Part shown: positions 1 to 64,000 of the stretch, one piece after another | Position numbering within the stretch: position 1 is the stretch's first letter | Layout of the letters: each line of letters begins with the position of its first letter | Made by a program: the position numbers and the translations under genes | Assembly (NCBI RefSeq): GCF_027923555.1 | Contig: NZ_AP025523.1 | Span: 1,488,001 to 1,552,000, forward strand | DNA from: Vulcanimicrobium alpinum | Lineage (GTDB): Bacteria; Vulcanimicrobiota; Vulcanimicrobiia; Vulcanimicrobiales; Vulcanimicrobiaceae | Direction: 5' to 3' | Length of the DNA stretch: 64,000 nt | The notes under the pieces: generated by a model | The model's input: only the letters and a program-made list of their open reading frames with translations | Database searches by the model: none | Told to the model about the DNA's origin: nothing

Positions 1-847
1 CCTCGCACCGGGCGACGAGGTGATCACCGGCGCAAACGAGTTCGGCTCGAACGCGTATCCCTGGCTGGCGCTGCGCGAGCGCGGCGTGCGGGTCACGCTG
101 CTCGACGCACCGCGCGAGCGGATGACGCCCGACGTGCTGCGACGCGCGCTCGGCCCGCGTACCAAAGCGGTCGCCGTCTCGTGGGTGACGTTCGACGACG
201 GCTACCGCCACGATCTCGCCGCCCTCGCCGAGGTCGCGCACGCGGGCGGCGCACTGTTCTTCGTCGACGCGATCCAGGGACTCGGCGCATTTCCGCTCGA
301 CGTGAACGCGACCGGCGTCGACGCGGTGTACGCGGGCGGCGCCAAATGGCTGATGGCGCTGCAGGGCGTCAGCGTGCTGTGGCTGCGCGGCGCGCTGCTT
401 GACCGCATCGCGCTGCGGCTGCCGGGCTGGCGTTCCGTCGCCGATATGTGGAACTTTTTCGACTACGCCCAGCCGCCGGCGCCCGGCGCTTCGCGCTACG
501 AAGGGGGCACGCCGAACTTCCTCGGCGCGCTCTCGCTCGCGACGTCGATCGACGTGCTCGCCGGCGCCGGAATCGCGTCGATTGCCGAGCACGTCGTCGC
601 GCTGACCGACCGGCTCGCCGACGGCGTGCGACGTCGCGGTTACACGGTGATCGGCGACCGTTCGCGCGAGGCGGTGAAATCAGCGATCGTGACGTTCCGC
701 CGGGACGGCGAGGACGCGGTCGCGCTCGGACGGCGGCTCGCCGCCGCCGGAATCTGCGTCACCTCGCGTCCGGGCGGAATTCGCGCGGCGCCGCACGGCC
801 ACAACACGGCGAGCGACATCGACGCGCTGCTCGACGCGCTGACGTAA
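1..847 (+). CDS. Class V aminotransferase (cysteine desulfurase-like), 5' truncated
   Basis: PLP-dependent aminotransferase of the class V fold (cysteine desulfurase/isopenicillin-N epimerase relatives). The frame is open from base 2, where LAPGDEVIT continues upstream of the first GTG, so the true start lies before the window. Visible family marks are FVDAIQGLG (the aspartate that contacts the PLP pyridine nitrogen) and AGGAKWLM, whose lysine should carry the Schiff base. The C-terminal small domain ends in a typical SRPGGIRAAPH segment. No acceptor-cysteine loop of an IscS-type desulfurase can be seen, so the substrate is unknown. Confidence 0.8.
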   Translation, partial: LAPGDEVITGANEFGSNAYPWLALRERGVRVTLLDAPRERMTPDVLRRALGPRTKAVAVSWVTFDDGYRHDLAALAEVAHAGGALFFVDAIQGLGAFPLDVNATGVDAVYAGGAKWLMALQGVSVLWLRGALLDRIALRLPGWRSVADMWNFFDYAQPPAPGASRYEGGTPNFLGALSLATSIDVLAGAGIASIAEHVVALTDRLADGVRRRGYTVIGDRSREAVKSAIVTFRRDGEDAVALGRRLAAAGICVTSRPGGIRAAPHGHNTASDIDALLDALT

Positions 848-855
848 ACGCCGCG

Positions 856-1590
856 TCAGCGGCCGCTCCCCGAATCCGCCGGTCCGCCCGCGAAGATCCC
901 GGCGAACAGGTTGATCACCATCCCGACGATGATCGAGTTGTACGCGAACGAGATCACCGAGTGCACGATCACCTCGCGGCGCACGCGCGTCTCCGTGACC
1001 TGCGGGTCGGAGACGGCGAACGACGTGCCGAGCGTGAACGCAAAGTACGCGAAATCGTAATCGTTCGGCCGCGTCGTGCCGGGGAAGTTGATCCCGCCGC
1101 ATTCGGTGCCGTCGCCGTCGTCGTCGAACCAGTAAAGGTGCGCGTAGCGGAACGTGTAGACGGTGTGCACCAGGAACCAACCCAGCGCGATCGCGAGGAT
1201 CCCGAGAATGTACGCTTCCCATTTTTCGGTCTGGTTTTGCACGTGCGGTCCGTGGCCGATGATCGCGATCGCCGAGACGAGTCCGAGAACCACCGACGCC
1301 AGGACGATCAGCAGGATGACGTTGTGGCCGGGGTCGTCGTTCGCCGCGCGCAGCCGCGTCAGTTCGGCGTCCATGTGCAGGCTGCGCAGCCAGAAGAAGG
1401 CGAGCAGCACGGTCGCGGCCGCGTCGTACGCGGCGACGACGCGGGTCGCACCGTGCAGCCAGGTCGGCACCAGGAAGTAGACCGCCGCGCCGACCAGCCC
1501 GGCCGCCGTGAAGCTCTGCAGGCGGCGGCGATTGCGCATCCTCATCGCATGCTCGGCTCGTTCATCGCGCGCCGCGCGCTCGTCGATCAT
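856..1590 (-). CDS. DUF1345 family integral membrane protein
   Basis: A 244-residue membrane protein of the uncharacterised DUF1345 family. An arginine-rich cytoplasmic N-terminus is followed by about four or five hydrophobic segments. The C-terminal block (DYDFAYFAFTLGTSFAVSD, then HSVISFAYNSIIVG) is the diagnostic DUF1345 core. I chose the ATG at 1590 because it lies two bases after the stop of the upstream ATP-grasp-like gene; the longer open frame extending to 1929 is low-complexity arginine-rich antisense of that gene. The two genes are probably co-transcribed. Function unknown. Confidence 0.75.
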   Translation of the reverse strand: MIDERAARDERAEHAMRMRNRRRLQSFTAAGLVGAAVYFLVPTWLHGATRVVAAYDAAATVLLAFFWLRSLHMDAELTRLRAANDDPGHNVILLIVLASVVLGLVSAIAIIGHGPHVQNQTEKWEAYILGILAIALGWFLVHTVYTFRYAHLYWFDDDGDGTECGGINFPGTTRPNDYDFAYFAFTLGTSFAVSDPQVTETRVRREVIVHSVISFAYNSIIVGMVINLFAGIFAGGPADSGSGR

Positions 1591-1592
1591 CG

Positions 1593-3044
1593 CTAGAAGC
1601 CGTCGTCCGCGACGCGGCACGGAGCCATGATCGCGTCGCTCATCCCATGGATCACGCGCTTGTCGGCCGGCGCGACGGTCGCGAGGATTCCGCCGAGCTT
1701 CGTCTCGTCGCCGACGACGAAGTAATACGGGCAGAGCCGGACGCGTCCGTCCATCTCTTTGATCTCGTTCGAGGAGGCCGCGAGATACGGGACGCGGACG
1801 CGGCGTCCTTTGTGAAAACGCTGCAGGATGTACGGCGTCTTCTCGAACGACGCGGCGGCGTCGTGCAGCGCTTCGCGCCAGCCGTGTTTGGTGAGGTCGT
1901 TCGCGACCTTCACGCCGCGCGAGCCCCACGCCAGTTCGCTGTACCCGGACGGCTTGAGCACGTAGTCGCGCTCGCTCTTGCCGAGTTCTTCCAATTGCGA
2001 CCAGTCGTGGACCGGCACGCCCGACGCCGTGAGATCGATGACCGCCGCCTGCGGCGGCAGCGGACGCGCGTCGACGATCCAGGTGCGCGGAAAGATCCCC
2101 AGCAGGCGTTCGTCGACGTGCGCGCCGAGTTCGGCGCGCCAGTACGCGCGCAGCAGCGGGTGATGGAACAGCGCGAAGGAGAGCTTCTCTTCGAGGTGCG
2201 CTTTCGGCGGCGGCGTCAGCTTCACGCGGTTGTGCCGCGCGGCGTAGAGCATCAGCTCCTGTTTGGGGACGTTGAGCAGATCGAAGAGCTCGAAGTTGCG
2301 GTAGAGGACGTCGATCTTCGTCTCGCGGCCGTCGTCGCGCCGCACGAACAGCGCGTCCTCGGTGAACGCGATCTCCTGCGGCGTCACGACGAACACGTCG
2401 GCGAGCTCGAGTTCGTCGATGCGTCGCGCGAGCCAGCGCAGTTCGTTGCGGTAGTCACCCGACTCGTCGCTGACGACGACCGCGACGGCCGGCTTTTCGA
2501 CGCCGGCGATCGAGGCGGCCATCTCGGCGAACCGCTGCGCGATCCCGTCGGCGCCGCCGGCGCTCTCGATCCCGATCGCGCAGTACGTGTGCGCCATCGC
2601 GCCGACGAAGCCCATCCCGCCCGGGACGCTGTCGAGTTCGCTGGCGATGTAGCCGTCTTCGGTGAGAATCAGGTCGGGCCGGATCACCCGCGGAACGTCC
2701 TGCTTGAAGCGGTTCTGCCGCGCGAGCTTGACGATCTGCTCGGGCTTGCCGCGGTCGAGTTCCTCGGCGATAAAGGCCGGCGCCGAGCCGCGCGCGCTGC
2801 GCAGATAGAGCGCGTTGAGCGCGCGATAGAAGGCGAGGAGGTCGTTACCGAGCGTCTCGATCGCCGCTACCGTCTTGGGCGCGAGCGGGAACGGCTCGGG
2901 GGTGATGCGCCACGGAACCCCGTCGGCGGCGCCGTCGGCGATCCGGAAGAGGCCGGGCGGAAGATTCTGGCTGACGTAACGACCGCGTCCCGCAGCATCC
3001 AGCTCCGGGACGACGCTGGTACAGGCCATCAGCCGCGTCGACAC
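1593..3044 (-). CDS. ATP-grasp-like protein of unknown substrate
   Basis: A 483-residue soluble protein. A conserved acidic segment (RPDLILTEDGYIASELDSVP, about residues 120-140) and a C-terminal region with DYVLKPSGYSELAWGS, YILQRFHKGRRVRVPY and a GGILATVAP segment resemble the carboxylate-amine ligase part of circularly permuted ATP-grasp enzymes (glutathionylspermidine synthase-like fold). The residues of the two halves fit that fold only loosely, and the substrate cannot be named. It heads a two-gene operon with the DUF1345 gene. A start at the sixth residue (MACTS) is also possible. Confidence 0.5.
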   Translation of the reverse strand: MSTRLMACTSVVPELDAAGRGRYVSQNLPPGLFRIADGAADGVPWRITPEPFPLAPKTVAAIETLGNDLLAFYRALNALYLRSARGSAPAFIAEELDRGKPEQIVKLARQNRFKQDVPRVIRPDLILTEDGYIASELDSVPGGMGFVGAMAHTYCAIGIESAGGADGIAQRFAEMAASIAGVEKPAVAVVVSDESGDYRNELRWLARRIDELELADVFVVTPQEIAFTEDALFVRRDDGRETKIDVLYRNFELFDLLNVPKQELMLYAARHNRVKLTPPPKAHLEEKLSFALFHHPLLRAYWRAELGAHVDERLLGIFPRTWIVDARPLPPQAAVIDLTASGVPVHDWSQLEELGKSERDYVLKPSGYSELAWGSRGVKVANDLTKHGWREALHDAAASFEKTPYILQRFHKGRRVRVPYLAASSNEIKEMDGRVRLCPYYFVVGDETKLGGILATVAPADKRVIHGMSDAIMAPCRVADDGF

Positions 3045-3100
3045 CTCATGTCTGTGCCCAGGAACCGGGCGGCGCGTGCACGGTTGCGCCGCCGCCTTGC

Positions 3101-3469
3101 TTATTTGAGCGGGACGGCTCCCGGAAGCAGCAGGGCGTGCTCGATCGCGACGCCGCCGTCGCGATAGGCCAGCGTCAGATGCAGCGTGTACTGCAGGCCC
3201 AGCGGGGCCAGCGCGACGTCGTCGACGGCGCGGGAGGCCGCCGCGCCGGGCAGGATCTCGATCGCGGCGGCGTGGCTGAACGAGGCCGAGGCGCCCTTGA
3301 AGCTCTCGCTGATCGCGACGCTCTTCCCTTCAGGCGCGGCGGCGCAGACGGTCACGGCGACGGGCTGGCCGCCGACCGGAAACGTCTCGTGGGAGCACTT
3401 TCCGCCCTGAGCGAGGGCCGGAGCGATGCTCGCGGCGACGAGGGCCGCGACCGCGACGAAGGTGCGCAT
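3101..3469 (-). CDS. Secreted protein of unknown function
   Basis: A 122-residue protein with a clear Sec signal peptide (MRTFVAVAALVAASIAPALA, predicted cut after ALA). The mature part is a small beta-rich domain with two cysteines (in KCSHE and VTVCAA) that could form a disulfide in the periplasm. An upstream in-frame ATG at 3481 would add four residues; the ATG at 3469 gives a normal signal-peptide n-region. It is a single gene, divergent from the HAD gene at 3601. I recognise no family. Confidence 0.6.
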   Translation of the reverse strand: MRTFVAVAALVAASIAPALAQGGKCSHETFPVGGQPVAVTVCAAAPEGKSVAISESFKGASASFSHAAAIEILPGAAASRAVDDVALAPLGLQYTLHLTLAYRDGGVAIEHALLLPGAVPLK

Positions 3470-3600
3470 ATGCCCCGTCAACGTAACCGCACGGGTCGGC
3501 GTTGCGTTTTTCTCAGCCGATGCTTAGGGTATGCTGTTGTGCTCGGAGGCCGCCCGCGGAGTCGGACCTGCTCCGCGCCGCGTTGCCGGATTGTAAAAGG

Positions 3601-4416
3601 ATGCCCACACCAATCGATCTCATCGCCCTCGACCTCGACGGAACGCTGCTCTCTCCCGACGAGTCGGTCAGCCCGCGCAATCGCGCCGCGATCCGCGCCG
3701 CGCTGGCCGCCGGGATCCGGGTCGTTCTGGTCACCGGACGCGGCGTCGACACCCCGATCGCGATCTCGAAGGATCTCGGTCTCAACCTGCCCGTCATCTG
3801 CTGCCACGGCGCGTTGACGAAGGACTTCGGCGCGAACCGCAGGCTGGTGCACATCCCCGTCCCGCTCGAACACGCCAAGGCGATGATCGAGTACGCCGAG
3901 AGCGAGCGGCTGGCGATCGCGGTATACGTCGAGGAGATGTTCTACCGGCTCGCGCACGCGCCGATCTACATGGACGACATGCGGGGTCCGAACTGGCGCG
4001 TCGCCGACTCGTTCCGCGAGATTCTGACCGAGGCGCCGACCTTCATCCGCTTTCTCGGCGACGAGGCGGTACGCCGGATGCTCGAACGCTTCGGCGATCT
4101 GCCGCTGAACTTCCGCAACGAGTCGTGGTTCGATTTTCACGAGGTCGCCGTGCTCAACCGCGAGGCGAGCAAGAAAACCGCCTTGGCACGGCTGTGCGCC
4201 GACTTCCAGATCTCGGCCGAGAGCGTGATGGCGATCGGCGACTCGCGCAACGACGTTCCGATGATGCGGTGGGCGAAGATCGGCGTCGCGATGGGCAACG
4301 CGCTCCCCGAAGTGCGCGAGGCGGTTCCGCACGTGACGGCGGCCAACGATCGCGACGGCGTTGCGCTGGCGATCGAGCGGTTTGCGCTAGGATCGGCGAA
4401 GAAGAAGTCCGCCTGA
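3601..4416 (+). CDS. Cof-type HAD-IIB family hydrolase
   Basis: A 271-residue phosphatase of the HAD superfamily, Cof/YidA type. Motif I is DLDGTLL, with nucleophile Asp11 and Asp13. Motif II is the VLVTGR segment near residue 45. Motif IV is GDSRNDVPMM near residue 213, followed by VAMGNA. The C2 cap lies between. Family members dephosphorylate sugar phosphates or flavin/PLP phosphates; the substrate cannot be told from sequence. The ATG at 3601 is preceded by AAAAGG and overlaps nothing. The stop overlaps the next ATG by one base, so the small gene that follows is co-transcribed. Confidence 0.88.
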   Translation: MPTPIDLIALDLDGTLLSPDESVSPRNRAAIRAALAAGIRVVLVTGRGVDTPIAISKDLGLNLPVICCHGALTKDFGANRRLVHIPVPLEHAKAMIEYAESERLAIAVYVEEMFYRLAHAPIYMDDMRGPNWRVADSFREILTEAPTFIRFLGDEAVRRMLERFGDLPLNFRNESWFDFHEVAVLNREASKKTALARLCADFQISAESVMAIGDSRNDVPMMRWAKIGVAMGNALPEVREAVPHVTAANDRDGVALAIERFALGSAKKKSA

Positions 4417-4673
4417 TGCAGCCCGCCGCACCCAGCCCCGAATACGACTCCGAATTGCGCACGGTCCTTGCCTCGCGCGATTGGGAAGCGCTGCGCGAGT
4501 TCACCCGCAAGCACAACCAAATCCCCGACGACGTCTACGCGCAGGACCGCCACTTCTGGGACGTGCTGCTGCACAAGCTGACCTGCAGCCGGATCGATTT
4601 GCTCGGCCTGCACGACGAGTCGCGCGCATGGCTGGCGGCGCGCGACTACACGACCGATCTCGGCGGGACGTGA
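4416..4673 (+). CDS. Small protein of unknown function
   Basis: An 85-residue, mostly helical, charged protein with no signal peptide or membrane segment. Its ATG overlaps the stop of the HAD gene by one base (TGATG), which supports it as a real translated gene. Tryptophans in SRDWEALREF, RHFWDVLL and RAWLAARDY suggest a compact soluble domain. I recognise no family. The moaD gene begins seven bases after its stop, so it probably belongs to the same operon. Confidence 0.6.
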   Translation: MQPAAPSPEYDSELRTVLASRDWEALREFTRKHNQIPDDVYAQDRHFWDVLLHKLTCSRIDLLGLHDESRAWLAARDYTTDLGGT

Positions 4674-4680
4674 CCGCCCC

Positions 4681-4926
4681 GTGACCGTGCGCGTCCTCGC
4701 GTTCGCGCGGCTGCGCGAACTGCTCGGGTTCGGCGAACGGCGCGTCGGCATCGCCGAGCCGGCGACGATCGACGGGCTGTGGGATCTGCTCGCCGCGGCC
4801 TCCCCGCAACTCGCGCCCCTGCGCGCGTCGACGCGTTTCGCGCGCAACGGCGAGCTCGTCCCGAGCGCGACGGCGCTGCGCGACGGCGACGAGATCGCTC
4901 TGATGCCGCCGGTCGGCGGCGGATGA
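4681..4926 (+). CDS. moaD: Molybdopterin synthase small subunit MoaD
   Basis: An 81-residue ubiquitin-like sulfur carrier for molybdopterin synthase. The chain begins VTVRVLAFARLRELLG and ends in PPVGGG, the Gly-Gly tail that is adenylated by MoeB and converted to a thiocarboxylate. Length and ending match MoaD. The start is GTG at 4681. It overlaps moaE by four bases (ATGA), giving the usual moaD-moaE pair. In the complex MoaD delivers sulfur to precursor Z (cPMP) in the MoaE active site. Confidence 0.9.
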   Translation: MTVRVLAFARLRELLGFGERRVGIAEPATIDGLWDLLAAASPQLAPLRASTRFARNGELVPSATALRDGDEIALMPPVGGG

Positions 4927-5348
4927 CGATCGGACTCTCCGCCGCGCCGCTCGACGCCGCCGCACTGGTGCGCGCTCTGCGTGCCGACGCGCACGGCGCG
5001 GTCGTGACGTTTCTCGGGACGACGCGCGAGACGTCGCCCGGCGATCCGCGGCCGGTCGCCGCGCTCGAGTACGAAGCGTACGAGGCGATGGCGCTCGGCG
5101 AGATGGAGGCGATCGCGCACGAGACGAGCGAACGCTTCGGACCGCTCGCGCTGGGGATGCTGCATCGCACCGGCCGCGTCGAGCTCGGCGAACCGTCGGT
5201 GCTCGTCGTCGTCGCGGCACCGCACCGCGGCGCCGCGTTCGACGCCTGCCGGTACGCGATCGACGCGCTCAAAGCCCGCGTGCCGATCTGGAAGCGCGAG
5301 ATCTACCGCGACGGCGAGACGGCCTGGATCGCGAACACCCCGTCATGA
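4923..5348 (+). CDS. moaE: Molybdopterin synthase catalytic subunit MoaE
   Basis: A 141-residue catalytic subunit that inserts two sulfurs into cPMP to make molybdopterin. Diagnostic segments are VVTFLGTTRE near the N-terminus, HRTGRVELGE, APHRGAAFDACRYAID and the near C-terminal KARVPIWKREIY, which holds the active-site lysine and the conserved P-I-W-K. The ATG at 4923 overlaps the moaD stop by four bases. The gene overlaps the following hydrolase by four bases (ATGA), so translation of moaD, moaE and the hydrolase is likely coupled. Confidence 0.92.
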   Translation: MTIGLSAAPLDAAALVRALRADAHGAVVTFLGTTRETSPGDPRPVAALEYEAYEAMALGEMEAIAHETSERFGPLALGMLHRTGRVELGEPSVLVVVAAPHRGAAFDACRYAIDALKARVPIWKREIYRDGETAWIANTPS

Positions 5349-6097
5349 ACGTCACCCTGCATCGCGTCGGCGACGGCATCGCGGTGCTCGAATACGAAGC
5401 GCGCCGCGCGCGCGACGTCGCGCTCGTCGTCGGCCACGGCTACTCGAGTTCGAAGCACAACCTCGACGGGATGTGCGCGTTTCTCGCCAGCCACGGCTTC
5501 GCCGTCTACTCGCTCGATTTTCCCGGTCATAAACTCGGGGCGAGCGGCGGACGCCTGCGCGGCGTCGACGATCTCGTCGGAGCGATGGCGGCCGCCGCCG
5601 AGTTCGCCCGATCGCGCGGTGCGCAGACGATCTATACCGTCGGGCACAGCATGGGCGCGACGACCGCGCTGGTCGCCGCCGGCGGCGATTCGCGCTTCGC
5701 CGGCGCGGTCGCGATCGCGACCGGCTACGGGCGCCCGACGGTGCTCGACGCGCTCGCGGCGCGCGGCGTCGTCGACCTGCGCGCCGCGTACGTCGACGGG
5801 CTCTCGCTGCCGGAACTCGCGAGCGCCTGGGAGCCGCTGCTCGACGACGCGCTGCTCGGACTCGCGGGGCGGCCGGTGCTCTTCGTCGCCGCCGACCGCG
5901 ACGGGATGGTCTCGCGCGCATCGGTCGAGGAACTGCACCGCCGTGCGGGCGAGCCGAAGACGCTGGTGACGGTCTCGAGCGACCATACCTTCGCCGGCGA
6001 CAACAGCCGCGCGGCGATCCTGCATTGGCTCGCGGCGATGCACCCGCGGCGCGCCGCCGCCGCCGCCGCAACCCCGCTCGTCGACGCGCCGCTCTAA
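5345..6097 (+). CDS. Alpha/beta hydrolase
   Basis: A 250-residue serine hydrolase of the alpha/beta fold. GHGYSSSKHN supplies an oxyanion-hole type HG segment. VGHSMGATTAL holds the nucleophile elbow G-H-S-M-G, VAADRDGMV the acid region and VSSDHTFAGDN the catalytic histidine. The lid is short. It resembles lysophospholipase/monoacylglycerol-lipase type enzymes, but the substrate is unknown. It is translationally coupled to moaE although no molybdenum role is known for this family. Confidence 0.8.
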   Translation: MNVTLHRVGDGIAVLEYEARRARDVALVVGHGYSSSKHNLDGMCAFLASHGFAVYSLDFPGHKLGASGGRLRGVDDLVGAMAAAAEFARSRGAQTIYTVGHSMGATTALVAAGGDSRFAGAVAIATGYGRPTVLDALAARGVVDLRAAYVDGLSLPELASAWEPLLDDALLGLAGRPVLFVAADRDGMVSRASVEELHRRAGEPKTLVTVSSDHTFAGDNSRAAILHWLAAMHPRRAAAAAATPLVDAPL

Positions 6098-6117
6098 CGA
6101 CTCACCGTGGTGCACCG

Positions 6118-7236
6118 ATGACGACGCTCGCCGGAAGCGCGGCGCTGCGCCGCTACAGCCGCCATCTGCTGATCCCCGAAGTCGGTCTCGCCGGACAGGA
6201 GAAGCTCTCTCGCGCGCGGGTGCTCGTGATCGGAGCGGGCGGGCTGGGTTCGCCGGTCCTCGCGTATCTCGCCGCTGCCGGGATCGGCCGGCTGATCGTG
6301 CTCGACGACGACGCCGTCGACGAGACGAACCTGCAGCGCCAGATCCTCTATGACACCGCCGACGTCGGCGCTCCGAAAGCGCATCGCGCCGCCGAACGGC
6401 TGCGCGCGCTCAATCCGCAGATCGCGATCGACGCGCTCGCTACCCGCTTCGAAGCGGGGAACGCACGCGAACTCGTGCGTCTCGCCGACGTCGTCGTCGA
6501 CGGCAGCGACACGTTCGCGACACGCTATCTCGTCAACGACGCGTGCGTGCTGGAGCGGAAGCCCGACGTGCACGGCGCGATCTTCCGTTTTGACGGCCAG
6601 CTCTCGATCTTCGGCGCTCCCGGAGGCCCGTGTTATCGCTGCGTCTATCCGGAAGCGCCGCCCGAGCATCTCGTGCCGTCGTGCGCCGAAGGCGGCGTGC
6701 TCGGCGTGCTCGCCGGGATCGTCGGTTCGTTTCAAGCCTCGGAAGCATTGAAACTCGTGCTGGGGATCGGCACGCCGCTTGTCGGCCGCCTGCTGCTCGT
6801 CGACGCGCTCGACGCGCGCGTGCGCGAGGTGCGCATCGCACGCGATCCGGCGTGTCCGCTGTGCGGCGACGCGCCGTCGATCCGCGACGTCGGCACGGTC
6901 CCCGAGCGGGCCGCTGCGGAGCGCACCGTCGCCGACGCCGATCTCGACGCGTACGACGCGCTCGTCGCCGACGGCGCGATCCTGCTCGACGTGCGCGAGG
7001 CGCACGAGCGCGCGCTCGGCGAGGTCCCGGGCGCCGTCGCGATCCCCGCGACCGCGCTCGAAGCGCGCCTGCACGAACTCGACACGGCGCGCACGTACGT
7101 CGTCGCCTGCCGGGTGGGCGCGAAGTCGGCGTGGGCGGCCGAGCGCCTCAAGGAGGCCGGGTTCGGCAAGGTCTATCATCTGCGCGATGGACTCTTGGCG
7201 CTGGCCGCGCGCGACGCGGCGTTCGATCTCTTCTGA
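6118..7236 (+). CDS. moeB: MoeB/ThiF-type adenylyltransferase with C-terminal rhodanese domain
   Basis: A 372-residue E1-like enzyme that adenylates the C-terminal glycine of MoaD or ThiS. The Rossmann ATP site is VLVIGAGGLGSPVL (about residues 37-50), followed by NLQRQILY. The zinc cysteines lie in CYRCVYPE and ACPLCGD. The last about 105 residues form a rhodanese domain with catalytic cysteine in VVACRVGAKS, able to transfer sulfur onto the adenylated carrier. This MoeBR layout is common in bacteria. It follows moaD-moaE and the hydrolase by 20 bases, so it most likely serves MoaD here. Confidence 0.88.
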   Translation: MTTLAGSAALRRYSRHLLIPEVGLAGQEKLSRARVLVIGAGGLGSPVLAYLAAAGIGRLIVLDDDAVDETNLQRQILYDTADVGAPKAHRAAERLRALNPQIAIDALATRFEAGNARELVRLADVVVDGSDTFATRYLVNDACVLERKPDVHGAIFRFDGQLSIFGAPGGPCYRCVYPEAPPEHLVPSCAEGGVLGVLAGIVGSFQASEALKLVLGIGTPLVGRLLLVDALDARVREVRIARDPACPLCGDAPSIRDVGTVPERAAAERTVADADLDAYDALVADGAILLDVREAHERALGEVPGAVAIPATALEARLHELDTARTYVVACRVGAKSAWAAERLKEAGFGKVYHLRDGLLALAARDAAFDLF

Positions 7237-7263
7237 CCCGCGCGCGGCGAGCGCCGATCGCCC

Positions 7264-7791
7264 GTGATTCAAGCGCTGCCGACGAAGTTCGCCGAGGCGC
7301 GGGTCTTCGTCCCCGACGTGTTCGAAGACGACCGCGGCTTCTTCAAAGAGACGTGGTCGGATCCGAAATACGCGGAGGCCGGACTCGATCTGCGCTTCGC
7401 GCAGGACTCGTGCTCGTGGTCGACGCGCAACGTGATCCGCGGGCTGCACTACGACTTCCGCATGGCGAAGCTCGTGCAATGCCTCAAGGGGCGGATCTGG
7501 GATGCAATCGTCGACCTGCGCCGCAACTCGCCGACGTATCTGCAGTGGCAAGGCTTTCTGCTGACCGATCGCAACCACAAGCAGCTCTTCGTTCCGGCCG
7601 GATTCGGCCACGGCTTCCTCGCGCTCGACGACGAGGTGGTCGTCCATTACAAGAACAGCGTGCCGTACGATCCGGCGAACGAGGGTGCGGTGTGGTGGCG
7701 CAACGCGAAGATCGGCGTGGAGTGGCCGCTGGTCGGCGAGCCGCGCCTCTCGGCGAAAGACGCTGCGGTTCCCGAAGAGTTTCTGCCGTGA
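7264..7791 (+). CDS. rfbC: dTDP-4-dehydrorhamnose 3,5-epimerase (RmlC family)
   Basis: A 175-residue cupin epimerase acting on dTDP-4-keto-6-deoxyglucose in dTDP-rhamnose synthesis. RGLHYDF contains the conserved catalytic histidine region, followed by AKLVQCLKGRIWDAIVDLR, VPAGFGHGFLAL and the NSVPYDP tyrosine segment. Full length for the family. The start is GTG at 7264. The stop overlaps the aldo/keto reductase start by four bases (GTGA). The other rml genes are not in this window, so a related deoxysugar nucleotide could also be the substrate. Confidence 0.85.
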   Translation: MIQALPTKFAEARVFVPDVFEDDRGFFKETWSDPKYAEAGLDLRFAQDSCSWSTRNVIRGLHYDFRMAKLVQCLKGRIWDAIVDLRRNSPTYLQWQGFLLTDRNHKQLFVPAGFGHGFLALDDEVVVHYKNSVPYDPANEGAVWWRNAKIGVEWPLVGEPRLSAKDAAVPEEFLP

Positions 7792-8636
7792 TCGAGCGCC
7801 CGTTCGGCCCGCTCGAACGCACCGTGCCGATCGTCGGACAAGGGACGTGGAACACGCCGACGCGCGGCGACCGCGCCGACGAGGCGAAACGCGCGCTGCG
7901 CCGCGGCGTCGAGCTCGGGATGGTGCACATCGACACGGCCGAGATGTACGGCGACGGCGCGTCGGAGCGGCTGATCGGCGAAGCGATCCGCGGGCTGCCG
8001 CGCGAGCAGCTCTTCCTGGTGAGCAAAGTCCTGCCGTCGAACGCGTCGTACGAGGGGACCTTGCGCGCGTGCGATGCCTCGCTCAAGCGGCTGGGGACGG
8101 ACTATCTCGACTGCTACCTCCTGCATTGGCGCGGCGGCGTTCCGCTCGGTGAAACGATGCGCGCGCTCGAACGGCTCGTCCACGACGGGAAGATCCGATC
8201 GCTGGGCGTCAGCAATTTCGACGTCGACGATCTGCAGGAAGCGCGCACTGCGCTCGAGCGCGATCCGATCGCCTGCAATCAGGTGCTCTACCATCTTGGC
8301 GAGCGGACGATCGAGGCGCACGAGATCCCGTACTGCCGCGAGCATCAGATCGCCGTCGTTGCGTACACGCCGTTCGGCCGCGGCGATTGGACCGACCGCG
8401 CCGGCGTGCAGACGCTCGAGCGCATCGCGCGCGCGCACGGCGCGACGACGCGCCAAGTGATCCTGGCGTTTTTGACGCGGGCGGACGGCATCTTCGCGAT
8501 CCCCAAAGCGTCGACGGTCGCGCACGTCGAGGAGAACGCCGGCGCCGGCGACGTGCAGTTGGACGACGAGGAGATCCGCGCGATCGACGGCGCGTTTCCC
8601 GCGAGGCGGCGGCGTGGGGGATTGCCGAGTCTCTGA
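7788..8636 (+). CDS. Aldo/keto reductase
   Basis: A 282-residue NAD(P)H-dependent oxidoreductase with the (beta/alpha)8 AKR fold. HIDTAEMYGDGASE carries the catalytic Asp and Tyr, FLVSKVLPSNAS the Lys, and CYLLHWRGG the His. IRSLGVSNFD and the C-terminal FAIPKAST segment bind the cofactor. The GTG start at 7788 is inside the stop of rfbC, so the two are co-translated. Physiological substrate unknown; the sugar-epimerase neighbour makes a sugar or aldehyde substrate plausible but unproven. Confidence 0.85.
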   Translation: MIERPFGPLERTVPIVGQGTWNTPTRGDRADEAKRALRRGVELGMVHIDTAEMYGDGASERLIGEAIRGLPREQLFLVSKVLPSNASYEGTLRACDASLKRLGTDYLDCYLLHWRGGVPLGETMRALERLVHDGKIRSLGVSNFDVDDLQEARTALERDPIACNQVLYHLGERTIEAHEIPYCREHQIAVVAYTPFGRGDWTDRAGVQTLERIARAHGATTRQVILAFLTRADGIFAIPKASTVAHVEENAGAGDVQLDDEEIRAIDGAFPARRRRGGLPSL

Positions 8637-9777
8637 GCCGTCGGCGCCGGCGGTGAAAGCGCTCGCGCGCGCCCGCGGTGCGGCGGCGGTGCGCATCGCG
8701 AGCGCGCAGCCCGACGCGCTCACGCGCGAACGGATGCGGGCCGCGTTCGCGCGCGGCGATCTGGCGACGTGGCCGTACGGCGAGGCCTACGCGGCGGCGG
8801 CGAGCGATCCGGCGACGCTGCTCCCCGGCGCGCGCAGCGTCGTCTGCATCGCGATCCCGTACGCCACGCCGGTGCCGCGCGAACGCCGCGGCTACGGACG
8901 CGTCTCCGCGTACGCGTGGTCGGCCGACTATCATCGCGCGATGCGCGCGCAGCTCGCGGCGATCGCCGCGGAGATCGACGCGCTCGCCGGCGGGGCCGTG
9001 ACGCGCGTCGTCTGCGACACCGCGCCGCTTGCGGAACGCGCCTTCGCCGCGCGCGCGGGGCTGGGCTGGATCGGGAAGCACACGAGCCTGATCGTGAAAG
9101 GTTTGGGGTCGGCGGTGTTCCTCGGCGAGATCGTGACGACGCTCGCGCTCGACGCCGACGCGCCGCTGCGCACCTCGTGCGGGTCGTGCACCCGCTGCAT
9201 CAGCGCGTGTCCGACCAGTGCGCTGCGCAGTGACGGCACGATCGACGCGACCCGCTGCATCAGCGATCTCACCCAGCGGCGCGACGCGATCCCTACCGCG
9301 CTGCGGCCCTTCGTCGGGACCTGGGTGTGGGGCTGCGATCTGTGCAACGACGCGTGCCCGCCTTCGCAGCGCGCCGGCCGCGCCGGCGACGCGCGGTTCT
9401 CGCCGCTGGAGGCGCAGACGGCGGCGCCGCCGCTGGGCGCCCTGCTCGCTCTGCGCGACGCCGCGTTCCGGCGCTGGCGCCGCACCGCGATGGGCTGGCG
9501 CGGCGCGGCGGTCCTGCGCCGCAACGCAGCCGTCGCGATGGGCAACGCGCTCGATCGCGCCGACGTGCCGGCGCTCGCCGAGGCGCTCCGCGACGATGCG
9601 AGCGCGCTGGTGCGCGGCCATGCGGCCTGGGCGCTCGGCCGGATCGCTTCGCCGCGAGCGCTCGACGCGCTGCGCGCGGCGCAAGCGGGCGAGCGCGATC
9701 CGGACGTGATCGAGGAGATTCTCGCGGCGTTGGAACCCTGGCGGACCGCGGCGGCGTTGCACCACCGAACGCCATGA
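8614..9777 (+). CDS. queG: Epoxyqueuosine reductase QueG
   Basis: A cobalamin- and [4Fe-4S]-dependent enzyme that reduces epoxyqueuosine to queuosine in the tRNA anticodon. The two ferredoxin-type cluster motifs are CGSCTRCISACPTSAL and CDLCNDACPP. The N-terminal nitroreductase-like/cobalamin domain is seen in GLGWIGKHTSLI. A short HEAT-like C-terminus (DVPALAEAL, HAAWALGRIA) is normal for the family. The GTG at 8614 overlaps the previous gene by 23 bases; a GTG at 8653 would give a 374-residue product. The end overlaps the next ATG. Confidence 0.92.
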   Translation: MGDCRVSEPSAPAVKALARARGAAAVRIASAQPDALTRERMRAAFARGDLATWPYGEAYAAAASDPATLLPGARSVVCIAIPYATPVPRERRGYGRVSAYAWSADYHRAMRAQLAAIAAEIDALAGGAVTRVVCDTAPLAERAFAARAGLGWIGKHTSLIVKGLGSAVFLGEIVTTLALDADAPLRTSCGSCTRCISACPTSALRSDGTIDATRCISDLTQRRDAIPTALRPFVGTWVWGCDLCNDACPPSQRAGRAGDARFSPLEAQTAAPPLGALLALRDAAFRRWRRTAMGWRGAAVLRRNAAVAMGNALDRADVPALAEALRDDASALVRGHAAWALGRIASPRALDALRAAQAGERDPDVIEEILAALEPWRTAAALHHRTP

Positions 9778-10412
9778 TGAACCGTCGATCCTTCGCTTTG
9801 CTCGCCTCCGCCGCGCTCGCCGTCGTCGCCCTGCCGTCCGCTCCGGCGCGCGCGCAGAACAGCGATTTGTACGCCCGCATGCAGCGCGTCAACAGCGATC
9901 TGCAGACCTATCAGGCCGACGTCACGGTCGCGATCAAGCTTAACACGTTTCCGTATCTGAGCCCGACCCTCAACGGCAAAGCGTACTACAAGCGGCCCGA
10001 CAAGAACGCGGTCCAGTTCGAAACCGTCCCCGCGCTCGCCGGCCAGCTCAAGAAGGTCGTCGGGCAGCTGGAGCCGCCCTCGGACTGGAACACGCTCTAC
10101 GACGTCACGCCGAACGGCGACGACGGGAAGATCGCGACCTTTAAACTCGTGCGCAAAAAGAACGGCCGCATCGATCACGTCGACGTGAAAGTCGACGACA
10201 AGACCGCCACCGTCTCCGAGATGACCTACGTCTACAAGGACGGCGGCTCGATCCGGTTCACCAACACCTACGACCAGATCGGCGGCAATTTCGTCCTCAA
10301 GTCGCAGACCGGGAAGGTCGACGTCCCGCACTACAACGCCGACGTGAGTTCGACGTTCGCGAACTACAAGCTCAACGTCCCCGTCGACGACAAGGTCTTC
10401 GCCGAGAGCTGA
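9774..10412 (+). CDS. LolA-like periplasmic lipoprotein-sorting protein
   Basis: A 212-residue exported protein. The N-terminus MMNRRSFALLASAALAVVAL followed by an A-R-A type cleavage site is a signal peptide. The mature chain begins with a helix (LYARMQRVNSDLQTYQ) followed by a beta-rich half-barrel, as in LolA/DUF4292-like outer-membrane lipoprotein-sorting proteins. It would act in the periplasm. The start overlaps the queG stop. Without a recognisable LolB or LolCDE nearby the assignment stays at fold level. Confidence 0.6.
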   Translation: MMNRRSFALLASAALAVVALPSAPARAQNSDLYARMQRVNSDLQTYQADVTVAIKLNTFPYLSPTLNGKAYYKRPDKNAVQFETVPALAGQLKKVVGQLEPPSDWNTLYDVTPNGDDGKIATFKLVRKKNGRIDHVDVKVDDKTATVSEMTYVYKDGGSIRFTNTYDQIGGNFVLKSQTGKVDVPHYNADVSSTFANYKLNVPVDDKVFAES

Positions 10413-10470
10413 GGCCGCGGAGCGCCGCCCGACGCGGAACCCTCCGGCACCGGGGCGAATCCCAGCCGAT

Positions 10471-11484
10471 GTGATCGACCTCATCGCGGCCCGCGCGGAA
10501 GCCCTCGTCGACGCCTTTCGCCGGCCGATCACGTATCTGCGCGTCTCGGTCACCGATCGCTGCAACCTGCGCTGCGTCTACTGCATGCCCGAAGCGGGGT
10601 TGCCGTGGATCCCCAAGCCCGAGATCCTCGACTACGAGGAGATCGCGGCGATCATCCGGGCGGCGGCGAGCATCGGCGTGCGTAGCATCCGCCTGACCGG
10701 CGGCGAGCCGCTGATCCGGTGCGATCTCGAACGGCTCGTCGCACTGATCGCCGCGATCCCGGGGATCGACGACATCGCGCTCTCCACCAACGGGCTGCTC
10801 CTCGCCGACCAGGCGGCCGCGCTGCGCGCCGCCGGACTGCGCCGCGTCAACGTCTCGCTCGACACGCTCCATGACGATCGCTTCACCGCGATCGCGCGCC
10901 GGCCCGGGCTGAGCCGCGTCCTGGCGGGGATCGACGCCGCGCTCGCCGAGGGCCTCGGTCCGGTGAAGCTCAACTGCGTGCTGATGCGCGGCGTCAACGA
11001 CGACGAACTCGAAGCGTTCGCGGAGATGACGCGCACGCGCGCGGTGCACGTCCGCTTCATCGAGGTGATGCCGGTGCACGACAACGTCGCGCTGCAGCGC
11101 GACGCCTGGATCTCCTCCGACGAGGTGCTCGAACGGCTCGGGGCGCTCGGCGCACTGCACGCCGTACCGAACCCGCATGGGAACGGGCCGGCGCGCACCT
11201 TCGCCTACGACGGCGTGCCGGGGACCGTCGGCGTCATCTCGCCGCTCGCGCACGACTACTGCGAGACCTGCAACCGCGTCCGCCTCTCCGCCGACGGCCG
11301 GCTCAAGCTGTGCCTGTTCGGCGATCACCTGATCGACTTGCGCACGCCGCTGCGCGCGGGCGGCGGCGAAGCGGCGATCGTCGCGCTGCTGCGCGCCGCG
11401 ATGCACGTCAAACCCGAGCGGCACCATCTCGCGCTCGGCGAAACGGCGAGCGCGATGCGCGCGTTTAGCGAGATCGGCGGCTGA
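10471..11484 (+). CDS. moaA: GTP 3',8-cyclase MoaA
   Basis: A 337-residue radical SAM enzyme that converts GTP to 3',8-cyclo-GTP in the first step of molybdenum cofactor synthesis. The SAM cluster is C31-x3-C35-x2-C38 in CNLRCVYC. The second cluster uses C264, C267 and C281 in CETCNRVRLS and LKLCLFGD. GGEPLIR is present and the C-terminus ends in the family's Gly-Gly. The start is GTG at 10471 after a 58-base gap that shows no recognisable Moco riboswitch. moaC is not in the window. Confidence 0.95.
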   Translation: MIDLIAARAEALVDAFRRPITYLRVSVTDRCNLRCVYCMPEAGLPWIPKPEILDYEEIAAIIRAAASIGVRSIRLTGGEPLIRCDLERLVALIAAIPGIDDIALSTNGLLLADQAAALRAAGLRRVNVSLDTLHDDRFTAIARRPGLSRVLAGIDAALAEGLGPVKLNCVLMRGVNDDELEAFAEMTRTRAVHVRFIEVMPVHDNVALQRDAWISSDEVLERLGALGALHAVPNPHGNGPARTFAYDGVPGTVGVISPLAHDYCETCNRVRLSADGRLKLCLFGDHLIDLRTPLRAGGGEAAIVALLRAAMHVKPERHHLALGETASAMRAFSEIGG

Positions 11485-11487
11485 GCG

Positions 11488-11988
11488 CTACTCGTCCTGG
11501 ACGAAGATGTCCAGCGAGCGGTCGCGGGGGCGGCCGCGCATCACCACGATGCTCACCACGAACGCCAGCGCGACGCCGGTGAGGACGCCGAGTTCGAGCA
11601 GCGCAGGCGACGACGACACGGCCGGGTTCTGTGACCCCTGCGCGTGGCCGACGGTGATCACGAGGATACGCCGGATCACCGCGATGAGCCCGACGATCAG
11701 GAACGGTTCGGCGATGAGCACGGCGCCCTTGAGCGAGAGCACGACGGTGTAGGCGAGTTCGACGACCATCAGCGTGAGCAGGATGAGATCGAGAAAGACC
11801 GTCGTCTCGTCGATGATGTCGCCCGTGCCGAACATCGGCAGCAGGTGCGCCCCGGCGTGGAGCAGCAGCGCGATCGCCGCGACGAACAGGATCACTCCGA
11901 TCACCGCGAACACCACCCGTTCGGTCCAGCCCAGGACGCGGATCGCCTGTTGTTCGGCGGGAAGCCGTTTGGGACGCGTGACGCTCAT
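11488..11988 (-). CDS. PsiE-like phosphate-starvation membrane protein
   Basis: A 166-residue inner-membrane protein with four hydrophobic segments (VVFAVIGVILFVAAIALLL, TTVFLDLILLTLMVVELAY, FLIVGLIAVIRRILVIT and LGVLTGVALAFVVSIVVM), the layout of the PsiE family. Biochemical function is unknown in the family. Its ATG at 11988 overlaps the stop of the upstream GNAT gene by four bases, so it is the second gene of a two-gene operon. It is convergent with moaA, three bases away. Confidence 0.75.
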   Translation of the reverse strand: MSVTRPKRLPAEQQAIRVLGWTERVVFAVIGVILFVAAIALLLHAGAHLLPMFGTGDIIDETTVFLDLILLTLMVVELAYTVVLSLKGAVLIAEPFLIVGLIAVIRRILVITVGHAQGSQNPAVSSSPALLELGVLTGVALAFVVSIVVMRGRPRDRSLDIFVQDE

Positions 11989-12473
11989 TCGATCGACTTT
12001 CGGAAGAACGCCAGCATCCGGCCGGCCTCGGGCATGATGCGAAACTCCTCGAAGCCCCATGACTTCGCTTGCGCGATCCCGCGGTTGTCGCCCATGTGCA
12101 GCAGGAACGTCAGCGTCTTCACGCCGCGCTTGCGGGCGAGATTCTGCACGTCGGTGATGAGCTGCGTCGCGACGCCGTGCGGTGCGTCCGAGCGCGTCCG
12201 CAGCGCCTCGACCATCGCGACGTCGATTCCGTTCGCCGCCTCGCGATCGCTGTAGCCCTTGGGAAAGCTGAAGACGAGTTGCACTGTCCCGAGCAATCCG
12301 GATGCGTCCTCGGCGACGAGGACGAGGCGCCGCCCCGCCTGCTGTTCGCTCAGCCCCTTCTGAACGCGCGCTGGCCAGGGGTCGCCGCCGGGCGTGCTCC
12401 CGTCGACGACGCCGTCCGACACGAGCCGCTCGGCGTCGCTCGGTAACGCGTAGCGGATAAAGACCCGGCTCAC
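11985..12473 (-). CDS. GNAT family N-acetyltransferase
   Basis: A 162-residue acetyl-CoA-dependent acyltransferase. FIRYALPSDAERL is the N-terminal strand-helix, LVLVAEDASGLLGTVQLVF the central strands, and VATQLITDVQNLARKRG the pyrophosphate-loop helix. It ends RMLAFFRKSIE. The substrate is unknown. I chose the GTG at 12473, which fits the domain start; the open frame reaches to 12554 but the added residues do not fit the fold. The stop overlaps the psiE-like start. Confidence 0.75.
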   Translation of the reverse strand: MSRVFIRYALPSDAERLVSDGVVDGSTPGGDPWPARVQKGLSEQQAGRRLVLVAEDASGLLGTVQLVFSFPKGYSDREAANGIDVAMVEALRTRSDAPHGVATQLITDVQNLARKRGVKTLTFLLHMGDNRGIAQAKSWGFEEFRIMPEAGRMLAFFRKSIE

Positions 12474-12568
12474 GGCGCTTCGATTACGGAACCAGGAGAG
12501 CGTTCTCCCGTCGCCGCGTGAGGATGCCCTCCCTAGGTACGCTCGGGTCTGCACGCAAAAGGAGACCC

Positions 12569-12976
12569 ATGCAGTTGAAATCGTTCACCGTCCTCGCCTC
12601 TGTCGCGATGTGTTCGTTCCTTGCCGTCGGATGCTCGAAGGGCAGCGATCAGTCGTCGCAGTCGACGACCACCACGACCACGTCGACGACCGCGCCCGCC
12701 TCGCAGTCGGGGAGCAACGCGTCGAGCGCGTCGGCGGCGACGGGTGACGCGGGCCACGGCAAGACGATCTTCACGGCGAACTGCGCGCAGTGTCACGGTG
12801 CGAGCGGAATCGAGGGCGGCGTCGGACCGTCGCTCAAAGACGAGAAGAGCCGCAAGAACTACGAGCAGGCCGTTGCGTGGATCAAGAACCCGAAGCCGCC
12901 GATGCCGAAGCTCTATCCGTCGCCGCTGAGCGAGAAGGACGTCGACGACGTCGCCGCTTACGTCGAGAGCCTGTAA
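12569..12976 (+). CDS. Monohaem cytochrome c lipoprotein
   Basis: A 135-residue membrane-anchored electron carrier. The signal peptide ends in a lipobox (LAVGC, acylated Cys22). A Ser/Thr-rich linker (about residues 28-55) follows, then a class I cytochrome c domain with haem motif C72-A-Q-C75-H76 and a likely axial methionine in KPPMPKLYP. The start ATG has an excellent ribosome site, AAAAGGAGA, at 12557-12565. It stands alone between a divergent GNAT gene and the photolyase gene. Its redox partner is not evident in the window. Confidence 0.9.
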   Translation: MQLKSFTVLASVAMCSFLAVGCSKGSDQSSQSTTTTTTSTTAPASQSGSNASSASAATGDAGHGKTIFTANCAQCHGASGIEGGVGPSLKDEKSRKNYEQAVAWIKNPKPPMPKLYPSPLSEKDVDDVAAYVESL

Positions 12977-13019
12977 CCGGCCGAGGACCGCGGCAGCGCG
13001 GTAGTGAACGCGGCCCGGC

Positions 13020-14447
13020 GTGGCGCGGGCGGTGTTCGCATTTACGAGGGACCTGCGGCTGAACGATCACGCGGGGCTCGCCGCGGCGGCGCGTCACGGC
13101 GTCGTCGTCCCCGTTCACGTGATCGATCCGGTGAGCGCCGCGCGTTTGCGCCGCTCGCCGCGGCGCGCCGCGTACTACTGCGCAGCGATCCGCGCGCTCG
13201 ACGCGTCGCTGCGCGCTCGGGGGAGCGCGCTCATCGTGCGGCGCGGCAACGCGGGACCCGTGCTGCGTGCGCTCGCGCGCGCGCTCGGCGCCGGCGTCGT
13301 CGCCTGGAGCTGCGGCTACGACGCGAAGACGATCCGGCGCGACCGCGACCTGCAGTCGACGCTCGAGGAGGCGGGGCTGCGCGCGCTGCCGATGCACGAC
13401 GGGCCGGCGATCCCGCCCGAAGACGCGGCGGCTGCGCATTCGCGCGGTGACGGCTATCGTGCGTTCGTCCCGTATCACGCGCGCTGGCGCACCCTGCTCC
13501 CGCCGCAGGACGCCGGCAGCGCGTCGTTCGCCGCCGTCGAGATCGCGAGCGAAGCGCTCCCGATCCCCGAAGAGTTCGGCTCGCAGGCGCCGCTGCCCGG
13601 CGACGCCGGCGAAGACGCGGCGCGCGCGAAACTGCGCACGTTTCTGCAGTCCGCCGTCCTGCAGTACGGCGTCGCGCGCAACGTCCCCGCGGCGCGTGAA
13701 ACGTCGCGGCTCTCAGCCGAACTCTCGTTCGGGACGATCGCGGCGCGCGAGGTCGTGCGCTCCGCGTGCGAGCGCGCCGCCGATCCGTTTCTGCTCGCGG
13801 AGGAGCGCGCCTCGCTGCGTCTGTACCTGCGCGCGCTCGCGGAGCGAGATTTCTTTCTGCAGCTCGCGTGGTACAACGAGTCGCTCGCGGAGGAACCGCT
13901 GCAGCCGAAGATGCGGCGCTTCGCGTTCGCGCGGACGCATCCGCATCTGGATGCGTGGCGCAGCGGGCGCACCGGGTTCGCGCTCGTCGACGCCGGCATC
14001 CGCGAACTGCGCGCGACCGGTTGGATGCACCCGCGCGTGCGCGCGATCGCGGCGGCGTTTTTGTGCTTCGATCTGGGCGTCGACTGGCGGATCGGCCGCG
14101 ACGAGTGGGACGTGTACCTCGTCGAAGACGATCCCGCGCTCGCCGCCGGAAACTGGCAGTGGATCGCGGGCGTCGGCGCCGATCTGGCCGCCTATCCGCG
14201 CATCTACAATCCAGTGAAGCAGGCGCGCCGCTTCGATCCCGCCGCCGAGTACATCCGCACGTGGATCCCCGAACTCGCCGGCCAGCCCGACGTCGCGATC
14301 CTCGATCCGGGCCTCGGCGGCCGCGAACAGCAATTGCCGCTGCCGCTGTTCGGGACGCGTTCGTATCCGCCGCCGGTGCTCGACCACGAAACCGCGGCCC
14401 GCGCGTTCCTCGAGCGCTACGCGCGCGAAGTGCGCACGCCCGCCTGA
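13020..14447 (+). CDS. phr: Deoxyribodipyrimidine photo-lyase / cryptochrome
   Basis: A 475-residue class I photolyase/cryptochrome that uses light to split cyclobutane pyrimidine dimers. The N-terminal alpha/beta antenna domain starts with FAFTRDLRLNDHAGL. The FAD domain has ELSFGTIAAREV, HPRVRAIAAAF, DEWDVYLVEDDPALAAGNWQ and the end signature NPVKQARRFDPAAEYIR. All landmarks are intact. The start is GTG at 13020. UV defence would fit an exposed-surface habitat, which is inference. Confidence 0.93.
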   Translation: MARAVFAFTRDLRLNDHAGLAAAARHGVVVPVHVIDPVSAARLRRSPRRAAYYCAAIRALDASLRARGSALIVRRGNAGPVLRALARALGAGVVAWSCGYDAKTIRRDRDLQSTLEEAGLRALPMHDGPAIPPEDAAAAHSRGDGYRAFVPYHARWRTLLPPQDAGSASFAAVEIASEALPIPEEFGSQAPLPGDAGEDAARAKLRTFLQSAVLQYGVARNVPAARETSRLSAELSFGTIAAREVVRSACERAADPFLLAEERASLRLYLRALAERDFFLQLAWYNESLAEEPLQPKMRRFAFARTHPHLDAWRSGRTGFALVDAGIRELRATGWMHPRVRAIAAAFLCFDLGVDWRIGRDEWDVYLVEDDPALAAGNWQWIAGVGADLAAYPRIYNPVKQARRFDPAAEYIRTWIPELAGQPDVAILDPGLGGREQQLPLPLFGTRSYPPPVLDHETAARAFLERYAREVRTPA

Positions 14448-14464
14448 CCCCGCGCGCTGCGCCG

Positions 14465-15055
14465 ATGAGCACGCTCGCCGTGATCTTTCCGGTGTTGCGC
14501 ACGACGCGGCTGCGGCTGGAACCGGTTCGCCCGGAGCATGCCGACCTGATGTTCGAGGGCTTGCAGGATCCGTCGCTGTACCGCTACCAGAACGATCCGA
14601 TCCCGGCGACGCGCGCGGCATTGCGCGAGCGGTACGCGCGGCTCGCCTCCGGGCGCGCGCCGGGGCCGGGCGGCGCGCTCTGGCTCAACTGGATCTCGAT
14701 CGACGCGGACGGCGCCGCGACGGGCTATGTGCAGGCGACCGTCGATGCGGCCTTCGCGCACGCCGAGATCGGCTACGTGATCCTCGCGGCGCAGCAGCGC
14801 CGCGGTTACGCGCGCGAAGGGGTCGGCGCGCTCGTCGCGCAGCTCTTCGCGTGCGGGGCCGGCGTCGTGCGCGCGACCGTCGACCGGCGGAACGTGGCCT
14901 CGCAGCGCGTGCTGGCGCGCTTGGGATTCACGCGCGTCCGGTCGCGCCGTTCCGACGACGTCATCGGCGGGATGCGCGGGATCGACGACGACTACGAACG
15001 CATCGCTCCCGCGCGCCGAGGCGGCGGCGCCGCCGTGCCGAAGACCATCGCATGA
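14465..15055 (+). CDS. RimJ/RimL-type GNAT acetyltransferase
   Basis: A 196-residue acetyltransferase. TTRLRLEPVRPEHADLMFE is the typical RimJ/RimL N-terminal strand and helix. EIGYVILAAQQRRGYAREGV is the acetyl-CoA motif A with Q/R-x-x-G-x-A, and NVASQRVLARLGFTRV is motif B. The family acetylates N-terminal amines of ribosomal proteins or small amines; the substrate here is not known. It overlaps the aminopeptidase start by four bases (ATGA). Confidence 0.82.
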   Translation: MSTLAVIFPVLRTTRLRLEPVRPEHADLMFEGLQDPSLYRYQNDPIPATRAALRERYARLASGRAPGPGGALWLNWISIDADGAATGYVQATVDAAFAHAEIGYVILAAQQRRGYAREGVGALVAQLFACGAGVVRATVDRRNVASQRVLARLGFTRVRSRRSDDVIGGMRGIDDDYERIAPARRGGGAAVPKTIA

Positions 15056-16488
15056 GCGAGGAGCAAGCGCGCGCGGCGCACGACGTCGGCACCCCCGAGA
15101 ACCTGCTGAAGTTCATGACGTCGGGCTGGGCGCTGCCGCCCGCGACGCGGGCGCCGAAGGTGGAGGGGATCGAGCGCTTCGCCGCCCGCCGGGACGCACT
15201 CTCGGCGGCGTTTCCCGGCGAGACGCTGATCGTTCCGACCGGGCGCGAGAAGACCCGCGCGAACGACACCGCGTATCGCTTCCGCCCCGGGACCGATTTC
15301 TATTACCTCACCGGCAACACCGAACCGGACAACGTGCTGGTGCTCGTTCCGCGCGGCGGGACGCACGACGCGCTGCTCTACTGCGAGCCCAATCCCGGCA
15401 AGACCGACGCGACGTTCTTCACCGATCGGGTGAAGGGCGAACTCTGGGTCGGCCCGCGCTTGGGCCTGCCGCAGACGGAGCAGCGGTTCGGCATCGCGGC
15501 CAAGCCGCTCGCCGAACTCGCCGGCGATCTCGCGGACGTGCCGGCTCAGCAGCGCCGGAGCCTGCGCGGGATCGATCCGGAACTCGACGCGACGCTCGCC
15601 GTCGACGGCGACGGCGAACGCGACGGCGCCTTCGCGACGTTCCTCTCGGAGCTCCGGCTGATCAAGGACGATCTCGAAGTGCGCGAACTGCGCCGCGCGA
15701 TCGCGGCGACGCAGCGCGGCTTCGACGACGTCGTGCGCGCCCTGCCCTCCGCGAAGACGGAACGCTACGTCGAGGGCGTGTTCAACTTCCGCGCGCGCGT
15801 CGACGGGAACGACGTCGGATACAACACGATCGCGGCGAGCGGCGCCAACGCGTGCACGCTGCACTGGACGCGCAACGACCGCACGATCGGCGACGACGAG
15901 CTGCTCCTGCTCGATGCCGGCGTCGAAGCGGAAACGCTCTACACCGCCGACATCACGCGCACGGTTCCGATCGGCGGCCGCTTCACCCCCGAACAGCGCA
16001 CGATCTATCAGCTGGTGTACGACGCGCAGCAGGCGGCGTTCGCGAAGTGTGCGCCGGGCAACGACTTCCTCGAACCGAATCGCGCGGCGATGCACGTCCT
16101 CGCGCACGGCCTCGAGCGGCTCGGGATCCTGCCGTCGGCCGAGGATGCGCTGCGCGACGAGAACCTGTTCTACAAGCGATACTCGCTGCACAACGTCAGC
16201 CACATGCTCGGCCTGGACGTCCACGATTGCGCGGCGGCGCGCGCCGAGACGTACAAGTTCGGCGCGCTGCGCGCGGGGATGGTGCTGACCGTCGAACCGG
16301 GGCTTTACTTCCAGCCCGACGACCTGACCGTTCCGGCGAAGTATCGCGGGATCGGCGTGCGCATCGAGGACGACGTGCTCATCACCGAATCCGGCGTCGA
16401 CATTCTCTCCGCAGCGATCCCGAGCGCGCCGGACGCCGTCGAGGCGTGGGTGCAGTCGGCCCGCGAGTCGGCGGCGTCCTCGCGCTGA
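15052..16488 (+). CDS. pepP: Xaa-Pro aminopeptidase (M24B)
   Basis: A 478-residue aminopeptidase P-like dinuclear-metal peptidase that removes residues ahead of proline. The N-terminal creatinase-like domain contains FRPGTDFYYLTGNTEPD. The C-terminal pita-bread domain has the metal ligands in LLLDAGVEAETLYTADITRT (two Asp), HNVSHMLGLDVHD (His), VLTVEPGLYF (Glu) and GIGVRIEDDVLIT (Glu). All five ligands are present. The start overlaps the GNAT stop. The length agrees with E. coli PepP plus a short N-terminal tail. Confidence 0.92.
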   Translation: MSEEQARAAHDVGTPENLLKFMTSGWALPPATRAPKVEGIERFAARRDALSAAFPGETLIVPTGREKTRANDTAYRFRPGTDFYYLTGNTEPDNVLVLVPRGGTHDALLYCEPNPGKTDATFFTDRVKGELWVGPRLGLPQTEQRFGIAAKPLAELAGDLADVPAQQRRSLRGIDPELDATLAVDGDGERDGAFATFLSELRLIKDDLEVRELRRAIAATQRGFDDVVRALPSAKTERYVEGVFNFRARVDGNDVGYNTIAASGANACTLHWTRNDRTIGDDELLLLDAGVEAETLYTADITRTVPIGGRFTPEQRTIYQLVYDAQQAAFAKCAPGNDFLEPNRAAMHVLAHGLERLGILPSAEDALRDENLFYKRYSLHNVSHMLGLDVHDCAAARAETYKFGALRAGMVLTVEPGLYFQPDDLTVPAKYRGIGVRIEDDVLITESGVDILSAAIPSAPDAVEAWVQSARESAASSR

Positions 16489-16497
16489 GGCGCTCGC

Positions 16498-17121
16498 CTA
16501 CTGGACGGCCTGACGTGACTCGGGGAGCCGGGCGTCGACCCAGTCGCCGACGATCGGCACGTTGACGTCCTCACCGTTCCACACCCGGAAACCGTAGACG
16601 ATGCTGGCGACGATCCAGACCGGTACGATGAACGGGAGCAGCGGCCAGGCGCTCGCCCCGAGGATCGGCAGCGAGGCGATCCCCCCGAGAACGGCGCCGA
16701 AGCCCCACATCCCGAAGTTGAAGCCGAGCGCCTGCCAGGCCTGACGGCGCACGAAGTACGAGCCCTTCGAATCGAGGAGCGCGAGGAGCGCGAGCGGCCA
16801 GAACGGGTAGCTCAGCGCGACCAAGGCGCGGGTTTCGGGGCGCACCGCCAGACCGGTCCCGGTCTGGACCGTGACGCGCGGGGGCGCGGCCTGCGCCTGC
16901 TGGTAGGGCGGCGGCTGCGGCGGCGGCGGAGCTTGCCACGCACCCTGCGACGGCCCGACGCCGCCGTTGATCATGTTGGCCTGACGCGCCGACTCGATCT
17001 TCGCCGCGAGCACGCAGCTCGGGCAGGCGCCGTCGGCGGCGCGGCACGTCGCGCAGATGGGCTTGCGGCATCCGGTACAGACGGATACTGACGGAACGGC
17101 ATGATGGAAGAAGCAATCCAT
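16498..17121 (-). CDS. Zinc-ribbon membrane protein with DUF4870-like domain
   Basis: A 207-residue protein. The N-terminal cysteine/histidine cluster (C3, H6, then CTGCRKPICATC and ACPSC) is a B-box or zinc-ribbon type module. A proline/glutamine-rich linker (PPPPQPPPYQQAQ) follows, then a membrane domain with three hydrophobic segments, including FWPLALLALLDSKGSYFVRRQAWQ, typical of DUF4870/Tic20-like proteins. Function unknown. The start ATG at 17121 completes the zinc cluster. It is divergent from the ABC exporter, and the two 5' ends lie within 73 bases. Confidence 0.65.
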   Translation of the reverse strand: MDCFFHHAVPSVSVCTGCRKPICATCRAADGACPSCVLAAKIESARQANMINGGVGPSQGAWQAPPPPQPPPYQQAQAAPPRVTVQTGTGLAVRPETRALVALSYPFWPLALLALLDSKGSYFVRRQAWQALGFNFGMWGFGAVLGGIASLPILGASAWPLLPFIVPVWIVASIVYGFRVWNGEDVNVPIVGDWVDARLPESRQAVQ

Positions 17122-17193
17122 GACCCAGACAACGACCTCGCGGTCAGCAACCTTACGCCGAAGGTACTGAACGACGACGGCGAAGGTTTCGCG

Positions 17194-18921
17194 GTGAACC
17201 CGACGCTCCGGCGGCTGCTTCGCGAAGCGCGCCCCTTCTACGGACGCTTGATCCTCGCGATGCTGCTGGGAGTCCTCGCCGGCGTCGCACCGCTGACGCT
17301 CGCTCGCGTCGCCGGACTTCTGCAGGCGCACGTGCTGGTGCGTCAGCCCGAATGGGACGCCGTCCTGCTGATCGTCGCGCTGGTGATCGGCTCGCAGATC
17401 GTCGGCAATGCCGCGGCGTACGGTCAGGGCTACCTCACCGCGTGGAGCGGACAGAAGATGGTCGCGTCGTTCCGCGCGCGGATGTTCGACCGCATCGTGC
17501 GCATGCCGCTGCGCGAGTTCGACCGCTGGCGGCCCGGCGAACTGCAGGCGCGCATGTCGAGCGATCTGGGGCTGATGACAGACGCGATCTCGATCTCGCT
17601 GCCCCAGTTCGTGCAGACGACGGTCACCTTCGTCGGCGCGCTCGTCTACATGATGTGGCTGGACTGGTTTCTCGCGATCGTGCTGTTCGTCGCGTCGCCG
17701 CTGGTCGCGTGGGTGGTCGGCAACTTCAACGCGCTCATCGTCGGCGGCACCAAACGCGCGCAGGAACGGATCGCCGATCTTTCGAGCAATCTGGTCGAGG
17801 TGCTCGCGAACGAACGCGTCGTCAAGGCGTTCCGCCGTGAGGAGTTCGAGCGCGCGCGGTTCGAAGACGCCAACGAGCGCTACTTCGGCGCATACATGAA
17901 GGTGACGCAGTTCAACCAGACGCAGGCGCCCGTGCTCGCGTTCGTCGTGATGCTCGCCGTCTGCGCGGTCATCGTCGTCACGGCGCGCGAGGTCGCGATC
18001 GGGCGGCTCTCGCCCGAACGCGCGTGGGAGTTCTGGGGCGCGACGGCGCTGCTCATCAACCCGATGAATCGCTTCTCGATCTTTTTCGCCGACTTCGCTC
18101 GCGCGTTCGTCGGTGCGAGCCGCGTCTTCGAGATCCTCGACCTGCCGGTCGAACGCGACGATCCGCCGGGCGCGCTCCCGCTCCCGGCGGTGCGCGGCGA
18201 CGTGCGCTTCGAGGGGGTGACGTTCGCCTACGACGACGGCCGCCCGGTGCTGCGCGGGTTTTCCGCCGAGATGCTGCACGGCGAGGTCGTCGCGCTGGTC
18301 GGTCCGTCGGGCGCCGGAAAGAGCACGATCGTCAACCTCGTTCCGCGCTTCTACGAACCGCAGGACGGGCGCATCACCGTCGACGGCGTCGACATCGCGC
18401 GCGTGCGGCTCGCCGATCTGCGCGAGGCGATCGCGATCGTCCCGCAGGAGACCCAGCTCTTCAACGGCACGATCGCCGAAAACATCCGTTACGGCCGGCT
18501 CTCGGGGCGCGACGACGAGGTCGTGGCGGCGGCGCGCGAAGCGAACGCCGACGAGTTCGTCCGCAAGCTTCCCGAAGGCTACGAAACGACCGTCGGCGAG
18601 CGCGGGATCCGCCTCTCGGGCGGCCAGCGCCAGCGGATCGCGATCGCGCGCGCGATCCTGCGGGATCCGCGCATCCTGATCCTCGACGAAGCGACGAGCG
18701 CGCTCGACTCACACTCCGAAGCGCTGATCGAAGACGCGTTGGACCGTCTGCTCCCGGGCCGCACGACGCTGATCATCGCGCACCGCCTCTCGACGATCCG
18801 CCGCGCGACCAAGATCCTCTACATCGAGGGCGGCAGCGTGCGCGAGACGGGGACCCACGACGATCTCATCGCCGCTGGGGGCGCGTACGCGACGCTGCAC
18901 GCCGCCCAGTTCGCGCGCTAG
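17194..18921 (+). CDS. MsbA-type ABC exporter, fused membrane and ATPase domains
   Basis: A half-transporter of about 575 residues that would work as a homodimer exporting lipid or drug-like substrates. Six membrane helices fill roughly residues 20-310. The ATPase has Walker A GPSGAGKST (near 370), LSGGQRQRI (near 475), Walker B ILILDEATSALD (near 495) and the IIAHRLST switch histidine. I chose the GTG at 17194, preceded by GAAGG at -12; an ATG at 17101 is in frame but would overlap the divergent gene. Its stop shares the palindrome CTAG with the convergent pseudogene stop. Confidence 0.85.
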   Translation: MNPTLRRLLREARPFYGRLILAMLLGVLAGVAPLTLARVAGLLQAHVLVRQPEWDAVLLIVALVIGSQIVGNAAAYGQGYLTAWSGQKMVASFRARMFDRIVRMPLREFDRWRPGELQARMSSDLGLMTDAISISLPQFVQTTVTFVGALVYMMWLDWFLAIVLFVASPLVAWVVGNFNALIVGGTKRAQERIADLSSNLVEVLANERVVKAFRREEFERARFEDANERYFGAYMKVTQFNQTQAPVLAFVVMLAVCAVIVVTAREVAIGRLSPERAWEFWGATALLINPMNRFSIFFADFARAFVGASRVFEILDLPVERDDPPGALPLPAVRGDVRFEGVTFAYDDGRPVLRGFSAEMLHGEVVALVGPSGAGKSTIVNLVPRFYEPQDGRITVDGVDIARVRLADLREAIAIVPQETQLFNGTIAENIRYGRLSGRDDEVVAAAREANADEFVRKLPEGYETTVGERGIRLSGGQRQRIAIARAILRDPRILILDEATSALDSHSEALIEDALDRLLPGRTTLIIAHRLSTIRRATKILYIEGGSVRETGTHDDLIAAGGAYATLHAAQFAR

Positions 18922-19152
18922 CTCTTCGCCTTGCCGTTGATCATGAGGTGCGCGTAGGGCGTCCCCGCCCACATCACCCAGGTGCCGGTATTGGCGACCT
19001 TCGAAGGAATGCCGGAGGCCTTCAGATCGAACGGCCACATGATCATCCAGTGCGCCGGCTCGGTGATCGGCGTCCCCTTGGAAGCGTAGGGGTCGTCGGC
19101 GCTCCAATCCGTTCCGCCGGCGTACATGTAGACGATGCCCGGCTTGGTGTTG

Positions 19153-19156
19153 GTCG
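19153..19156. repeat. Left 4-bp target duplication of the IS3 element
   Basis: GTCG directly before the left inverted repeat of the IS3-family element; repeated at 20356-20359. Four bases is a usual duplication length for this family, and deleting one copy with the element restores the reading frame of the host gene. Confidence 0.85.
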
Positions 19157-19229
19157 TGACGTTGCCCCGGTGATCCGGGTCAGTTGATACCGTGGGTTTC
19201 CCCGGCCGATGGGCCGAAAGGAAGCCCGC

Positions 19230-19523
19230 ATGCGGAAGTCCCGCTTCACCGAGACGCAGATCGTCTCGATCCTCCGAGAACACGACGCCGGCGCCTCGTT
19301 CATCGAGCTCGGCCGTCGACACGGCGTTCATCCGAACACCATCTCCGCCTGGAAATCCCGGTACGGCGGCATGCAGAGCAGCGAGGTCGCCCGCGGTCGC
19401 GTGCTCGAAGACGAGAACGGGCGCATGAAGCGCATCATCGCGAACCTTTCGCTCGAGAACGACGCGATGAAAGAGCTAATCGCAAAAAACTCCTGGGGCC
19501 CTCGCAGCGAAAAGCCGCGGTGA
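19230..19523 (+). CDS. IS3-family transposase OrfA (helix-turn-helix)
   Basis: A 97-residue DNA-binding protein of the IS3 family. [20 protein letters not shown] and [19 protein letters not shown] form the HTH_Tnp_1 helix-turn-helix. A leucine-rich coiled coil ([22 protein letters not shown] is its core) is used for multimerisation. The ATG at 19230 follows GAAAGGAAG, a good ribosome site; an in-frame ATG at 19209 is less well placed. It ends just past the slippery site that leads into orfB. Confidence 0.9.
19484..19490 (+). other. Programmed -1 frameshift site A-AAA-AAC
   Basis: The heptamer lies in the correct phase of orfA (codons AAA, AAC). Slipping back one base moves the ribosome into the orfB frame, reading K-K-L-L-G. 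This is the classical way IS3 elements make the OrfAB transposase. I did not resolve a stimulatory pseudoknot. Confidence 0.75.
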
Positions 19524-20338
19524 GGGCCCTGCAAGACCTCGGTGTGAGCCAACGCGCCGCATGCCGCATCGCGCGTTGTCCGCGATCCGTCGCGCAGTAT
19601 CGCGTGCGGCGGACGGACGATCCGGCGTTGCTCGAGCGGCTCAAGGCGCTCGCCGCAGAACGCCGTCGGTTCGGCTACCGCCGGCTCACGATCATGCTGC
19701 GCCGCGAAGGCTTCGTCGTGAACCACAAGCGAGTTCATCGGATCTATCGCAACGCTGGTCTACAGCTGCGCAGTCGACGTAAGCGTGGCGTACGATACGT
19801 CCGTGGCAACGTCGTGCCGCCGGTCACGCGGCCGAACGAACGCTGGTCGCTCGACTTCGTACACGACGCGCTTAGCAACGGGCGAAAGTTTCGCTCGCTG
19901 ACGATTATCGACGACTTCACCCGAGAGTCGATCGGCATCGAAGTCGACTTCTCGCTCACCGGCGAGCGTGTCGTGCGCGTGCTCTCACGTCTCGCGCAAG
20001 AGCGCGGTCTACCGCCGACGCTCAAGTTCGACAACGGAACCGAGTTCACGAGCAACGCGATGCTCGGCTGGGCCGCGCGGGTCAACGTTGAGCTGCACTT
20101 TATCGAACCCGGCAAGCCGACTCAGAACGGCAGCGTCGAGAGCTTTAACGGACGTTTCCGAGACGAGTTACTCAACGAGCACGCCTTTCCCACGCTCTTC
20201 CACGCTCGCACCGCGATCGAAGCATGGCGTGTCGATTACAACCATCGCCGACCCCACACCGCGCTCGGCGGCTTGACGCCGGCCGAGTTCATCGAGCATC
20301 ATCGCACTACCCCAAACTCACGGTTATCCGCGGCCTGA
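19520..20338 (+). CDS. IS3-family transposase OrfB (DDE integrase core)
   Basis: A 272-residue catalytic part, made chiefly as an OrfAB fusion by frameshifting; a GTG at 19520 overlapping the orfA stop could also start it. The HTH_21 region includes [16 protein letters not shown]. The rve core contains the DDE triad: D in [10 protein letters not shown] in [10 protein letters not shown], and E in [15 protein letters not shown]. The [18 protein letters not shown] tail is diagnostic. No stop or missing residue is seen, so it looks functional. Confidence 0.93.
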
Positions 20339-20355
20339 CATCCGGGGCAACGTCA

Positions 20356-20359
20356 GTCG
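20356..20359. repeat. Right 4-bp target duplication of the IS3 element
   Basis: GTCG directly after the right inverted repeat; matches the copy at 19153-19156. Confidence 0.85.
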
Positions 20360-20628
20360 GCTTCGGCTTGTGGCCCATCCAGTCGGCGGCCCACTGCATC
20401 GCGGCGGCGTCGGCGCACATCGGGTCGTCGCCGACGACGCCTTTGTGGCCGGCGATGCAGGTCCAGCCGTTGCTCCCTTTGCGCAGGACCGTCGCCTTTC
20501 CGGACGCGTCCATGTCGAGCACGGTCGCCTTCGCGGCGATCGACGCCGGCCCGGCCGATACCGCTCGGGCGATCTTGGCGGCGACGGGTTCGGTCGCGGC
20601 GGACGAAGCCGTGGCGGAGAGCAGCAAT

Positions 20629-20636
20629 GCAAAAGC
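20629..20636. repeat. Left 8-bp target duplication of the ISL3 element
   Basis: GCAAAAGC, repeated at 21933-21940. Eight bases is the expected duplication length for ISL3-family transposition. It lies within the signal-peptide codons of the broken gene. Confidence 0.9.
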
Positions 20637-21932
20637 GGGTCTTCCGGTTTTGTAGTGGGCGGGCGAGAGGAAATCGGTCGGCCGTCGTAATGCTACGCCA
20701 TGCGAGACACCGAATTCATCCGCGGGTTGCTGCGCGTCGAAGATCCTTGGGACGTGACCGAATCAAAGCTCGATCTCGAGCGAAATCGGGTCGATGTTCG
20801 GCTTGAATGGCAAGGCGCGGGTCGCTGTCCAAAATGCGATCGGGAGTGCCCCAAGCACGATCATCGCGAGCGCGTCTGGCGTGACCTCGATCTGGCCGGC
20901 GACCAACTTTTCTTGCACGCCTCCGTACCCCGGATCGATTGTCCCGAGCACGGCGTCACGACCGTTGCGATTCCCTGGTCAAGCGGTCGTACCGAGTTTA
21001 CGTCGCGCTTCGAGCGTTTGGCGATCGCCCTCCTACTCGAGATGTCCGTCGCGGCGGTCGCGCGTCGCTTGGGCATCAGCTGGGAGCAAGTCGATTCCAT
21101 TATGCTCCGGGCGGTCGAGCGCGGTAAGCAGCGGCGACTGCCACGTCTTGTGCGGCATCTCGGCATCGACGAGAAGGCCGTCAAAAAGCGGCATCGGTAC
21201 TTCACGATCGTGTCCGACTTGGACCGCGGCGAGGTCCTGTGGGTCGGTCGCGGTCGCAAGCGCGAATCGATTGACGCTTTCTACGACGGCCTTTCGCACG
21301 AACAACTTCATGCCATTGAGGGCATCGCGATGGATATGTGGCAGCCGTACTTCGAGTCGACCGTAGCACACGTGCCCGATGCGGCACGGAAGATCGTCTT
21401 CGATAAGTACCACATCACGGCATATCTCACCAAAGCCGTCGATCTCACTCGTCGAGCGATGATGCGTGACAAGACGCTCGACCGAACGGCATTGAAAGGG
21501 ACTAAGTATTCCTGGTTGCGCTCGTTTGCGAATCTCGACCGCGACGAACGACGTGATCTGAGCGCCTTGCGGAGCCAGTACAAACGCCTTGGCCGCGCGT
21601 GGTCGATGAAGGAGCACTTTACGGAGTTCTGGCGATATCGGCGTGAGTCCGCAGCGCGTCGTTTCTTTGCCGATTGGTACCGGTGGGCGACGCACTCTCA
21701 ATTGCCCGAAATGATCAGCGTCGCGCGCACGCTCAAACGTCACTTTGCGAACATCATCACGTACATTCGCAAGCCGATCACCAATGCGGCAGCCGAGAGC
21801 CTCAACAGCAAGATCCAAATGATCAAATTCCGCGCGCGCGGCTATCGCAATGAGGGCCGATTTGCAGCGGCGATTCTATTCCACTGTGGTGGGCTCGACC
21901 TCTTGCCCGCCCACCCGAAGTCCTGAAGCGCC
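20637..21932 (+). mobile_element. ISL3-family insertion sequence, 1,296 bp
   Basis: A complete element bounded by 34-base imperfect inverted repeats: 20637-20670 and the complement of 21932-21899. They match at 25 of 34 positions, with the inner GTGGGCGGGC perfectly shared and both outer ends starting GG..CTTC. An 8-bp duplication (GCAAAAGC) flanks it. It carries a single intact transposase whose last codons run into the right repeat. It is inserted in the same small gene as the IS3 element, only 281 bp from it. Confidence 0.92.
20700..21926 (+). CDS. ISL3-family transposase
   Basis: A 408-residue transposase. The N-terminal zinc-finger region (zf-ISL3) has C43 and C46 in CPKC, then C50, H53 and C81-x2-H84. 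An HTH follows (AAVARRLGISWEQVDSI). The DDE core has D157 in GIDEKAVKK, D212 in AMDMWQPY and a late Glu near residue 370 in AAAESLNSKIQ. The end CGGLDLLPAHPKS is family-like. The ATG at 20700 lies 63 bases inside the left end. All residues needed for activity seem present. Confidence 0.95.
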   Translation: MRDTEFIRGLLRVEDPWDVTESKLDLERNRVDVRLEWQGAGRCPKCDRECPKHDHRERVWRDLDLAGDQLFLHASVPRIDCPEHGVTTVAIPWSSGRTEFTSRFERLAIALLLEMSVAAVARRLGISWEQVDSIMLRAVERGKQRRLPRLVRHLGIDEKAVKKRHRYFTIVSDLDRGEVLWVGRGRKRESIDAFYDGLSHEQLHAIEGIAMDMWQPYFESTVAHVPDAARKIVFDKYHITAYLTKAVDLTRRAMMRDKTLDRTALKGTKYSWLRSFANLDRDERRDLSALRSQYKRLGRAWSMKEHFTEFWRYRRESAARRFFADWYRWATHSQLPEMISVARTLKRHFANIITYIRKPITNAAAESLNSKIQMIKFRARGYRNEGRFAAAILFHCGGLDLLPAHPKS

Positions 21933-21940
21933 GCAAAAGC
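21933..21940. repeat. Right 8-bp target duplication of the ISL3 element
   Basis: GCAAAAGC, the partner of 20629-20636. It directly continues into the original 5' end and ribosome site of the disrupted gene. Confidence 0.9.
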
Positions 21941-22118
21941 TATTCCGAGTGACACACGAGTCGTCATGCGGTTCCTCCGGACGGAGTGCGAAATCACCCG
22001 GCAAGGGAAGCGTTCGGCAGCCTAACATTCGGCTCCGCCCCTTCGGCGACGCGGCGCGACATGCGCGCAGATCGAATTGCCGCAGTCCAATCCGCATCAC
22101 GCGCCGGGGACCGGGAGC

Positions 22119-23141
22119 ATGCCTCTCCCATGGGGTACTTCGTTAGCGATGGCGACGAACGGGTTGCTCGGTGGGCGATACCGGCTCGACCACGTCGCGG
22201 GTCACGGCGGCATGGCGACGGTGTTCGTAGCGTACGACACCGTGCTGGAACGGTCGGTTGCTATCAAGCTGCTGCAGCGCCGTTCCGACGCAGGCGGTGT
22301 ACTGCACGAGCGTTTCCGGCGCGAAGCGGTCGCCGAAGCGCGGATCGTGCACCCCAACGTCATCGCCGTCCATGACGTCGGCGAGAACGAGGATGGACGG
22401 CCTTTCATCGTGATGGACTATGTGGAGGGCCGTTCGCTGCAGGAGGTCCTCGCGGACCATGCACTCTCCTCCGAGCGCGCAGCGGCGATCGGCGGGGCGA
22501 TCGCGCGTGCGCTTGCCGTCGCGCACGAACGAGGGATCGTTCACCGCGACATCAAGCCCGGGAACATCCTCATCGACGACCAGGGCATTCCGCATCTCAC
22601 CGATTTCGGGCTCGCGCGTCTCGACGATCAGGCCTCGCTCGAATTGACGGTGCCCGGAGAACTGCTCGGCACGGTACTTTACGTCGCGCCCGAACAGGCT
22701 CGCAACGGTGACGTCGGGCCGGCGGCCGATATCTACGCGCTCGGCGCGACGCTTTACCACGTGGTTGCGGGGGAGCCGCCGTTTAGCGGGAAAGGACCGA
22801 TCGATACCGCACTGCAGCGTTTTGAGGGTGAACCGCCGCCGCTCGCCGAGCGCGTACCGGACGTCGATCCCGAGCTCGCGGGGCTGATCCACGCGATGCT
22901 TGCCTTCGACCCGGCAGCGCGTCCCGCCGACGCCGGCCCGCTCGCGGAGCGTTTCTTTGACATCTCCGCGCGTCTGCGCACGCGCCGTCTCGCGACCGAA
23001 CCAGCGCCCCCGCCTGTCGGCGCCCCGTCGCGCGAATCGACCCCGGGTGCCTCTGCCGCGGCTGCGGCGGAGATTCCTAAACCTAACGCGCAGATGCTGC
23101 CCGCCGACCCCATCAGTCCGGTTGCGCGCGACGACGGTTGA
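22119..23141 (+). CDS. Soluble Hanks-type Ser/Thr protein kinase
   Basis: A 340-residue eukaryotic-like kinase. The glycine loop is GHGGMATV (about 29-36), the ATP lysine is in VAIK (Lys50), the catalytic loop HRDIKPGNI is near 142-150 and DFG is at 162-164. APEQARNGDVGPAADIYALG is the APE/substrate region. A proline/alanine-rich tail (about 60 residues) follows; there is no transmembrane helix or PASTA domain, so it is cytosolic. The ATG at 22119 has GGGGA eight bases upstream; an ATG at 22149 is the alternative. Its 5' region is shared with the divergent broken gene. Targets unknown. Confidence 0.9.
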   Translation: MPLPWGTSLAMATNGLLGGRYRLDHVAGHGGMATVFVAYDTVLERSVAIKLLQRRSDAGGVLHERFRREAVAEARIVHPNVIAVHDVGENEDGRPFIVMDYVEGRSLQEVLADHALSSERAAAIGGAIARALAVAHERGIVHRDIKPGNILIDDQGIPHLTDFGLARLDDQASLELTVPGELLGTVLYVAPEQARNGDVGPAADIYALGATLYHVVAGEPPFSGKGPIDTALQRFEGEPPPLAERVPDVDPELAGLIHAMLAFDPAARPADAGPLAERFFDISARLRTRRLATEPAPPPVGAPSRESTPGASAAAAAEIPKPNAQMLPADPISPVARDDG

Positions 23142-23157
23142 GACGATGCGGCCGCGA

Positions 23158-23445
23158 TCAGGTCGACGCGGCCTCGACGATGAGCCGCCCCAGCATTTTT
23201 TCGACGATCTCCTCGGTCGGCACGAAATAACGCCCGTCGGCGATTTTGTGGTGCAGCGTGTCCACCACGTCCTGGCGGTAGAACGCCTCCCGTGCCTCGT
23301 CCGACAGGCCGCCAAATGCCTTGGCGGTTTCCAATCGTTTGAGCGAGTCGGGCGTCTCGAATCTCAGCGCGCTGCTCGATACACTCTGTTTTCGCAACTT
23401 GTACGCGGCGACCACGCACAGTATCTGGGCCCGGCTGATAATCAT
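23158..23445 (-). CDS. FlgM-like anti-sigma factor
   Basis: A 95-residue helical protein. The C-terminal half (VVDTLHHKIADGRYFVPTEE followed by IVEKMLGRLI) matches the FlgM pattern V..(L)K..I..G.Y.v....iA.kml, the part that binds sigma-28. The N-terminus MIISRAQILCVVAAYKL also resembles FlgM-like proteins of deep-branching phyla. It would hold the flagellar sigma factor inactive until the hook is complete. It lies beside fliW and csrA on the opposite strand, which strengthens the call. The kinase gene converges on it 16 bases away. Confidence 0.7.
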   Translation of the reverse strand: MIISRAQILCVVAAYKLRKQSVSSSALRFETPDSLKRLETAKAFGGLSDEAREAFYRQDVVDTLHHKIADGRYFVPTEEIVEKMLGRLIVEAAST

Positions 23446-23556
23446 GGATCCTGACGCCTCATTTGCTGCTCGCTTCCTTGCTCATGGTGCTATCGTCGAA
23501 CGCTTCCGGCGACTTTAGGGTCGGGCAAAACCCTCGCCCTCGCCCCTCGATCAGAG

Positions 23557-23583
23557 TCAAGTTCAGTCCGAGTCCACCGATAA
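23557..23583 (+). promoter_or_regulatory. Candidate sigma-28 (FliA) promoter of fliW
   Basis: TCAA at 23557-23560, a 15-base spacer and ACCGATAA at 23576-23583. The sigma-28 consensus is TAAA-N15-GCCGATAA, so 3 of 4 and 7 of 8 bases match with exact spacing. Transcription would start near 23590, about 78 bases before the fliW ATG. Confidence 0.5.
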
Positions 23584-23667
23584 CTGAAAAGGCAGCCTCC
23601 GGAACCGTCAGCCTAAGGCAGAGACGATACGAGGTTCGAGAACTTAGTCCACCGCCGTCAGGACGCG

Positions 23668-24150
23668 ATGACGAACACGACCTTGAACCCGGCCGACCGG
23701 GAGACGACGATCAAGCTCCCTCGGTTCGGGACGCTCACGTACCGCGAGTCGGAGGTGCTGACGTTCCCATCCGGCCTTCCCGGCTTCGCCTCGCACCGTC
23801 GATTCGTCGCCATCCAGTTCACGAGCCAAGAGCATCTCATCTGGCTCCAGAGCCTCGACGACGTCTCGGTCGCGCTGCCCACGGCCGATCCTTGGGCGAT
23901 CTTCGAAGAGTACTCACCTCAGCTGCCGCCGTACGCCTCAGCCTTGCTCGAGATTCAGAGCCCGGAGGAGTTCGCCGCGCTCTGCGTGGTCGTGGCCGGT
24001 AACGTCGCCGATATGACGATAAACCTCCTTGCGCCGATCGTGATCAACTTGCGGACGCGGCGGGCGCACCAAGTGGCGCTCGAGACGGGCGGCTACTCCG
24101 TTCGTACGACGATCCCGCCCAAGCGCGCCTGGACTCAGGCGGGAGCGTAG
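23668..24150 (+). CDS. fliW: Flagellar assembly factor FliW
   Basis: A 160-residue FliW protein. It binds flagellin and, when flagellin is exported, binds CsrA and blocks its RNA-binding activity. Family marks are the IKLPRFGTLTYRESEVLTFP start, GLPGFASHRRFVAIQF, WLQSLDD, then AALCVVVAGNVADMTINLLAPIVIN. Length is normal. AGGA lies five bases before the ATG. csrA follows after 69 bases, the usual fliW-csrA order, so the partner switch is encoded together. Confidence 0.93.
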   Translation: MTNTTLNPADRETTIKLPRFGTLTYRESEVLTFPSGLPGFASHRRFVAIQFTSQEHLIWLQSLDDVSVALPTADPWAIFEEYSPQLPPYASALLEIQSPEEFAALCVVVAGNVADMTINLLAPIVINLRTRRAHQVALETGGYSVRTTIPPKRAWTQAGA

Positions 24151-24219
24151 CCCCCTCGGCGGGAAGCGCCAACGGCAAAGACGCGGCGTTGCGCCGCACG
24201 AGCCACGGAGGGCGCTCCC

Positions 24220-24489
24220 GTGCTGGTTCTCAGCCGCAAACTCAATCAGGCGATCATGATCGGAGACGACGTACGCATCGTCGTTGTTTCCGTCGACCGT
24301 GACACGGTCAAGCTCGGTATCGAGGCGCCGCGCTCGATCCCCGTCCACCGTTCTGAAGTCTACGAGGAAATTCAAAAGACGAACCGCGCGGCCGCAGGAG
24401 AGCCGGCGTCACCGGTCGCGGAGACGCCGCGCGTCGCGGAACTGGACCCGGGTCCGCGTTCCATCGCTGCAAAGAGGCCCCAACGGTAA
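24220..24489 (+). CDS. csrA: Carbon storage regulator CsrA with C-terminal extension
   Basis: An RNA-binding dimer that represses translation by covering GGA-containing leaders. MLVLSRKLNQAIMIGDDVRI and VKLGIEAPRSIPVHRSEVYEEI are the complete CsrA fold. After about residue 53 there is a 36-residue proline/alanine-rich tail not seen in the short enteric protein; extended tails occur in some FliW-regulated CsrA proteins. The GTG start at 24220 is preceded by GGAGGG, which is both a ribosome site and a possible CsrA autoregulation site (inference). Confidence 0.93.
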   Translation: MLVLSRKLNQAIMIGDDVRIVVVSVDRDTVKLGIEAPRSIPVHRSEVYEEIQKTNRAAAGEPASPVAETPRVAELDPGPRSIAAKRPQR

Positions 24490-24523
24490 CGCCCCCGGCG
24501 TTCGCGAACGAGCAGACCGAGCG

Positions 24524-25198
24524 CTACTCGCGCTCGCGCCGCGCTCTCGCTTCCCGGGGACCATTAGCTTGGAGCTGTACGGTTTCGAACGGGAACGATA
24601 CTTGCGCTTGCGGGCAATCGGCACCGATCGCACGTTCCCGGCAGGCACGGACACCTGCATGTAACACGACGCGATATCCGGCCTTTCGCATGCGCAGGCA
24701 CAGCATATGGTCTTCGTTGCATTGCCGCAGCGTGCGCGTAGCGGAATCGACGTACACATGCGCTGCAAAGTACGGGAGTTCGAGCGCGCGGAGCGCAGCA
24801 ACGCGAAGTACGACGCAGGCGAAGCCGAGCCCGTCAACCCGAACCGGGCCTTCGCTCAGCGCGGACAGGGTGCCGCTCGTCGCGGCAAGCGAATTCGAGT
24901 CACTCGTGCCGCAGAACGCGCCCGAGATGGCCGCGCCGGGGTCCCGCTGAAGCACGTCGAGCAGTCGGATCAGCGCATCGCGCGGTACGACAACGTCGTC
25001 GTCGAGCATCGCCACGTAGTCGACGTCGAGCCGCACGGCGTCGCGCGCGATCATCTCACGTTGCGCGGGCACGAAGTTCCCGGTCCACACCACCCGTTCT
25101 GAACTCGTAACGCTCGCCGGAAGGGCAAGTGCGCTCAGCGCATCGATGAACCCGCGAGTCGGTGTGCCGCCTGTCGGGATGCCGATCAGCAGCTTCAT
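24524..25198 (-). CDS. Glycosyltransferase-like protein (GT-A fold)
   Basis: A 224-residue protein starting MKLLIGIPTGGTPTRGF. LDVDYVAMLDDDVVVPRDAL is a DxD-type nucleotide-sugar/metal site. VDGLGFACVVLRVAALRAL and a late HMLCLRMRKAGYRVVLH segment also fit the GT-A fold. The tail (ARARRERE) is low complexity. The donor and acceptor are unknown. ATG at 25198. It lies 85 bases downstream of the CDP-glucose dehydratase gene on the same strand, so both may serve one glycan. Confidence 0.65.
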   Translation of the reverse strand: MKLLIGIPTGGTPTRGFIDALSALALPASVTSSERVVWTGNFVPAQREMIARDAVRLDVDYVAMLDDDVVVPRDALIRLLDVLQRDPGAAISGAFCGTSDSNSLAATSGTLSALSEGPVRVDGLGFACVVLRVAALRALELPYFAAHVYVDSATRTLRQCNEDHMLCLRMRKAGYRVVLHAGVRACRERAIGADCPQAQVSFPFETVQLQANGPREARARRERE

Positions 25199-25283
25199 GG
25201 CAGCGCAGCTTGCCCCTGAGCGATGAGCGCGCATTCGAACGCGCAGCGCCCTGATGATCGCGTCGATGCCGGGATGTCGGGAA

Positions 25284-26405
25284 TCATCCGCGATCGCCGG
25301 TTTCGCGGCCGGCGATGCCGTCGAGACTCACATAGGGCGCGGGCATTCGATCGTAGGCGTCGATGTCGCGGTCGATGAGCGCCGCGGCGGGTTCACCTTC
25401 GAGAAAACCGCGGTACCACGCTGCGCTTCGGTCGACGGCGACGCCGGTCGTCCAGCGCGGCATCCAACCTAGTTCGCTGCGCGCGCGGGTGCTGTCCACT
25501 TCGAGGACTGCGGTCTCATGTTCGGTCGCGGATTCGATTGCAATCGCCGTGCGCGGATCGAGTCCGAAGCCGCGGACAAAACGCTCAGCGACGGTCCCCA
25601 CTTCAACCGTACCGTCGGCAGGCCCGAAGTTGTACGCGTCTGAACGGGCATTGCCCGATGCGGTCGCCTCCGCCAGCATGACGTAGCCGGAGAGCGATTC
25701 GAGGACGTGCTGCCACGGTCTTACTGCACCCGGCCGGCGGAGCGCCAGCACGCGGCGCTCCGCGATCGCGCGATAGGCGTCGGGGATCAGCCGGTCGGCC
25801 GAAAAGTCGCCGCCGCCGATGACGTTTCCGGCGCGCGCGGAGACGACGCGCGCGCAGCCGGATGCCGAAAAATAGGCCTGGCGGTACGTCTCAGCGACCA
25901 GTTCCGCTGCCGCCTTACTCCCGGCATACGGTTCGGATCCGCCGAGCCGTGCGTCTTCGCGATAGCCGCCGGGACTCGGCCGGTCGGCATAGACTTTGTC
26001 GCTGGTGACGACGACGATGTGTTCGAGTTCGGCGATGGTGCGCGCGGCGTCGAGAACGTGCAGCGTCCCCATCACATTCGTAGAGTAGGTCAGCACCGGT
26101 TCGGCGTACCCGCGCCGAACGAGCGGCTGCGCAGCGAGGTGCAGAATCGTCTGCGGACGGAAACTCGCGACCGCGGACGTAACCGCGGCGGCATCGCGCA
26201 CATCAAGGAGGCGGCCGTCGACGTGCGGCGCGTATGGCGTACGTTCCCACAGACTCGGCGCGGTGTGCGGCGCGAGCGCGATCCCGCCGACGTGTGCGCC
26301 GCGCCGCAGCAGCATTGCACAGAGCCACGTCCCTTTGAAGCCGGTGTATCCGGTCACGAACACCCTGCGGTTTCGCCAGAAACCGACGTCAGCGCTTGAC
26401 GTCAT
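25284..26405 (-). CDS. rfbG: CDP-glucose 4,6-dehydratase
   Basis: A 373-residue extended SDR enzyme that makes CDP-4-keto-6-deoxyglucose, precursor of 3,6-dideoxyhexoses. The NAD motif is VFVTGYTGFKGTWL, the GFKG form being typical of RfbG. HLAAQPLVRRGY, VVTSDKVYAD, and YAGSKAAAEL with catalytic Tyr-x3-Lys follow. SARAGNVIGGGDFSADRLIP is diagnostic for CDP-glucose dehydratases. Start ATG at 26405. The cytidylyltransferase rfbF and later genes are not in the window. Confidence 0.9.
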   Translation of the reverse strand: MTSSADVGFWRNRRVFVTGYTGFKGTWLCAMLLRRGAHVGGIALAPHTAPSLWERTPYAPHVDGRLLDVRDAAAVTSAVASFRPQTILHLAAQPLVRRGYAEPVLTYSTNVMGTLHVLDAARTIAELEHIVVVTSDKVYADRPSPGGYREDARLGGSEPYAGSKAAAELVAETYRQAYFSASGCARVVSARAGNVIGGGDFSADRLIPDAYRAIAERRVLALRRPGAVRPWQHVLESLSGYVMLAEATASGNARSDAYNFGPADGTVEVGTVAERFVRGFGLDPRTAIAIESATEHETAVLEVDSTRARSELGWMPRWTTGVAVDRSAAWYRGFLEGEPAAALIDRDIDAYDRMPAPYVSLDGIAGRETGDRG

Positions 26406-26644
26406 CGTGCGTTCGACTCGGAGGCTCGGTAATTTCGAAACGACCGCGACGCGATGTTTACGGCGGTACCGAAGGCCTGGCACATGGACACCGAAGATTG
26501 TGCGATCGTGCGTCGGCGGCCTATCTGCACGTGTCGCGCTTGCACGGAAGCGGCGCAGTTGCGGAGCGGATAAGGCAAGCGATGTCGGAGTGTCGCTCGC
26601 TTACCTTGTCATCACCCCGGCCTAGCGCCGCGTCCTGACGGCGT
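26406..26644. other. Non-coding stretch between rfbG and the rpsB promoter
   Basis: Divergent intergenic region of 239 bases. It should hold the rfbG promoter, but I see no clear -35/-10 pair on the minus strand and no conserved RNA, repeat or open frame with coding character. Confidence 0.5.
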
Positions 26645-26652
26645 GGTATACT
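26645..26652 (+). promoter_or_regulatory. Extended -10 promoter of the rpsB operon
   Basis: GGTATACT with TG one base before the hexamer (TGGTATACT overall) is a good extended -10 element. No consensus -35 lies 17-18 bases upstream, as expected when an extended -10 is used. Transcription would begin near 26659. Confidence 0.5.
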
Positions 26653-26658
26653 CCTGGG

Positions 26659-26798
26659 GTTGCCCCGCACAGGGGCCTCATCTCACCTGCCCGGAGGGCA
26701 GGAGAGCGTTCCGCCCGCTCCGGCGAGCGGAACGCCGATGACCCAGCAACGGGCGCCACGGACGGCGGCCGCGGGATCAGAAAGGACCTCAGTTTATT
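26659..26798 (+). ncRNA. Structured 5' leader of rpsB
   Basis: About 140 bases of leader RNA before the rpsB ATG. Two strong helices are visible: CCTGCCC-GGA-GGGCAGG (26687-26703) and GTTCCGC...GCGGAAC (26708-26733), the latter overlapping an alternative CCGCTC-CGG-CGAGCGG hairpin, so two exclusive folds exist. A CCGATGACCCAGCAAC segment follows. Likely an autoregulatory leader for S2 or EF-Ts, but I cannot match it to a named RNA family. Confidence 0.4.
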
Positions 26799-27563
26799 AT
26801 GGCCTCAGGCGTTACGATGCGCGCTCTTCTGGAGGCGGGCGTCCACTTCGGACATCAGACCCGCCGCTGGAATCCGAAGATGAAGCCGTACATCTTTCAA
26901 GAGCGCAACGGCATCTACATCATCGACCTCTCGAAGACCCTCGCGATGCTCAACGGCGTCTACGATGCGGTCAAGCAGATGTCGCGCGAAGGGCGCGTGA
27001 TTCTCTTCGTCGGCACGAAGAAGCAGGCGCAGGACGTCGTGCGCGAAGAGTCCGAGCGCGCCGGCACGTTCTTCGTCAACCAGCGCTGGCTGGGCGGGAC
27101 GCTCACCAACTTCGCGACGATCCAGAAGCGCATCGCGCGCCTGCGCGAGCTCGAAGGGATGCGCCAGCAAGGCACCTTCGATCTGCTTCCCAAGAAAGAA
27201 GTCGCGCGGCTCACCGACGAGCTGGAGAAGCTCGAGAAGTTCCTGGGCGGGATCAAGGACATGCACCGCCTGCCGGACGCGATGTTCATCGTCGATCCGA
27301 AGAAAGAACGCATCGCCGTGGCCGAAGCGCAGAAGCTGAAGATCCCGATCATCGCGGTGATCGACACCAACTGCGATCCCGACGAGATCAACTACGCGAT
27401 CCCGGGGAATGACGACGCGATCCGCAGCGTTCGGCTGATGGTCTCGACGATCGCCAACGCGATCATCGAAGGGAAGACCGAAACCGAATCCGCGTACGAT
27501 GCGGCCGACTACGACGACCAGTACGCCGACATCGCTGCCGAGCCCGAACCGGCCGGCGTCTAG
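26799..27563 (+). CDS. rpsB: 30S ribosomal protein S2
   Basis: A 254-residue ribosomal protein S2. [20 protein letters not shown] and [10 protein letters not shown] are the standard start. [22 protein letters not shown] and [19 protein letters not shown] follow, and the [20 protein letters not shown] signature is intact. The acidic C-terminus ([17 protein letters not shown]) is extended. AAAGGA lies about 13 bases upstream of the ATG, slightly long. It heads the rpsB-tsf-pyrH-frr run. Confidence 0.97.
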
Positions 27564-27590
27564 ACCCCGCACACCCGAACGAAAGACGAC

Positions 27591-29517
<1,927 letters not shown>

Positions 29518-29518
<1 letters not shown>

Positions 29519-29751
29519 TGATCTTTGCGAGCGGCGAGGCGCCCGGCCGCGTCGAAGACCTGACGATGCTCCCGTGGTCCCACGCGTGCGCCGCGCTCGC
29601 CGGCCGTCCGTTGCGGCTGCGTCTGCTGACGCCGCCGTATCCCGCGCTGGGCCGCGGCGAACTGCGCTGTCTGCGCGTGCGCGCGCTCGACGGAGCCGAC
29701 GACGGCGCCTTCGAGATGACGGCCGGTTACGACGGGTACGAGCGCCTCTGA
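29518..29751 (+). CDS. Small protein of unknown function between frr and uppS
   Basis: A 77-residue product whose ATG overlaps the frr stop by one base and whose stop overlaps the uppS ATG by one base. It has a beta-like composition (LRLRLLTPPYPALGRGELRC, then LRVRALDGADDGAFEMT), no signal peptide and no membrane segment. The tight packing inside an essential operon argues that it is translated. I recognise no family; a lineage-specific helper is possible. Confidence 0.6.
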
Positions 29752-30503
29752 TGGATCCCGTCGCCACCCTGCTGCGGCCGCCGCGCGGCGTCACCCTCGA
29801 TCCCATGCGGATGCCGCATCACGTGGCGATCATCATGGACGGGAACCGACGCTGGGCGCGCTCGCGCCGCCTCCCCGCGATCGAAGGGCACCGGCGCGGG
29901 ATCGTCGCCCTGCGCGAGGTCACCCGCGCGGCGAGCGACTGGGGCATCCCGATGCTCACCGTCTACGGCTTCTCGACCGAGAACTGGAAGCGCGACTCGA
30001 CCGAGATCTCGCTGCTGCTCGACCTGTGCGTCTACTTCGCGCAGAACGAACTCGACGAGCTGCATCGCAACAACGTGCGCGTGCAGATCATCGGCCGCTA
30101 CGAGCAGCTCCCGTCCGCCTCGCGCGACGCGCTCGACCGGCTGGTCGCGAAGACGACCGCGAACAGCGGTCTGGTGCTCAACCTCGCGGTCAATTACAGC
30201 GCGCGCAGCGAACTGCGTGACGCCGTCGCCCGGATGATGGCCGACGTGCAGTCCGGTACGCTCGCACCCGACGCGATCGAAGAAGACACGATCGCGTCGT
30301 ATCTCACGACGGCGGGGATGCCCGACCCCGATCTGCTGATCCGGCCCGGCGGCGAGTCGCGGCTCTCGAACTTTCTGCTCTATCAAGTCGCGTACGCGGA
30401 GCTCGTGCTGCGCGAGACGTTCTGGCCCGATTTTTCACGCGATCACTTCGCCGAGGCGATCGCGGAGTTTCAACTGCGTCAGCGCCGGTTCGGCGGCGCA
30501 TGA
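29751..30503 (+). CDS. uppS: Isoprenyl (undecaprenyl) diphosphate synthase
   Basis: A 250-residue cis-prenyltransferase that makes undecaprenyl diphosphate for cell-wall and O-antigen carriers. HVAIIMDGNRRWA has the catalytic Asp30. GHRRGIVALREV, TVYGFSTENWKR and DLLIRPGGESRLSNFLLYQ are the conserved blocks. A 20-residue N-terminal extension precedes the core. It overlaps cdsA by four bases. Its product links this operon with the polysaccharide cluster further downstream. Confidence 0.96.
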   Translation: MDPVATLLRPPRGVTLDPMRMPHHVAIIMDGNRRWARSRRLPAIEGHRRGIVALREVTRAASDWGIPMLTVYGFSTENWKRDSTEISLLLDLCVYFAQNELDELHRNNVRVQIIGRYEQLPSASRDALDRLVAKTTANSGLVLNLAVNYSARSELRDAVARMMADVQSGTLAPDAIEEDTIASYLTTAGMPDPDLLIRPGGESRLSNFLLYQVAYAELVLRETFWPDFSRDHFAEAIAEFQLRQRRFGGA

Positions 30504-31372
30504 CGACCACGACGTCGGCGGCTGCGACGGCATCATCGGCCCCGACGCCGGAGCCTGCCGTCGGCCTTCGCCGCGTCGTCATCGGGCTGCTGCTCGCCGT
30601 CGTCGGCCTCGGATGCGTCGCGTACGCGCCGCTGTTCTCGCTGCTCGTCCTGCTGATCGCGAGCGGGTGTCTCTACGAGTTCGCGGGGCTCTCCGCGCGC
30701 AAAGGTCCGCAGCTCGAGGTTCCGGTCGCTATGGCGGCGGTGTGGGCGTACGTCGCGCTCACGCACTTCGGGCTGATCCACCGCTACGAAGGGATTCTGC
30801 TCGCCGGCACGGTCATCGTCGCGCTCGCGACGGCGACGTTCACCGCCGACGCGGGCTACTTCGCGCGCAGCGGCTATACGCTGCTCGGCGTGCTGTACAT
30901 CGGGAAACTCCTCTCGTACTTCATCGCGATCCGCGCGCTCCACGACGGGGCACTGTGGACCGTGTGGGCGATCGTGCTGGTCGCGTTCACCGATATCTTC
31001 GCGATGCTGGTGGGGACGGTGATCGGGCGGCACCAGCTCACGCGGCTCTCGCCGAAGAAGACCGTTGAGGGCGCGGTCGGAGGCTTCGCCGCGGCGCTCG
31101 TCGCGGGGGCCGCGATCGTGCTGATCCCCGGCGGGCATCTGGCGTGGTGGCAGGGCGCGATCGTCGGCGCGATCACCTCGATCGCCGCGCAGGCCGGCGA
31201 TCTCGTTGAGAGCGCGCTCAAGCGCGATGCGAAGGTGAAGGACGCGGGTTCGCTGATCTCCGGCCACGGCGGCGTCCTCGACCGCTTCGACTCGTATATC
31301 TTCGGCGGCATCGCGTTCTACTTCGCGCTGTATGTGATCGGCGCGATCTCGCAGAACCGTCTCACCTCATGA
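30500..31372 (+). CDS. cdsA: Phosphatidate cytidylyltransferase
   Basis: A 290-residue integral membrane enzyme making CDP-diacylglycerol. A Thr/Ala-rich N-terminus precedes eight or so membrane helices. The C-terminal signature is SPKKTVEGAVGGFAAAL, then AQAGDLVESALKRDAKVKDA and LISGHGGVLDRFDSYIF, all as in CdsA. The start ATGA overlaps the uppS stop and the end overlaps dxr by four bases. Confidence 0.95.
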   Translation: MTTTTSAAATASSAPTPEPAVGLRRVVIGLLLAVVGLGCVAYAPLFSLLVLLIASGCLYEFAGLSARKGPQLEVPVAMAAVWAYVALTHFGLIHRYEGILLAGTVIVALATATFTADAGYFARSGYTLLGVLYIGKLLSYFIAIRALHDGALWTVWAIVLVAFTDIFAMLVGTVIGRHQLTRLSPKKTVEGAVGGFAAALVAGAAIVLIPGGHLAWWQGAIVGAITSIAAQAGDLVESALKRDAKVKDAGSLISGHGGVLDRFDSYIFGGIAFYFALYVIGAISQNRLTS

Positions 31373-32631
31373 CGCGGGGTGGTGATTTCGTGAAGCGGGT
31401 CGCGATTCTCGGGTCGACCGGGAGCATCGGGCGACAGGCTTTGGACGTGATCGCGCGCCACCCGGAACGGTTCGAGGTGGTCGGGCTCGCTGCGGGTCGC
31501 AACGTCGAACTCCTCGCCGATCAGATCGCGCGCTTTCGGCCGCGCGTCGTCTCCGCCGGCGATTCCGCCGGCGCGACCGAACTCGCGGTCCGCCTCGACG
31601 CGGCCGGCCTGCGCATCCACGGCTCGCTCTTCGGCAAGGATCGAGACGTCGAGCGGATCGCGCACGGCGCCGACGGACTGCACGCCGTCGCGTGCGAGTC
31701 GGGCGCCGAGATCGTGCTCGCGGCGACCGACGGCGCGGTCGCGTTCGACGCCGTCTTCGCGGCGGTCGATCGCGGCATCGACATCGCGCTGGCGAACAAA
31801 GAACTGATCGTCGCCGCCGGCGAGCTGCTCGTCGAGCACGCGCGCCGCAGCGGGGCGAACCTGCTCCCGGTCGACAGCGAACACTCCGCAATCTTCCAGT
31901 GCCTCGCCGGCGCGCCGCGCGACCGCGTCGCCGCGATCGTACTCACCGCCTCGGGCGGCCCGTTCTGGGAGCGCAGGCGCGAGGAGATGGCCGACGCGAC
32001 CGTCGCGGACGCGCTGGCGCACCCGACCTGGCAGATGGGCGTGAAGAACACGATCGACTCCGCGACCTTGATGAACAAGGGCCTCGAGGTGATCGAAGCA
32101 TCGAAGCTGTTCGGGCTTCCCGGGGGCCAGGTTCACGTGCTCGTCCACCGGACCTCGGTCGCGCACGGCTTCGTCGTGTTCACCGACGGGAACGTCGTCG
32201 GCCAGCTCGCGTCGCCCGACATGCGCCTCCCGATCGGCTACGCGCTGGCCTATCCCGACCGGTTGACCGACCGTCGGTTCACCGACCCGCTCGCCGCGGT
32301 CGGGGGCGAAACCGGCGCCGCCGCGACGACGTTGAGCTTTCAACGGCCCGACCTCGAGCGTTTCCCCTGCCTGCGCCTGGCGTACGACGCCCTAGCGCTC
32401 GGCGGGACGGCGCCCGCGGTCGTGTCGGCTGCGAACGAGGTTGCGGTGAACGCGTTCGTGGCAGGGGATCTGCGCTTCGGTCACATCGCCGCCTGCATCG
32501 AAACCACCCTGAATCGGGTCGGTAGCACCAAGCTGAGTCTCGAGGCCGTCCGCGACGCCGACCGAGCCGCGCGCGACGCGGCAAGCACGTTCGTCGCCGA
32601 ACGCACCGAGGGAACGTCCAAGAGAGCATGA
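31369..32631 (+). CDS. dxr: 1-deoxy-D-xylulose 5-phosphate reductoisomerase
   Basis: A 420-residue NADPH enzyme of the MEP isoprenoid pathway. The nucleotide motif is AILGSTGSIGRQALDV. NKELIVAAGELL, LLPVDSEHSAIFQCL, ASGGPFW and HPTWQMGVKNTIDSATLMNK carry the metal and substrate ligands. AANEVAVNAFV is near the end. ATG at 31369 overlaps cdsA; a GTG at 31390 (VKRVAILG) is a possible shorter start. rseP overlaps by four bases. Confidence 0.96.
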   Translation: MTRGGDFVKRVAILGSTGSIGRQALDVIARHPERFEVVGLAAGRNVELLADQIARFRPRVVSAGDSAGATELAVRLDAAGLRIHGSLFGKDRDVERIAHGADGLHAVACESGAEIVLAATDGAVAFDAVFAAVDRGIDIALANKELIVAAGELLVEHARRSGANLLPVDSEHSAIFQCLAGAPRDRVAAIVLTASGGPFWERRREEMADATVADALAHPTWQMGVKNTIDSATLMNKGLEVIEASKLFGLPGGQVHVLVHRTSVAHGFVVFTDGNVVGQLASPDMRLPIGYALAYPDRLTDRRFTDPLAAVGGETGAAATTLSFQRPDLERFPCLRLAYDALALGGTAPAVVSAANEVAVNAFVAGDLRFGHIAACIETTLNRVGSTKLSLEAVRDADRAARDAASTFVAERTEGTSKRA

Positions 32632-33734
32632 CGCCAGAGAAACTGATCGTTTTCCTGCTGACCCTCTCGGTGCTGGTGATCCTGCACGAGTACGGCCACT
32701 TCTTGCTCGCCCGCCGCAACGGCGTCCGGGTGACCGATTTCGCGCTGGGGATGGGCCCGACGCTCCTGAAGTGGACGTCGAAGCGGAGCGGGACCAACTA
32801 CCGGCTCAACCTGCTCCCGATCGGCGGCTACTGCCAGATGAGGGGTGAGGACGGGAAGAGCAACGAGGCCGAGCAGCAACGCGCCTTCCGCGGCGGTCAC
32901 GAGTACGACGCCGACAACTTCCAGGCGAAAACGCCGCTCCAGCGGCTTTCGATCGTGCTGGCCGGTCCGATCATGAACTTCATTGTCGCCCTGGTCCTGC
33001 TGATCGGGGGCGCGATCGCGTTCGGGATCCCGGGTGCCGCCCCGTCCACCCAGATCTTCCAGCTGCTCCCCGGCCAGCCGGCCGACCGAGCCGGGCTGCG
33101 CTCGGGCGACCGGATCGTCGCGGTCAACGGCCGCGCGATGACCGACGGCAACGTCCTGGTCGACACGATCCATCACTCCACCGGGAAACTGCTCCACGTC
33201 GAATACGTCCGCGACGGCGTCACGCGCGCCGTCGACGTGACCCCGGTGCGCGCGAAGAGTCCCGACGGGACGATGGAAGGGCATCTCGGCTTCACCCCCG
33301 CGACGCTCCCGCACCGGGTCGCGCCGCCCGAAGCCGTCAGTTACGCCGTCTCGTACTTCACGTTCGTCGTGAAGTCGACGCTGGGGTCGCTCGGCGCGCT
33401 GGTCACCCACCCGTCGACGGTCATCGGGCAGGTGCAGGGACCGATCGGGATGGCGCGCGTCTCGGCGCAGGCCCAGGACTTCGGGCCGTTCGTCTTCATC
33501 ACGCTGGCGGCGATGATCTCGATCTCGCTGGGGGTCTTCAACCTGCTCCCGATCCCCGCGCTCGACGGCGGCCGCGGGGTGTTCATCCTGGTCGAGATGC
33601 TGCGCGGAAAGCCGGTCGACCCGGAGAAGGAAGCCCTGGTCCACGTCGGCGGCTTCGCGGTGCTGATCGCGCTGATGCTCGCCGTATCGTATCACGACGT
33701 CTCCGCAGCCCTCGCCGGACACGCCGCGTTCTAA
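32628..33734 (+). CDS. rseP: RIP metalloprotease RseP (site-2 protease)
   Basis: A 368-residue intramembrane zinc protease. HEYGH (His20, Glu21, His24) in the first membrane helix is the HExxH active site. LNLLPIGGYCQMRGED is the adjacent loop. One PDZ domain (PADRAGLRSGDRIVAVNGRA) is seen at about 145-210. NLLPIPALDGGRGVFILVEM carries the third zinc ligand. In bacteria it cleaves anti-sigma factors or remnant signal peptides; the target here is unknown. It has one PDZ domain, unlike the two of E. coli. Confidence 0.94.
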   Translation: MTPEKLIVFLLTLSVLVILHEYGHFLLARRNGVRVTDFALGMGPTLLKWTSKRSGTNYRLNLLPIGGYCQMRGEDGKSNEAEQQRAFRGGHEYDADNFQAKTPLQRLSIVLAGPIMNFIVALVLLIGGAIAFGIPGAAPSTQIFQLLPGQPADRAGLRSGDRIVAVNGRAMTDGNVLVDTIHHSTGKLLHVEYVRDGVTRAVDVTPVRAKSPDGTMEGHLGFTPATLPHRVAPPEAVSYAVSYFTFVVKSTLGSLGALVTHPSTVIGQVQGPIGMARVSAQAQDFGPFVFITLAAMISISLGVFNLLPIPALDGGRGVFILVEMLRGKPVDPEKEALVHVGGFAVLIALMLAVSYHDVSAALAGHAAF

Positions 33735-33762
33735 CCTTTTCCGCCGATATACTGAAGGACAT

Positions 33763-34917
33763 ATGATCCGCCTGCGCCGCAAGACCAAGCCGATTCTGCT
33801 CGAGAACAAATCGAGCTGGTCGAAGGACGCCAAGAAGGTGTGGATCGGCGGCGATCATCCGATCGTCGTGCAGTCGATGACGACCACCGACACCGCCGAC
33901 GCCGACAAGACGCTCGAACAAGTCTACGGCCTCGCGATGGCCGGCTGCGAAGTCGTCCGCGTGACCTGCCAGGACGCGCGTGACGCGGCCGGGCTCCCCG
34001 CGATCGTCGCCCGCTCCCCGGTTCCGATCGTCGCCGACGTCCACTTCGATCACAAGATGGCGCTCGCGGCGCTCGACGCCGGGGTTGCGAAGCTGCGGCT
34101 GAACCCCGGCAACATCACCAGCCCCGAGAAGACCCGCGAGGTCGTGGCGCGCGCCCTCGAGACCAAGACCCCGATCCGCATCGGCGTCAACATGGGCTCG
34201 CTGGCACGCGATCTCGAGGAGAAGCTGGGGCACACCCCGGAGGCGCTCGCCGCCTCGGCCCTGCGCCACGTCGATCTGCTCGAGGAGCTCGGCCACACGG
34301 ACATCATCATCAGCGTCAAGGCGCACGACGCGCTGACGACGATCTACGCGTACCGGTTGCTCGCCAAGCAGCTCGACGAACGCGGGAGCCCCTACCCGCT
34401 CCATCTCGGCGTCACCGAGGCCGGGCTGCCGCGCGAGGGGACGATCAAATCGTCGATCGGCCTCGGGATCCTGCTGTTCGAGGGGATCGGCGACACGCTC
34501 CGCGTCTCGCTCGCGGCCGACCCGATCGAAGAGGTTCCGGTCGCCTGGGGGATCCTCAAGGCCCTCGGCCTGCGGGAGAAGGGCTTCGACATCACGGCCT
34601 GTCCGTCGTGCGGCCGGGCCGAGATCGAAGTTGTTAATCTCGCTCGTATGGTCGAGGCGATAGCCAAAGAGTACACTGCACCTGTGAAGGTTGCGGTGAT
34701 GGGCTGTGTCGTGAACGGCCCCGGCGAGTCTAAAATGGCGGATGTCGGGATCGCCGGAGGCAAGGGCAAAGGGGCCATCTACCGCAAAGGCGAGCTCGTC
34801 GGAACCTTCCCGGAGAACGAATTACTGGGTCAACTGCGTTTGGAGATCGAGAAGGTCATCGCCGACCAGTACCCCGACTACCTCCACGAGACCAACCGTG
34901 AGCCGACACCTGCCTGA
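33763..34917 (+). CDS. ispG: 4-hydroxy-3-methylbut-2-enyl diphosphate synthase (IspG)
   Basis: A 384-residue [4Fe-4S] enzyme of the MEP pathway. IVVQSMTTTDTAD is the start of the TIM barrel, followed by LRLNPGNI and IGVNMGSL. The cluster cysteines are in ACPSCGRAEIEV and VMGCVVNGPGES. GAAGGA sits a few bases before the ATG. A TATACT at 33748-33753 is close enough that an internal promoter with a very short leader is possible. It follows rseP by 28 bases. Confidence 0.95.
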   Translation: MIRLRRKTKPILLENKSSWSKDAKKVWIGGDHPIVVQSMTTTDTADADKTLEQVYGLAMAGCEVVRVTCQDARDAAGLPAIVARSPVPIVADVHFDHKMALAALDAGVAKLRLNPGNITSPEKTREVVARALETKTPIRIGVNMGSLARDLEEKLGHTPEALAASALRHVDLLEELGHTDIIISVKAHDALTTIYAYRLLAKQLDERGSPYPLHLGVTEAGLPREGTIKSSIGLGILLFEGIGDTLRVSLAADPIEEVPVAWGILKALGLREKGFDITACPSCGRAEIEVVNLARMVEAIAKEYTAPVKVAVMGCVVNGPGESKMADVGIAGGKGKGAIYRKGELVGTFPENELLGQLRLEIEKVIADQYPDYLHETNREPTPA

Positions 34918-35368
34918 TTTTCGACTCCTGCTCGCAACGGCCGTGACCGCTCTGGTCGCGTCGCTGTCGCTTGCGCTGTCGACCCCGGCGACGATCAGCG
35001 TCGACGGGCAGCGGCTGGCCTCAGATGTTCCGCCGGTGACGACGCCCGGCGGGACGTATCTCCCCTTGCGCACCGTGGCCGATGCCGCCGGGGCGCAGAC
35101 GTCGTTCGACGAGCACAGCGGTGCGATCACCGTCCGCCGCGGGACCGACGTGCTGCGGATGCGCGCCGGCACGACGAAGGCGACGCTGAACGGCCGCTCC
35201 GTCGAGTTGGCGCACGCGCCGTTCACGGTGCGCGGCCGCGCGATGGTCTCGGGCGCGACGATCGCCGCGACGTTCGGTTCGACGGTGCGTTTCGATGCGA
35301 AGCATCAGCGCGTCGTCGTGCGTACGCCGGGCGTGGTCGTCGCCGGCGCGGCTGACGACGAACCGTAA
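34898..35368 (+). CDS. Exported copper-amine-oxidase N-terminal-like domain protein
   Basis: A 156-residue exported protein. The signal segment is LLLATAVTALVASLSLALS. The mature part is one Cu_amine_oxidN1/stalk-type domain: ISVDGQRLASDVPPVTTPGG, TYLPLRTVADAAGAQ, then AITVRRGTDVLRMRAG with a repeated second half. Such domains are often cell-wall or surface modules without enzyme activity. GTG at 34898 overlaps the end of ispG by 20 bases; this is the only start that keeps the signal peptide. Confidence 0.7.
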   Translation: MSRHLPDFRLLLATAVTALVASLSLALSTPATISVDGQRLASDVPPVTTPGGTYLPLRTVADAAGAQTSFDEHSGAITVRRGTDVLRMRAGTTKATLNGRSVELAHAPFTVRGRAMVSGATIAATFGSTVRFDAKHQRVVVRTPGVVVAGAADDEP

Positions 35369-35371
35369 CCG

Positions 35372-36094
35372 CTAGCCCGCCACCAGCATGCCGTCGCGCA
35401 GCGTCGGCGCGATCGCGATCGTGTCGAGCGCGGCGCAGCGCGTGATGTCGCCCGCGAAGCCCTGATTCGCAAGGGCCTGCGCGTGATCGGCGCTGGCAAC
35501 CGCGTCGGCAAGCCGCGCGGCGACCGAACGAAAGAGCAGCGCCGACGCGCGCGCACCGTCACGCAGTTCGATGTCGCCGATCAGCGTCAGCAGCAGATCG
35601 ACGAGCGCGCCGGCGCCGATCGCGTCTTCGAGCGCGAACCCGCGCGGCTCGCCGGCGCAGACGATCGCGATGTCGCCGCTCTCGGCGGCGAGCGCGTCGG
35701 CGACGGCGGTACGGTTCACCAGCGCCGCGGTGCGCACCGACGCCGCGCCGCTCACCGCGCGCAGCGCGCGCGTCCCGTTGGTCGTCGTCATCACCAGCGT
35801 CTTCCCATCGACGAGCGACGGCGGAAACGACGCCGGCGAGTTGTCCGCGTCGAAGCCGGGGATGCGCACCGAGTTGCGCTCGCCGCACAGCAGCACGCGA
35901 TCGCGGCCGAGGCGGTTGCCGATCGTCACCGCGTCTTCAGGTTCGGAGACGGGGATCACGCCGGCGGCGCCGTTCGCCAGCGCCGTCGCGATCGTGGAGG
36001 TCGCGCGCAGGACGTCGACCACCGCGACGTGCTTCTCCCGCAGCGCGTCCGCCGAAAACGGCGGCGCGAGCAGGACGTCGATCGCGCGGGTCAC
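35372..36094 (-). CDS. comB: ComB-family (2-phosphosulfolactate phosphatase-like) phosphatase
   Basis: A 240-residue Mg-dependent acid phosphatase of the ComB family, named for hydrolysis of 2-phospho-3-sulfolactate in coenzyme M synthesis. Family blocks are [50 protein letters not shown] and [20 protein letters not shown]. The GTG start overlaps the cbbX stop (GTGA), so it is translated with the RuBisCO operon. No coenzyme M genes are present; a phosphoglycolate-like substrate is a reasonable alternative (inference). Confidence 0.85.
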
Positions 36095-36966
36095 CCCGCG
36101 AACACGCGGCTCGCGCGAACGTCGGCAGCGGTGATGGCGGTGAGATCGTCGCGCGTGACGGTGCCGCCGCGCGCGACCAGGCGGCTCGCTTGGCGGAGCC
36201 GGGCGCGGTCGATGGCGTTCCGTACGCTGCGCGCGTTGGCGAAATCGGGCTGATGCATGCGATGGCCGAGGTACTCCGCGAACGCGCCGCGCGCCTCGTC
36301 ATCGAAGCGATAACCGCGCGTCGCGAGCATCCGCTCGGCGATCGCGAGCAGCTCGTCGCCGTTGTAGTCGGGGAAGTCGACGTGCAGACCGACCCGCGAG
36401 CGCAAGCCCGGGTTCGAGGAGAAGAAGCGCTCGATCCGGTCGCGGTATCCGGCGAACACCACGACCAAGTCGTCCCGGCGTTCCTCCATCGCCGCCAGCA
36501 GCACCTCGATCGCTTCGCTCCCGTAGTCGCGTTCGTTCTCCGGTTTGTGGAGCGAGTACGCCTCGTCGAGGAAGAGAACGCCGCCTTCGGCTTTGCGCAG
36601 TGCTTCTTTCGTCTTCGGCGCCGTGTGGCCGACATATTCCCCGACGAGATCGTCGCGCGAAACCGCGACGAGGTGGCCGCGCCGCAGGTACCCGAGCTGC
36701 TTGAGGATCGCGCCCATCCGCAGCGCGACCGTCGTCTTCCCGGTACCCGGATTGCCGGTGAACGACATGTGGAGCGTCGGCGGCTCGGTGGTGAGGCCGA
36801 GCTGCGAGCGCAGCCGATCGATCAGCAGCAACGCCGCGAGTTCGCGGACGCGCGTCTTCACGGGGACCAGGCCGACAAGGTCGTCGTCGAGCTGCGCGAG
36901 CACCGCGTCGACCCCCGCCTCGCGGTAGGCGGCGTCGAGGTCGAGCGCCGCTTCGTCGTGCACCAC
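36091..36966 (-). CDS. cbbX: RuBisCO activase CbbX (AAA+)
   Basis: A 291-residue AAA+ motor that frees red-type RuBisCO from inhibitory sugar phosphates. Walker A is GNPGTGKT (71-78), Walker B VLFLDEAY (130-137). [15 protein letters not shown] and [19 protein letters not shown] are CbbX-specific blocks. I took the GTG at 36966, one base after the cbbS stop; a second GTG at 36963 is equivalent. The end overlaps comB by four bases. Presence of CbbX fits the red-type large subunit. Confidence 0.94.
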
Positions 36967-36967
36967 G

Positions 36968-37390
36968 TCAGTCCGCGTAGCGCGTCCCTTCGGGCCGCTC
37001 GGTCGCATACGACGAGAGCGTGAACTTCTCGGTACGGCCGCCCGCACTCTGGCGTTCGAGGCGGAAGCCGGGCTCGTTCGCCGGGCGCTGCACGATGAAC
37101 GAGAGGGCCGTCGTTTCGCGGCCGCGCGTCGCGTCGTACGCCGAGATGCGGATGTACCGGCGCGGATACGCTTCGCGGGCGGCGTTGAGTTCGCGAACGA
37201 CGACCGAGGCGTCGTTGACGTCGAACAGCGGGATCCCGTGGAGTTCCCAGTACGTGTTGCGCGGGTGCGGATCGGTGGTGTACTCGATCGAGACCGCCCA
37301 GCGATTGTCGATTGCGTACTGGATCTGCTTGCCGATCTGCTCGTCGGTGAGGTCGGGCAGATACGAGAAGGTGCCTTGCGTGATGCGCAC
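36968..37390 (-). CDS. cbbS: RuBisCO small subunit CbbS
   Basis: A 140-residue small subunit. [39 protein letters not shown] and MYGIPLF-equivalent LHGIPLFD are typical of red-type subunits. The C-terminal extension beyond about residue 105 (from the [15 protein letters not shown] region) forms the beta-hairpin seen in Form IC/ID enzymes. The start is GTG at 37390, with GGAG ten bases upstream, directly after the cbbL stop. Confidence 0.94.
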
Positions 37391-37404
37391 GGTGCGGATG
37401 CTCC

Positions 37405-38904
<1,500 letters not shown>

Positions 38905-38906
38905 TC

Positions 38907-38951
38907 ACGTCCAATACATTCTTCGCGCGGACGCATAAGACGGAGATTATG
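38907..38951. promoter_or_regulatory. CbbR-type box upstream of cbbL (copy A)
   Basis: A 45-base element shared, without gaps, with 56347-56391 in front of the LysR gene (32 of 45 bases identical; the first 13, ACGTCCAATACAT, perfectly). It ends in CATAA-N8-TTATG (38934-38951), which contains TAA-N8-TTA, the TNA-N7/8-TNA form reported for CbbR operators. It lies 3 bases from the outer and 30 bases from the inner candidate cbbL start. Regulatory role is inferred. Confidence 0.7.
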
Positions 38952-39066
38952 TGTCCATCCCGAGTTCCGGGCGGCGTTTGCGAGGTTGGGCCCGAGTGCT
39001 TTCGGTCCACCGTTGCGGGCCATCCGTCGGACCCGGCGCGGCAGGCGATCCGGTTATCCTGAGTCC

Positions 39067-39891
39067 GTGCAGACGCAGACCCTGCCGGCCGTTTCCGTCA
39101 TCGTGCCGACCAAGAACCGGCCGATGGAAATCGCCCGCATGCTCGGATCCCTGCGCGCACAGAAGACGCAGCCCCTCGAGGTCATCGTCGTCGACCAGTC
39201 GACGCCGCGCTACGAGTTGGAACCGTTTGGGGGACTGGTCCATCTGCACGAGCCGGGCCTCTCCGGTTTGACCGCCGCGCGCAATCGCGGCGTCGCCAAA
39301 GCGAACGGCGACGTGCTGCTCTTTTTCGATGATGACGTGCTGCTCGAATCCGACTGCGTTGCCGAGATCGCCGAGCTGTTCGCGCGCCGTCCCGACGTGA
39401 TCGGAGCGCAGTGCGCGATCCACAACCCCTGGGACGACGATCCGCTTTCCCTCTGGGATGTCTCGACGTGGATCTTCGATCACGGATTCTTCTCGTCGCG
39501 GCCGGCACGGCGCGGCGGCGACCAGGTGCCGCGTCTGATCGACGGTCTCGCCTCCGCGTATCGCCGCACGATCTTCGCGCACGAACGCTTCGACGAGCGG
39601 CTCACCGGCTATTGTTTCGCGGAGGATTGGGACTTTACGAAGCGCGCCGCGCGTTACGGGCGGCTCGTGATCGCGGAAGGCGCGCGCGTCGAGCACGTCG
39701 CCTCGCCGGTCAATCGGGCGAACAAGAAACGCTACCTCGAATTGCGCCGCGAGAACATCCTCTATCTGTACGATAAGCTGGAGGCCGGGCGCGATGTCCG
39801 CAATCGCCTCTGGCGAGCCTGGTGGGTTTTCGGCGAACGGCTGCGCGCGATACGGCTGGCGCAGCAAACGCGATCTCTGCAATCCAAGTAG
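39067..39891 (+). CDS. GT2 family glycosyltransferase
   Basis: A 274-residue GT-A enzyme of family 2. VSVIVPTKNRPMEIARML is the nucleotide-binding start and LLFFDDDVLLESDCV the DxD metal site. TGYCFAEDWDFTKRAARYG holds the ED-type catalytic base region. A basic C-terminus follows. There are no membrane helices, so it is cytosolic or peripheral. GTG start at 39067. First gene of the polysaccharide cluster; donor and acceptor unknown. The next GT2 gene begins three bases after its stop. Confidence 0.85.
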   Translation: MQTQTLPAVSVIVPTKNRPMEIARMLGSLRAQKTQPLEVIVVDQSTPRYELEPFGGLVHLHEPGLSGLTAARNRGVAKANGDVLLFFDDDVLLESDCVAEIAELFARRPDVIGAQCAIHNPWDDDPLSLWDVSTWIFDHGFFSSRPARRGGDQVPRLIDGLASAYRRTIFAHERFDERLTGYCFAEDWDFTKRAARYGRLVIAEGARVEHVASPVNRANKKRYLELRRENILYLYDKLEAGRDVRNRLWRAWWVFGERLRAIRLAQQTRSLQSK

Positions 39892-39893
39892 CG

Positions 39894-40907
39894 GTGGAGA
39901 CTTCAGGGGCATCGACCGTGCCTGTCTCCGTCGTCATTCCCGCATACAACGCGGAATCGTTCATCGGTGCGGCGATCGAGAGCGTCCGCGTGCAGACGTC
40001 GCTTCCGGCGGAGGTGATCGTCGTCGACGACGGCTCGACCGATCGGACTGCGGAGATTGCGTCGCAGGCCGGCGCGCGCGTCGTGACGCAGCGCAACAGC
40101 GGACCGTCGGCAGCGAGGAATGCGGGGGTCGACGCGGCATCGTCGCCGTGGATCGCGTTCCTCGATGCCGACGACCGGTGGGCTCCGGACAAACTTGAAA
40201 GCCAGTCGGCGGCGATCTCGCGCTGGCCGGACCTGGGTTTTTGCATCAGCGATTACGCCGTCGTTCAACCGGGCGGGATCGTGGAAGCGTCGCTGTGTGA
40301 GGATCCCGACTACCGGACGATCGGCAGAGAGGCGATCGCCGGTGCCGCCGTCCGCTTCGAACGCAGCTCATTCTTACGCGCGTTCATCCGCTCGATGTTT
40401 CTGCGGCAGTCGTCTGCGCTCGTCAAGCGCGAACTCTTTCTTCAAAGCGGCGGCTACGATTCGCGCTTCCGTCTCGCCGAGGATTACGACCTCTTCCTGC
40501 GCTTGGCAAGCGTCGCGCCGGCGGCGGCGATCGAGCGTCCGTTGGTCGAGTATGTTCGTTCCGCGGATTCGCTCTCTGCCGATCGGCTGGCCGAGATTTG
40601 GTCGATCGACGCGCTTTGGGAATGGATTCTCGCCGCGCCGGAGCGCTATCCGGAGCCGATCGGCGAGCTCGTCGCCCTGCAGCGGGCCGCGACGCTGCGC
40701 CGGGGAGTGCGAATCGCGATGCGGCAGGGCCGGTTTGCAGAGGCCCAACCGTTCCTCGAGAAGCTCCGCGCGATCGATGGGTCGCGCTCAACGGTCGCGC
40801 TCGACATGCTGCTGGGCGCGCTGCGCAGTCCGCTCGGGCGTCCGCTGCACCGAGCCGCGCGCACCATCTGGCGCCTGCGCCCGCGAGGCGCTGGCGCCCG
40901 ATCCTAA
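39894..40907 (+). CDS. GT2 family glycosyltransferase
   Basis: A 337-residue GT-A enzyme. VPVSVVIPAYNAESFIGAAI, VIVVDDGSTDRTAEIA, NSGPSAARNAGVDAA and WIAFLDADDRW (DxD) are classical family-2 blocks. RLAEDYDLFLRLA carries the catalytic-base region. The C-terminal 100 residues are helical. I used the GTG at 39894, two bases after the previous stop; a GTG at 39918 (VPVSVVIP) would also give a full fold. It converges on the acyltransferase at 40936. Confidence 0.87.
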   Translation: METSGASTVPVSVVIPAYNAESFIGAAIESVRVQTSLPAEVIVVDDGSTDRTAEIASQAGARVVTQRNSGPSAARNAGVDAASSPWIAFLDADDRWAPDKLESQSAAISRWPDLGFCISDYAVVQPGGIVEASLCEDPDYRTIGREAIAGAAVRFERSSFLRAFIRSMFLRQSSALVKRELFLQSGGYDSRFRLAEDYDLFLRLASVAPAAAIERPLVEYVRSADSLSADRLAEIWSIDALWEWILAAPERYPEPIGELVALQRAATLRRGVRIAMRQGRFAEAQPFLEKLRAIDGSRSTVALDMLLGALRSPLGRPLHRAARTIWRLRPRGAGARS

Positions 40908-40935
40908 AGGAAAAGCTCCGGCCGTCAGGACTCGA

Positions 40936-42123
40936 TCAGGCGTGCGGCACGGATGCTGCCGGGCGTTCGGGCGCCGGCGCGTCCGGCGCGGCTTCCAACC
41001 GGCTCACCGCGAGCGGAGGCGTCGCGCCGTCGACAGAGCCGATGCGGCGGTTGAGAGCGCGGGTCAGCGGTCGTTCCAGGTAGCGGTAGACCGCGATCCC
41101 GACGAGCATGACGGCCGCGACGAACAGGAGATCGACGACCGCGTGCGCTGCGGCCCCGTGCAGGTGCAGCAGCTCGACGCAACGCCCGAACGCGCTCAAT
41201 ACCGGGACGTGCCACAGGTAGATCGCGTACGAAGCGTCGCCGAGAAGCACGAGCGCGGATGGAGCCTGCCACGACCGAAGTCGCTCGACGCCGACCGCTC
41301 CATACAGCAGCACGGCAAACGGAAGTGCGATGCCGGCGATCTGCGCCCATACGGGAAACTCGACGTGAAGCGGCGAGGCCATCGCGACGAACGCTGCCCC
41401 CAGGACGAGCGTCCCGGCGGCGAGCGCGGTGACCGGTCGGCGGAGCGCGTTCGACATCGTCAGCGCGCCGACGATCATCCCGAAGATGAATTCGAGGGAG
41501 AGCCAGGAGCCGAGCAGCGTGCCGTACGGGTTCGCCGTGAACGATACGAGGTTCGCGGCGACGACGATCGCGAGCACCCACGCGCCGACCACGTACGGCA
41601 AAAACCGCCGCGGCAGCAAGAGCGCGATCGCGAAGACCAGGTAGAACTCCATCTCGAAGACGAGCGACCACGACACTAGCAGCAGCGGATCGCCGGCCTG
41701 CGGCAAGAGCAGGAACGACGCGAGGACGTCGGGCCGGGTCCCGTGCGCGTTGACGAAATCCGGTCGGATGACGTACACGACGAACACCGGTACCAGCACG
41801 AGCCAGTAGGCAGGGTAGACGCGGACCAGCCTCCGCAGGAAAAACCGTATCCCTGCGCGCGGCTTCGCGAACTGATTCCACGTGGTCACTACCATGATGA
41901 AGCCGCTGATGACGAAGAAGAGGTCGACGCCGGCCCATCCGAACCAGCCGAAGACCTGCGTCAGGTCGAGTTCGGGGGATATGTATCGCCGTTCCAATCC
42001 TTGCACGTCGCCCATGTGAAACAGCACGACGAGAAGGGCCGCGATGCCGCGCAGCGCTTGGACGTTTTTAATCACCATCTGCGGCGCGTCCGACGTCGCG
42101 ACGCGATACGGCTGCTCGAGCAC
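40936..42123 (-). CDS. Acyltransferase 3 (OafA/YrhL family)
   Basis: A membrane O-acyltransferase of up to 395 residues with about ten transmembrane helices. NVQALRGIAALLVVLFH contains the conserved arginine and histidine region. GWAGVDLFFVISGFIM is the R/G-D-L-F-F-V-I-S-G signature. SYAIYLWHVPV is the late conserved block. It probably adds acetyl or another acyl group to surface sugars. ATG at 42123 or 42078 (MVIKNVQALRG) could be the start; the latter is nearer to the family norm. Confidence 0.88.
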   Translation of the reverse strand: MLEQPYRVATSDAPQMVIKNVQALRGIAALLVVLFHMGDVQGLERRYISPELDLTQVFGWFGWAGVDLFFVISGFIMVVTTWNQFAKPRAGIRFFLRRLVRVYPAYWLVLVPVFVVYVIRPDFVNAHGTRPDVLASFLLLPQAGDPLLLVSWSLVFEMEFYLVFAIALLLPRRFLPYVVGAWVLAIVVAANLVSFTANPYGTLLGSWLSLEFIFGMIVGALTMSNALRRPVTALAAGTLVLGAAFVAMASPLHVEFPVWAQIAGIALPFAVLLYGAVGVERLRSWQAPSALVLLGDASYAIYLWHVPVLSAFGRCVELLHLHGAAAHAVVDLLFVAAVMLVGIAVYRYLERPLTRALNRRIGSVDGATPPLAVSRLEAAPDAPAPERPAASVPHA

Positions 42124-42165
42124 TTCGCACGCACGGAACGGCTTACGACGTACCCGATTCGTCCA

Positions 42166-43113
42166 TCAGAGCCACCGGGCCGAGGTACGTATTGCCAGCC
42201 GTTCCATCCCGGCTAATTTCAACGCCAGGGCGGCCGGTCCCACGACCAGACCGTGTTTGTTTTTCCAGATCCACGGCGCGAGGACGGCGAGGCACGCGAG
42301 TTTCTGCTGCGCGGTGAGAGGCGCTCGGCCGATGGTCGCGATGTACTCCGTCAGCCAGCGATAATGCGGGCAGTGGTTTTCCCACCGTCCGCGCGCGTTC
42401 GGATCGAACCATGCGGCGCGATCGTCCGGCGTCCGGTTCGCGTTGACCGACGTCCCGGGAAACCAACGCTCGAAAAACAGGACCTCGCGGACTTCGTGAA
42501 CGCGTCCGCGCAGCGCGACCTCCGCCAGCAGGATGACGTCGGCCGACGCGAACCGCCCTAGCACGGGCGTCGATTTGAGCACCGATCCCCGGAAGAGCCC
42601 GAAGACCGGATCGCACATCGAATCGGCGTCGCACAGCTCGTGGAATCGGCGCCACCGCGCCACGGGGTCGGTCTCCGGAAGGTCGAGGCTATCGGTGAAG
42701 GTATCGATGATGCGCCCGTGTTCGTCGATCCGGCTCATCTGCGGATAGCAGAGGGAGATGCCGTCGTCGGCCTCCATGACTTCGACGCAGCGCTCGATAT
42801 TCGTCGGGGCCAGAACGTCGTCGTACGCGGCGTGGCGGATATACTTGCCGCGCGAGAGTTCGGTCACGCGGTTGTAGTTGTACGAGGCGCCCATATTGCG
42901 TTCGTTCCGAACGTAGCGAACCCGCGGATCGCGCGCTGCGTACTCGAGGCAGATCGCATTCGTCGCGTCGGTCGACGCATTGTCCGAGATGATCAGTTCG
43001 AAGTCCGTAAACGTCTGGGCGAGAATCGAATCGATTGCTTCGCGGAGAAACCGCTCTCCGTTATAGACGGGCAGGCCGATCGAGACGAGCGGCGTCCGTT
43101 CTGTGGTCGTCAT
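42166..43113 (-). CDS. GT2 family glycosyltransferase
   Basis: A 315-residue GT-A enzyme. PLVSIGLPVYNGERFLREAI, FELIISDNASTDATNAICLE and YIRHAAYDDVLAPTNIERCV are family-2 blocks, with AAYDD in the place of DxD. CYPQMSRIDEHGRIIDTF follows. No membrane helix. The ATG at 43113 overlaps the upstream beta-propeller gene by four bases, so the two are co-translated. Sugar specificity unknown. Confidence 0.85.
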   Translation of the reverse strand: MTTTERTPLVSIGLPVYNGERFLREAIDSILAQTFTDFELIISDNASTDATNAICLEYAARDPRVRYVRNERNMGASYNYNRVTELSRGKYIRHAAYDDVLAPTNIERCVEVMEADDGISLCYPQMSRIDEHGRIIDTFTDSLDLPETDPVARWRRFHELCDADSMCDPVFGLFRGSVLKSTPVLGRFASADVILLAEVALRGRVHEVREVLFFERWFPGTSVNANRTPDDRAAWFDPNARGRWENHCPHYRWLTEYIATIGRAPLTAQQKLACLAVLAPWIWKNKHGLVVGPAALALKLAGMERLAIRTSARWL

Positions 43114-44693
43114 GACGGTTGGAAAACCTGTGGGGCGGCGGAGGTGTGCGAAGGTTGGGACGACGTGCGGCGCAGCCGCCGAACGTCGGAACGGAGAATC
43201 GCCAAGGTGGCGGCCGGGTCGAAGACGCGGTCCTTGCCGTCGACGACGCAGAGACCATCGCGCAGCGCGAAGGTATGCAGACCGTGCCGTCCGCGACCGT
43301 GCGCCGGCGGTGCGACGTGGGCCACGACGGTTTCCCGGTAGGCGCTCGGCGTGAGCACGTCGACGCGCGCAATCGCGACGCGAGCGCCGTAGTCGTCGGA
43401 GCAGTCTTGCGCGGGGCGATAGAGGACGCCGTCGATGACGAACGGCGTACCGGCGGGACGCGCGCAGCGCACGTCGCGGACGATGGGGTTGAGCGGATGC
43501 GCGTCCCACGGACCGTCGAGCGTCGCCGCGTGGAAGAGCAGCAGTTCCCCGTTGTTGTCGACGGCATCGTCGGTGATGAACAGCCACCACCGATCGTCGC
43601 GGCGCAGGAGCGTCGGGTCGACCGCAGCCACGCCTTCGATCAGCACGCGCGCTTCGCGCAAGCCGGCGCTCGTGACCTCGTACAGCGCGACGCGACGTGC
43701 CTGCGATTGCTCCGGCATCACGTACCGCGATGTGCCGTCCTCGACGACGTACGGGTAGGAGAGGTGATGGTCGAGGCGCGCGAGATCTCGCGGAGGTCCG
43801 CAAACGCGGCCGCCCTCCAGCGGCACGCGCGCGAGGTAGCCGCGATCGCGCCCGTAATCGTATCCCTCGCACAGCACTTCGAAGCGGCCGCCGGAAGCGA
43901 AGGGGAACGGATCGGCCCAGAAATGCCCCCGCGGGAGATCCAGCCAGGAGATCTGCGCCGCGGTCCCGGAGACGATCGCTGCGGGGTCGGTCCGCAGAAC
44001 TCCAAGGCGCCAGCGGTCGTGGACGAGCCGCCGCACGACCGCGTGTCGGCCGCGGCGAAGTGCGCAGCGAATCGACAGGAGCGCGGCTCGACGAGCGCTG
44101 ATCCGCGCCGCGTTGGGCGCGGGCGGCGCTAGCCGCTGCTCCGCGACGGCCGCGCGGGAACGCCGTACGGCGTCGGCCGGAAGCGAGACCGCGAGATCGA
44201 CGACGCGCCGCAGCGTGCTGCGGTAAGACGTGCGGTCGACGAGCGTCGCTGCGGTGGTGATGACGGTGCGCTCCGACGCACCGACACGCTCGACGCGGAC
44301 CTCGGCGACAGGTGCTCCTCGCTCGACGAGATCGAACGCGGGCGGATCTCCGGGCAGCACGACTTCCCACATGCCCCATCGGGCGCGCAGCAGAAACTCG
44401 GGAACCGCCGCCTGCGCGAAGATCAGCACCGCATCGAGGTGGGCGGCGCGTTCCGGCGAGACGATCGGCGGAGCGTCCCATCGCACCGGCGCGAAGGCGG
44501 CGGCGATGCCGGACGCGAGGCGCGCCGCCGGCGGCGGCAGCGGCGCGGGACCTTCGTCCTTCCGCGCCGCAAAGCGCGCGACGATCGCCGCGCCGTTGGC
44601 GCGAAGCCGGTCGAGGGCATCGCGCTGCCAGGCGTAGACGAGGTCACCGGCGACGACGCCGAGACGGGCGGTTTCCACAGGCATCTCCCGCAA
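43110..44693 (-). CDS. Two-domain protein with GIPC-transferase-like beta-propeller
   Basis: A 527-residue soluble protein. The first about 220 residues (start TARLGVVAGDLVYAWQRDAL) resemble the formyltransferase-like N-terminal part found in some such proteins. The last about 300 form a GH43-like five-blade propeller: GHFWADPFPFASGGRFEVLC, HLSYPYVVEDG, VDPTLLRRDDRWWLFITDD and CARPAGTPFVIDG. The pattern matches the domain named after plant glucosamine inositolphosphorylceramide transferase 1. It may transfer or trim a sugar on the surface glycan; no activity can be assigned. Coupled to the following GT2. Confidence 0.65.
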   Translation of the reverse strand: MREMPVETARLGVVAGDLVYAWQRDALDRLRANGAAIVARFAARKDEGPAPLPPPAARLASGIAAAFAPVRWDAPPIVSPERAAHLDAVLIFAQAAVPEFLLRARWGMWEVVLPGDPPAFDLVERGAPVAEVRVERVGASERTVITTAATLVDRTSYRSTLRRVVDLAVSLPADAVRRSRAAVAEQRLAPPAPNAARISARRAALLSIRCALRRGRHAVVRRLVHDRWRLGVLRTDPAAIVSGTAAQISWLDLPRGHFWADPFPFASGGRFEVLCEGYDYGRDRGYLARVPLEGGRVCGPPRDLARLDHHLSYPYVVEDGTSRYVMPEQSQARRVALYEVTSAGLREARVLIEGVAAVDPTLLRRDDRWWLFITDDAVDNNGELLLFHAATLDGPWDAHPLNPIVRDVRCARPAGTPFVIDGVLYRPAQDCSDDYGARVAIARVDVLTPSAYRETVVAHVAPPAHGRGRHGLHTFALRDGLCVVDGKDRVFDPAATLAILRSDVRRLRRTSSQPSHTSAAPQVFQPS

Positions 44694-44794
44694 CGATAAG
44701 CGATCGGGCGTCGGGCGTGCATCGGGGCCCCGGACCCGCCCTGCAGGACCTTTGGGGGCTCCCAGGACCCCCGGGGAAGCCGTAGCATCGGCAC

Positions 44795-45895
44795 GTGGAA
44801 GCCCGCTCCCCCGGCCAGGCGCCGATTCGAGTTGTCCATCTGGTCGACGTGATGGGCACGGCGAAGCTGTGGGGCAAGGAGCGGGCGATCGCGACGCTGA
44901 TGGAGCGTCAGCGGCAAGCCGGGCTCGTTCCGCAGCTCGTGACCTTCACCGCCAATGCGCTCGTCGATACGCTGGCGGCAGCCGGCTATCGAACTGCGGT
45001 CCTCGGCAGCCGCAAGCGGCGCGTTCCGGTCGGCGCGTTCGCATCGCTGATGCGCCTGCTGCGCGCCGAACCTGCGACCGTGCTCCACACGCACGGGTAC
45101 AAGGCGAATATCGTGGGTCGCGCCGCGCGCGCCGCCGGCGCGCCGATCGGCCGGCTCGTCGCGACCGTCCACGGGATGAACGACGAAACCCTCGCGCTCA
45201 CGTTCTACCATCGTCTCGACCGCTGGAGCGCCCCGCTCAGCCACGCGGTCGCCCTCGCGGACGCAAGTCTCGCTCCCTCGTTTCCGCGTTCCGCCCGGGT
45301 CGGGTTCGTCGCGAACGCGATTCCCAACCGGGCCGCGTTCACGGCGGCCGAGCGCGATGCCGCGCGGCGCCGGTTCAATCTCGCCGGCGATGCGTTCGTC
45401 GTCGGGCTGCTGGGGCGGGTGACGGCTGCAAAGGGCGCCCTCGACGCGCTGGCGGTGGCCCGCGCATGCCGCGACCCGCGCATCGTGTTCGTCTTCGCCG
45501 GCGACGGCGAGGTCGCGCTCCGTGCGGACGTCCCGGAGAACGTCCGGTTTCTCGGCTACGTCGAGAATTCCGACGGCTATCTTCCGGCGCTCGACGTGTA
45601 TCTGCAGGCGTCGCACTTCGAAGGCCTCAGCCTCGCCCTGCTCGAGGCGATGCGCGGCGGCCTGGCATGCATAGCGACCGACGTGGGTTCGACCGATCGT
45701 GCGATCGACGACGGACGAACCGGTCTGCTCGTTCCGGCGCACGATCGCGTCAAGATCGCCGAAGCGATCGAACGGCTCGCTGCGAGTGACGACGACCGGA
45801 CCCGCCTTGCCGCCGCGGCCCGGAACCGTTTCATCACCGACTTCACGATCGAACCGCACTACCGTGCGTATCAGGAACTCTACGGCTTGAGTTGA
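44795..45895 (+). CDS. GT4 family glycosyltransferase
   Basis: A 366-residue GT-B enzyme. VVHLVDVMGTAKLWGKERAI starts the N-terminal Rossmann domain and TVLHTHGYKANIVGR lies in it. The C-terminal donor domain has FVVGLLGRVTAAKGALDAL, VFVFAGDGEV and HFEGLSLALLEAMRGGLACI, with the E-x7-E retaining motif. GTG start at 44795 in a 101-base gap from the divergent propeller gene. The end overlaps the convergent GT2 by 16 bases. Confidence 0.9.
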   Translation: MEARSPGQAPIRVVHLVDVMGTAKLWGKERAIATLMERQRQAGLVPQLVTFTANALVDTLAAAGYRTAVLGSRKRRVPVGAFASLMRLLRAEPATVLHTHGYKANIVGRAARAAGAPIGRLVATVHGMNDETLALTFYHRLDRWSAPLSHAVALADASLAPSFPRSARVGFVANAIPNRAAFTAAERDAARRRFNLAGDAFVVGLLGRVTAAKGALDALAVARACRDPRIVFVFAGDGEVALRADVPENVRFLGYVENSDGYLPALDVYLQASHFEGLSLALLEAMRGGLACIATDVGSTDRAIDDGRTGLLVPAHDRVKIAEAIERLAASDDDRTRLAAAARNRFITDFTIEPHYRAYQELYGLS

Positions 45896-46842
45896 CGCGC
45901 CGCGGCGGCGAGTGCGCCGATCGGTGACGCGCAGAGCCGCCCGAGCACGACCCAGCCGCGGAGTAGGTCGCGCCGGCGCGTAAAGCCGGCAACGAGGCTG
46001 CGCGCTTCGCGATGGCGTCCCCAGTAGGTCATCACGCACGCTGCTTTGCCGGCGCGCAACGCCAGGGCGTCGTCGAGCAGCGGACGCAGCTCCGGTTTCG
46101 CGCAGGCGCGCAACTCGGCCGCGCCGACGAAGAGCGGTTCGAGCGGACGGGCACGCCGGCGGACGTTGAGGGCCGAGCACTCGAGATATTTGGTCGCCAA
46201 GTCCGCGAGCACAAGCTGGATCGCACCGGAAAACACGAGCTTGAACGCGAGGAAGGCATCCTCGCCGTAAACGCAGCGATCGCGCTCGTAGAAGCCGCCT
46301 ACGCGCACGACGTCGGCCCGGCGCACGACGATCGTGCATGGATCCATGAACGCAACCAACGCGACGACAAACGGTGCGGGCGTCTCCGGCACGATACGCG
46401 CGAGCCCGTCACGCAGCCCTTCGCGCAGACGCCGCGGCAGCAGCGAACGCCGCTCCGTCCGGTACGAGCAGACCGCCGCGACGGCTTCCGGCTGCGCGTC
46501 GAGGCGCGCGATCATCCGTTCCAGATAGGTCGGGTCCCAGGTGTCGTCCGCATCGAGAAACGCGACGTACTCCCCGGACGCATGCGCGATCCCGCGATTT
46601 CGTGCAGCGCCGGGGCCGGCATTCGCTTGGCGGATCAGCCGGAAACGCGGATCGCCGAGCGCCGCGACGGCGGCATCGCCGCCGTCGGTGGAACCGTCGT
46701 CGACGACGATCGCCTCCAGGTCGCGATGCGTCTGATTCGCGATCGACGCCAAACTGCGCGCGACGCTCGGCGCCTTGTTGAACAGCGGGACGATCACCGA
46801 AACGCGAGGCGCTGCGACCTTCGCCGCCGGCTCATCGGACAT
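45880..46842 (-). CDS. GT2 family glycosyltransferase
   Basis: A 320-residue GT-A enzyme. RVSVIVPLFNKAPSVARSLA, AIVVDDGSTDGGDAAV, NAGPGAARNRGIAHASGEYV and AFLDADDTWDPTYLERM are family-2 hallmarks. RCVYGEDAFLAFKLVFSGA is the base region. Its ATG at 46842 overlaps the end of the upstream GT-C gene by 11 bases, so they share a transcript. Specificity unknown. Confidence 0.88.
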   Translation of the reverse strand: MSDEPAAKVAAPRVSVIVPLFNKAPSVARSLASIANQTHRDLEAIVVDDGSTDGGDAAVAALGDPRFRLIRQANAGPGAARNRGIAHASGEYVAFLDADDTWDPTYLERMIARLDAQPEAVAAVCSYRTERRSLLPRRLREGLRDGLARIVPETPAPFVVALVAFMDPCTIVVRRADVVRVGGFYERDRCVYGEDAFLAFKLVFSGAIQLVLADLATKYLECSALNVRRRARPLEPLFVGAAELRACAKPELRPLLDDALALRAGKAACVMTYWGRHREARSLVAGFTRRRDLLRGWVVLGRLCASPIGALAAAARQLKP

Positions 46843-48532
46843 AGATACGTCCGACGGTACCAGCGCCCGTCGCGATCAGCGAGGGTCCTAGGTCACGCGT
46901 CAGGTGTCCCGGGGGCCGTTCGGTGCGGCCGGCCACCTCGAGCACCGCGGCGTGCGAATCATCGACGTCGTCGGCCTTGTCGGCGCGCGCGGACGCGAGG
47001 CGGCTTCGGAACAGCGAGACCGCATCCGCGCTTCGCGCTGCGTCGGTGACCACGCGCGTGCGCACGCTGCGCGCGGCAATAACCGTGCGACGGCTCGCGG
47101 CCGATGTCGTGACGACGAGAGCCCGGCCGTGTGCGGTCACCAGCGTCGCGACGCGGTCGGCGGAAACGAGCGTCAACGTCGGGTTGGTCCGGACGTATCG
47201 AGAGAGGTTGACGAGGAGCGGCCAATTGCCGTCCGTCACGAGTACCGGCAGCTTCGCTTCGTCGATCGTCGCGGCGATCGGACGGATCCCGCTTTCCTTC
47301 GCGTTATCCCACCACACCGTGCGCGTCGCCCGCGTTCCCAGGGACGCTGCGCCCAAGACGCACAGCAGCAGTGCGCACGCCGAACGAAAGGCGAAGCGCT
47401 TGCCGTCGCCGCGCCAACCGGTCGACACCCAGACCGCGACGGCGACGATCAGCGCGCAATACGCCGGAGTCGTGTAGCGCGCGACGGTCGAACGATGGCC
47501 GCCCGCGATGAGATCGGTAAGGGCGAGCGCGCCGAATGTCCATGCGAGCAGCGCCCACACGATCGCTCGCGCTTCCGCCGACGCTCTGCGCGTTTCCCAC
47601 AGCGCGATGCCGACGATCAGGAGCACGATCGCCGCGAGCGGAGCCCACCGCGCGTTGAGATAGATGAGATCGAAGGACGAGATCGCCGCGTTGTACAGCC
47701 ACTTCGCGATGAGAGCGAGCGGCGACCAGCGCGTTCCGGACCAATCGTTCGTCGACGTCACGAGATCGCGTCCGCGCGCGAGGACGACCATCCACGGCGA
47801 CCACGCGACGAGCGCCGCGGCGAAGGCCGCCGCGACGACGAGGGCGGTACGTCGCGCCGGCCGCAGGATGACGACGATCGTCGCCTCTGCGGCCACGACG
47901 AGGACGAAGAGCGAGAACGTATAGAGACCCGCGGCGACGGCGATCGCGAGGGCGACGATCGTCCACCATCGCGGCGCGCGCAGTGCCAGGATCAGCAGGG
48001 CGGCCGATGCCATCGTCAAGGTCGCGAACAGGGCGTATTCGCGGAGCTGCTGCGCGTACACGACTTCGAACGGAGAGAGCGCGAAGACCGCGGCGCCCGC
48101 CCAGCCGGCAACGGCCGAGCGTCCCGCGAGCGCGCACAGCCACCATGTCGCGGCGATCCCGAGCAGCCCGAAGATCGCCGAGAGCGCGCGTTCGGCGGCA
48201 ATCGACGGCCCCGCCGGTGCCAGCCACCAGCGCTCCAGAACGTAGAACAACGGGGGATGCTGGGGATCCTCGCGTGCCAGCGCGGCGACAACGCTGCGTG
48301 TCCCACGTTCCCCGGTCGGCACCACGAATCGTTCCGCTTCCTTCGCGTGAACCGGGCGCGCATCACCGAGCGCGTTCAGGACGTCTTGCTCGACGTAGCC
48401 CGCGACGTGCTGCGCCGCGACGGTTTCGTCGGAGCTGAACGTCTGGCCGTCAAGGTGCCACAGCCGGAACCCAGCTCCCAGCACGACGCACACGATCGCG
48501 ATTGGAATCAGCGACCGCCTGCGGCTCTCCAT
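46832..48532 (-). CDS. GT-C family membrane glycosyltransferase (ArnT/GT39-like)
   Basis: A 566-residue polytopic enzyme that uses a polyprenyl-phosphate sugar. The first helix is followed by LDGQTFSSDETVAAQHV, with the catalytic-type Asp35-Glu36 pair. About ten to twelve membrane helices follow (LALRAPRWWTIVALAIAVAA is one region). The C-terminal 120 residues form a periplasmic domain. Typical of dolichyl-phosphate-mannose-type mannosyltransferases and ArnT. It would act on the outer face of the inner membrane. Confidence 0.78.
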   Translation of the reverse strand: MESRRRSLIPIAIVCVVLGAGFRLWHLDGQTFSSDETVAAQHVAGYVEQDVLNALGDARPVHAKEAERFVVPTGERGTRSVVAALAREDPQHPPLFYVLERWWLAPAGPSIAAERALSAIFGLLGIAATWWLCALAGRSAVAGWAGAAVFALSPFEVVYAQQLREYALFATLTMASAALLILALRAPRWWTIVALAIAVAAGLYTFSLFVLVVAAEATIVVILRPARRTALVVAAAFAAALVAWSPWMVVLARGRDLVTSTNDWSGTRWSPLALIAKWLYNAAISSFDLIYLNARWAPLAAIVLLIVGIALWETRRASAEARAIVWALLAWTFGALALTDLIAGGHRSTVARYTTPAYCALIVAVAVWVSTGWRGDGKRFAFRSACALLLCVLGAASLGTRATRTVWWDNAKESGIRPIAATIDEAKLPVLVTDGNWPLLVNLSRYVRTNPTLTLVSADRVATLVTAHGRALVVTTSAASRRTVIAARSVRTRVVTDAARSADAVSLFRSRLASARADKADDVDDSHAAVLEVAGRTERPPGHLTRDLGPSLIATGAGTVGRIYVR

Positions 48533-48716
48533 GCAGGGAATGTAGCGTTGCCGCTCGCGGGTCGCCAGGGCGGAAGGTCACGGTCTGTTGCCCCGCTCCG
48601 CCCGTGGCGTTCCGCCTGCGAAGTGTCGGCCGGACGGCCGTGCTGGGCCTCCGGTCTGCAGGCGAGGCCGCGCGACCCATGGCCGGCGGGACCCCATTTG
48701 CTATGATCGCCGGACA

Positions 48717-49856
48717 GTGTCCGGGCAGGCGAAGAATTCCGAGGCCGTCCACCTCGACCACGTCGACGGCCTGCGCGCGATCGCGGTCCTCGGGGTCGTG
48801 CTCTATCACGGCGTCGTGCACTCGACGTGGCCCCTGTACGTTCAAGGCTTGGCCGCCTCGGGAAGCCACGGGGTCGAGCTGTTCTTCGTGATCAGCGGCC
48901 TGTGTCTGGCGTTCCCGTTTCTGCGATCATATCACCGCAGCGGCGACCTGGGCTTCACGGCGAGCGCGTTTTTCGCAAAGCGCGCGGTCCGCATCTTGCC
49001 GCCGTATTACGTCGTGCTCGTCCTGTTCGGGCTGGCGGCGCTGACGGCGCTATGGCGAGCAGCAGCGGCGCGCGAACCGCAGGGGATGACCCCGCATCTG
49101 ACGCTGCCGAGCTTTGCGGCGCACTTCGTATTCGCGGCACGGATGGAGCAGTTGCTCGACGCCTCGTTCTGGACGCTGCGCGTGGAGGCGATCTGGTATC
49201 TGCTCTTCCCGCTCGCGCTCTTGGCCTACGTGCGCGCGCGGCGCGTCTTCTGGCTCGTTGCCGCGGCATGCCCTCTCGCCGTCCTGCTCAACTTGCGCAT
49301 CCCGGGCTTCGGCACGTCGCTCACGATGCTGGTCGCGCTGCCGGCATTCTTGCTCGGCATCGTCGCGGCCGACTGGCTTCTGCGGCGGCGCACCGCGCCG
49401 GCGTGGCTAATCGGTTTGGGCGTCGTTGCGGCGGTCGTCGCCGCCGTGTGGGAGTTTCGGCATCCGGATATCGACAACGTCCGGGTACGCATCCTGTGGG
49501 ATTTCGCCGCCTTCGCGTTCGTCGTGCTCGTGAGTCGCTCGCCAGCGATCCGGTCGGCGATTTCGACGCGTGCCGCGATCGCGGTCGGCGTCGCATCGTA
49601 CAGCATCTATCTGATCCACGAGCCGGTCGTCGTGATCGCCGAATATCTCCACGTGCCGCCGCCTCTCGCATGTGTTGTCGGCGTTGCGTTCGGGTTCGCC
49701 TTGTGGTGGCTCGTCGAGCGCACGTTCACGTCGGATCGCGTCCGTCGTCCGATGGTGGCGTTCGTTGAGAGAATGTTTTCTCGCGCGGCTGGCTGGCGCG
49801 CAGTTCGTGGTGCCCCCGCGCCCGCTCCGGCCGCGGCCGTCGAAGCGCCGCAATAG
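48717..49856 (+). CDS. Acyltransferase 3 (OafA/YrhL family)
   Basis: A 379-residue membrane O-acyltransferase. HLDHVDGLRAIAVLGVVLYH and SHGVELFFVISGLCLAFPF are the two signature blocks, RVEAIWYLLFPLAL the middle one and SYSIYLIHEPV the late one. About ten helices, then a proline/alanine-rich tail. The start is GTG at 48717. A TATGAT at 48701-48706 sits only ten bases before it, so the transcript could be leaderless; no ribosome site is evident. Confidence 0.88.
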   Translation: MSGQAKNSEAVHLDHVDGLRAIAVLGVVLYHGVVHSTWPLYVQGLAASGSHGVELFFVISGLCLAFPFLRSYHRSGDLGFTASAFFAKRAVRILPPYYVVLVLFGLAALTALWRAAAAREPQGMTPHLTLPSFAAHFVFAARMEQLLDASFWTLRVEAIWYLLFPLALLAYVRARRVFWLVAAACPLAVLLNLRIPGFGTSLTMLVALPAFLLGIVAADWLLRRRTAPAWLIGLGVVAAVVAAVWEFRHPDIDNVRVRILWDFAAFAFVVLVSRSPAIRSAISTRAAIAVGVASYSIYLIHEPVVVIAEYLHVPPPLACVVGVAFGFALWWLVERTFTSDRVRRPMVAFVERMFSRAAGWRAVRGAPAPAPAAAVEAPQ

Positions 49857-49883
49857 CGCAAACCCGAATCCCGGCCCGCTGAA

Positions 49884-49903
49884 CGCCGCGCCGTAGCGCG
49901 GCG
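49884..49903 (+). terminator. Terminator-like hairpin after the acyltransferase gene
   Basis: CGCCGCGC-CGTA-GCGCGGCG, a perfect 8-bp GC stem with a 4-base loop, 28 bases after the stop. It has no U-tract. A second 8-bp hairpin (TGCGATCT-CCGC-AGATCGCA) lies at 49934-49953. Confidence 0.4.
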
Positions 49904-49969
49904 CCGTTCGCGCGCGTAAACGCACGTATGCGCTGCGATCTCCGCAGATCGCACGCGCGTGGTATTTGC

Positions 49970-49983
49970 ACGCGTTAACGCGT
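49970..49983. promoter_or_regulatory. 14-bp perfect palindrome
   Basis: ACGCGTTAACGCGT reads the same on both strands. It overlaps a weak promoter-like TTGCAC and lies about 300 bases before the secreted-protein genes. A dimeric repressor site is possible, but no partner copy was seen. Confidence 0.35.
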
Positions 49984-50287
49984 CGTTCAACATACCTTTC
50001 GCGCACGAAAGCGTCTGCGACACCGCGTCAATTCTCGCTGCGGGTCGATGTGTTGAACTTCACAGCGGCCGGGAGCAGGTAAGACTTCCGCTCCGGTGTG
50101 CCGATGTAAAGAAAACGGAAAGCGCAGAGCGCCGTACGCTCTCGGCTGAGTTCGACGAACGTCGCACGTGAGGCAGCGCACACGCGTCCTTCGATGGTCG
50201 CGCCTCGAATGCCGTGAGTTTCATCCACGCTCATATTTTGGCTCGTTGAGACGAGCTTGTTTCGACACGCGCCGGAGGGACCGTCCC

Positions 50288-52168
50288 CTGTATTTTCATG
50301 TACGACTCCCGGTTTCGGCACTCGCATTGTCGCTCATTGTAACCGCGTGCAGCGGTGGCGGAAGTAGTTTGGCTCCGCCCGTCCGATCGAACGCGCTCAG
50401 CCCCGCGTCCGTCGACGTGGTGATCAGCATCCCGGCGGTCACGACGAGTTCGTCGTCGCGGAGCACGTCGTCACTCTCCGGCACGAAGTCCGCGTCCATC
50501 GCCGTCGCCGGCAACACGAGCGTGGTGGATTGCACCTCGACCTGTTCGGCGTCGCAAACGGTCCCCGCCGGCATTCAGACGTTCGTCGCAACGCTGTATG
50601 ATGGGCCGCGCGCAACGGGCAACGTTCTGGGCACGGGTCAAGCAACGACGATGATCCTGAGCGGACAGAAGAATTCCGTCAATCTCACGTTCGGAGGCGT
50701 GGTCAAGAGCGTTGCCGTGCTGGTCAACCCGACCGACATCGCGCCCGGTGCGCCGGCTAATGTCGCGGTCACCGTCGCCGCAAAAGACGCGTCCGGCTTC
50801 ACGATCGTCGGCGGCGATCCGTACAGCACGCCGATCCGGCTGACCAGCGACGACGCGAGCGGGGCGACGGCGCTCTCGACGACCGAGATCAGCTCGCCGT
50901 CGGCACAGGTCACCCTCGCCTACAACGGGTCCACGTCCACGTCCGCGGTCAGCATCGGGGCAACGGTCCCCGATCCGTCGGTCAGCATCTCTCCCGGCAC
51001 GTTGAAGATCCACCGAGGTGCTCCGTCACCGGCACCCAGCAGCACGCCGACACCGGCACCGACGCCGTCGCATACGGCGTCGCCGACGACTGCGCCGACG
51101 TCGGCGCCGGTCGGTGCGCCGGCGAACGCGTCGGAGTGGCCGACCGGATTCCGCCCGTACTCGGCAAGCTCGATCTGGAATACGAAGCTGACGAACACCA
51201 CGAGCCCCGTGCAGCTCACCAACAGTGCGGCGATCGTAGCGAACATTGGGTTCCACTACACGCCGATCAGTCTGAACACGCAAGAGTTCGGCGGCCTCGA
51301 CGACGTGTCGCACCCGGTCGTGTTTGCAAGCGCGTCGGATCCGCTGGTCACCGCGCAGTGCGTGCAGTACTGCTCGGGCTGGAGCACATCGTACTCCCCC
51401 GGCGTGACCGGAGGCTTCGGCCAGATCCGTATTCCGGCGAAGGCGCGACCGAGCGGCAGTACCGATCACCACCTCGCCGTGATCCAGCCGGACGGTACCG
51501 AGATCGACATGTGGGCCGTCATTCCGCCGTCGCGCGATTGGCAGACCGGCGACACGATCCAATTCGGCGACGGCCAGAACCAGGGCAACTTCTACACCGG
51601 CGAGGGTCAGGCCGGTCTGAGCGGAACGGCGTCCAACGCCGCAACCGCGGGCGGCGCGGCGCTGGCCGCGGGGTTGATCCGGGAAAGCGAATTGGCCAGT
51701 CACCTCATCCCGCACGCGCTCTTTCTGGCGAGCGGATGCGTCGGCGTCGCTCACGTCTATCCCGCGATTCAGAACGGCGACAACACCTGCAACGGCTCCG
51801 GCGCGCAGGTGCCGTTCGGCGCACACTTCTGGTTCTCGATGAGCGACTCGGCGATCGACGGACTCTCGAACGTCAGCACCGATCAGAAGACGATCCTGCA
51901 CGCCTTGCATCAGTACGGCGGCTACGTCATGGACTCCGGCGGTAACACGACGCTAGCGTACACCGACGGCATCGCCGCGTATCTGGAGGACGGCACGCAG
52001 TTCAGTCCGTTCGGGGTAACTCCGCCGCTCGATTCGTACGCGCGGTCGGTCGGATGGCCGACGCAGATGGTCCAGGTCATGGAGTACTACCAGAGCGACA
52101 ACTCGGGATTGAACTGGGCGCAGTTCTTCCAGATCCTCGATCCCTGTTACGCGCAGAAGACCTGCTGA
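50288..52168 (+). CDS. Secreted lipoprotein with linker and unknown catalytic-like domain (paralog 1)
   Basis: A protein of about 626 residues. A hydrophobic signal ends in a lipobox (LIVTAC). Residues about 35-270 are Ser/Thr-rich beta domains (VAVLVNPTDIAPGAPANVAV, like an Ig fold), then a Pro/Ser/Thr linker (SPAPSSTPTPAPTPSHTASP). The last about 330 residues, from GFRPYSASSIWNT, form the domain shared with the next gene: TDHHLAVIQPDGTEIDMW, AGGAALAAGLIRESEL, HLIPHALFL, FGAHFWFSM. The start is uncertain: CTG at 50288 has GGAGGGA seven bases upstream and gives a proper signal peptide; a GTG at 50168 is the nearest ordinary start. Function unknown. Confidence 0.7.
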   Translation: MYFHVRLPVSALALSLIVTACSGGGSSLAPPVRSNALSPASVDVVISIPAVTTSSSSRSTSSLSGTKSASIAVAGNTSVVDCTSTCSASQTVPAGIQTFVATLYDGPRATGNVLGTGQATTMILSGQKNSVNLTFGGVVKSVAVLVNPTDIAPGAPANVAVTVAAKDASGFTIVGGDPYSTPIRLTSDDASGATALSTTEISSPSAQVTLAYNGSTSTSAVSIGATVPDPSVSISPGTLKIHRGAPSPAPSSTPTPAPTPSHTASPTTAPTSAPVGAPANASEWPTGFRPYSASSIWNTKLTNTTSPVQLTNSAAIVANIGFHYTPISLNTQEFGGLDDVSHPVVFASASDPLVTAQCVQYCSGWSTSYSPGVTGGFGQIRIPAKARPSGSTDHHLAVIQPDGTEIDMWAVIPPSRDWQTGDTIQFGDGQNQGNFYTGEGQAGLSGTASNAATAGGAALAAGLIRESELASHLIPHALFLASGCVGVAHVYPAIQNGDNTCNGSGAQVPFGAHFWFSMSDSAIDGLSNVSTDQKTILHALHQYGGYVMDSGGNTTLAYTDGIAAYLEDGTQFSPFGVTPPLDSYARSVGWPTQMVQVMEYYQSDNSGLNWAQFFQILDPCYAQKTC

Positions 52169-52274
52169 ACGTTGCAGGGGGCGGGCTTTACAGCCGGCCC
52201 CCTGCGTACGCGTGGGACGGAAGCGTGCGGTGTCCGAGGACCGGTGCCGATGTCGGGCAAAACCTCGGCGCACA

Positions 52275-53456
52275 ATGATCTCTTCGCGCACCGTGCTCGG
52301 GGCTGTCGCCGGCAGCGTCATCGCGAGCGTCATCCTTACTGCGATGCCGCCGGCTCGGATTCCGGGCGCGGCGGCAGCGTCGTCGAAGCGCAGCGCTCTG
52401 CGGAACGGCGTCGAGTGGCCGGTTGGTTTCCGGCCGTACGCTTCCAGCTCGATTTGGAACACTCGGGTGCGAAACCTGACGCATCCGCGACTGCTTCCCG
52501 ACTCCGCGCAGATCATCGCGGTCGCGCAGGCGGACCACAACAAATCACCCGCCGGGTCGTTGCGGACGCAAGAGTACGGTGCGACCGACGCCGTCTCTCA
52601 CCCCATCGTGTTCGCGACGTCGGACGATCCGCTCGTCCGCACCGCGTGCACCCGCTACTGCAACGATTGGGGAAAGAACGGGGTCGGCACCCCGCCGCGT
52701 ATTCGCATCCCGCGCAAAGCACGTCCGGCGACGTGCTGCGATCATCATCTTGCGGTCGTGCAGCCGAACGGCGACGAAATCGATCTCTGGGACGTCCACG
52801 ACCTTCCCGGGCGAGACTGGCAGACCGGCGATACCATCGCGTTCAGCAACGGACAGAACGCCGGCAGTTTCTTCTCCGGTCGCGGACAGATGGGCAACGG
52901 GCTGCCCGACAATGCCGCAACCGCCGGCGGCGCCGCACTCGCGGCCGGCCTGATTCGCGAGAGCGAACTCGCGACGCACAGCATCCCGCATGCACTGTTC
53001 ATGCTGACGAACTGTGTGGCGAAGCGGCACGTCTATCCGGCGATCCAGGACGGTGACACGATCTGCTCTGGTGCCGGCCCGCACACGCCGTTCGGCGCGC
53101 ATATCTGGTTCTCGATGAGCGACGCCGCCATCGACGCCCTTCCCGGCTCGGCGGATACGAAGACGGTGATGCACGCGCTGCACCGCTACGGCGGCTACAT
53201 CATGGACAGCGCGCAAGGCAACATGGACCACACCGACGGCTACGTGGTGATGCTCGAAGAGGGTGCGCAATTCGAACCCTTCGGCGTTCCTTCGCCGATG
53301 ACGGTGTACGCGCGCACGCACAGCTGGTCGCACTCACCGATGGCATCGAGGATCGCGCCCTACGTTACGGAATACGCGCTCCCGGATACAACGGGCGTGA
53401 ATTGGTCGCGGTACTTGCGAATCCTCGACGTCTGTTACGCAGAGAGAACCTGCTGA
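52275..53456 (+). CDS. Secreted protein sharing the same domain (paralog 2)
   Basis: A 393-residue exported protein with signal segment TVLGAVAGSVIASVILTAMP and no linker. From GFRPYASSSIWNTRV it aligns end to end with the C-terminal domain of the preceding gene: CCDHHLAVVQPNGDEIDLW, DWQTGDTIAFSNGQNAGSFF, AGGAALAAGLIRESELATHS, IPHALFM, FGAHIWFSM, HRYGGYIMDS, and the same final CYAERTC versus CYAQKTC. Conserved histidines, aspartates and paired cysteines suggest a disulfide-bonded extracellular enzyme or binding domain. ATG at 52275. The 3' end overlaps the convergent O-antigen ligase gene by 92 bases. Confidence 0.78.
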   Translation: MISSRTVLGAVAGSVIASVILTAMPPARIPGAAAASSKRSALRNGVEWPVGFRPYASSSIWNTRVRNLTHPRLLPDSAQIIAVAQADHNKSPAGSLRTQEYGATDAVSHPIVFATSDDPLVRTACTRYCNDWGKNGVGTPPRIRIPRKARPATCCDHHLAVVQPNGDEIDLWDVHDLPGRDWQTGDTIAFSNGQNAGSFFSGRGQMGNGLPDNAATAGGAALAAGLIRESELATHSIPHALFMLTNCVAKRHVYPAIQDGDTICSGAGPHTPFGAHIWFSMSDAAIDALPGSADTKTVMHALHRYGGYIMDSAQGNMDHTDGYVVMLEEGAQFEPFGVPSPMTVYARTHSWSHSPMASRIAPYVTEYALPDTTGVNWSRYLRILDVCYAERTC

Positions 53457-54843
53457 ATCCGAGCGCATACGGGTGAGGGGCGGGTTCGTCAAGCCGGGCT
53501 TCCGCCGCTCGAACCGTCCGCGAGCGGTACGCGGCGTGCACGATCCAGGCCGCAGACATCGACAGCCACGTGTACTTGAAGGTCACGAAGTCCAGCGACA
53601 TTGCGGCGACGAAGAGTGCGATCGTGTTTGCCTCGATCGCAAACCGCGCATCGGTCCACCCGCCCTCGTGTAATCCGATCCGCCGAAGGGTTCGGAATTG
53701 CCACCACCAGGCGAGCAGGAGCAGGGCGAGTCCCACGAGCCCGAGCTCGACGCCGAACTGGACGAGGATATTGTGCGATTGCTGGATGCGCTGGGCGGTT
53801 GCGACCGACTGCGAATACTCCAGAAACGAGGCCTGATAGGCGGCGAGAAACGAGCCGAACCCGTGACCGGCTAGCCAGCGGTGCTTGAACGCTGCAAAAC
53901 CGATGTGCCAGATCTGATATCGGCCGGAGGCGTCGCTGGTCGTCGGATCGTTGAAGCGGGCAAAGACACCGGGGATGAGGGCGAGCATCGCGACGCCGGC
54001 GAGCACCGCCCCGATCAGTTGCTTGCGGTGCGGCGACCGAACGATGAGATACGCGACGCCGAAGCCGAACGAGATCAGCGCGCCGCGTGATTCCGTGATG
54101 CCGATGCCCGCGACGCAGATGACCGCCGCCAGCGCACACAGGGTGACGCGCACGGGTTCGCGGAGCGAGATCGCGGCTGCCGTCGCGGCGAGGGCCGGCA
54201 GGATCAGCGCCGCGCCGAAATGGTTGTGGTCGATGGAGTTGATATAGATCCACTGGCCCGTCGCGGAGTGCACCATGATGGCGAAGATGCTCGCGGCCGT
54301 GCCGCCGCCGACGACGCCGCAAAAGAGCGCGATCAGATCGGTTTCGTCGGCGGGAACCATCGCGATGATCGCGCCCACGGCAAGCAGGCCGCCGAGCATC
54401 TGCAGCATGAGGGTGCCGAGCGCGGTGTCTTCCGTCCACCACAAACTCGCGATGGCGAACGCCGTCAGCAGGAGCCAGCCGCCCACCGCAGCCGACGGGA
54501 TGAGCCCTCTGCGGCGAACGAGCATCGAGATGATCGCAGCCAGAGCGGCCGCCGCCCCCAGCGGTTTCGCGATCTTTCCGATCCCCGGCAGCACCAGCAG
54601 GTTGTCGAACGGGACCAGCGCCGCCCAAAGCGCATACGGGAAGATGAGCGGGCGTTCGATGGCGAGCGCGATCGCAACGGGTGCGAGAGCCAGCGCGACG
54701 GCAGCCTCGATCCCGAACGTGCTCCCCGAGAACGGAATCATCGGCGCGCCGGCGATCATCGCGGCCGCGAGCGCTCCTGCGAGGAAGTAGGCGACGGCGA
54801 CCATGCGGCCGTACTGACGTGGCCGTCCGACCGCTGTCCTCAT
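53365..54843 (-). CDS. O-antigen ligase / polymerase (Wzy_C family)
   Basis: A 492-residue integral membrane protein with about twelve helices. The periplasmic loop bears RYQIWHIGFAAFKHRWLAGH with the G-x-G-F segment, then SHNILVQFGVELGLVGLALL, the Wzy_C signature. SRGALISFGFGVAYL is another family block. It would join polysaccharide to lipid A core or polymerise it. The ATG overlaps the flippase stop by four bases. The basic C-terminal tail runs 92 bases into the 3' end of the opposite gene. Confidence 0.85.
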   Translation of the reverse strand: MRTAVGRPRQYGRMVAVAYFLAGALAAAMIAGAPMIPFSGSTFGIEAAVALALAPVAIALAIERPLIFPYALWAALVPFDNLLVLPGIGKIAKPLGAAAALAAIISMLVRRRGLIPSAAVGGWLLLTAFAIASLWWTEDTALGTLMLQMLGGLLAVGAIIAMVPADETDLIALFCGVVGGGTAASIFAIMVHSATGQWIYINSIDHNHFGAALILPALAATAAAISLREPVRVTLCALAAVICVAGIGITESRGALISFGFGVAYLIVRSPHRKQLIGAVLAGVAMLALIPGVFARFNDPTTSDASGRYQIWHIGFAAFKHRWLAGHGFGSFLAAYQASFLEYSQSVATAQRIQQSHNILVQFGVELGLVGLALLLLAWWWQFRTLRRIGLHEGGWTDARFAIEANTIALFVAAMSLDFVTFKYTWLSMSAAWIVHAAYRSRTVRAAEARLDEPAPHPYALGFSRFSLRNRRRGFASTATNSRPLYPGARIP

Positions 54844-56159
54844 GCCGCCGCCTCACTCGGACCGATCGCGTCCCGGCGGCGCCGTTCCACGAATCGGATC
54901 ACCTCGCGCGCGATCGCCCGTGCGTCGTCGACCCGCGGGATGAACAGCGCGGAGAGCGGCAGGCGCAGGGTTCGCGCGACGATGAGGGCTTTCACCATCA
55001 CCACGCCCGCGTACGATGCTGCCGTCGCGACTGCCGCGCCGGCCAGGCCGAACGCCGGGATCGTCGCAAACGCGATCGCCGCGCACGCCGCCGCCGAGAT
55101 GAGCTGGATCGCGAGGACCAGCATCGGCCGTTTGCACCGCACGAGGAGGAAATACCCCAAAACCGGCTCGATCGCATACGCCGCAATCCCGAGCACCATG
55201 ATGCGCAACGGCAGGCCGGCACCCGCGAACGACGAGCCGTACACGTGAACGATCAGCCAAGGACCGGCGATGAAGAGAAACGCGGCGAGCACCGATTCCA
55301 TCAGCACGATGGTCCGGGTCAGACGACCGACCAGCAACCGCACGCGTTCGTCGTCTTCGCCCGCGATGCGCCCGAAGGCGCTCCAGGAGATTGCGTTGCT
55401 GATCTTCCAGAGCAGCTCGGAAACGCTCACGGCGATCGTGAAGACGCCGAGCGCCGCCGGGCCGAGCACCCCGGCGACCACGAACAGACCCATGCGCAAG
55501 TTTACATATCCGACGCCGAAAACGATCCCGGATTTCCCGCCGAACACGAACTGGTCGCGCGCGAGGGCAACCGGCTCGCCGTGCTTCGTTGCGTTGGGCA
55601 GCGCGGGCGCGCGTTCGAGCGAGATCGCGGCGTAAACGGCGGACACGACGTACGCAGCCGCCCAGGCGGCAAGCGCGCCGACGATCCCGCCTCCGAGCAG
55701 GACGACGGCCGAACCGAGTATTGCGGAACACGTGACTGCGACGAGGTCGATGAAGTTGGCCTTAGCAATGCGGCTTTCGGCGAGGAAGAAACCCTTCACG
55801 CACTGCGCGTAGATCGCGAACGGCAGCGCGCACGCGACCGCGAGCAGCGGTCCTTGCCCGCGAAGCGTGAGCGCTGCGACGATGAATCCGCAGGTGGCCG
55901 GAACGATCAGCACCGGCAGCGACCACAGCATCGCGCGGTGGACGTCGGGGCGGCGAATCTTGTCGGTCGCATACTGGGCGACGACGGCGGCCGCCGGACC
56001 CTCGGCGTAGACGGAGACGAGGCCGAGCACGAGCCAAGCGTAGGACACGAGGCCTCGGCCGGTGGGTCCGAGCACGCGCGCAAGCACCACGCCGAGGGCG
56101 ATCACGGCGAGCGTGCCGAGCGCCTGCGTCACGAGCGTATGCAGCGCTCTACCGAACAC
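54840..56159 (-). CDS. Polysaccharide flippase (Wzx-type, MOP superfamily)
   Basis: A 439-residue membrane protein with about twelve helices. GRALHTLVTQALGTLAVIAL and ARVLGPTGRGLVSYAWLVLG are the standard Wzx N-terminal signature. It would flip undecaprenyl-linked oligosaccharide across the inner membrane. A soluble basic tail ends the chain. First gene of a flippase-ligase operon at the end of the polysaccharide cluster. Confidence 0.88.
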   Translation of the reverse strand: MFGRALHTLVTQALGTLAVIALGVVLARVLGPTGRGLVSYAWLVLGLVSVYAEGPAAAVVAQYATDKIRRPDVHRAMLWSLPVLIVPATCGFIVAALTLRGQGPLLAVACALPFAIYAQCVKGFFLAESRIAKANFIDLVAVTCSAILGSAVVLLGGGIVGALAAWAAAYVVSAVYAAISLERAPALPNATKHGEPVALARDQFVFGGKSGIVFGVGYVNLRMGLFVVAGVLGPAALGVFTIAVSVSELLWKISNAISWSAFGRIAGEDDERVRLLVGRLTRTIVLMESVLAAFLFIAGPWLIVHVYGSSFAGAGLPLRIMVLGIAAYAIEPVLGYFLLVRCKRPMLVLAIQLISAAACAAIAFATIPAFGLAGAAVATAASYAGVVMVKALIVARTLRLPLSALFIPRVDDARAIAREVIRFVERRRRDAIGPSEAAA

Positions 56160-56346
56160 GCGCCGTTACTCTTTGACGAAACAACTGATCACTTTCGGAG
56201 GCGGGACGGCAAGCAGAACCATTGGCCGGACCGCTTCGAGCGTAGGCCCTCGAGGCGTCCGCAGAAAGAACCCGCGGAACTCCGCTACGGGACGTTGGTC
56301 ACGGGACTACCGGCAACCCCTTGTCGGCGCTCCTTGGGACGCATTG

Positions 56347-56391
56347 ACGTCCAATACATACCTTGCGTAGATTCATAAGAACCGTCTTATG
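56347..56391. promoter_or_regulatory. CbbR-type box upstream of the LysR gene (copy B)
   Basis: The second copy of the 45-base element described at 38907-38951, in the same orientation. Its end is a perfect inverted repeat CATAAGA-ACCG-TCTTATG (56374-56391); the last ATG is the LysR start codon. TTGACG at 56344-56349, an 18-base spacer and TAGATT at 56368-56373 make a candidate promoter that lies within the element. Binding of the regulator here would block its own expression (inference). Confidence 0.7.
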
Positions 56392-57258
56392 TTCTCACTC
56401 CACCAGTTGCGGACGTTCCTGGAAGTGGCCCGGACCGGCTCGGTGCGGGAAGCCGCCGAGCACCTCGTCGTCTCGCAGCCGGCCGTCTCGGCGGCGCTAG
56501 CGTCGCTCCAGCGCGCCGTCGGCGCCCCGGTGGTCGAACGGGATGGGAGGGGTCTGCGCATCACGCCGGCGGGCGAGCGTCTCGCGAACTACGGCCGGCA
56601 GATCGTCGCGCTGCTCGATGAAGCCGTGGTGGAGGCGCGCGCGGCCGCGCGGGCCGGCTCGACGCGGGTGCGGCTGGCGGTCGTCACCACGGCGGCGGAG
56701 CAGCTCGTCCCGGCCCTGCTGACGGGGTTCGCCGCGGCGCCGGACGCGCCGGCCGTCGAACTGCGGGTCGCCAACCGCGAGGCCGTCTGGGATCTGCTCG
56801 CTCACGGCGAGGTCGATCTCGTCCTGGGCGGGCGGCCGCCCGACGACCGGTTCGTCAGCTGGGCGCGGCGACCCAACGCGCTGGTCGTTGTCCGAGCGCG
56901 GCAGGCGGCGGACGCGCCGCTCGGCGCGGCGACGTGGCTCGTGCGCGAGCCGGGCAGCGGAACTCGCGCGACGACCGATGCGCTCTTCGAGGCGCTGGCG
57001 ATCGCGCCGCCCAGCGTCACGATCGGCTCGAATGCGGCGATCCTGGGCTGCGTGCGCGCGGGGCTTGGCGTCTCGCTGCTCTCGCGCGGCGCGCTCGCGC
57101 GCGACCTGACCGCCGGCGACGTCGTCGAGATCTCCACCGCGCAGACGCCGCTGCAGCGCGACTGGCATCTCTCCGCGGCGCGCGATCGCGCGCCGACCGA
57201 CGGTGCACGGCGGTTCGTCGAGCACGTGCTGCGCGCGGGAGCGTTCGCCGCGTCGTGA
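56389..57258 (+). CDS. cbbR: LysR-family regulator, probable CbbR
   Basis: A 289-residue LysR-type activator. The winged helix-turn-helix is LHQLRTFLEVARTGSVREAA then EHLVVSQPAVSAALASLQRA. The co-inducer domain (about 90-289) has LAVVTTAAEQLVPALLTGFA and GSGTRATTDALFEA. The cbb assignment rests on the 45-base box it shares with cbbL and on the nearby phosphoribulokinase. The ATG is inside an operator-like palindrome, so the mRNA has almost no leader. It is followed after 16 bases by the sensor kinase. Confidence 0.82.
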   Translation: MFSLHQLRTFLEVARTGSVREAAEHLVVSQPAVSAALASLQRAVGAPVVERDGRGLRITPAGERLANYGRQIVALLDEAVVEARAAARAGSTRVRLAVVTTAAEQLVPALLTGFAAAPDAPAVELRVANREAVWDLLAHGEVDLVLGGRPPDDRFVSWARRPNALVVVRARQAADAPLGAATWLVREPGSGTRATTDALFEALAIAPPSVTIGSNAAILGCVRAGLGVSLLSRGALARDLTAGDVVEISTAQTPLQRDWHLSAARDRAPTDGARRFVEHVLRAGAFAAS

Positions 57259-57274
57259 GCGAAAGGAGCGCACG

Positions 57275-58342
57275 GTGAGCACCAACGTGCTCGATCTGCT
57301 GGTCGAGGCGCTCCCGCATCTGCGCGGCGGACTGGGGACCGAGTCGGCCCAGTTCACCGCGACGCTGCTCTACGAGAACCTGAACCTCGACGCGTGCGCG
57401 GTCGTCGACACCCGGCACGTGCTGGCATACGTCGGCCGCGGCGAAGACCATCACGTCGTGGGCGGCCCCGCGCTCACCGGCCTCACCCACCGCGCGATCG
57501 CGACCAGACAGTCGTGCACCGGCCGCAGCCGGGCCGAGATCGGCTGTCCGCATCCGGACTGTCCGCTGACCTCGGTCGCGATCGCGCCGTTCGTCGTGCG
57601 CGGTCAGGCGATCGGCGCGCTCAAGCTGTACCGCGCGGGCACGCCGATCGCCGAGGACGACGAGCGCGTCGCCGTCGGTCTGGCGCGCGTGTTCTCGACC
57701 TCGCTCGAGGTCGCCGAACTCGACGCGCGCGAAGCGCTGGTCACGCAGGCCGAGCTCGACGCGCTGCGCGCGCGCGTCGCACCGCACTTTCTCTTCAACA
57801 CGCTCACGACGATCGCGGCGCTGACCCGGACCGATCCGGAGCGCGCGCACGATCTGGTCGTCGATTTCGCCGAGTACTTCCGCGACTCGCTGGCCCAGCA
57901 CGCGGAGTTCGTCTCGCTCGACGAAGAGCTCGAGCACGTCGAGCAGTATCTGCGCTTCGAACTGGCGCGCTTCGGCGAACGCCTGCAAGTCGCGTTCGAC
58001 ATCGATCCGCGCGCGCGGCTCGCGATGGTGCCGGTCCTCTCCGTTCAGCCGCTGGTCGAGAACGCGATCGCGCACGGGATCGCGCCGAAGGGCGGGAGCG
58101 GGACGGTGCGCGTCATCGCGCGTCCCGACGGCGAGGGGACGGAGATCGCGGTGATCGACGACGGCGTCGGATTCGATGCGAAGGCCCCGCCGCGCGGCAA
58201 CGGGATCGGGATGAACAACGTGAACCAGCGGCTCACGAGACTCTTCGGCGCCGGCAGCGGCCTGCGAGTGCAGAGCGGCCGCGGCGCCGGAACGATGGTT
58301 TCTTTTACGGTCCCCGCGCGCCTCCCGGCGGCCGCGCGATGA
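57275..58342 (+). CDS. Soluble LytS-type sensor histidine kinase with cysteine-rich GAF domain
   Basis: A 355-residue kinase without membrane helices. Residues about 20-145 look like a GAF domain and carry C41, C81, C91 and C96; the last three lie in SCTGRSRAEIGCPHPDCPL. The His_kinase domain has the phospho-accepting H171 in APHFLFNTL. VLSVQPLVENAIAHGI (N box), VIDDGVGFD and GNGIGMNNVNQRL are the ATP site. AAAGGAG lies before the GTG at 57275. It pairs with the LytTR regulator after ten bases. The cysteines suggest redox, metal or Fe-S sensing (inference). Confidence 0.88.
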   Translation: MSTNVLDLLVEALPHLRGGLGTESAQFTATLLYENLNLDACAVVDTRHVLAYVGRGEDHHVVGGPALTGLTHRAIATRQSCTGRSRAEIGCPHPDCPLTSVAIAPFVVRGQAIGALKLYRAGTPIAEDDERVAVGLARVFSTSLEVAELDAREALVTQAELDALRARVAPHFLFNTLTTIAALTRTDPERAHDLVVDFAEYFRDSLAQHAEFVSLDEELEHVEQYLRFELARFGERLQVAFDIDPRARLAMVPVLSVQPLVENAIAHGIAPKGGSGTVRVIARPDGEGTEIAVIDDGVGFDAKAPPRGNGIGMNNVNQRLTRLFGAGSGLRVQSGRGAGTMVSFTVPARLPAAAR

Positions 58343-58352
58343 TGGTGACCGC

Positions 58353-59078
58353 GTGCGCGTGTTAGTGGTCGACGACGAACCGCTCGTTCGCGGCGAGCTC
58401 GTATACGCGCTCGGAAAGGTCGCGAGCGACGCCGTGATCGACGAAGCGAACGACGCGATCGAGGCGCTGCGCGCGCTCGCCGCGACGCCGTACGACGTCG
58501 CGTTTCTCGACATCAATCTGCCGGGGCTCAACGGTCTCGAGGCGACGCGCGTGATCGCCGCGCTGCCGTCACCGCCGCAGATCGTCTTCGTCACCGCCGA
58601 CGACTCGCGCGCCGTCGACGCATTCGAGCTCGCCGCGATCGATTACGTGGTCAAGCCGGTCTCGCAGGCGCGGCTCGCGCGGACCGTCGAGCGCCTGCGC
58701 GCGTCGCGCGCCCCCGGCGCCGCGCACGCCGCACCGGCCGAGATTCCGCGGCGCGTCGCGCTCGAAGACGGCGAGCGCACGCGGCTGGTGAAAGTCGCCG
58801 AGATTCGCTACTTGCAGGCCAACGGACACGTCGTCACCGCGCGGATCGGCGAGGGCGACCTGCGCTGGAAAGGATCGCTCGCGGACGCCGCGGCGCGCCT
58901 CGAACCGGCGGGCTTTCTACGCGTCCATCGCGCGTATCTGGTGAACCCCGAACGCGTCGTCGAGGTCGAACCCTACTTCGGCGGTTCGTATCTCCTGCGG
59001 GTCGACGACAAACTGCGCAGCGAGGTCCCGGTGTCACGGAATTTTCTGCCCGCCGTGCGCCGGGCACTGGGGCTCTAG
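58353..59078 (+). CDS. LytTR-family response regulator
   Basis: A 241-residue regulator. The receiver domain starts VRVLVVDDEPLVRGELVYAL, with phospho-acceptor Asp53 in FLDINLPG, Thr in FVTADD and Lys101 in DYVVKPVS. The C-terminal LytTR DNA-binding domain has IRYLQANGHVVTAR, FLRVHRAYLVNPERV and SEVPVSRNFLPAVRRAL. GTG start ten bases after the kinase stop, forming a two-component pair. Its DNA targets are unknown. Confidence 0.92.
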   Translation: MRVLVVDDEPLVRGELVYALGKVASDAVIDEANDAIEALRALAATPYDVAFLDINLPGLNGLEATRVIAALPSPPQIVFVTADDSRAVDAFELAAIDYVVKPVSQARLARTVERLRASRAPGAAHAAPAEIPRRVALEDGERTRLVKVAEIRYLQANGHVVTARIGEGDLRWKGSLADAAARLEPAGFLRVHRAYLVNPERVVEVEPYFGGSYLLRVDDKLRSEVPVSRNFLPAVRRALGL

Positions 59079-59082
59079 TCGC

Positions 59083-59757
59083 CTAGTCGAGCAGGTCGAC
59101 GGTGCCGCTCGAGAAGATGCGGACTCGCGTGTCGAAGTTCGTCATCTGCCGATCGACGTTCACGCGGCTGCGGATCGAGACGTCACGCGCGATGCGGCCG
59201 TCGCCGAGCTGACGGACGGGGCCGCACGAGACGCGGATCAGCGGGACCTGACCGGGTTTGGGCGGCGCGAGGCGGCGCGCGGCGACGAGCTTCGCGACGA
59301 TCGCGGTCTGCGTCGCGCTCGGAAGGGTGAGGAACGCGTCGTCGGCGTCGGCGACGACCTCGCCGCCCGTCGGCTCGGGGACGTTGTCGACATACCGTAT
59401 GACGGCGTCCCAGTCGTCGGCCGCGATCGCGGTGAACGTGCAGAAGTAGCGATGGACCGGCTTCGCCCGCGCCATCATCGACTCGCCGCGCTCGACGAGC
59501 ACCCGCGCTTCGATCGGGCGCGCGCGCAGCGTGAAGCTTACCTGCAGTTCGGACTCCGCGATGCGGCTCGGGGAGATGAACGCGAGCCCTTCGCGCGCGA
59601 CGACGGTGCCGAGCACGGGGATCTTACGGCCGCCGCCGAGCGCGGTGGCCTGAAAGGTTCCTTGGCGTGCTCCGATCCCGCCGTTCTCGAACCACGACTG
59701 GTCCTGGCGTCCGAAGAATTGCTCGAAGAGCTCCACGGTTTCCGATGATGCTACCAA
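59083..59757 (-). CDS. Protein of unknown function, possibly PilZ-like
   Basis: A 224-residue soluble protein. VELFEQFFGRQDQSWFENGG is the N-terminal segment. A middle beta-rich region (LAFISPSRIAESELQVSFTL then RARPIEARVLVERGES) and HRYFCTFTAIAADDWDAVIR have the strand order of a PilZ-type barrel, but the RxxxR and D/NxSxxG c-di-GMP motifs are not clear. It converges on the LytTR gene five bases away. I cannot name a function. Confidence 0.6.
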   Translation of the reverse strand: MVASSETVELFEQFFGRQDQSWFENGGIGARQGTFQATALGGGRKIPVLGTVVAREGLAFISPSRIAESELQVSFTLRARPIEARVLVERGESMMARAKPVHRYFCTFTAIAADDWDAVIRYVDNVPEPTGGEVVADADDAFLTLPSATQTAIVAKLVAARRLAPPKPGQVPLIRVSCGPVRQLGDGRIARDVSIRSRVNVDRQMTNFDTRVRIFSSGTVDLLD

Positions 59758-59805
59758 CCCTTAGGTAGAAAACGGAAGTGGCCCGACGCAATCGTGACGT
59801 TTCGT

Positions 59806-60759
59806 TCACGCTCCGGCGACGAGGTTGACGGCGTTCTCCAGCGGCGCGCCGGCGCGGTAGAGGGTCAAGTTGCGCTCGACGCGCTCGAGCAAGCGCCGGG
59901 GTGAGACGGCGCCGCCGTAACCCGCCACGTGCGGCGTCACGATGACGTCGGGCCGCCGCCACAGCGGGTGCTCGCCGGGAAGCGGCTCGGGGTCGGTGAC
60001 GTCGAGCCCCGCGCCGGCGATCGTGCCGTGGCGGAGCGCCGCGAGGAGCGCATCGTGGTCGACCAGCCCGCCGCGGGCGATGTTGACGACGACGGCGCGC
60101 GGCGGAAGCATCGCGAGCGTCGCGGCCCCGACGATCGCGCGCGTCCCTGCGGTCAGCGGCGCGGCGACGATCAGCGCGTCCGCGCCGGCGAGCGCGGCGG
60201 CCAGCTCCTCGACGGAATGCATCTCGTCGACGAGCGGATGCGGAACCCCGCGGCGCGTGATCGCGACGACGCGCGCGCCGCACGCGCGCAGACGCTGCGC
60301 GATCTCGCGCCCGATCGAGCCGAACCCCAGCACCGCGATGCGCGCGTCGACCAGCGTCCCAATGCCGGCAGCGATCGACGGATCCCAGCGCTGCGCGCGA
60401 GCGGCGCGGTGCACTTGACGCACGAGCGCGAGCAGCAGCGCGAGCGCGTGTTCCGCGACCGCGGGAGCGAAGGCGTCGCCTGCCGTCGTGACCGTCACCC
60501 CCGGCGGGATGCCGTGCGCTTCGACCGGGTCGTAGCCCATCGTCTGCAGCTGCACCCAGCGCAGACGGTGCGCGTGCGGTGCGATCGCGCCGACGAGCCC
60601 GGCGTCGTAGAAGTCCGGCCACATCCACAGCGCGTCGGCGTCGGCGAGCGCCTTGTGGAGCGCAGCCTCGTCCTCCGGTACGACGAACGCGACGCCGTGG
60701 CGGCCGGCGAGCTCTTCGAACTGCGGGCGGAGGATCGGACTGCGGAAGACGACGCGCAT
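59806..60759 (-). CDS. D-2-hydroxyacid dehydrogenase
   Basis: A 317-residue NAD(P)-dependent oxidoreductase of the D-isomer-specific family. IAVLGFGSIGREIAQRL is the dinucleotide motif. VVNIARGGLVDHDALLAAL carries the active-site Arg, GLDVTDPEPLPGEHPLWRRP the Glu, and VIVTPHVAGY the His. Substrates of relatives include glyoxylate and hydroxypyruvate. It is divergent from phosphoribulokinase with a 110-base gap, which makes a photorespiration-type role possible but unproven. Confidence 0.88.
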   Translation of the reverse strand: MRVVFRSPILRPQFEELAGRHGVAFVVPEDEAALHKALADADALWMWPDFYDAGLVGAIAPHAHRLRWVQLQTMGYDPVEAHGIPPGVTVTTAGDAFAPAVAEHALALLLALVRQVHRAARAQRWDPSIAAGIGTLVDARIAVLGFGSIGREIAQRLRACGARVVAITRRGVPHPLVDEMHSVEELAAALAGADALIVAAPLTAGTRAIVGAATLAMLPPRAVVVNIARGGLVDHDALLAALRHGTIAGAGLDVTDPEPLPGEHPLWRRPDVIVTPHVAGYGGAVSPRRLLERVERNLTLYRAGAPLENAVNLVAGA

Positions 60760-60869
60760 CGCCGACTCTTCGCTCCGCGACCGGGCTCGTGCATCCTGCG
60801 GGCGAAAATCGACACGTCACGCTGACGCGCGCGACCGCGGGCCGCGGCGTGCGGTAGGGTCAGGTCGTC

Positions 60870-61790
60870 ATGGCACGTCCGATCATGGTCGCCGTCGGCG
60901 GGGATTCCGGGACCGGGAAATCGACCTTGTGCAAAGGGCTCGACGCACTGTTCGGCGCCGAGCGCATCGTCGAAATCTGCTTGGACGACTATCACTCGCT
61001 CGACCGTGCCCAGCGCAAGGCCGTCGGGCTCACCGCGCTCAACCCGCGCGCGAACGACTTCGCGTCGATGGAAGAAGACTTGTGGCGGCTCGCGCACGGC
61101 GAGACGATCTCGAAACCCGTCTACGATCACAGCGACGGAACGTTCGGGCCGCGCGAGACGGTGACGTCGCACGAGATCGTCCTCGTGCACGGGCTCTTCC
61201 CGCTCTACACGCGTGCGCTGCGCGCGCTCTTCGACGTCTCGGTGTGGCTCGATCCGCAGCCCGACCTGAAGGTCGCGTGGAAGGTACAACGCGACATGTC
61301 GCAGCGCGGCTACACCGAGGAGCAGGTCCGCGCGGAGATCGAAGCGCGCCGGCCCGACATCGACGCGCACATCGCGCCGCAACGGGAGCACGCCGATCTG
61401 TGCGTAACGTTCTCGCGCGCGACTCCGCAGACCGACAACGCGAAGCTCGACGCGCGGATCGCGAAGGGCGGCCGCTTCGCCCCGCTCGACTACAGCCAGT
61501 TCGCGAGCCGTTCGACGCACCTGCGCCAGATCGAGGGCGGCGAGGGACCGTTTCCCCGCACGATCATCGAACTCGACGGCGACGTCGACGACGAGACGGC
61601 GCACGCGGTGCAGGCCGAGATCCGGCGCCACATGGGGACGCGCCACCTGGCCGGCGGCGTCGACACGCTGGGCGTCTTCAGCGACGCGAAGGGGCTGCGC
61701 ACCTCGCACACGCTCGCGATCGCGCAGCTGCTGATCGCGCGCCGCGTGTGCCTGGTTCTGGACGCGCGCGCCGGAGCGGTCGCCGCGTAG
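60870..61790 (+). CDS. prk: Phosphoribulokinase
   Basis: A 306-residue P-loop kinase that makes ribulose 1,5-bisphosphate, the RuBisCO substrate. The P-loop is GGDSGTGKST (10-19). LDDYHSLDRAQRKAVGLTAL, NPRANDFASMEEDL, KPVYDHSDGTFG and LVHGLFPLYT with the catalytic acidic residues are in family order. The fold matches the PRK/uridine-kinase family; the DDYHSLDR block and neighbouring LysR/RuBisCO context favour PRK. It sits 22 kb from cbbLS. No copy of the 45-base box is visible upstream. Confidence 0.88.
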   Translation: MARPIMVAVGGDSGTGKSTLCKGLDALFGAERIVEICLDDYHSLDRAQRKAVGLTALNPRANDFASMEEDLWRLAHGETISKPVYDHSDGTFGPRETVTSHEIVLVHGLFPLYTRALRALFDVSVWLDPQPDLKVAWKVQRDMSQRGYTEEQVRAEIEARRPDIDAHIAPQREHADLCVTFSRATPQTDNAKLDARIAKGGRFAPLDYSQFASRSTHLRQIEGGEGPFPRTIIELDGDVDDETAHAVQAEIRRHMGTRHLAGGVDTLGVFSDAKGLRTSHTLAIAQLLIARRVCLVLDARAGAVAA

Positions 61791-61831
61791 CGGAGGGACG
61801 GGCGCGGCCCGCCTGCGAAGCCGCGCCGGAT

Positions 61832-63346
61832 ATGTCCTTCGTCTCCGACCTGTTCGCCACGAGTTCGGTCGACAAGCTGCGCGAGCTGAGCAGGAGCAAA
61901 ACGCTCCGCCGCGCGCTCACTGCCAAGGATCTCGTCGCGATCGGCCTGGGCACGATGATCGGCGGCGGAATCTTCACCACGATCGGGACCGGCGTCAAAG
62001 GCGCCGGTCCCGCTGTCATCTTGTCGTACCTGCTCGCCGGCGTCACGTCGTTCTTCGCCGCTCTCTGCTACGCGGAGCTCGGCGCGATGGTTCCGGTTGC
62101 GGGGAGCGCGTACACCTACGCATACGCGACGCTGGGGAAGCTCTTCGCGTGGATCATCGGCTTCGCGCTGATCTTCGAATACGGGATCAGCGCGGCGCCG
62201 GTCGCGCAGCAGTTCTCGGCCGCGCTCCAGGACGCGCTCAAGCCGGTGATCGTGCTGCCGTTTTGGGCGCAGCAGTCGAATCTGGTGACGCACGGCGCGT
62301 TCTGGCAAGTGTGGACGTGGGATCTTCCGCACTCGCAAGTCGACGCACTCGGCGCCGCATTCGTGCTCGGCCTTTCGCTGCTGCTCTCGGTCGGGATCCG
62401 TGAATCGGCGACGACGAACAACATCTTCGTGGTGCTGAAGATCTCGGCGCTGATGGTCTTCATCGTCGCCGGGCTGGCGCTGTTCCATCCCGGCAACCTC
62501 GCGGATTTCGTCCCGCACGGTCTCGGCGCGATCCAGCCGTTCGGCGGCGCCGCCGAAGCGTCGCAGCCGATCGGGATCATCCCCGTCGCCGCCTACGTGT
62601 TCTTCAGCTACATCGGCTTCGACACGGCGACGACGACGGCGGAAGAGTGCAAGAATCCGCAGCGCGACGTGCCGCTCGGGGTGATCGGGGCGCTGGCGAT
62701 CGGGACGGTGATCTACTGCGCGACGGCGATCGTGCTGGTCGGGGCGATGCCGTGGGCGCAGATTCCTGACAAGAACCCGCTGATCGCGGCGCTCGCGCCG
62801 CTGCACCTGCCGTTTCTCAACTGGGTGATCACGATCGGGATCCTCGCCGGGACGACCAGCGTCGCGCTCTCATCGCTGCTCGGACAGACGCGGATCTTCT
62901 TCGTGATGGCGCGCGACAAGATGCTCCCGCCGCAGGTGGCGGCGATCCACCCGCGCTTCAAGACGCCGGTCGTCACCACGATGATCACCGGCGTCGCCGT
63001 CGCGATCCTCACGTTGATCTTTCCGCTCACGCAATTGCTGCTGCTGGTGAACATCGGCACGCTGGTTGCATTCACCGTCGTGTGCGCGGGCGTGCTCTAC
63101 CTGCGCCGGCGGCGGCCGGATCTGCCGCGCGCTTTCCGCGTCCCGTTCGTCCCGCTCTTCCCGATCCTCGGGATCGTGTTCTCCGCGTTTCTCGCGATCT
63201 TCGGACTCTCGCGCGACACCTGGATCTTCTTTTCGATCGCGCTCGTGATCGGGCTGGTGTTTTTCTTCTCGTACGGGTTTTGGCGATCGAATCCGCAGGA
63301 GATCGAGCCCGTCGTGGAACCCGACGGTCTGATCGAGCTGGCATGA
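61832..63346 (+). CDS. APC-family amino acid permease
   Basis: A 504-residue transporter with twelve membrane helices. LVAIGLGTMIGGGIFTTIGT is the unwound first helix with the GxG substrate-backbone motif. LCYAELGAMVPVAGSAYTYA, FSYIGFDTATTTAEECKNPQ and the consensus R/KDIP-like QRDVPLGVIGAL are typical of the cationic amino-acid transporter subgroup. It probably imports amino acids by proton coupling. ATG at 61832, 41 bases after prk. Confidence 0.9.
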   Translation: MSFVSDLFATSSVDKLRELSRSKTLRRALTAKDLVAIGLGTMIGGGIFTTIGTGVKGAGPAVILSYLLAGVTSFFAALCYAELGAMVPVAGSAYTYAYATLGKLFAWIIGFALIFEYGISAAPVAQQFSAALQDALKPVIVLPFWAQQSNLVTHGAFWQVWTWDLPHSQVDALGAAFVLGLSLLLSVGIRESATTNNIFVVLKISALMVFIVAGLALFHPGNLADFVPHGLGAIQPFGGAAEASQPIGIIPVAAYVFFSYIGFDTATTTAEECKNPQRDVPLGVIGALAIGTVIYCATAIVLVGAMPWAQIPDKNPLIAALAPLHLPFLNWVITIGILAGTTSVALSSLLGQTRIFFVMARDKMLPPQVAAIHPRFKTPVVTTMITGVAVAILTLIFPLTQLLLLVNIGTLVAFTVVCAGVLYLRRRRPDLPRAFRVPFVPLFPILGIVFSAFLAIFGLSRDTWIFFSIALVIGLVFFFSYGFWRSNPQEIEPVVEPDGLIELA

Positions 63347-63975
63347 AACGGCTGGTCGGCCGGGATGCGATGCACAAGGGGCGGTTCGACGCCTTCACCG
63401 ACGGCGTCTTCGCCGTCGCGATCACGCTGATGGTCCTCGAGATCCACGTCCCCGAACTTCACGAGCCCGACGACGCGCACGTCCGCGCGTTCCTGCTCAC
63501 GCTGGGCGGGCCGCTGGTGACCTATGCGCTGAGCTTCGCGACCGTCGGGTTGATCTGGCTTAACCATCACGCCACGTTCGCGCCGGTGCGGCGGGTGAAC
63601 CGGAGCGTGAACGCGCTCAACCTCGTCCTGCTCGCGATCGTCTGCTTCGTGCCGTTCCCGACGGCCCTGATCTCGCGCTATGGTCCGTTGCCGTCGTCGA
63701 CGCTCCTGTACGGACTGACGCTCACCCTGATGTCGATCGCGTACTTCGCCGTGTGGCAGACCGCAGTGCGGAGCGATCCGGAAGCCCCGCCGGTGACCCG
63801 TGCGGTGATGATCCGCGGCGGGATCGGGACATTCTTCTACGTGCTGGGTACCGTGCTCGCGTTCTGGGCGCCGCGCGCGGCGATCGGCGTCTTCATCGCC
63901 GTGACGGTGTACTACTCGTTGCCTGGACTCTTCAACTTGCGCGACATCGACGCCGATGAACGGACCGCTGCGTGA
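63343..63975 (+). CDS. TMEM175/DUF1211 family membrane protein
   Basis: A 210-residue protein with six membrane helices. RFDAFTDGVFAVAITLMVLE is the first-helix signature (RxxxF[S/T]D) of the TMEM175 potassium-channel family. TVGLIWLNHHATFAPVRRVN is the second family block. Bacterial members form tetrameric K+ channels. The ATG at 63343 overlaps the permease stop (ATGA), so both are co-translated. Confidence 0.85.
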   Translation: MKRLVGRDAMHKGRFDAFTDGVFAVAITLMVLEIHVPELHEPDDAHVRAFLLTLGGPLVTYALSFATVGLIWLNHHATFAPVRRVNRSVNALNLVLLAIVCFVPFPTALISRYGPLPSSTLLYGLTLTLMSIAYFAVWQTAVRSDPEAPPVTRAVMIRGGIGTFFYVLGTVLAFWAPRAAIGVFIAVTVYYSLPGLFNLRDIDADERTAA

Positions 63976-64000
63976 ACGCGTCGCCGTTCGTGCGCCGCGG
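63972..64000 (+). CDS. Possible start of the next gene (truncated)
   Basis: A GTG at 63972 overlaps the preceding stop (GTGA), the coupling style used throughout this window, and the frame stays open to the end (VNASPFVRR). Too short to identify. Confidence 0.3.

Follow-up and report, generated by a model that had tools for sequence, protein, structure and literature searches.

A close known counterpart of the locus analyzed here is cbb1 of Acidithiobacillus ferrooxidans, in which cbbR and cbbL are divergent and their promoters are overlapped by CbbR sites of the TNA-N7-TNA/T-N11-A type (PMC2942843). Other CbbR operators consist of two half sites, of which one serves recognition and lies around −65, while the other serves activation and lies close to the −35 of the target (PMC2942843). 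For a cultured strain that is likely the host of the present DNA, expression of cbbL was reported as unexplained (PMC9758169). According to the same paper, its RuBisCO is of type IE, provided that the genome is that of the strain described there (Vulcanimicrobium alpinus WC8-2). The nearest named relatives of the genome are mostly Eremiobacterota assemblies, and our literature search found no paper naming CbbR and Eremiobacterota together.

In the 64-kb window—the whole stretch of 64,000 nucleotides that was analyzed—a 45-bp element stands upstream of cbbL and again upstream of a LysR-type regulator gene. As in A. ferrooxidans, several cbb operons per genome carry such sites. The primary sequence differs, being GTCMAATACA-N16-ATAA-N8-TTATG with a TNA spacing of 8. 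In contrast to cbb1, the cbbR start codon lies inside the recognition repeat, and the operator is doubled in this genome, with its copies 17.4 kb apart. LysR relatives that are likewise divergent from a closely related cbbL occur in Actinomycetota and in a few Chloroflexota and Dormibacterota. In some of these loci a related motif is recognizable (24–37 in the best eight loci). The motif has diverged, several loci having GTCTATTGA instead of GTCAAATAC; homologues of the glycan cluster that separates the two copies here are absent from all 80 nearest LysR loci. Two Eremiobacterota, G062 and G064, resemble the window in having a separate operator at each gene. There, however, the gap between the genes measures about 170 bp, or about 1 kb where it holds a single dehydrogenase gene, and it contains no glycan cluster.

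The reading that we favor, with a probability of roughly 85%, is that the element is the CbbR operator of cbbL and cbbR genes that were once adjacent, that the 17.4-kb cluster was inserted between them, and that each gene now has its own predicted operator.

The element and its anatomy

The two copies (Table 1) align without gaps at 32 of 45 positions on the same strand. The similarity reaches 9 nt further to the left, where the extended copies share 39 of 54 positions. Elsewhere in the window, the next best place reaches 26/45 for the left copy and 24/45 for the right one. Both copies end in an 18-bp CATAA...TTATG inverted repeat with TAA-N8-TTA in each, a repeat of the TNA-N7/8-TNA/T-N11-A type (consensus from PMC2942843) upstream of cbbL. 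With cbbL on the minus and the LysR gene on the plus strand, the two genes point away from each other across the island. The earlier note, made from the letters of the window, had described the match, the terminal repeat, and this orientation in the same way, and realignment bears it out on all three.

Across the complete genome (3,508,363 bp, single contig), the exact core ACGTCCAATACAT-N14-CATAAG has two matches, both at this locus. Allowing three mismatches adds one site, between a transketolase gene, named by reading its sequence, and a class I aldolase gene, named by Pfam (tkt–fba). The genome-wide search was by pattern, and the scan of the 64-kb window was by a scoring matrix built from 12 sites of relatives, with the data of this genome left out. 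By this matrix, the right copy ranks first (40.5) and the left copy second (36.9), while the next place scores 2.3 and the best place on the reversed window −1.9. Elements from seven of eight relatives, taken one by one, also have the two copies as their two top places in the window, in register. Of 12 genomes that possess cbb genes, 10 contain the pattern when two mismatches are allowed; the six genus mates without cbbL and the reversed controls have no hit. The earlier note would have given up its reading for many genomic copies unrelated to cbb genes; the sole further copy found stands at other Calvin-cycle genes. A match by chance or low complexity has in its favor that short AT-rich motifs can recur and nothing else, and the genome-wide search, the reversed control, and the independent matrix speak against it, leaving it a negligible probability. 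The similarity of the two copies is far beyond chance.

The inverted repeat CATAAG-N7-TTATG is centered upstream of its target genes, at 65.5 nt from the likely start codon of cbbL and at 66.5 nt from that of fba. In the right copy, its TTATG includes the LysR start codon. Besides the inverted repeat, the operator sequence includes GTCCAATACA, and GTCMAATACA overlaps a putative −35 of cbbL. Spacing and half-site layout fit the two-site scheme of other CbbR operators: CATAAG-N7-TTATG would serve for recognition at a distance of about 65 bp before the target start, and GTCMAATACA would be the activation half overlapping the −35 of the target. By sequence and context, the 45-bp element is a probable CbbR operator of the Eremiobacterota Calvin-cycle locus.

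Table 1 Features of the locus in window coordinates (promoter elements and operators are predictions)
Feature	Position	Strand	Basis or remark
cbbX, RuBisCO activase	36091..37020	-	TIGR02880 above cut-off
cbbS, RuBisCO small subunit	36968..37405	-	PF00101
cbbL, RuBisCO large subunit	37405..38877 (ORF to 38904; start probably 38877)	-	PF00016/PF02788
Putative -10, GATGAT, of the left copy's outward promoter toward cbbL	38884..38889	-	consensus match
Left predicted CbbR operator (W_L)	38907..38951 (38898-38951 with weaker extension)	+	upstream of cbbL
Putative -35 of cbbL, TGGACG	38908-38913	-	overlapped by proximal half
Proximal activation-type half GTCCAATACAT	38909..38919	+	GTCMAATACA conserved in relatives
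Distal recognition-type inverted repeat CATAAG-N7-TTATG, left copy	38934..38951	+	sequence
Glycan cluster, 17,395 bp	38952..56346	.	absent from the cbbL–cbbR gap of relatives
Glycosyltransferases	~39067-39891, 39822-40907, 42166-43125 (-)		Pfam
Glycosyltransferases	~44795-45895 (by reading and G091 relative), 45880-46842 (-; Pfam)		
Acyltransferases	40936-42123 (-), 48588-49856		Pfam
Wzy-type protein	53365-54843	-	Pfam
Flippase-like protein	54840-56159	-	Pfam
Putative cbbR promoter	56344..56373	+	TTGACG (56344-56349), 18-nt spacer, TAGATT (56368-56373)
Right predicted CbbR operator (W_R)	56347..56391 (56338-56391 extended)	+	overlaps cbbR start codon
Inverted repeat CATAAG-N7-TTATG, right copy	56374..56391	+	contains cbbR ATG; relatives share register
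LysR-type regulator, called cbbR	56389..57258	+	HTH_1 and LysR_substrate
LytS-type histidine kinase and LytTR response regulator	57275..59078	+	adjoins cbbR in three relatives from two other genera as well
Phosphoribulokinase, right-flank Calvin-cycle gene	60870..61790	+	PF00485; NF005655 above cut-off

The LysR protein matches PF00126 and PF03466 above cut-off and, hence, has the LysR-type helix-turn-helix and substrate-binding domains. Its nearest relatives adjoin type I cbbL, and its best match in the PDB is titled 'Rubisco operon transcriptional regulator'. Among all NCBIfam models, the CbbR model NF045990 scores best with 155.9 bits but stays far below its cut-off of 450, which may be narrow, as the model name points to the Rhodobacter-type CbbR. 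The name CbbR is accordingly one of gene context and predicted regulon rather than of family cut-off: as the LysR genes of relatives adjoin cbbL, we call this gene cbbR and the element its putative operator. In the tree, the branch of this CbbR is about twice as long as those of its nearest relatives (0.59 versus 0.25–0.30).

Order of cbbL and cbbR in relatives

cbbL lies divergent within about 300 bp of the LysR gene in 32 of the 80 nearest loci, which is the gene context expected of a CbbR. The two genes are adjacent and divergent in seven relatives—G091 of the same genus, G086, G075, G028, G029, G024, and G025—and in 27 further loci, mostly of Actinomycetota. Five Eremiobacterota carry a single copy of the element in the gap between cbbL and cbbR, with the cbbR start codon inside its inverted repeat; in the Eremiobacterota relatives, the LysR start codon falls exactly at the end of the 45 nt. 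In G024 the genes are adjacent but no good element lies between them (best score 9.4). The cbbL of the window is 74–82% identical to the best copies in relatives. On the right flank, the LysR gene is followed by the LytS-type kinase, the LytTR regulator, a 2-hydroxyacid dehydrogenase, and phosphoribulokinase, and G086, G024, and G025 have the order cbbL/cbbR–kinase–regulator that is found here on the two flanks. The earlier note had proposed that cbbR and cbbL were once neighbors sharing one operator, and had suggested looking in relatives for the divergent pair without glycan genes. The seven relatives show it, the single copy in the gap of five Eremiobacterota supports the shared operator, and the opposite outcome, with cbbR elsewhere in all cluster-free relatives, was not seen.

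In G062 and G064, which the CbbR tree places in a clade of their own with support of 99/97, cbbR is turned to the direction of cbbL, and each gene has one operator, of which the cbbL-side copy in G062 is weak (three mismatches to the pattern). As judged from these sequences, there are at least two cases in which the genes no longer diverge and each has a predicted operator of its own. At a further locus, G058 (L084, upstream of 10001), cbbR is not divergent from a neighboring cbbL, and only the inverted-repeat half is present, with GTCAAATACA missing.

Within the genus, the cbb genes of G091 stand in another context, with a fructose-1,6-bisphosphatase gene after cbbR. This weakens the same-genus comparison, and the insertion is hence not datable within the genus. 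In two genus mates without cbbL, G088 and G093, comB is directly beside the kinase gene. Since genus mates without cbbL have comB adjoining the kinase gene or close to it, the interval is variable within the genus, changing by loss or gain. That much would be compatible with a separated, cluster-bearing arrangement as the ancestral state, from which the relatives lost the cluster. Such a history would need many independent losses at the same point, given the seven relatives and 27 loci with adjacent genes, and is barely plausible. As observations of their own, the LytS/LytTR pair persists in genus mates without cbbL, and in G093 (L069, G093:C5:12500-32499) a phosphoribulokinase gene (3371-4288, 72% identity) lies near the kinase–regulator pair, with no match to cbbL. 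It looks as if RuBisCO was lost there and phosphoribulokinase kept.

The glycan cluster and the origin of the layout

Apart from the genes named in Table 1, no function was assigned to the ORFs of the cluster. Two neighboring proteins of 666 and 414 aa (50168–53456) are mutually related, their DNA being 80% identical along 109 nt; neither belongs to a Pfam or NCBIfam family by its matches. As for signs of a transposon or integrative element, there is no recombinase among the ORFs scanned, no tRNA, and no terminal repeat besides the operator. The G+C content is 67.3% in the cluster versus 68.3% outside, which gives no compositional mark of insertion. The closest counterpart (67–75% identity, the value for the first glycosyltransferase being approximate, as its query protein began out of frame) is found in G091 of the same genus, on contigs C26 and C274, which carry no cbb genes. 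With the cluster of G091 lying away from its adjacent cbbL–cbbR pair, and with the gene order of G086, G024, and G025, insertion is the simplest account.

The promoter arms of the elements were scored with an E. coli sigma-70 matrix, so that the values describe a match to that consensus. The outward arm of the right copy, toward cbbR, scores 9.5, a value reached by 0.1% of random window segments, and the outward arm of the left copy, toward cbbL, is moderate with 4.6. The inward arms score −0.9 and −1.4, reached by 36% and 63% of random segments, respectively. Two good arms on one element are found in G091 (7.0/6.9), G086 (8.5/5.0), and G075 (8.4/7.1); the cbbR arm is weak in two relatives, G029 (0.3) and G064 (−3.7). 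By these consensus scores, the pattern suggests a complementary loss, with the outward promoter alone retained in either copy.

This bears on whether the flanking operators place the glycan cluster under CbbR. Roughly 115 bp separate the left copy from the start of the first glycan gene, which lies where the former cbbR promoter pointed, and roughly 188 bp separate the right copy from the flippase gene, which lies where the former cbbL promoter pointed. If CbbR did act here from operators 17.4 kb apart, polysaccharide synthesis could follow CO2 fixation in this lineage. Yet both arms that face the glycan genes look like background, and most genes of the cluster lie away from its ends, which makes such a coupling very unlikely.

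According to the favored insertion reading, an ancestor would have carried one element between divergent cbbL and cbbR, serving both genes by activation of cbbL in one direction and autoregulation of cbbR in the other. In this lineage, the glycan cluster would then have come to lie between them, and each copy would have lost the promoter toward the cluster and kept the one toward its cbb gene. The glycan genes would not be expected under CbbR. The locus might, thus, be a natural example of a two-way regulatory site replaced by two one-way sites once the genes it served had moved apart.

How the operator came to be doubled can be approached through the similarity of the copies. The two window copies agree at 22 of the 23 conserved columns and at 10 of the 22 variable ones; between genomes, the variable columns agree at 6.7 on average and at 12 at most. 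Their likeness thus resides mainly at binding positions and is no proof of a recent duplication, although an old one is compatible with it. The earlier note had the cluster between two copies of the intergenic sequence through either insertion or duplication. Insertion is supported; the variable columns do not demonstrate that the intergenic sequence was duplicated recently.

Insertion and doubling might have happened in a single event if the cluster recombined into the operator, perhaps as a circle that carried an operator copy, and left direct repeats behind. The repeats are indeed direct and at the two ends of the island, they share the short extension, and their 32/45 slightly exceeds the similarity between genomes (mean 26.4, maximum 31). 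We consider this rather unlikely, however: the agreement in variable columns lies inside the between-genome range, another same-genome pair of operators, in G075, reaches 36/45 without flanking an island, and there is no residual cbbR or cbbL coding sequence beside the copies. In the last respect, neither leftover cbbR coding to the right of the left copy nor cbbL coding to the left of the right copy rises above shuffles (p = 0.15 and 0.19). The ATG in the left copy was tried as a cbbR relic and rejected on the same ground; it is also not counted as such because the tkt–fba site, without any cbbR, ends in TTATG as well.

An even chance is given to the other order of events, in which doubling of the operator, or the separate gain of a second operator by one gene, preceded the arrival of the cluster between two functional operators. 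New sites do arise, as operators occur singly at other targets, and G062 and G064 show an operator at each gene in the absence of a glycan cluster. On the other side, the lineage of the window itself yielded no intermediate, and the divergent relatives tested carry one copy only. The third genomic copy at tkt–fba and the separate clade with one operator per gene argue that the element is not an insertion scar. It looks like a functional site present once per predicted CbbR target, and its presence at both ends of the cluster is not in itself a trace of insertion.

Predicted targets at other genes

The sites at Calvin-cycle genes form a predicted CbbR regulon. For Eremiobacterota, this provides a concrete operator sequence and a small set of predicted targets—cbbL, cbbR, and fba/tkt—to which relatives add a second cbbL and a dehydrogenase. 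The element stands at an aldolase gene (fba) in G091 and at a second cbbL in G086. In G075 (L196, G075:C49:4327-7369), a CbbR-type operator at 1501-1543 lies upstream of a gene of the 3-hydroxyisobutyrate-dehydrogenase type. This gene is possibly a CbbR target related to photorespiration, and G062 has one of the same Pfam type in the interval from cbbR to cbbL.
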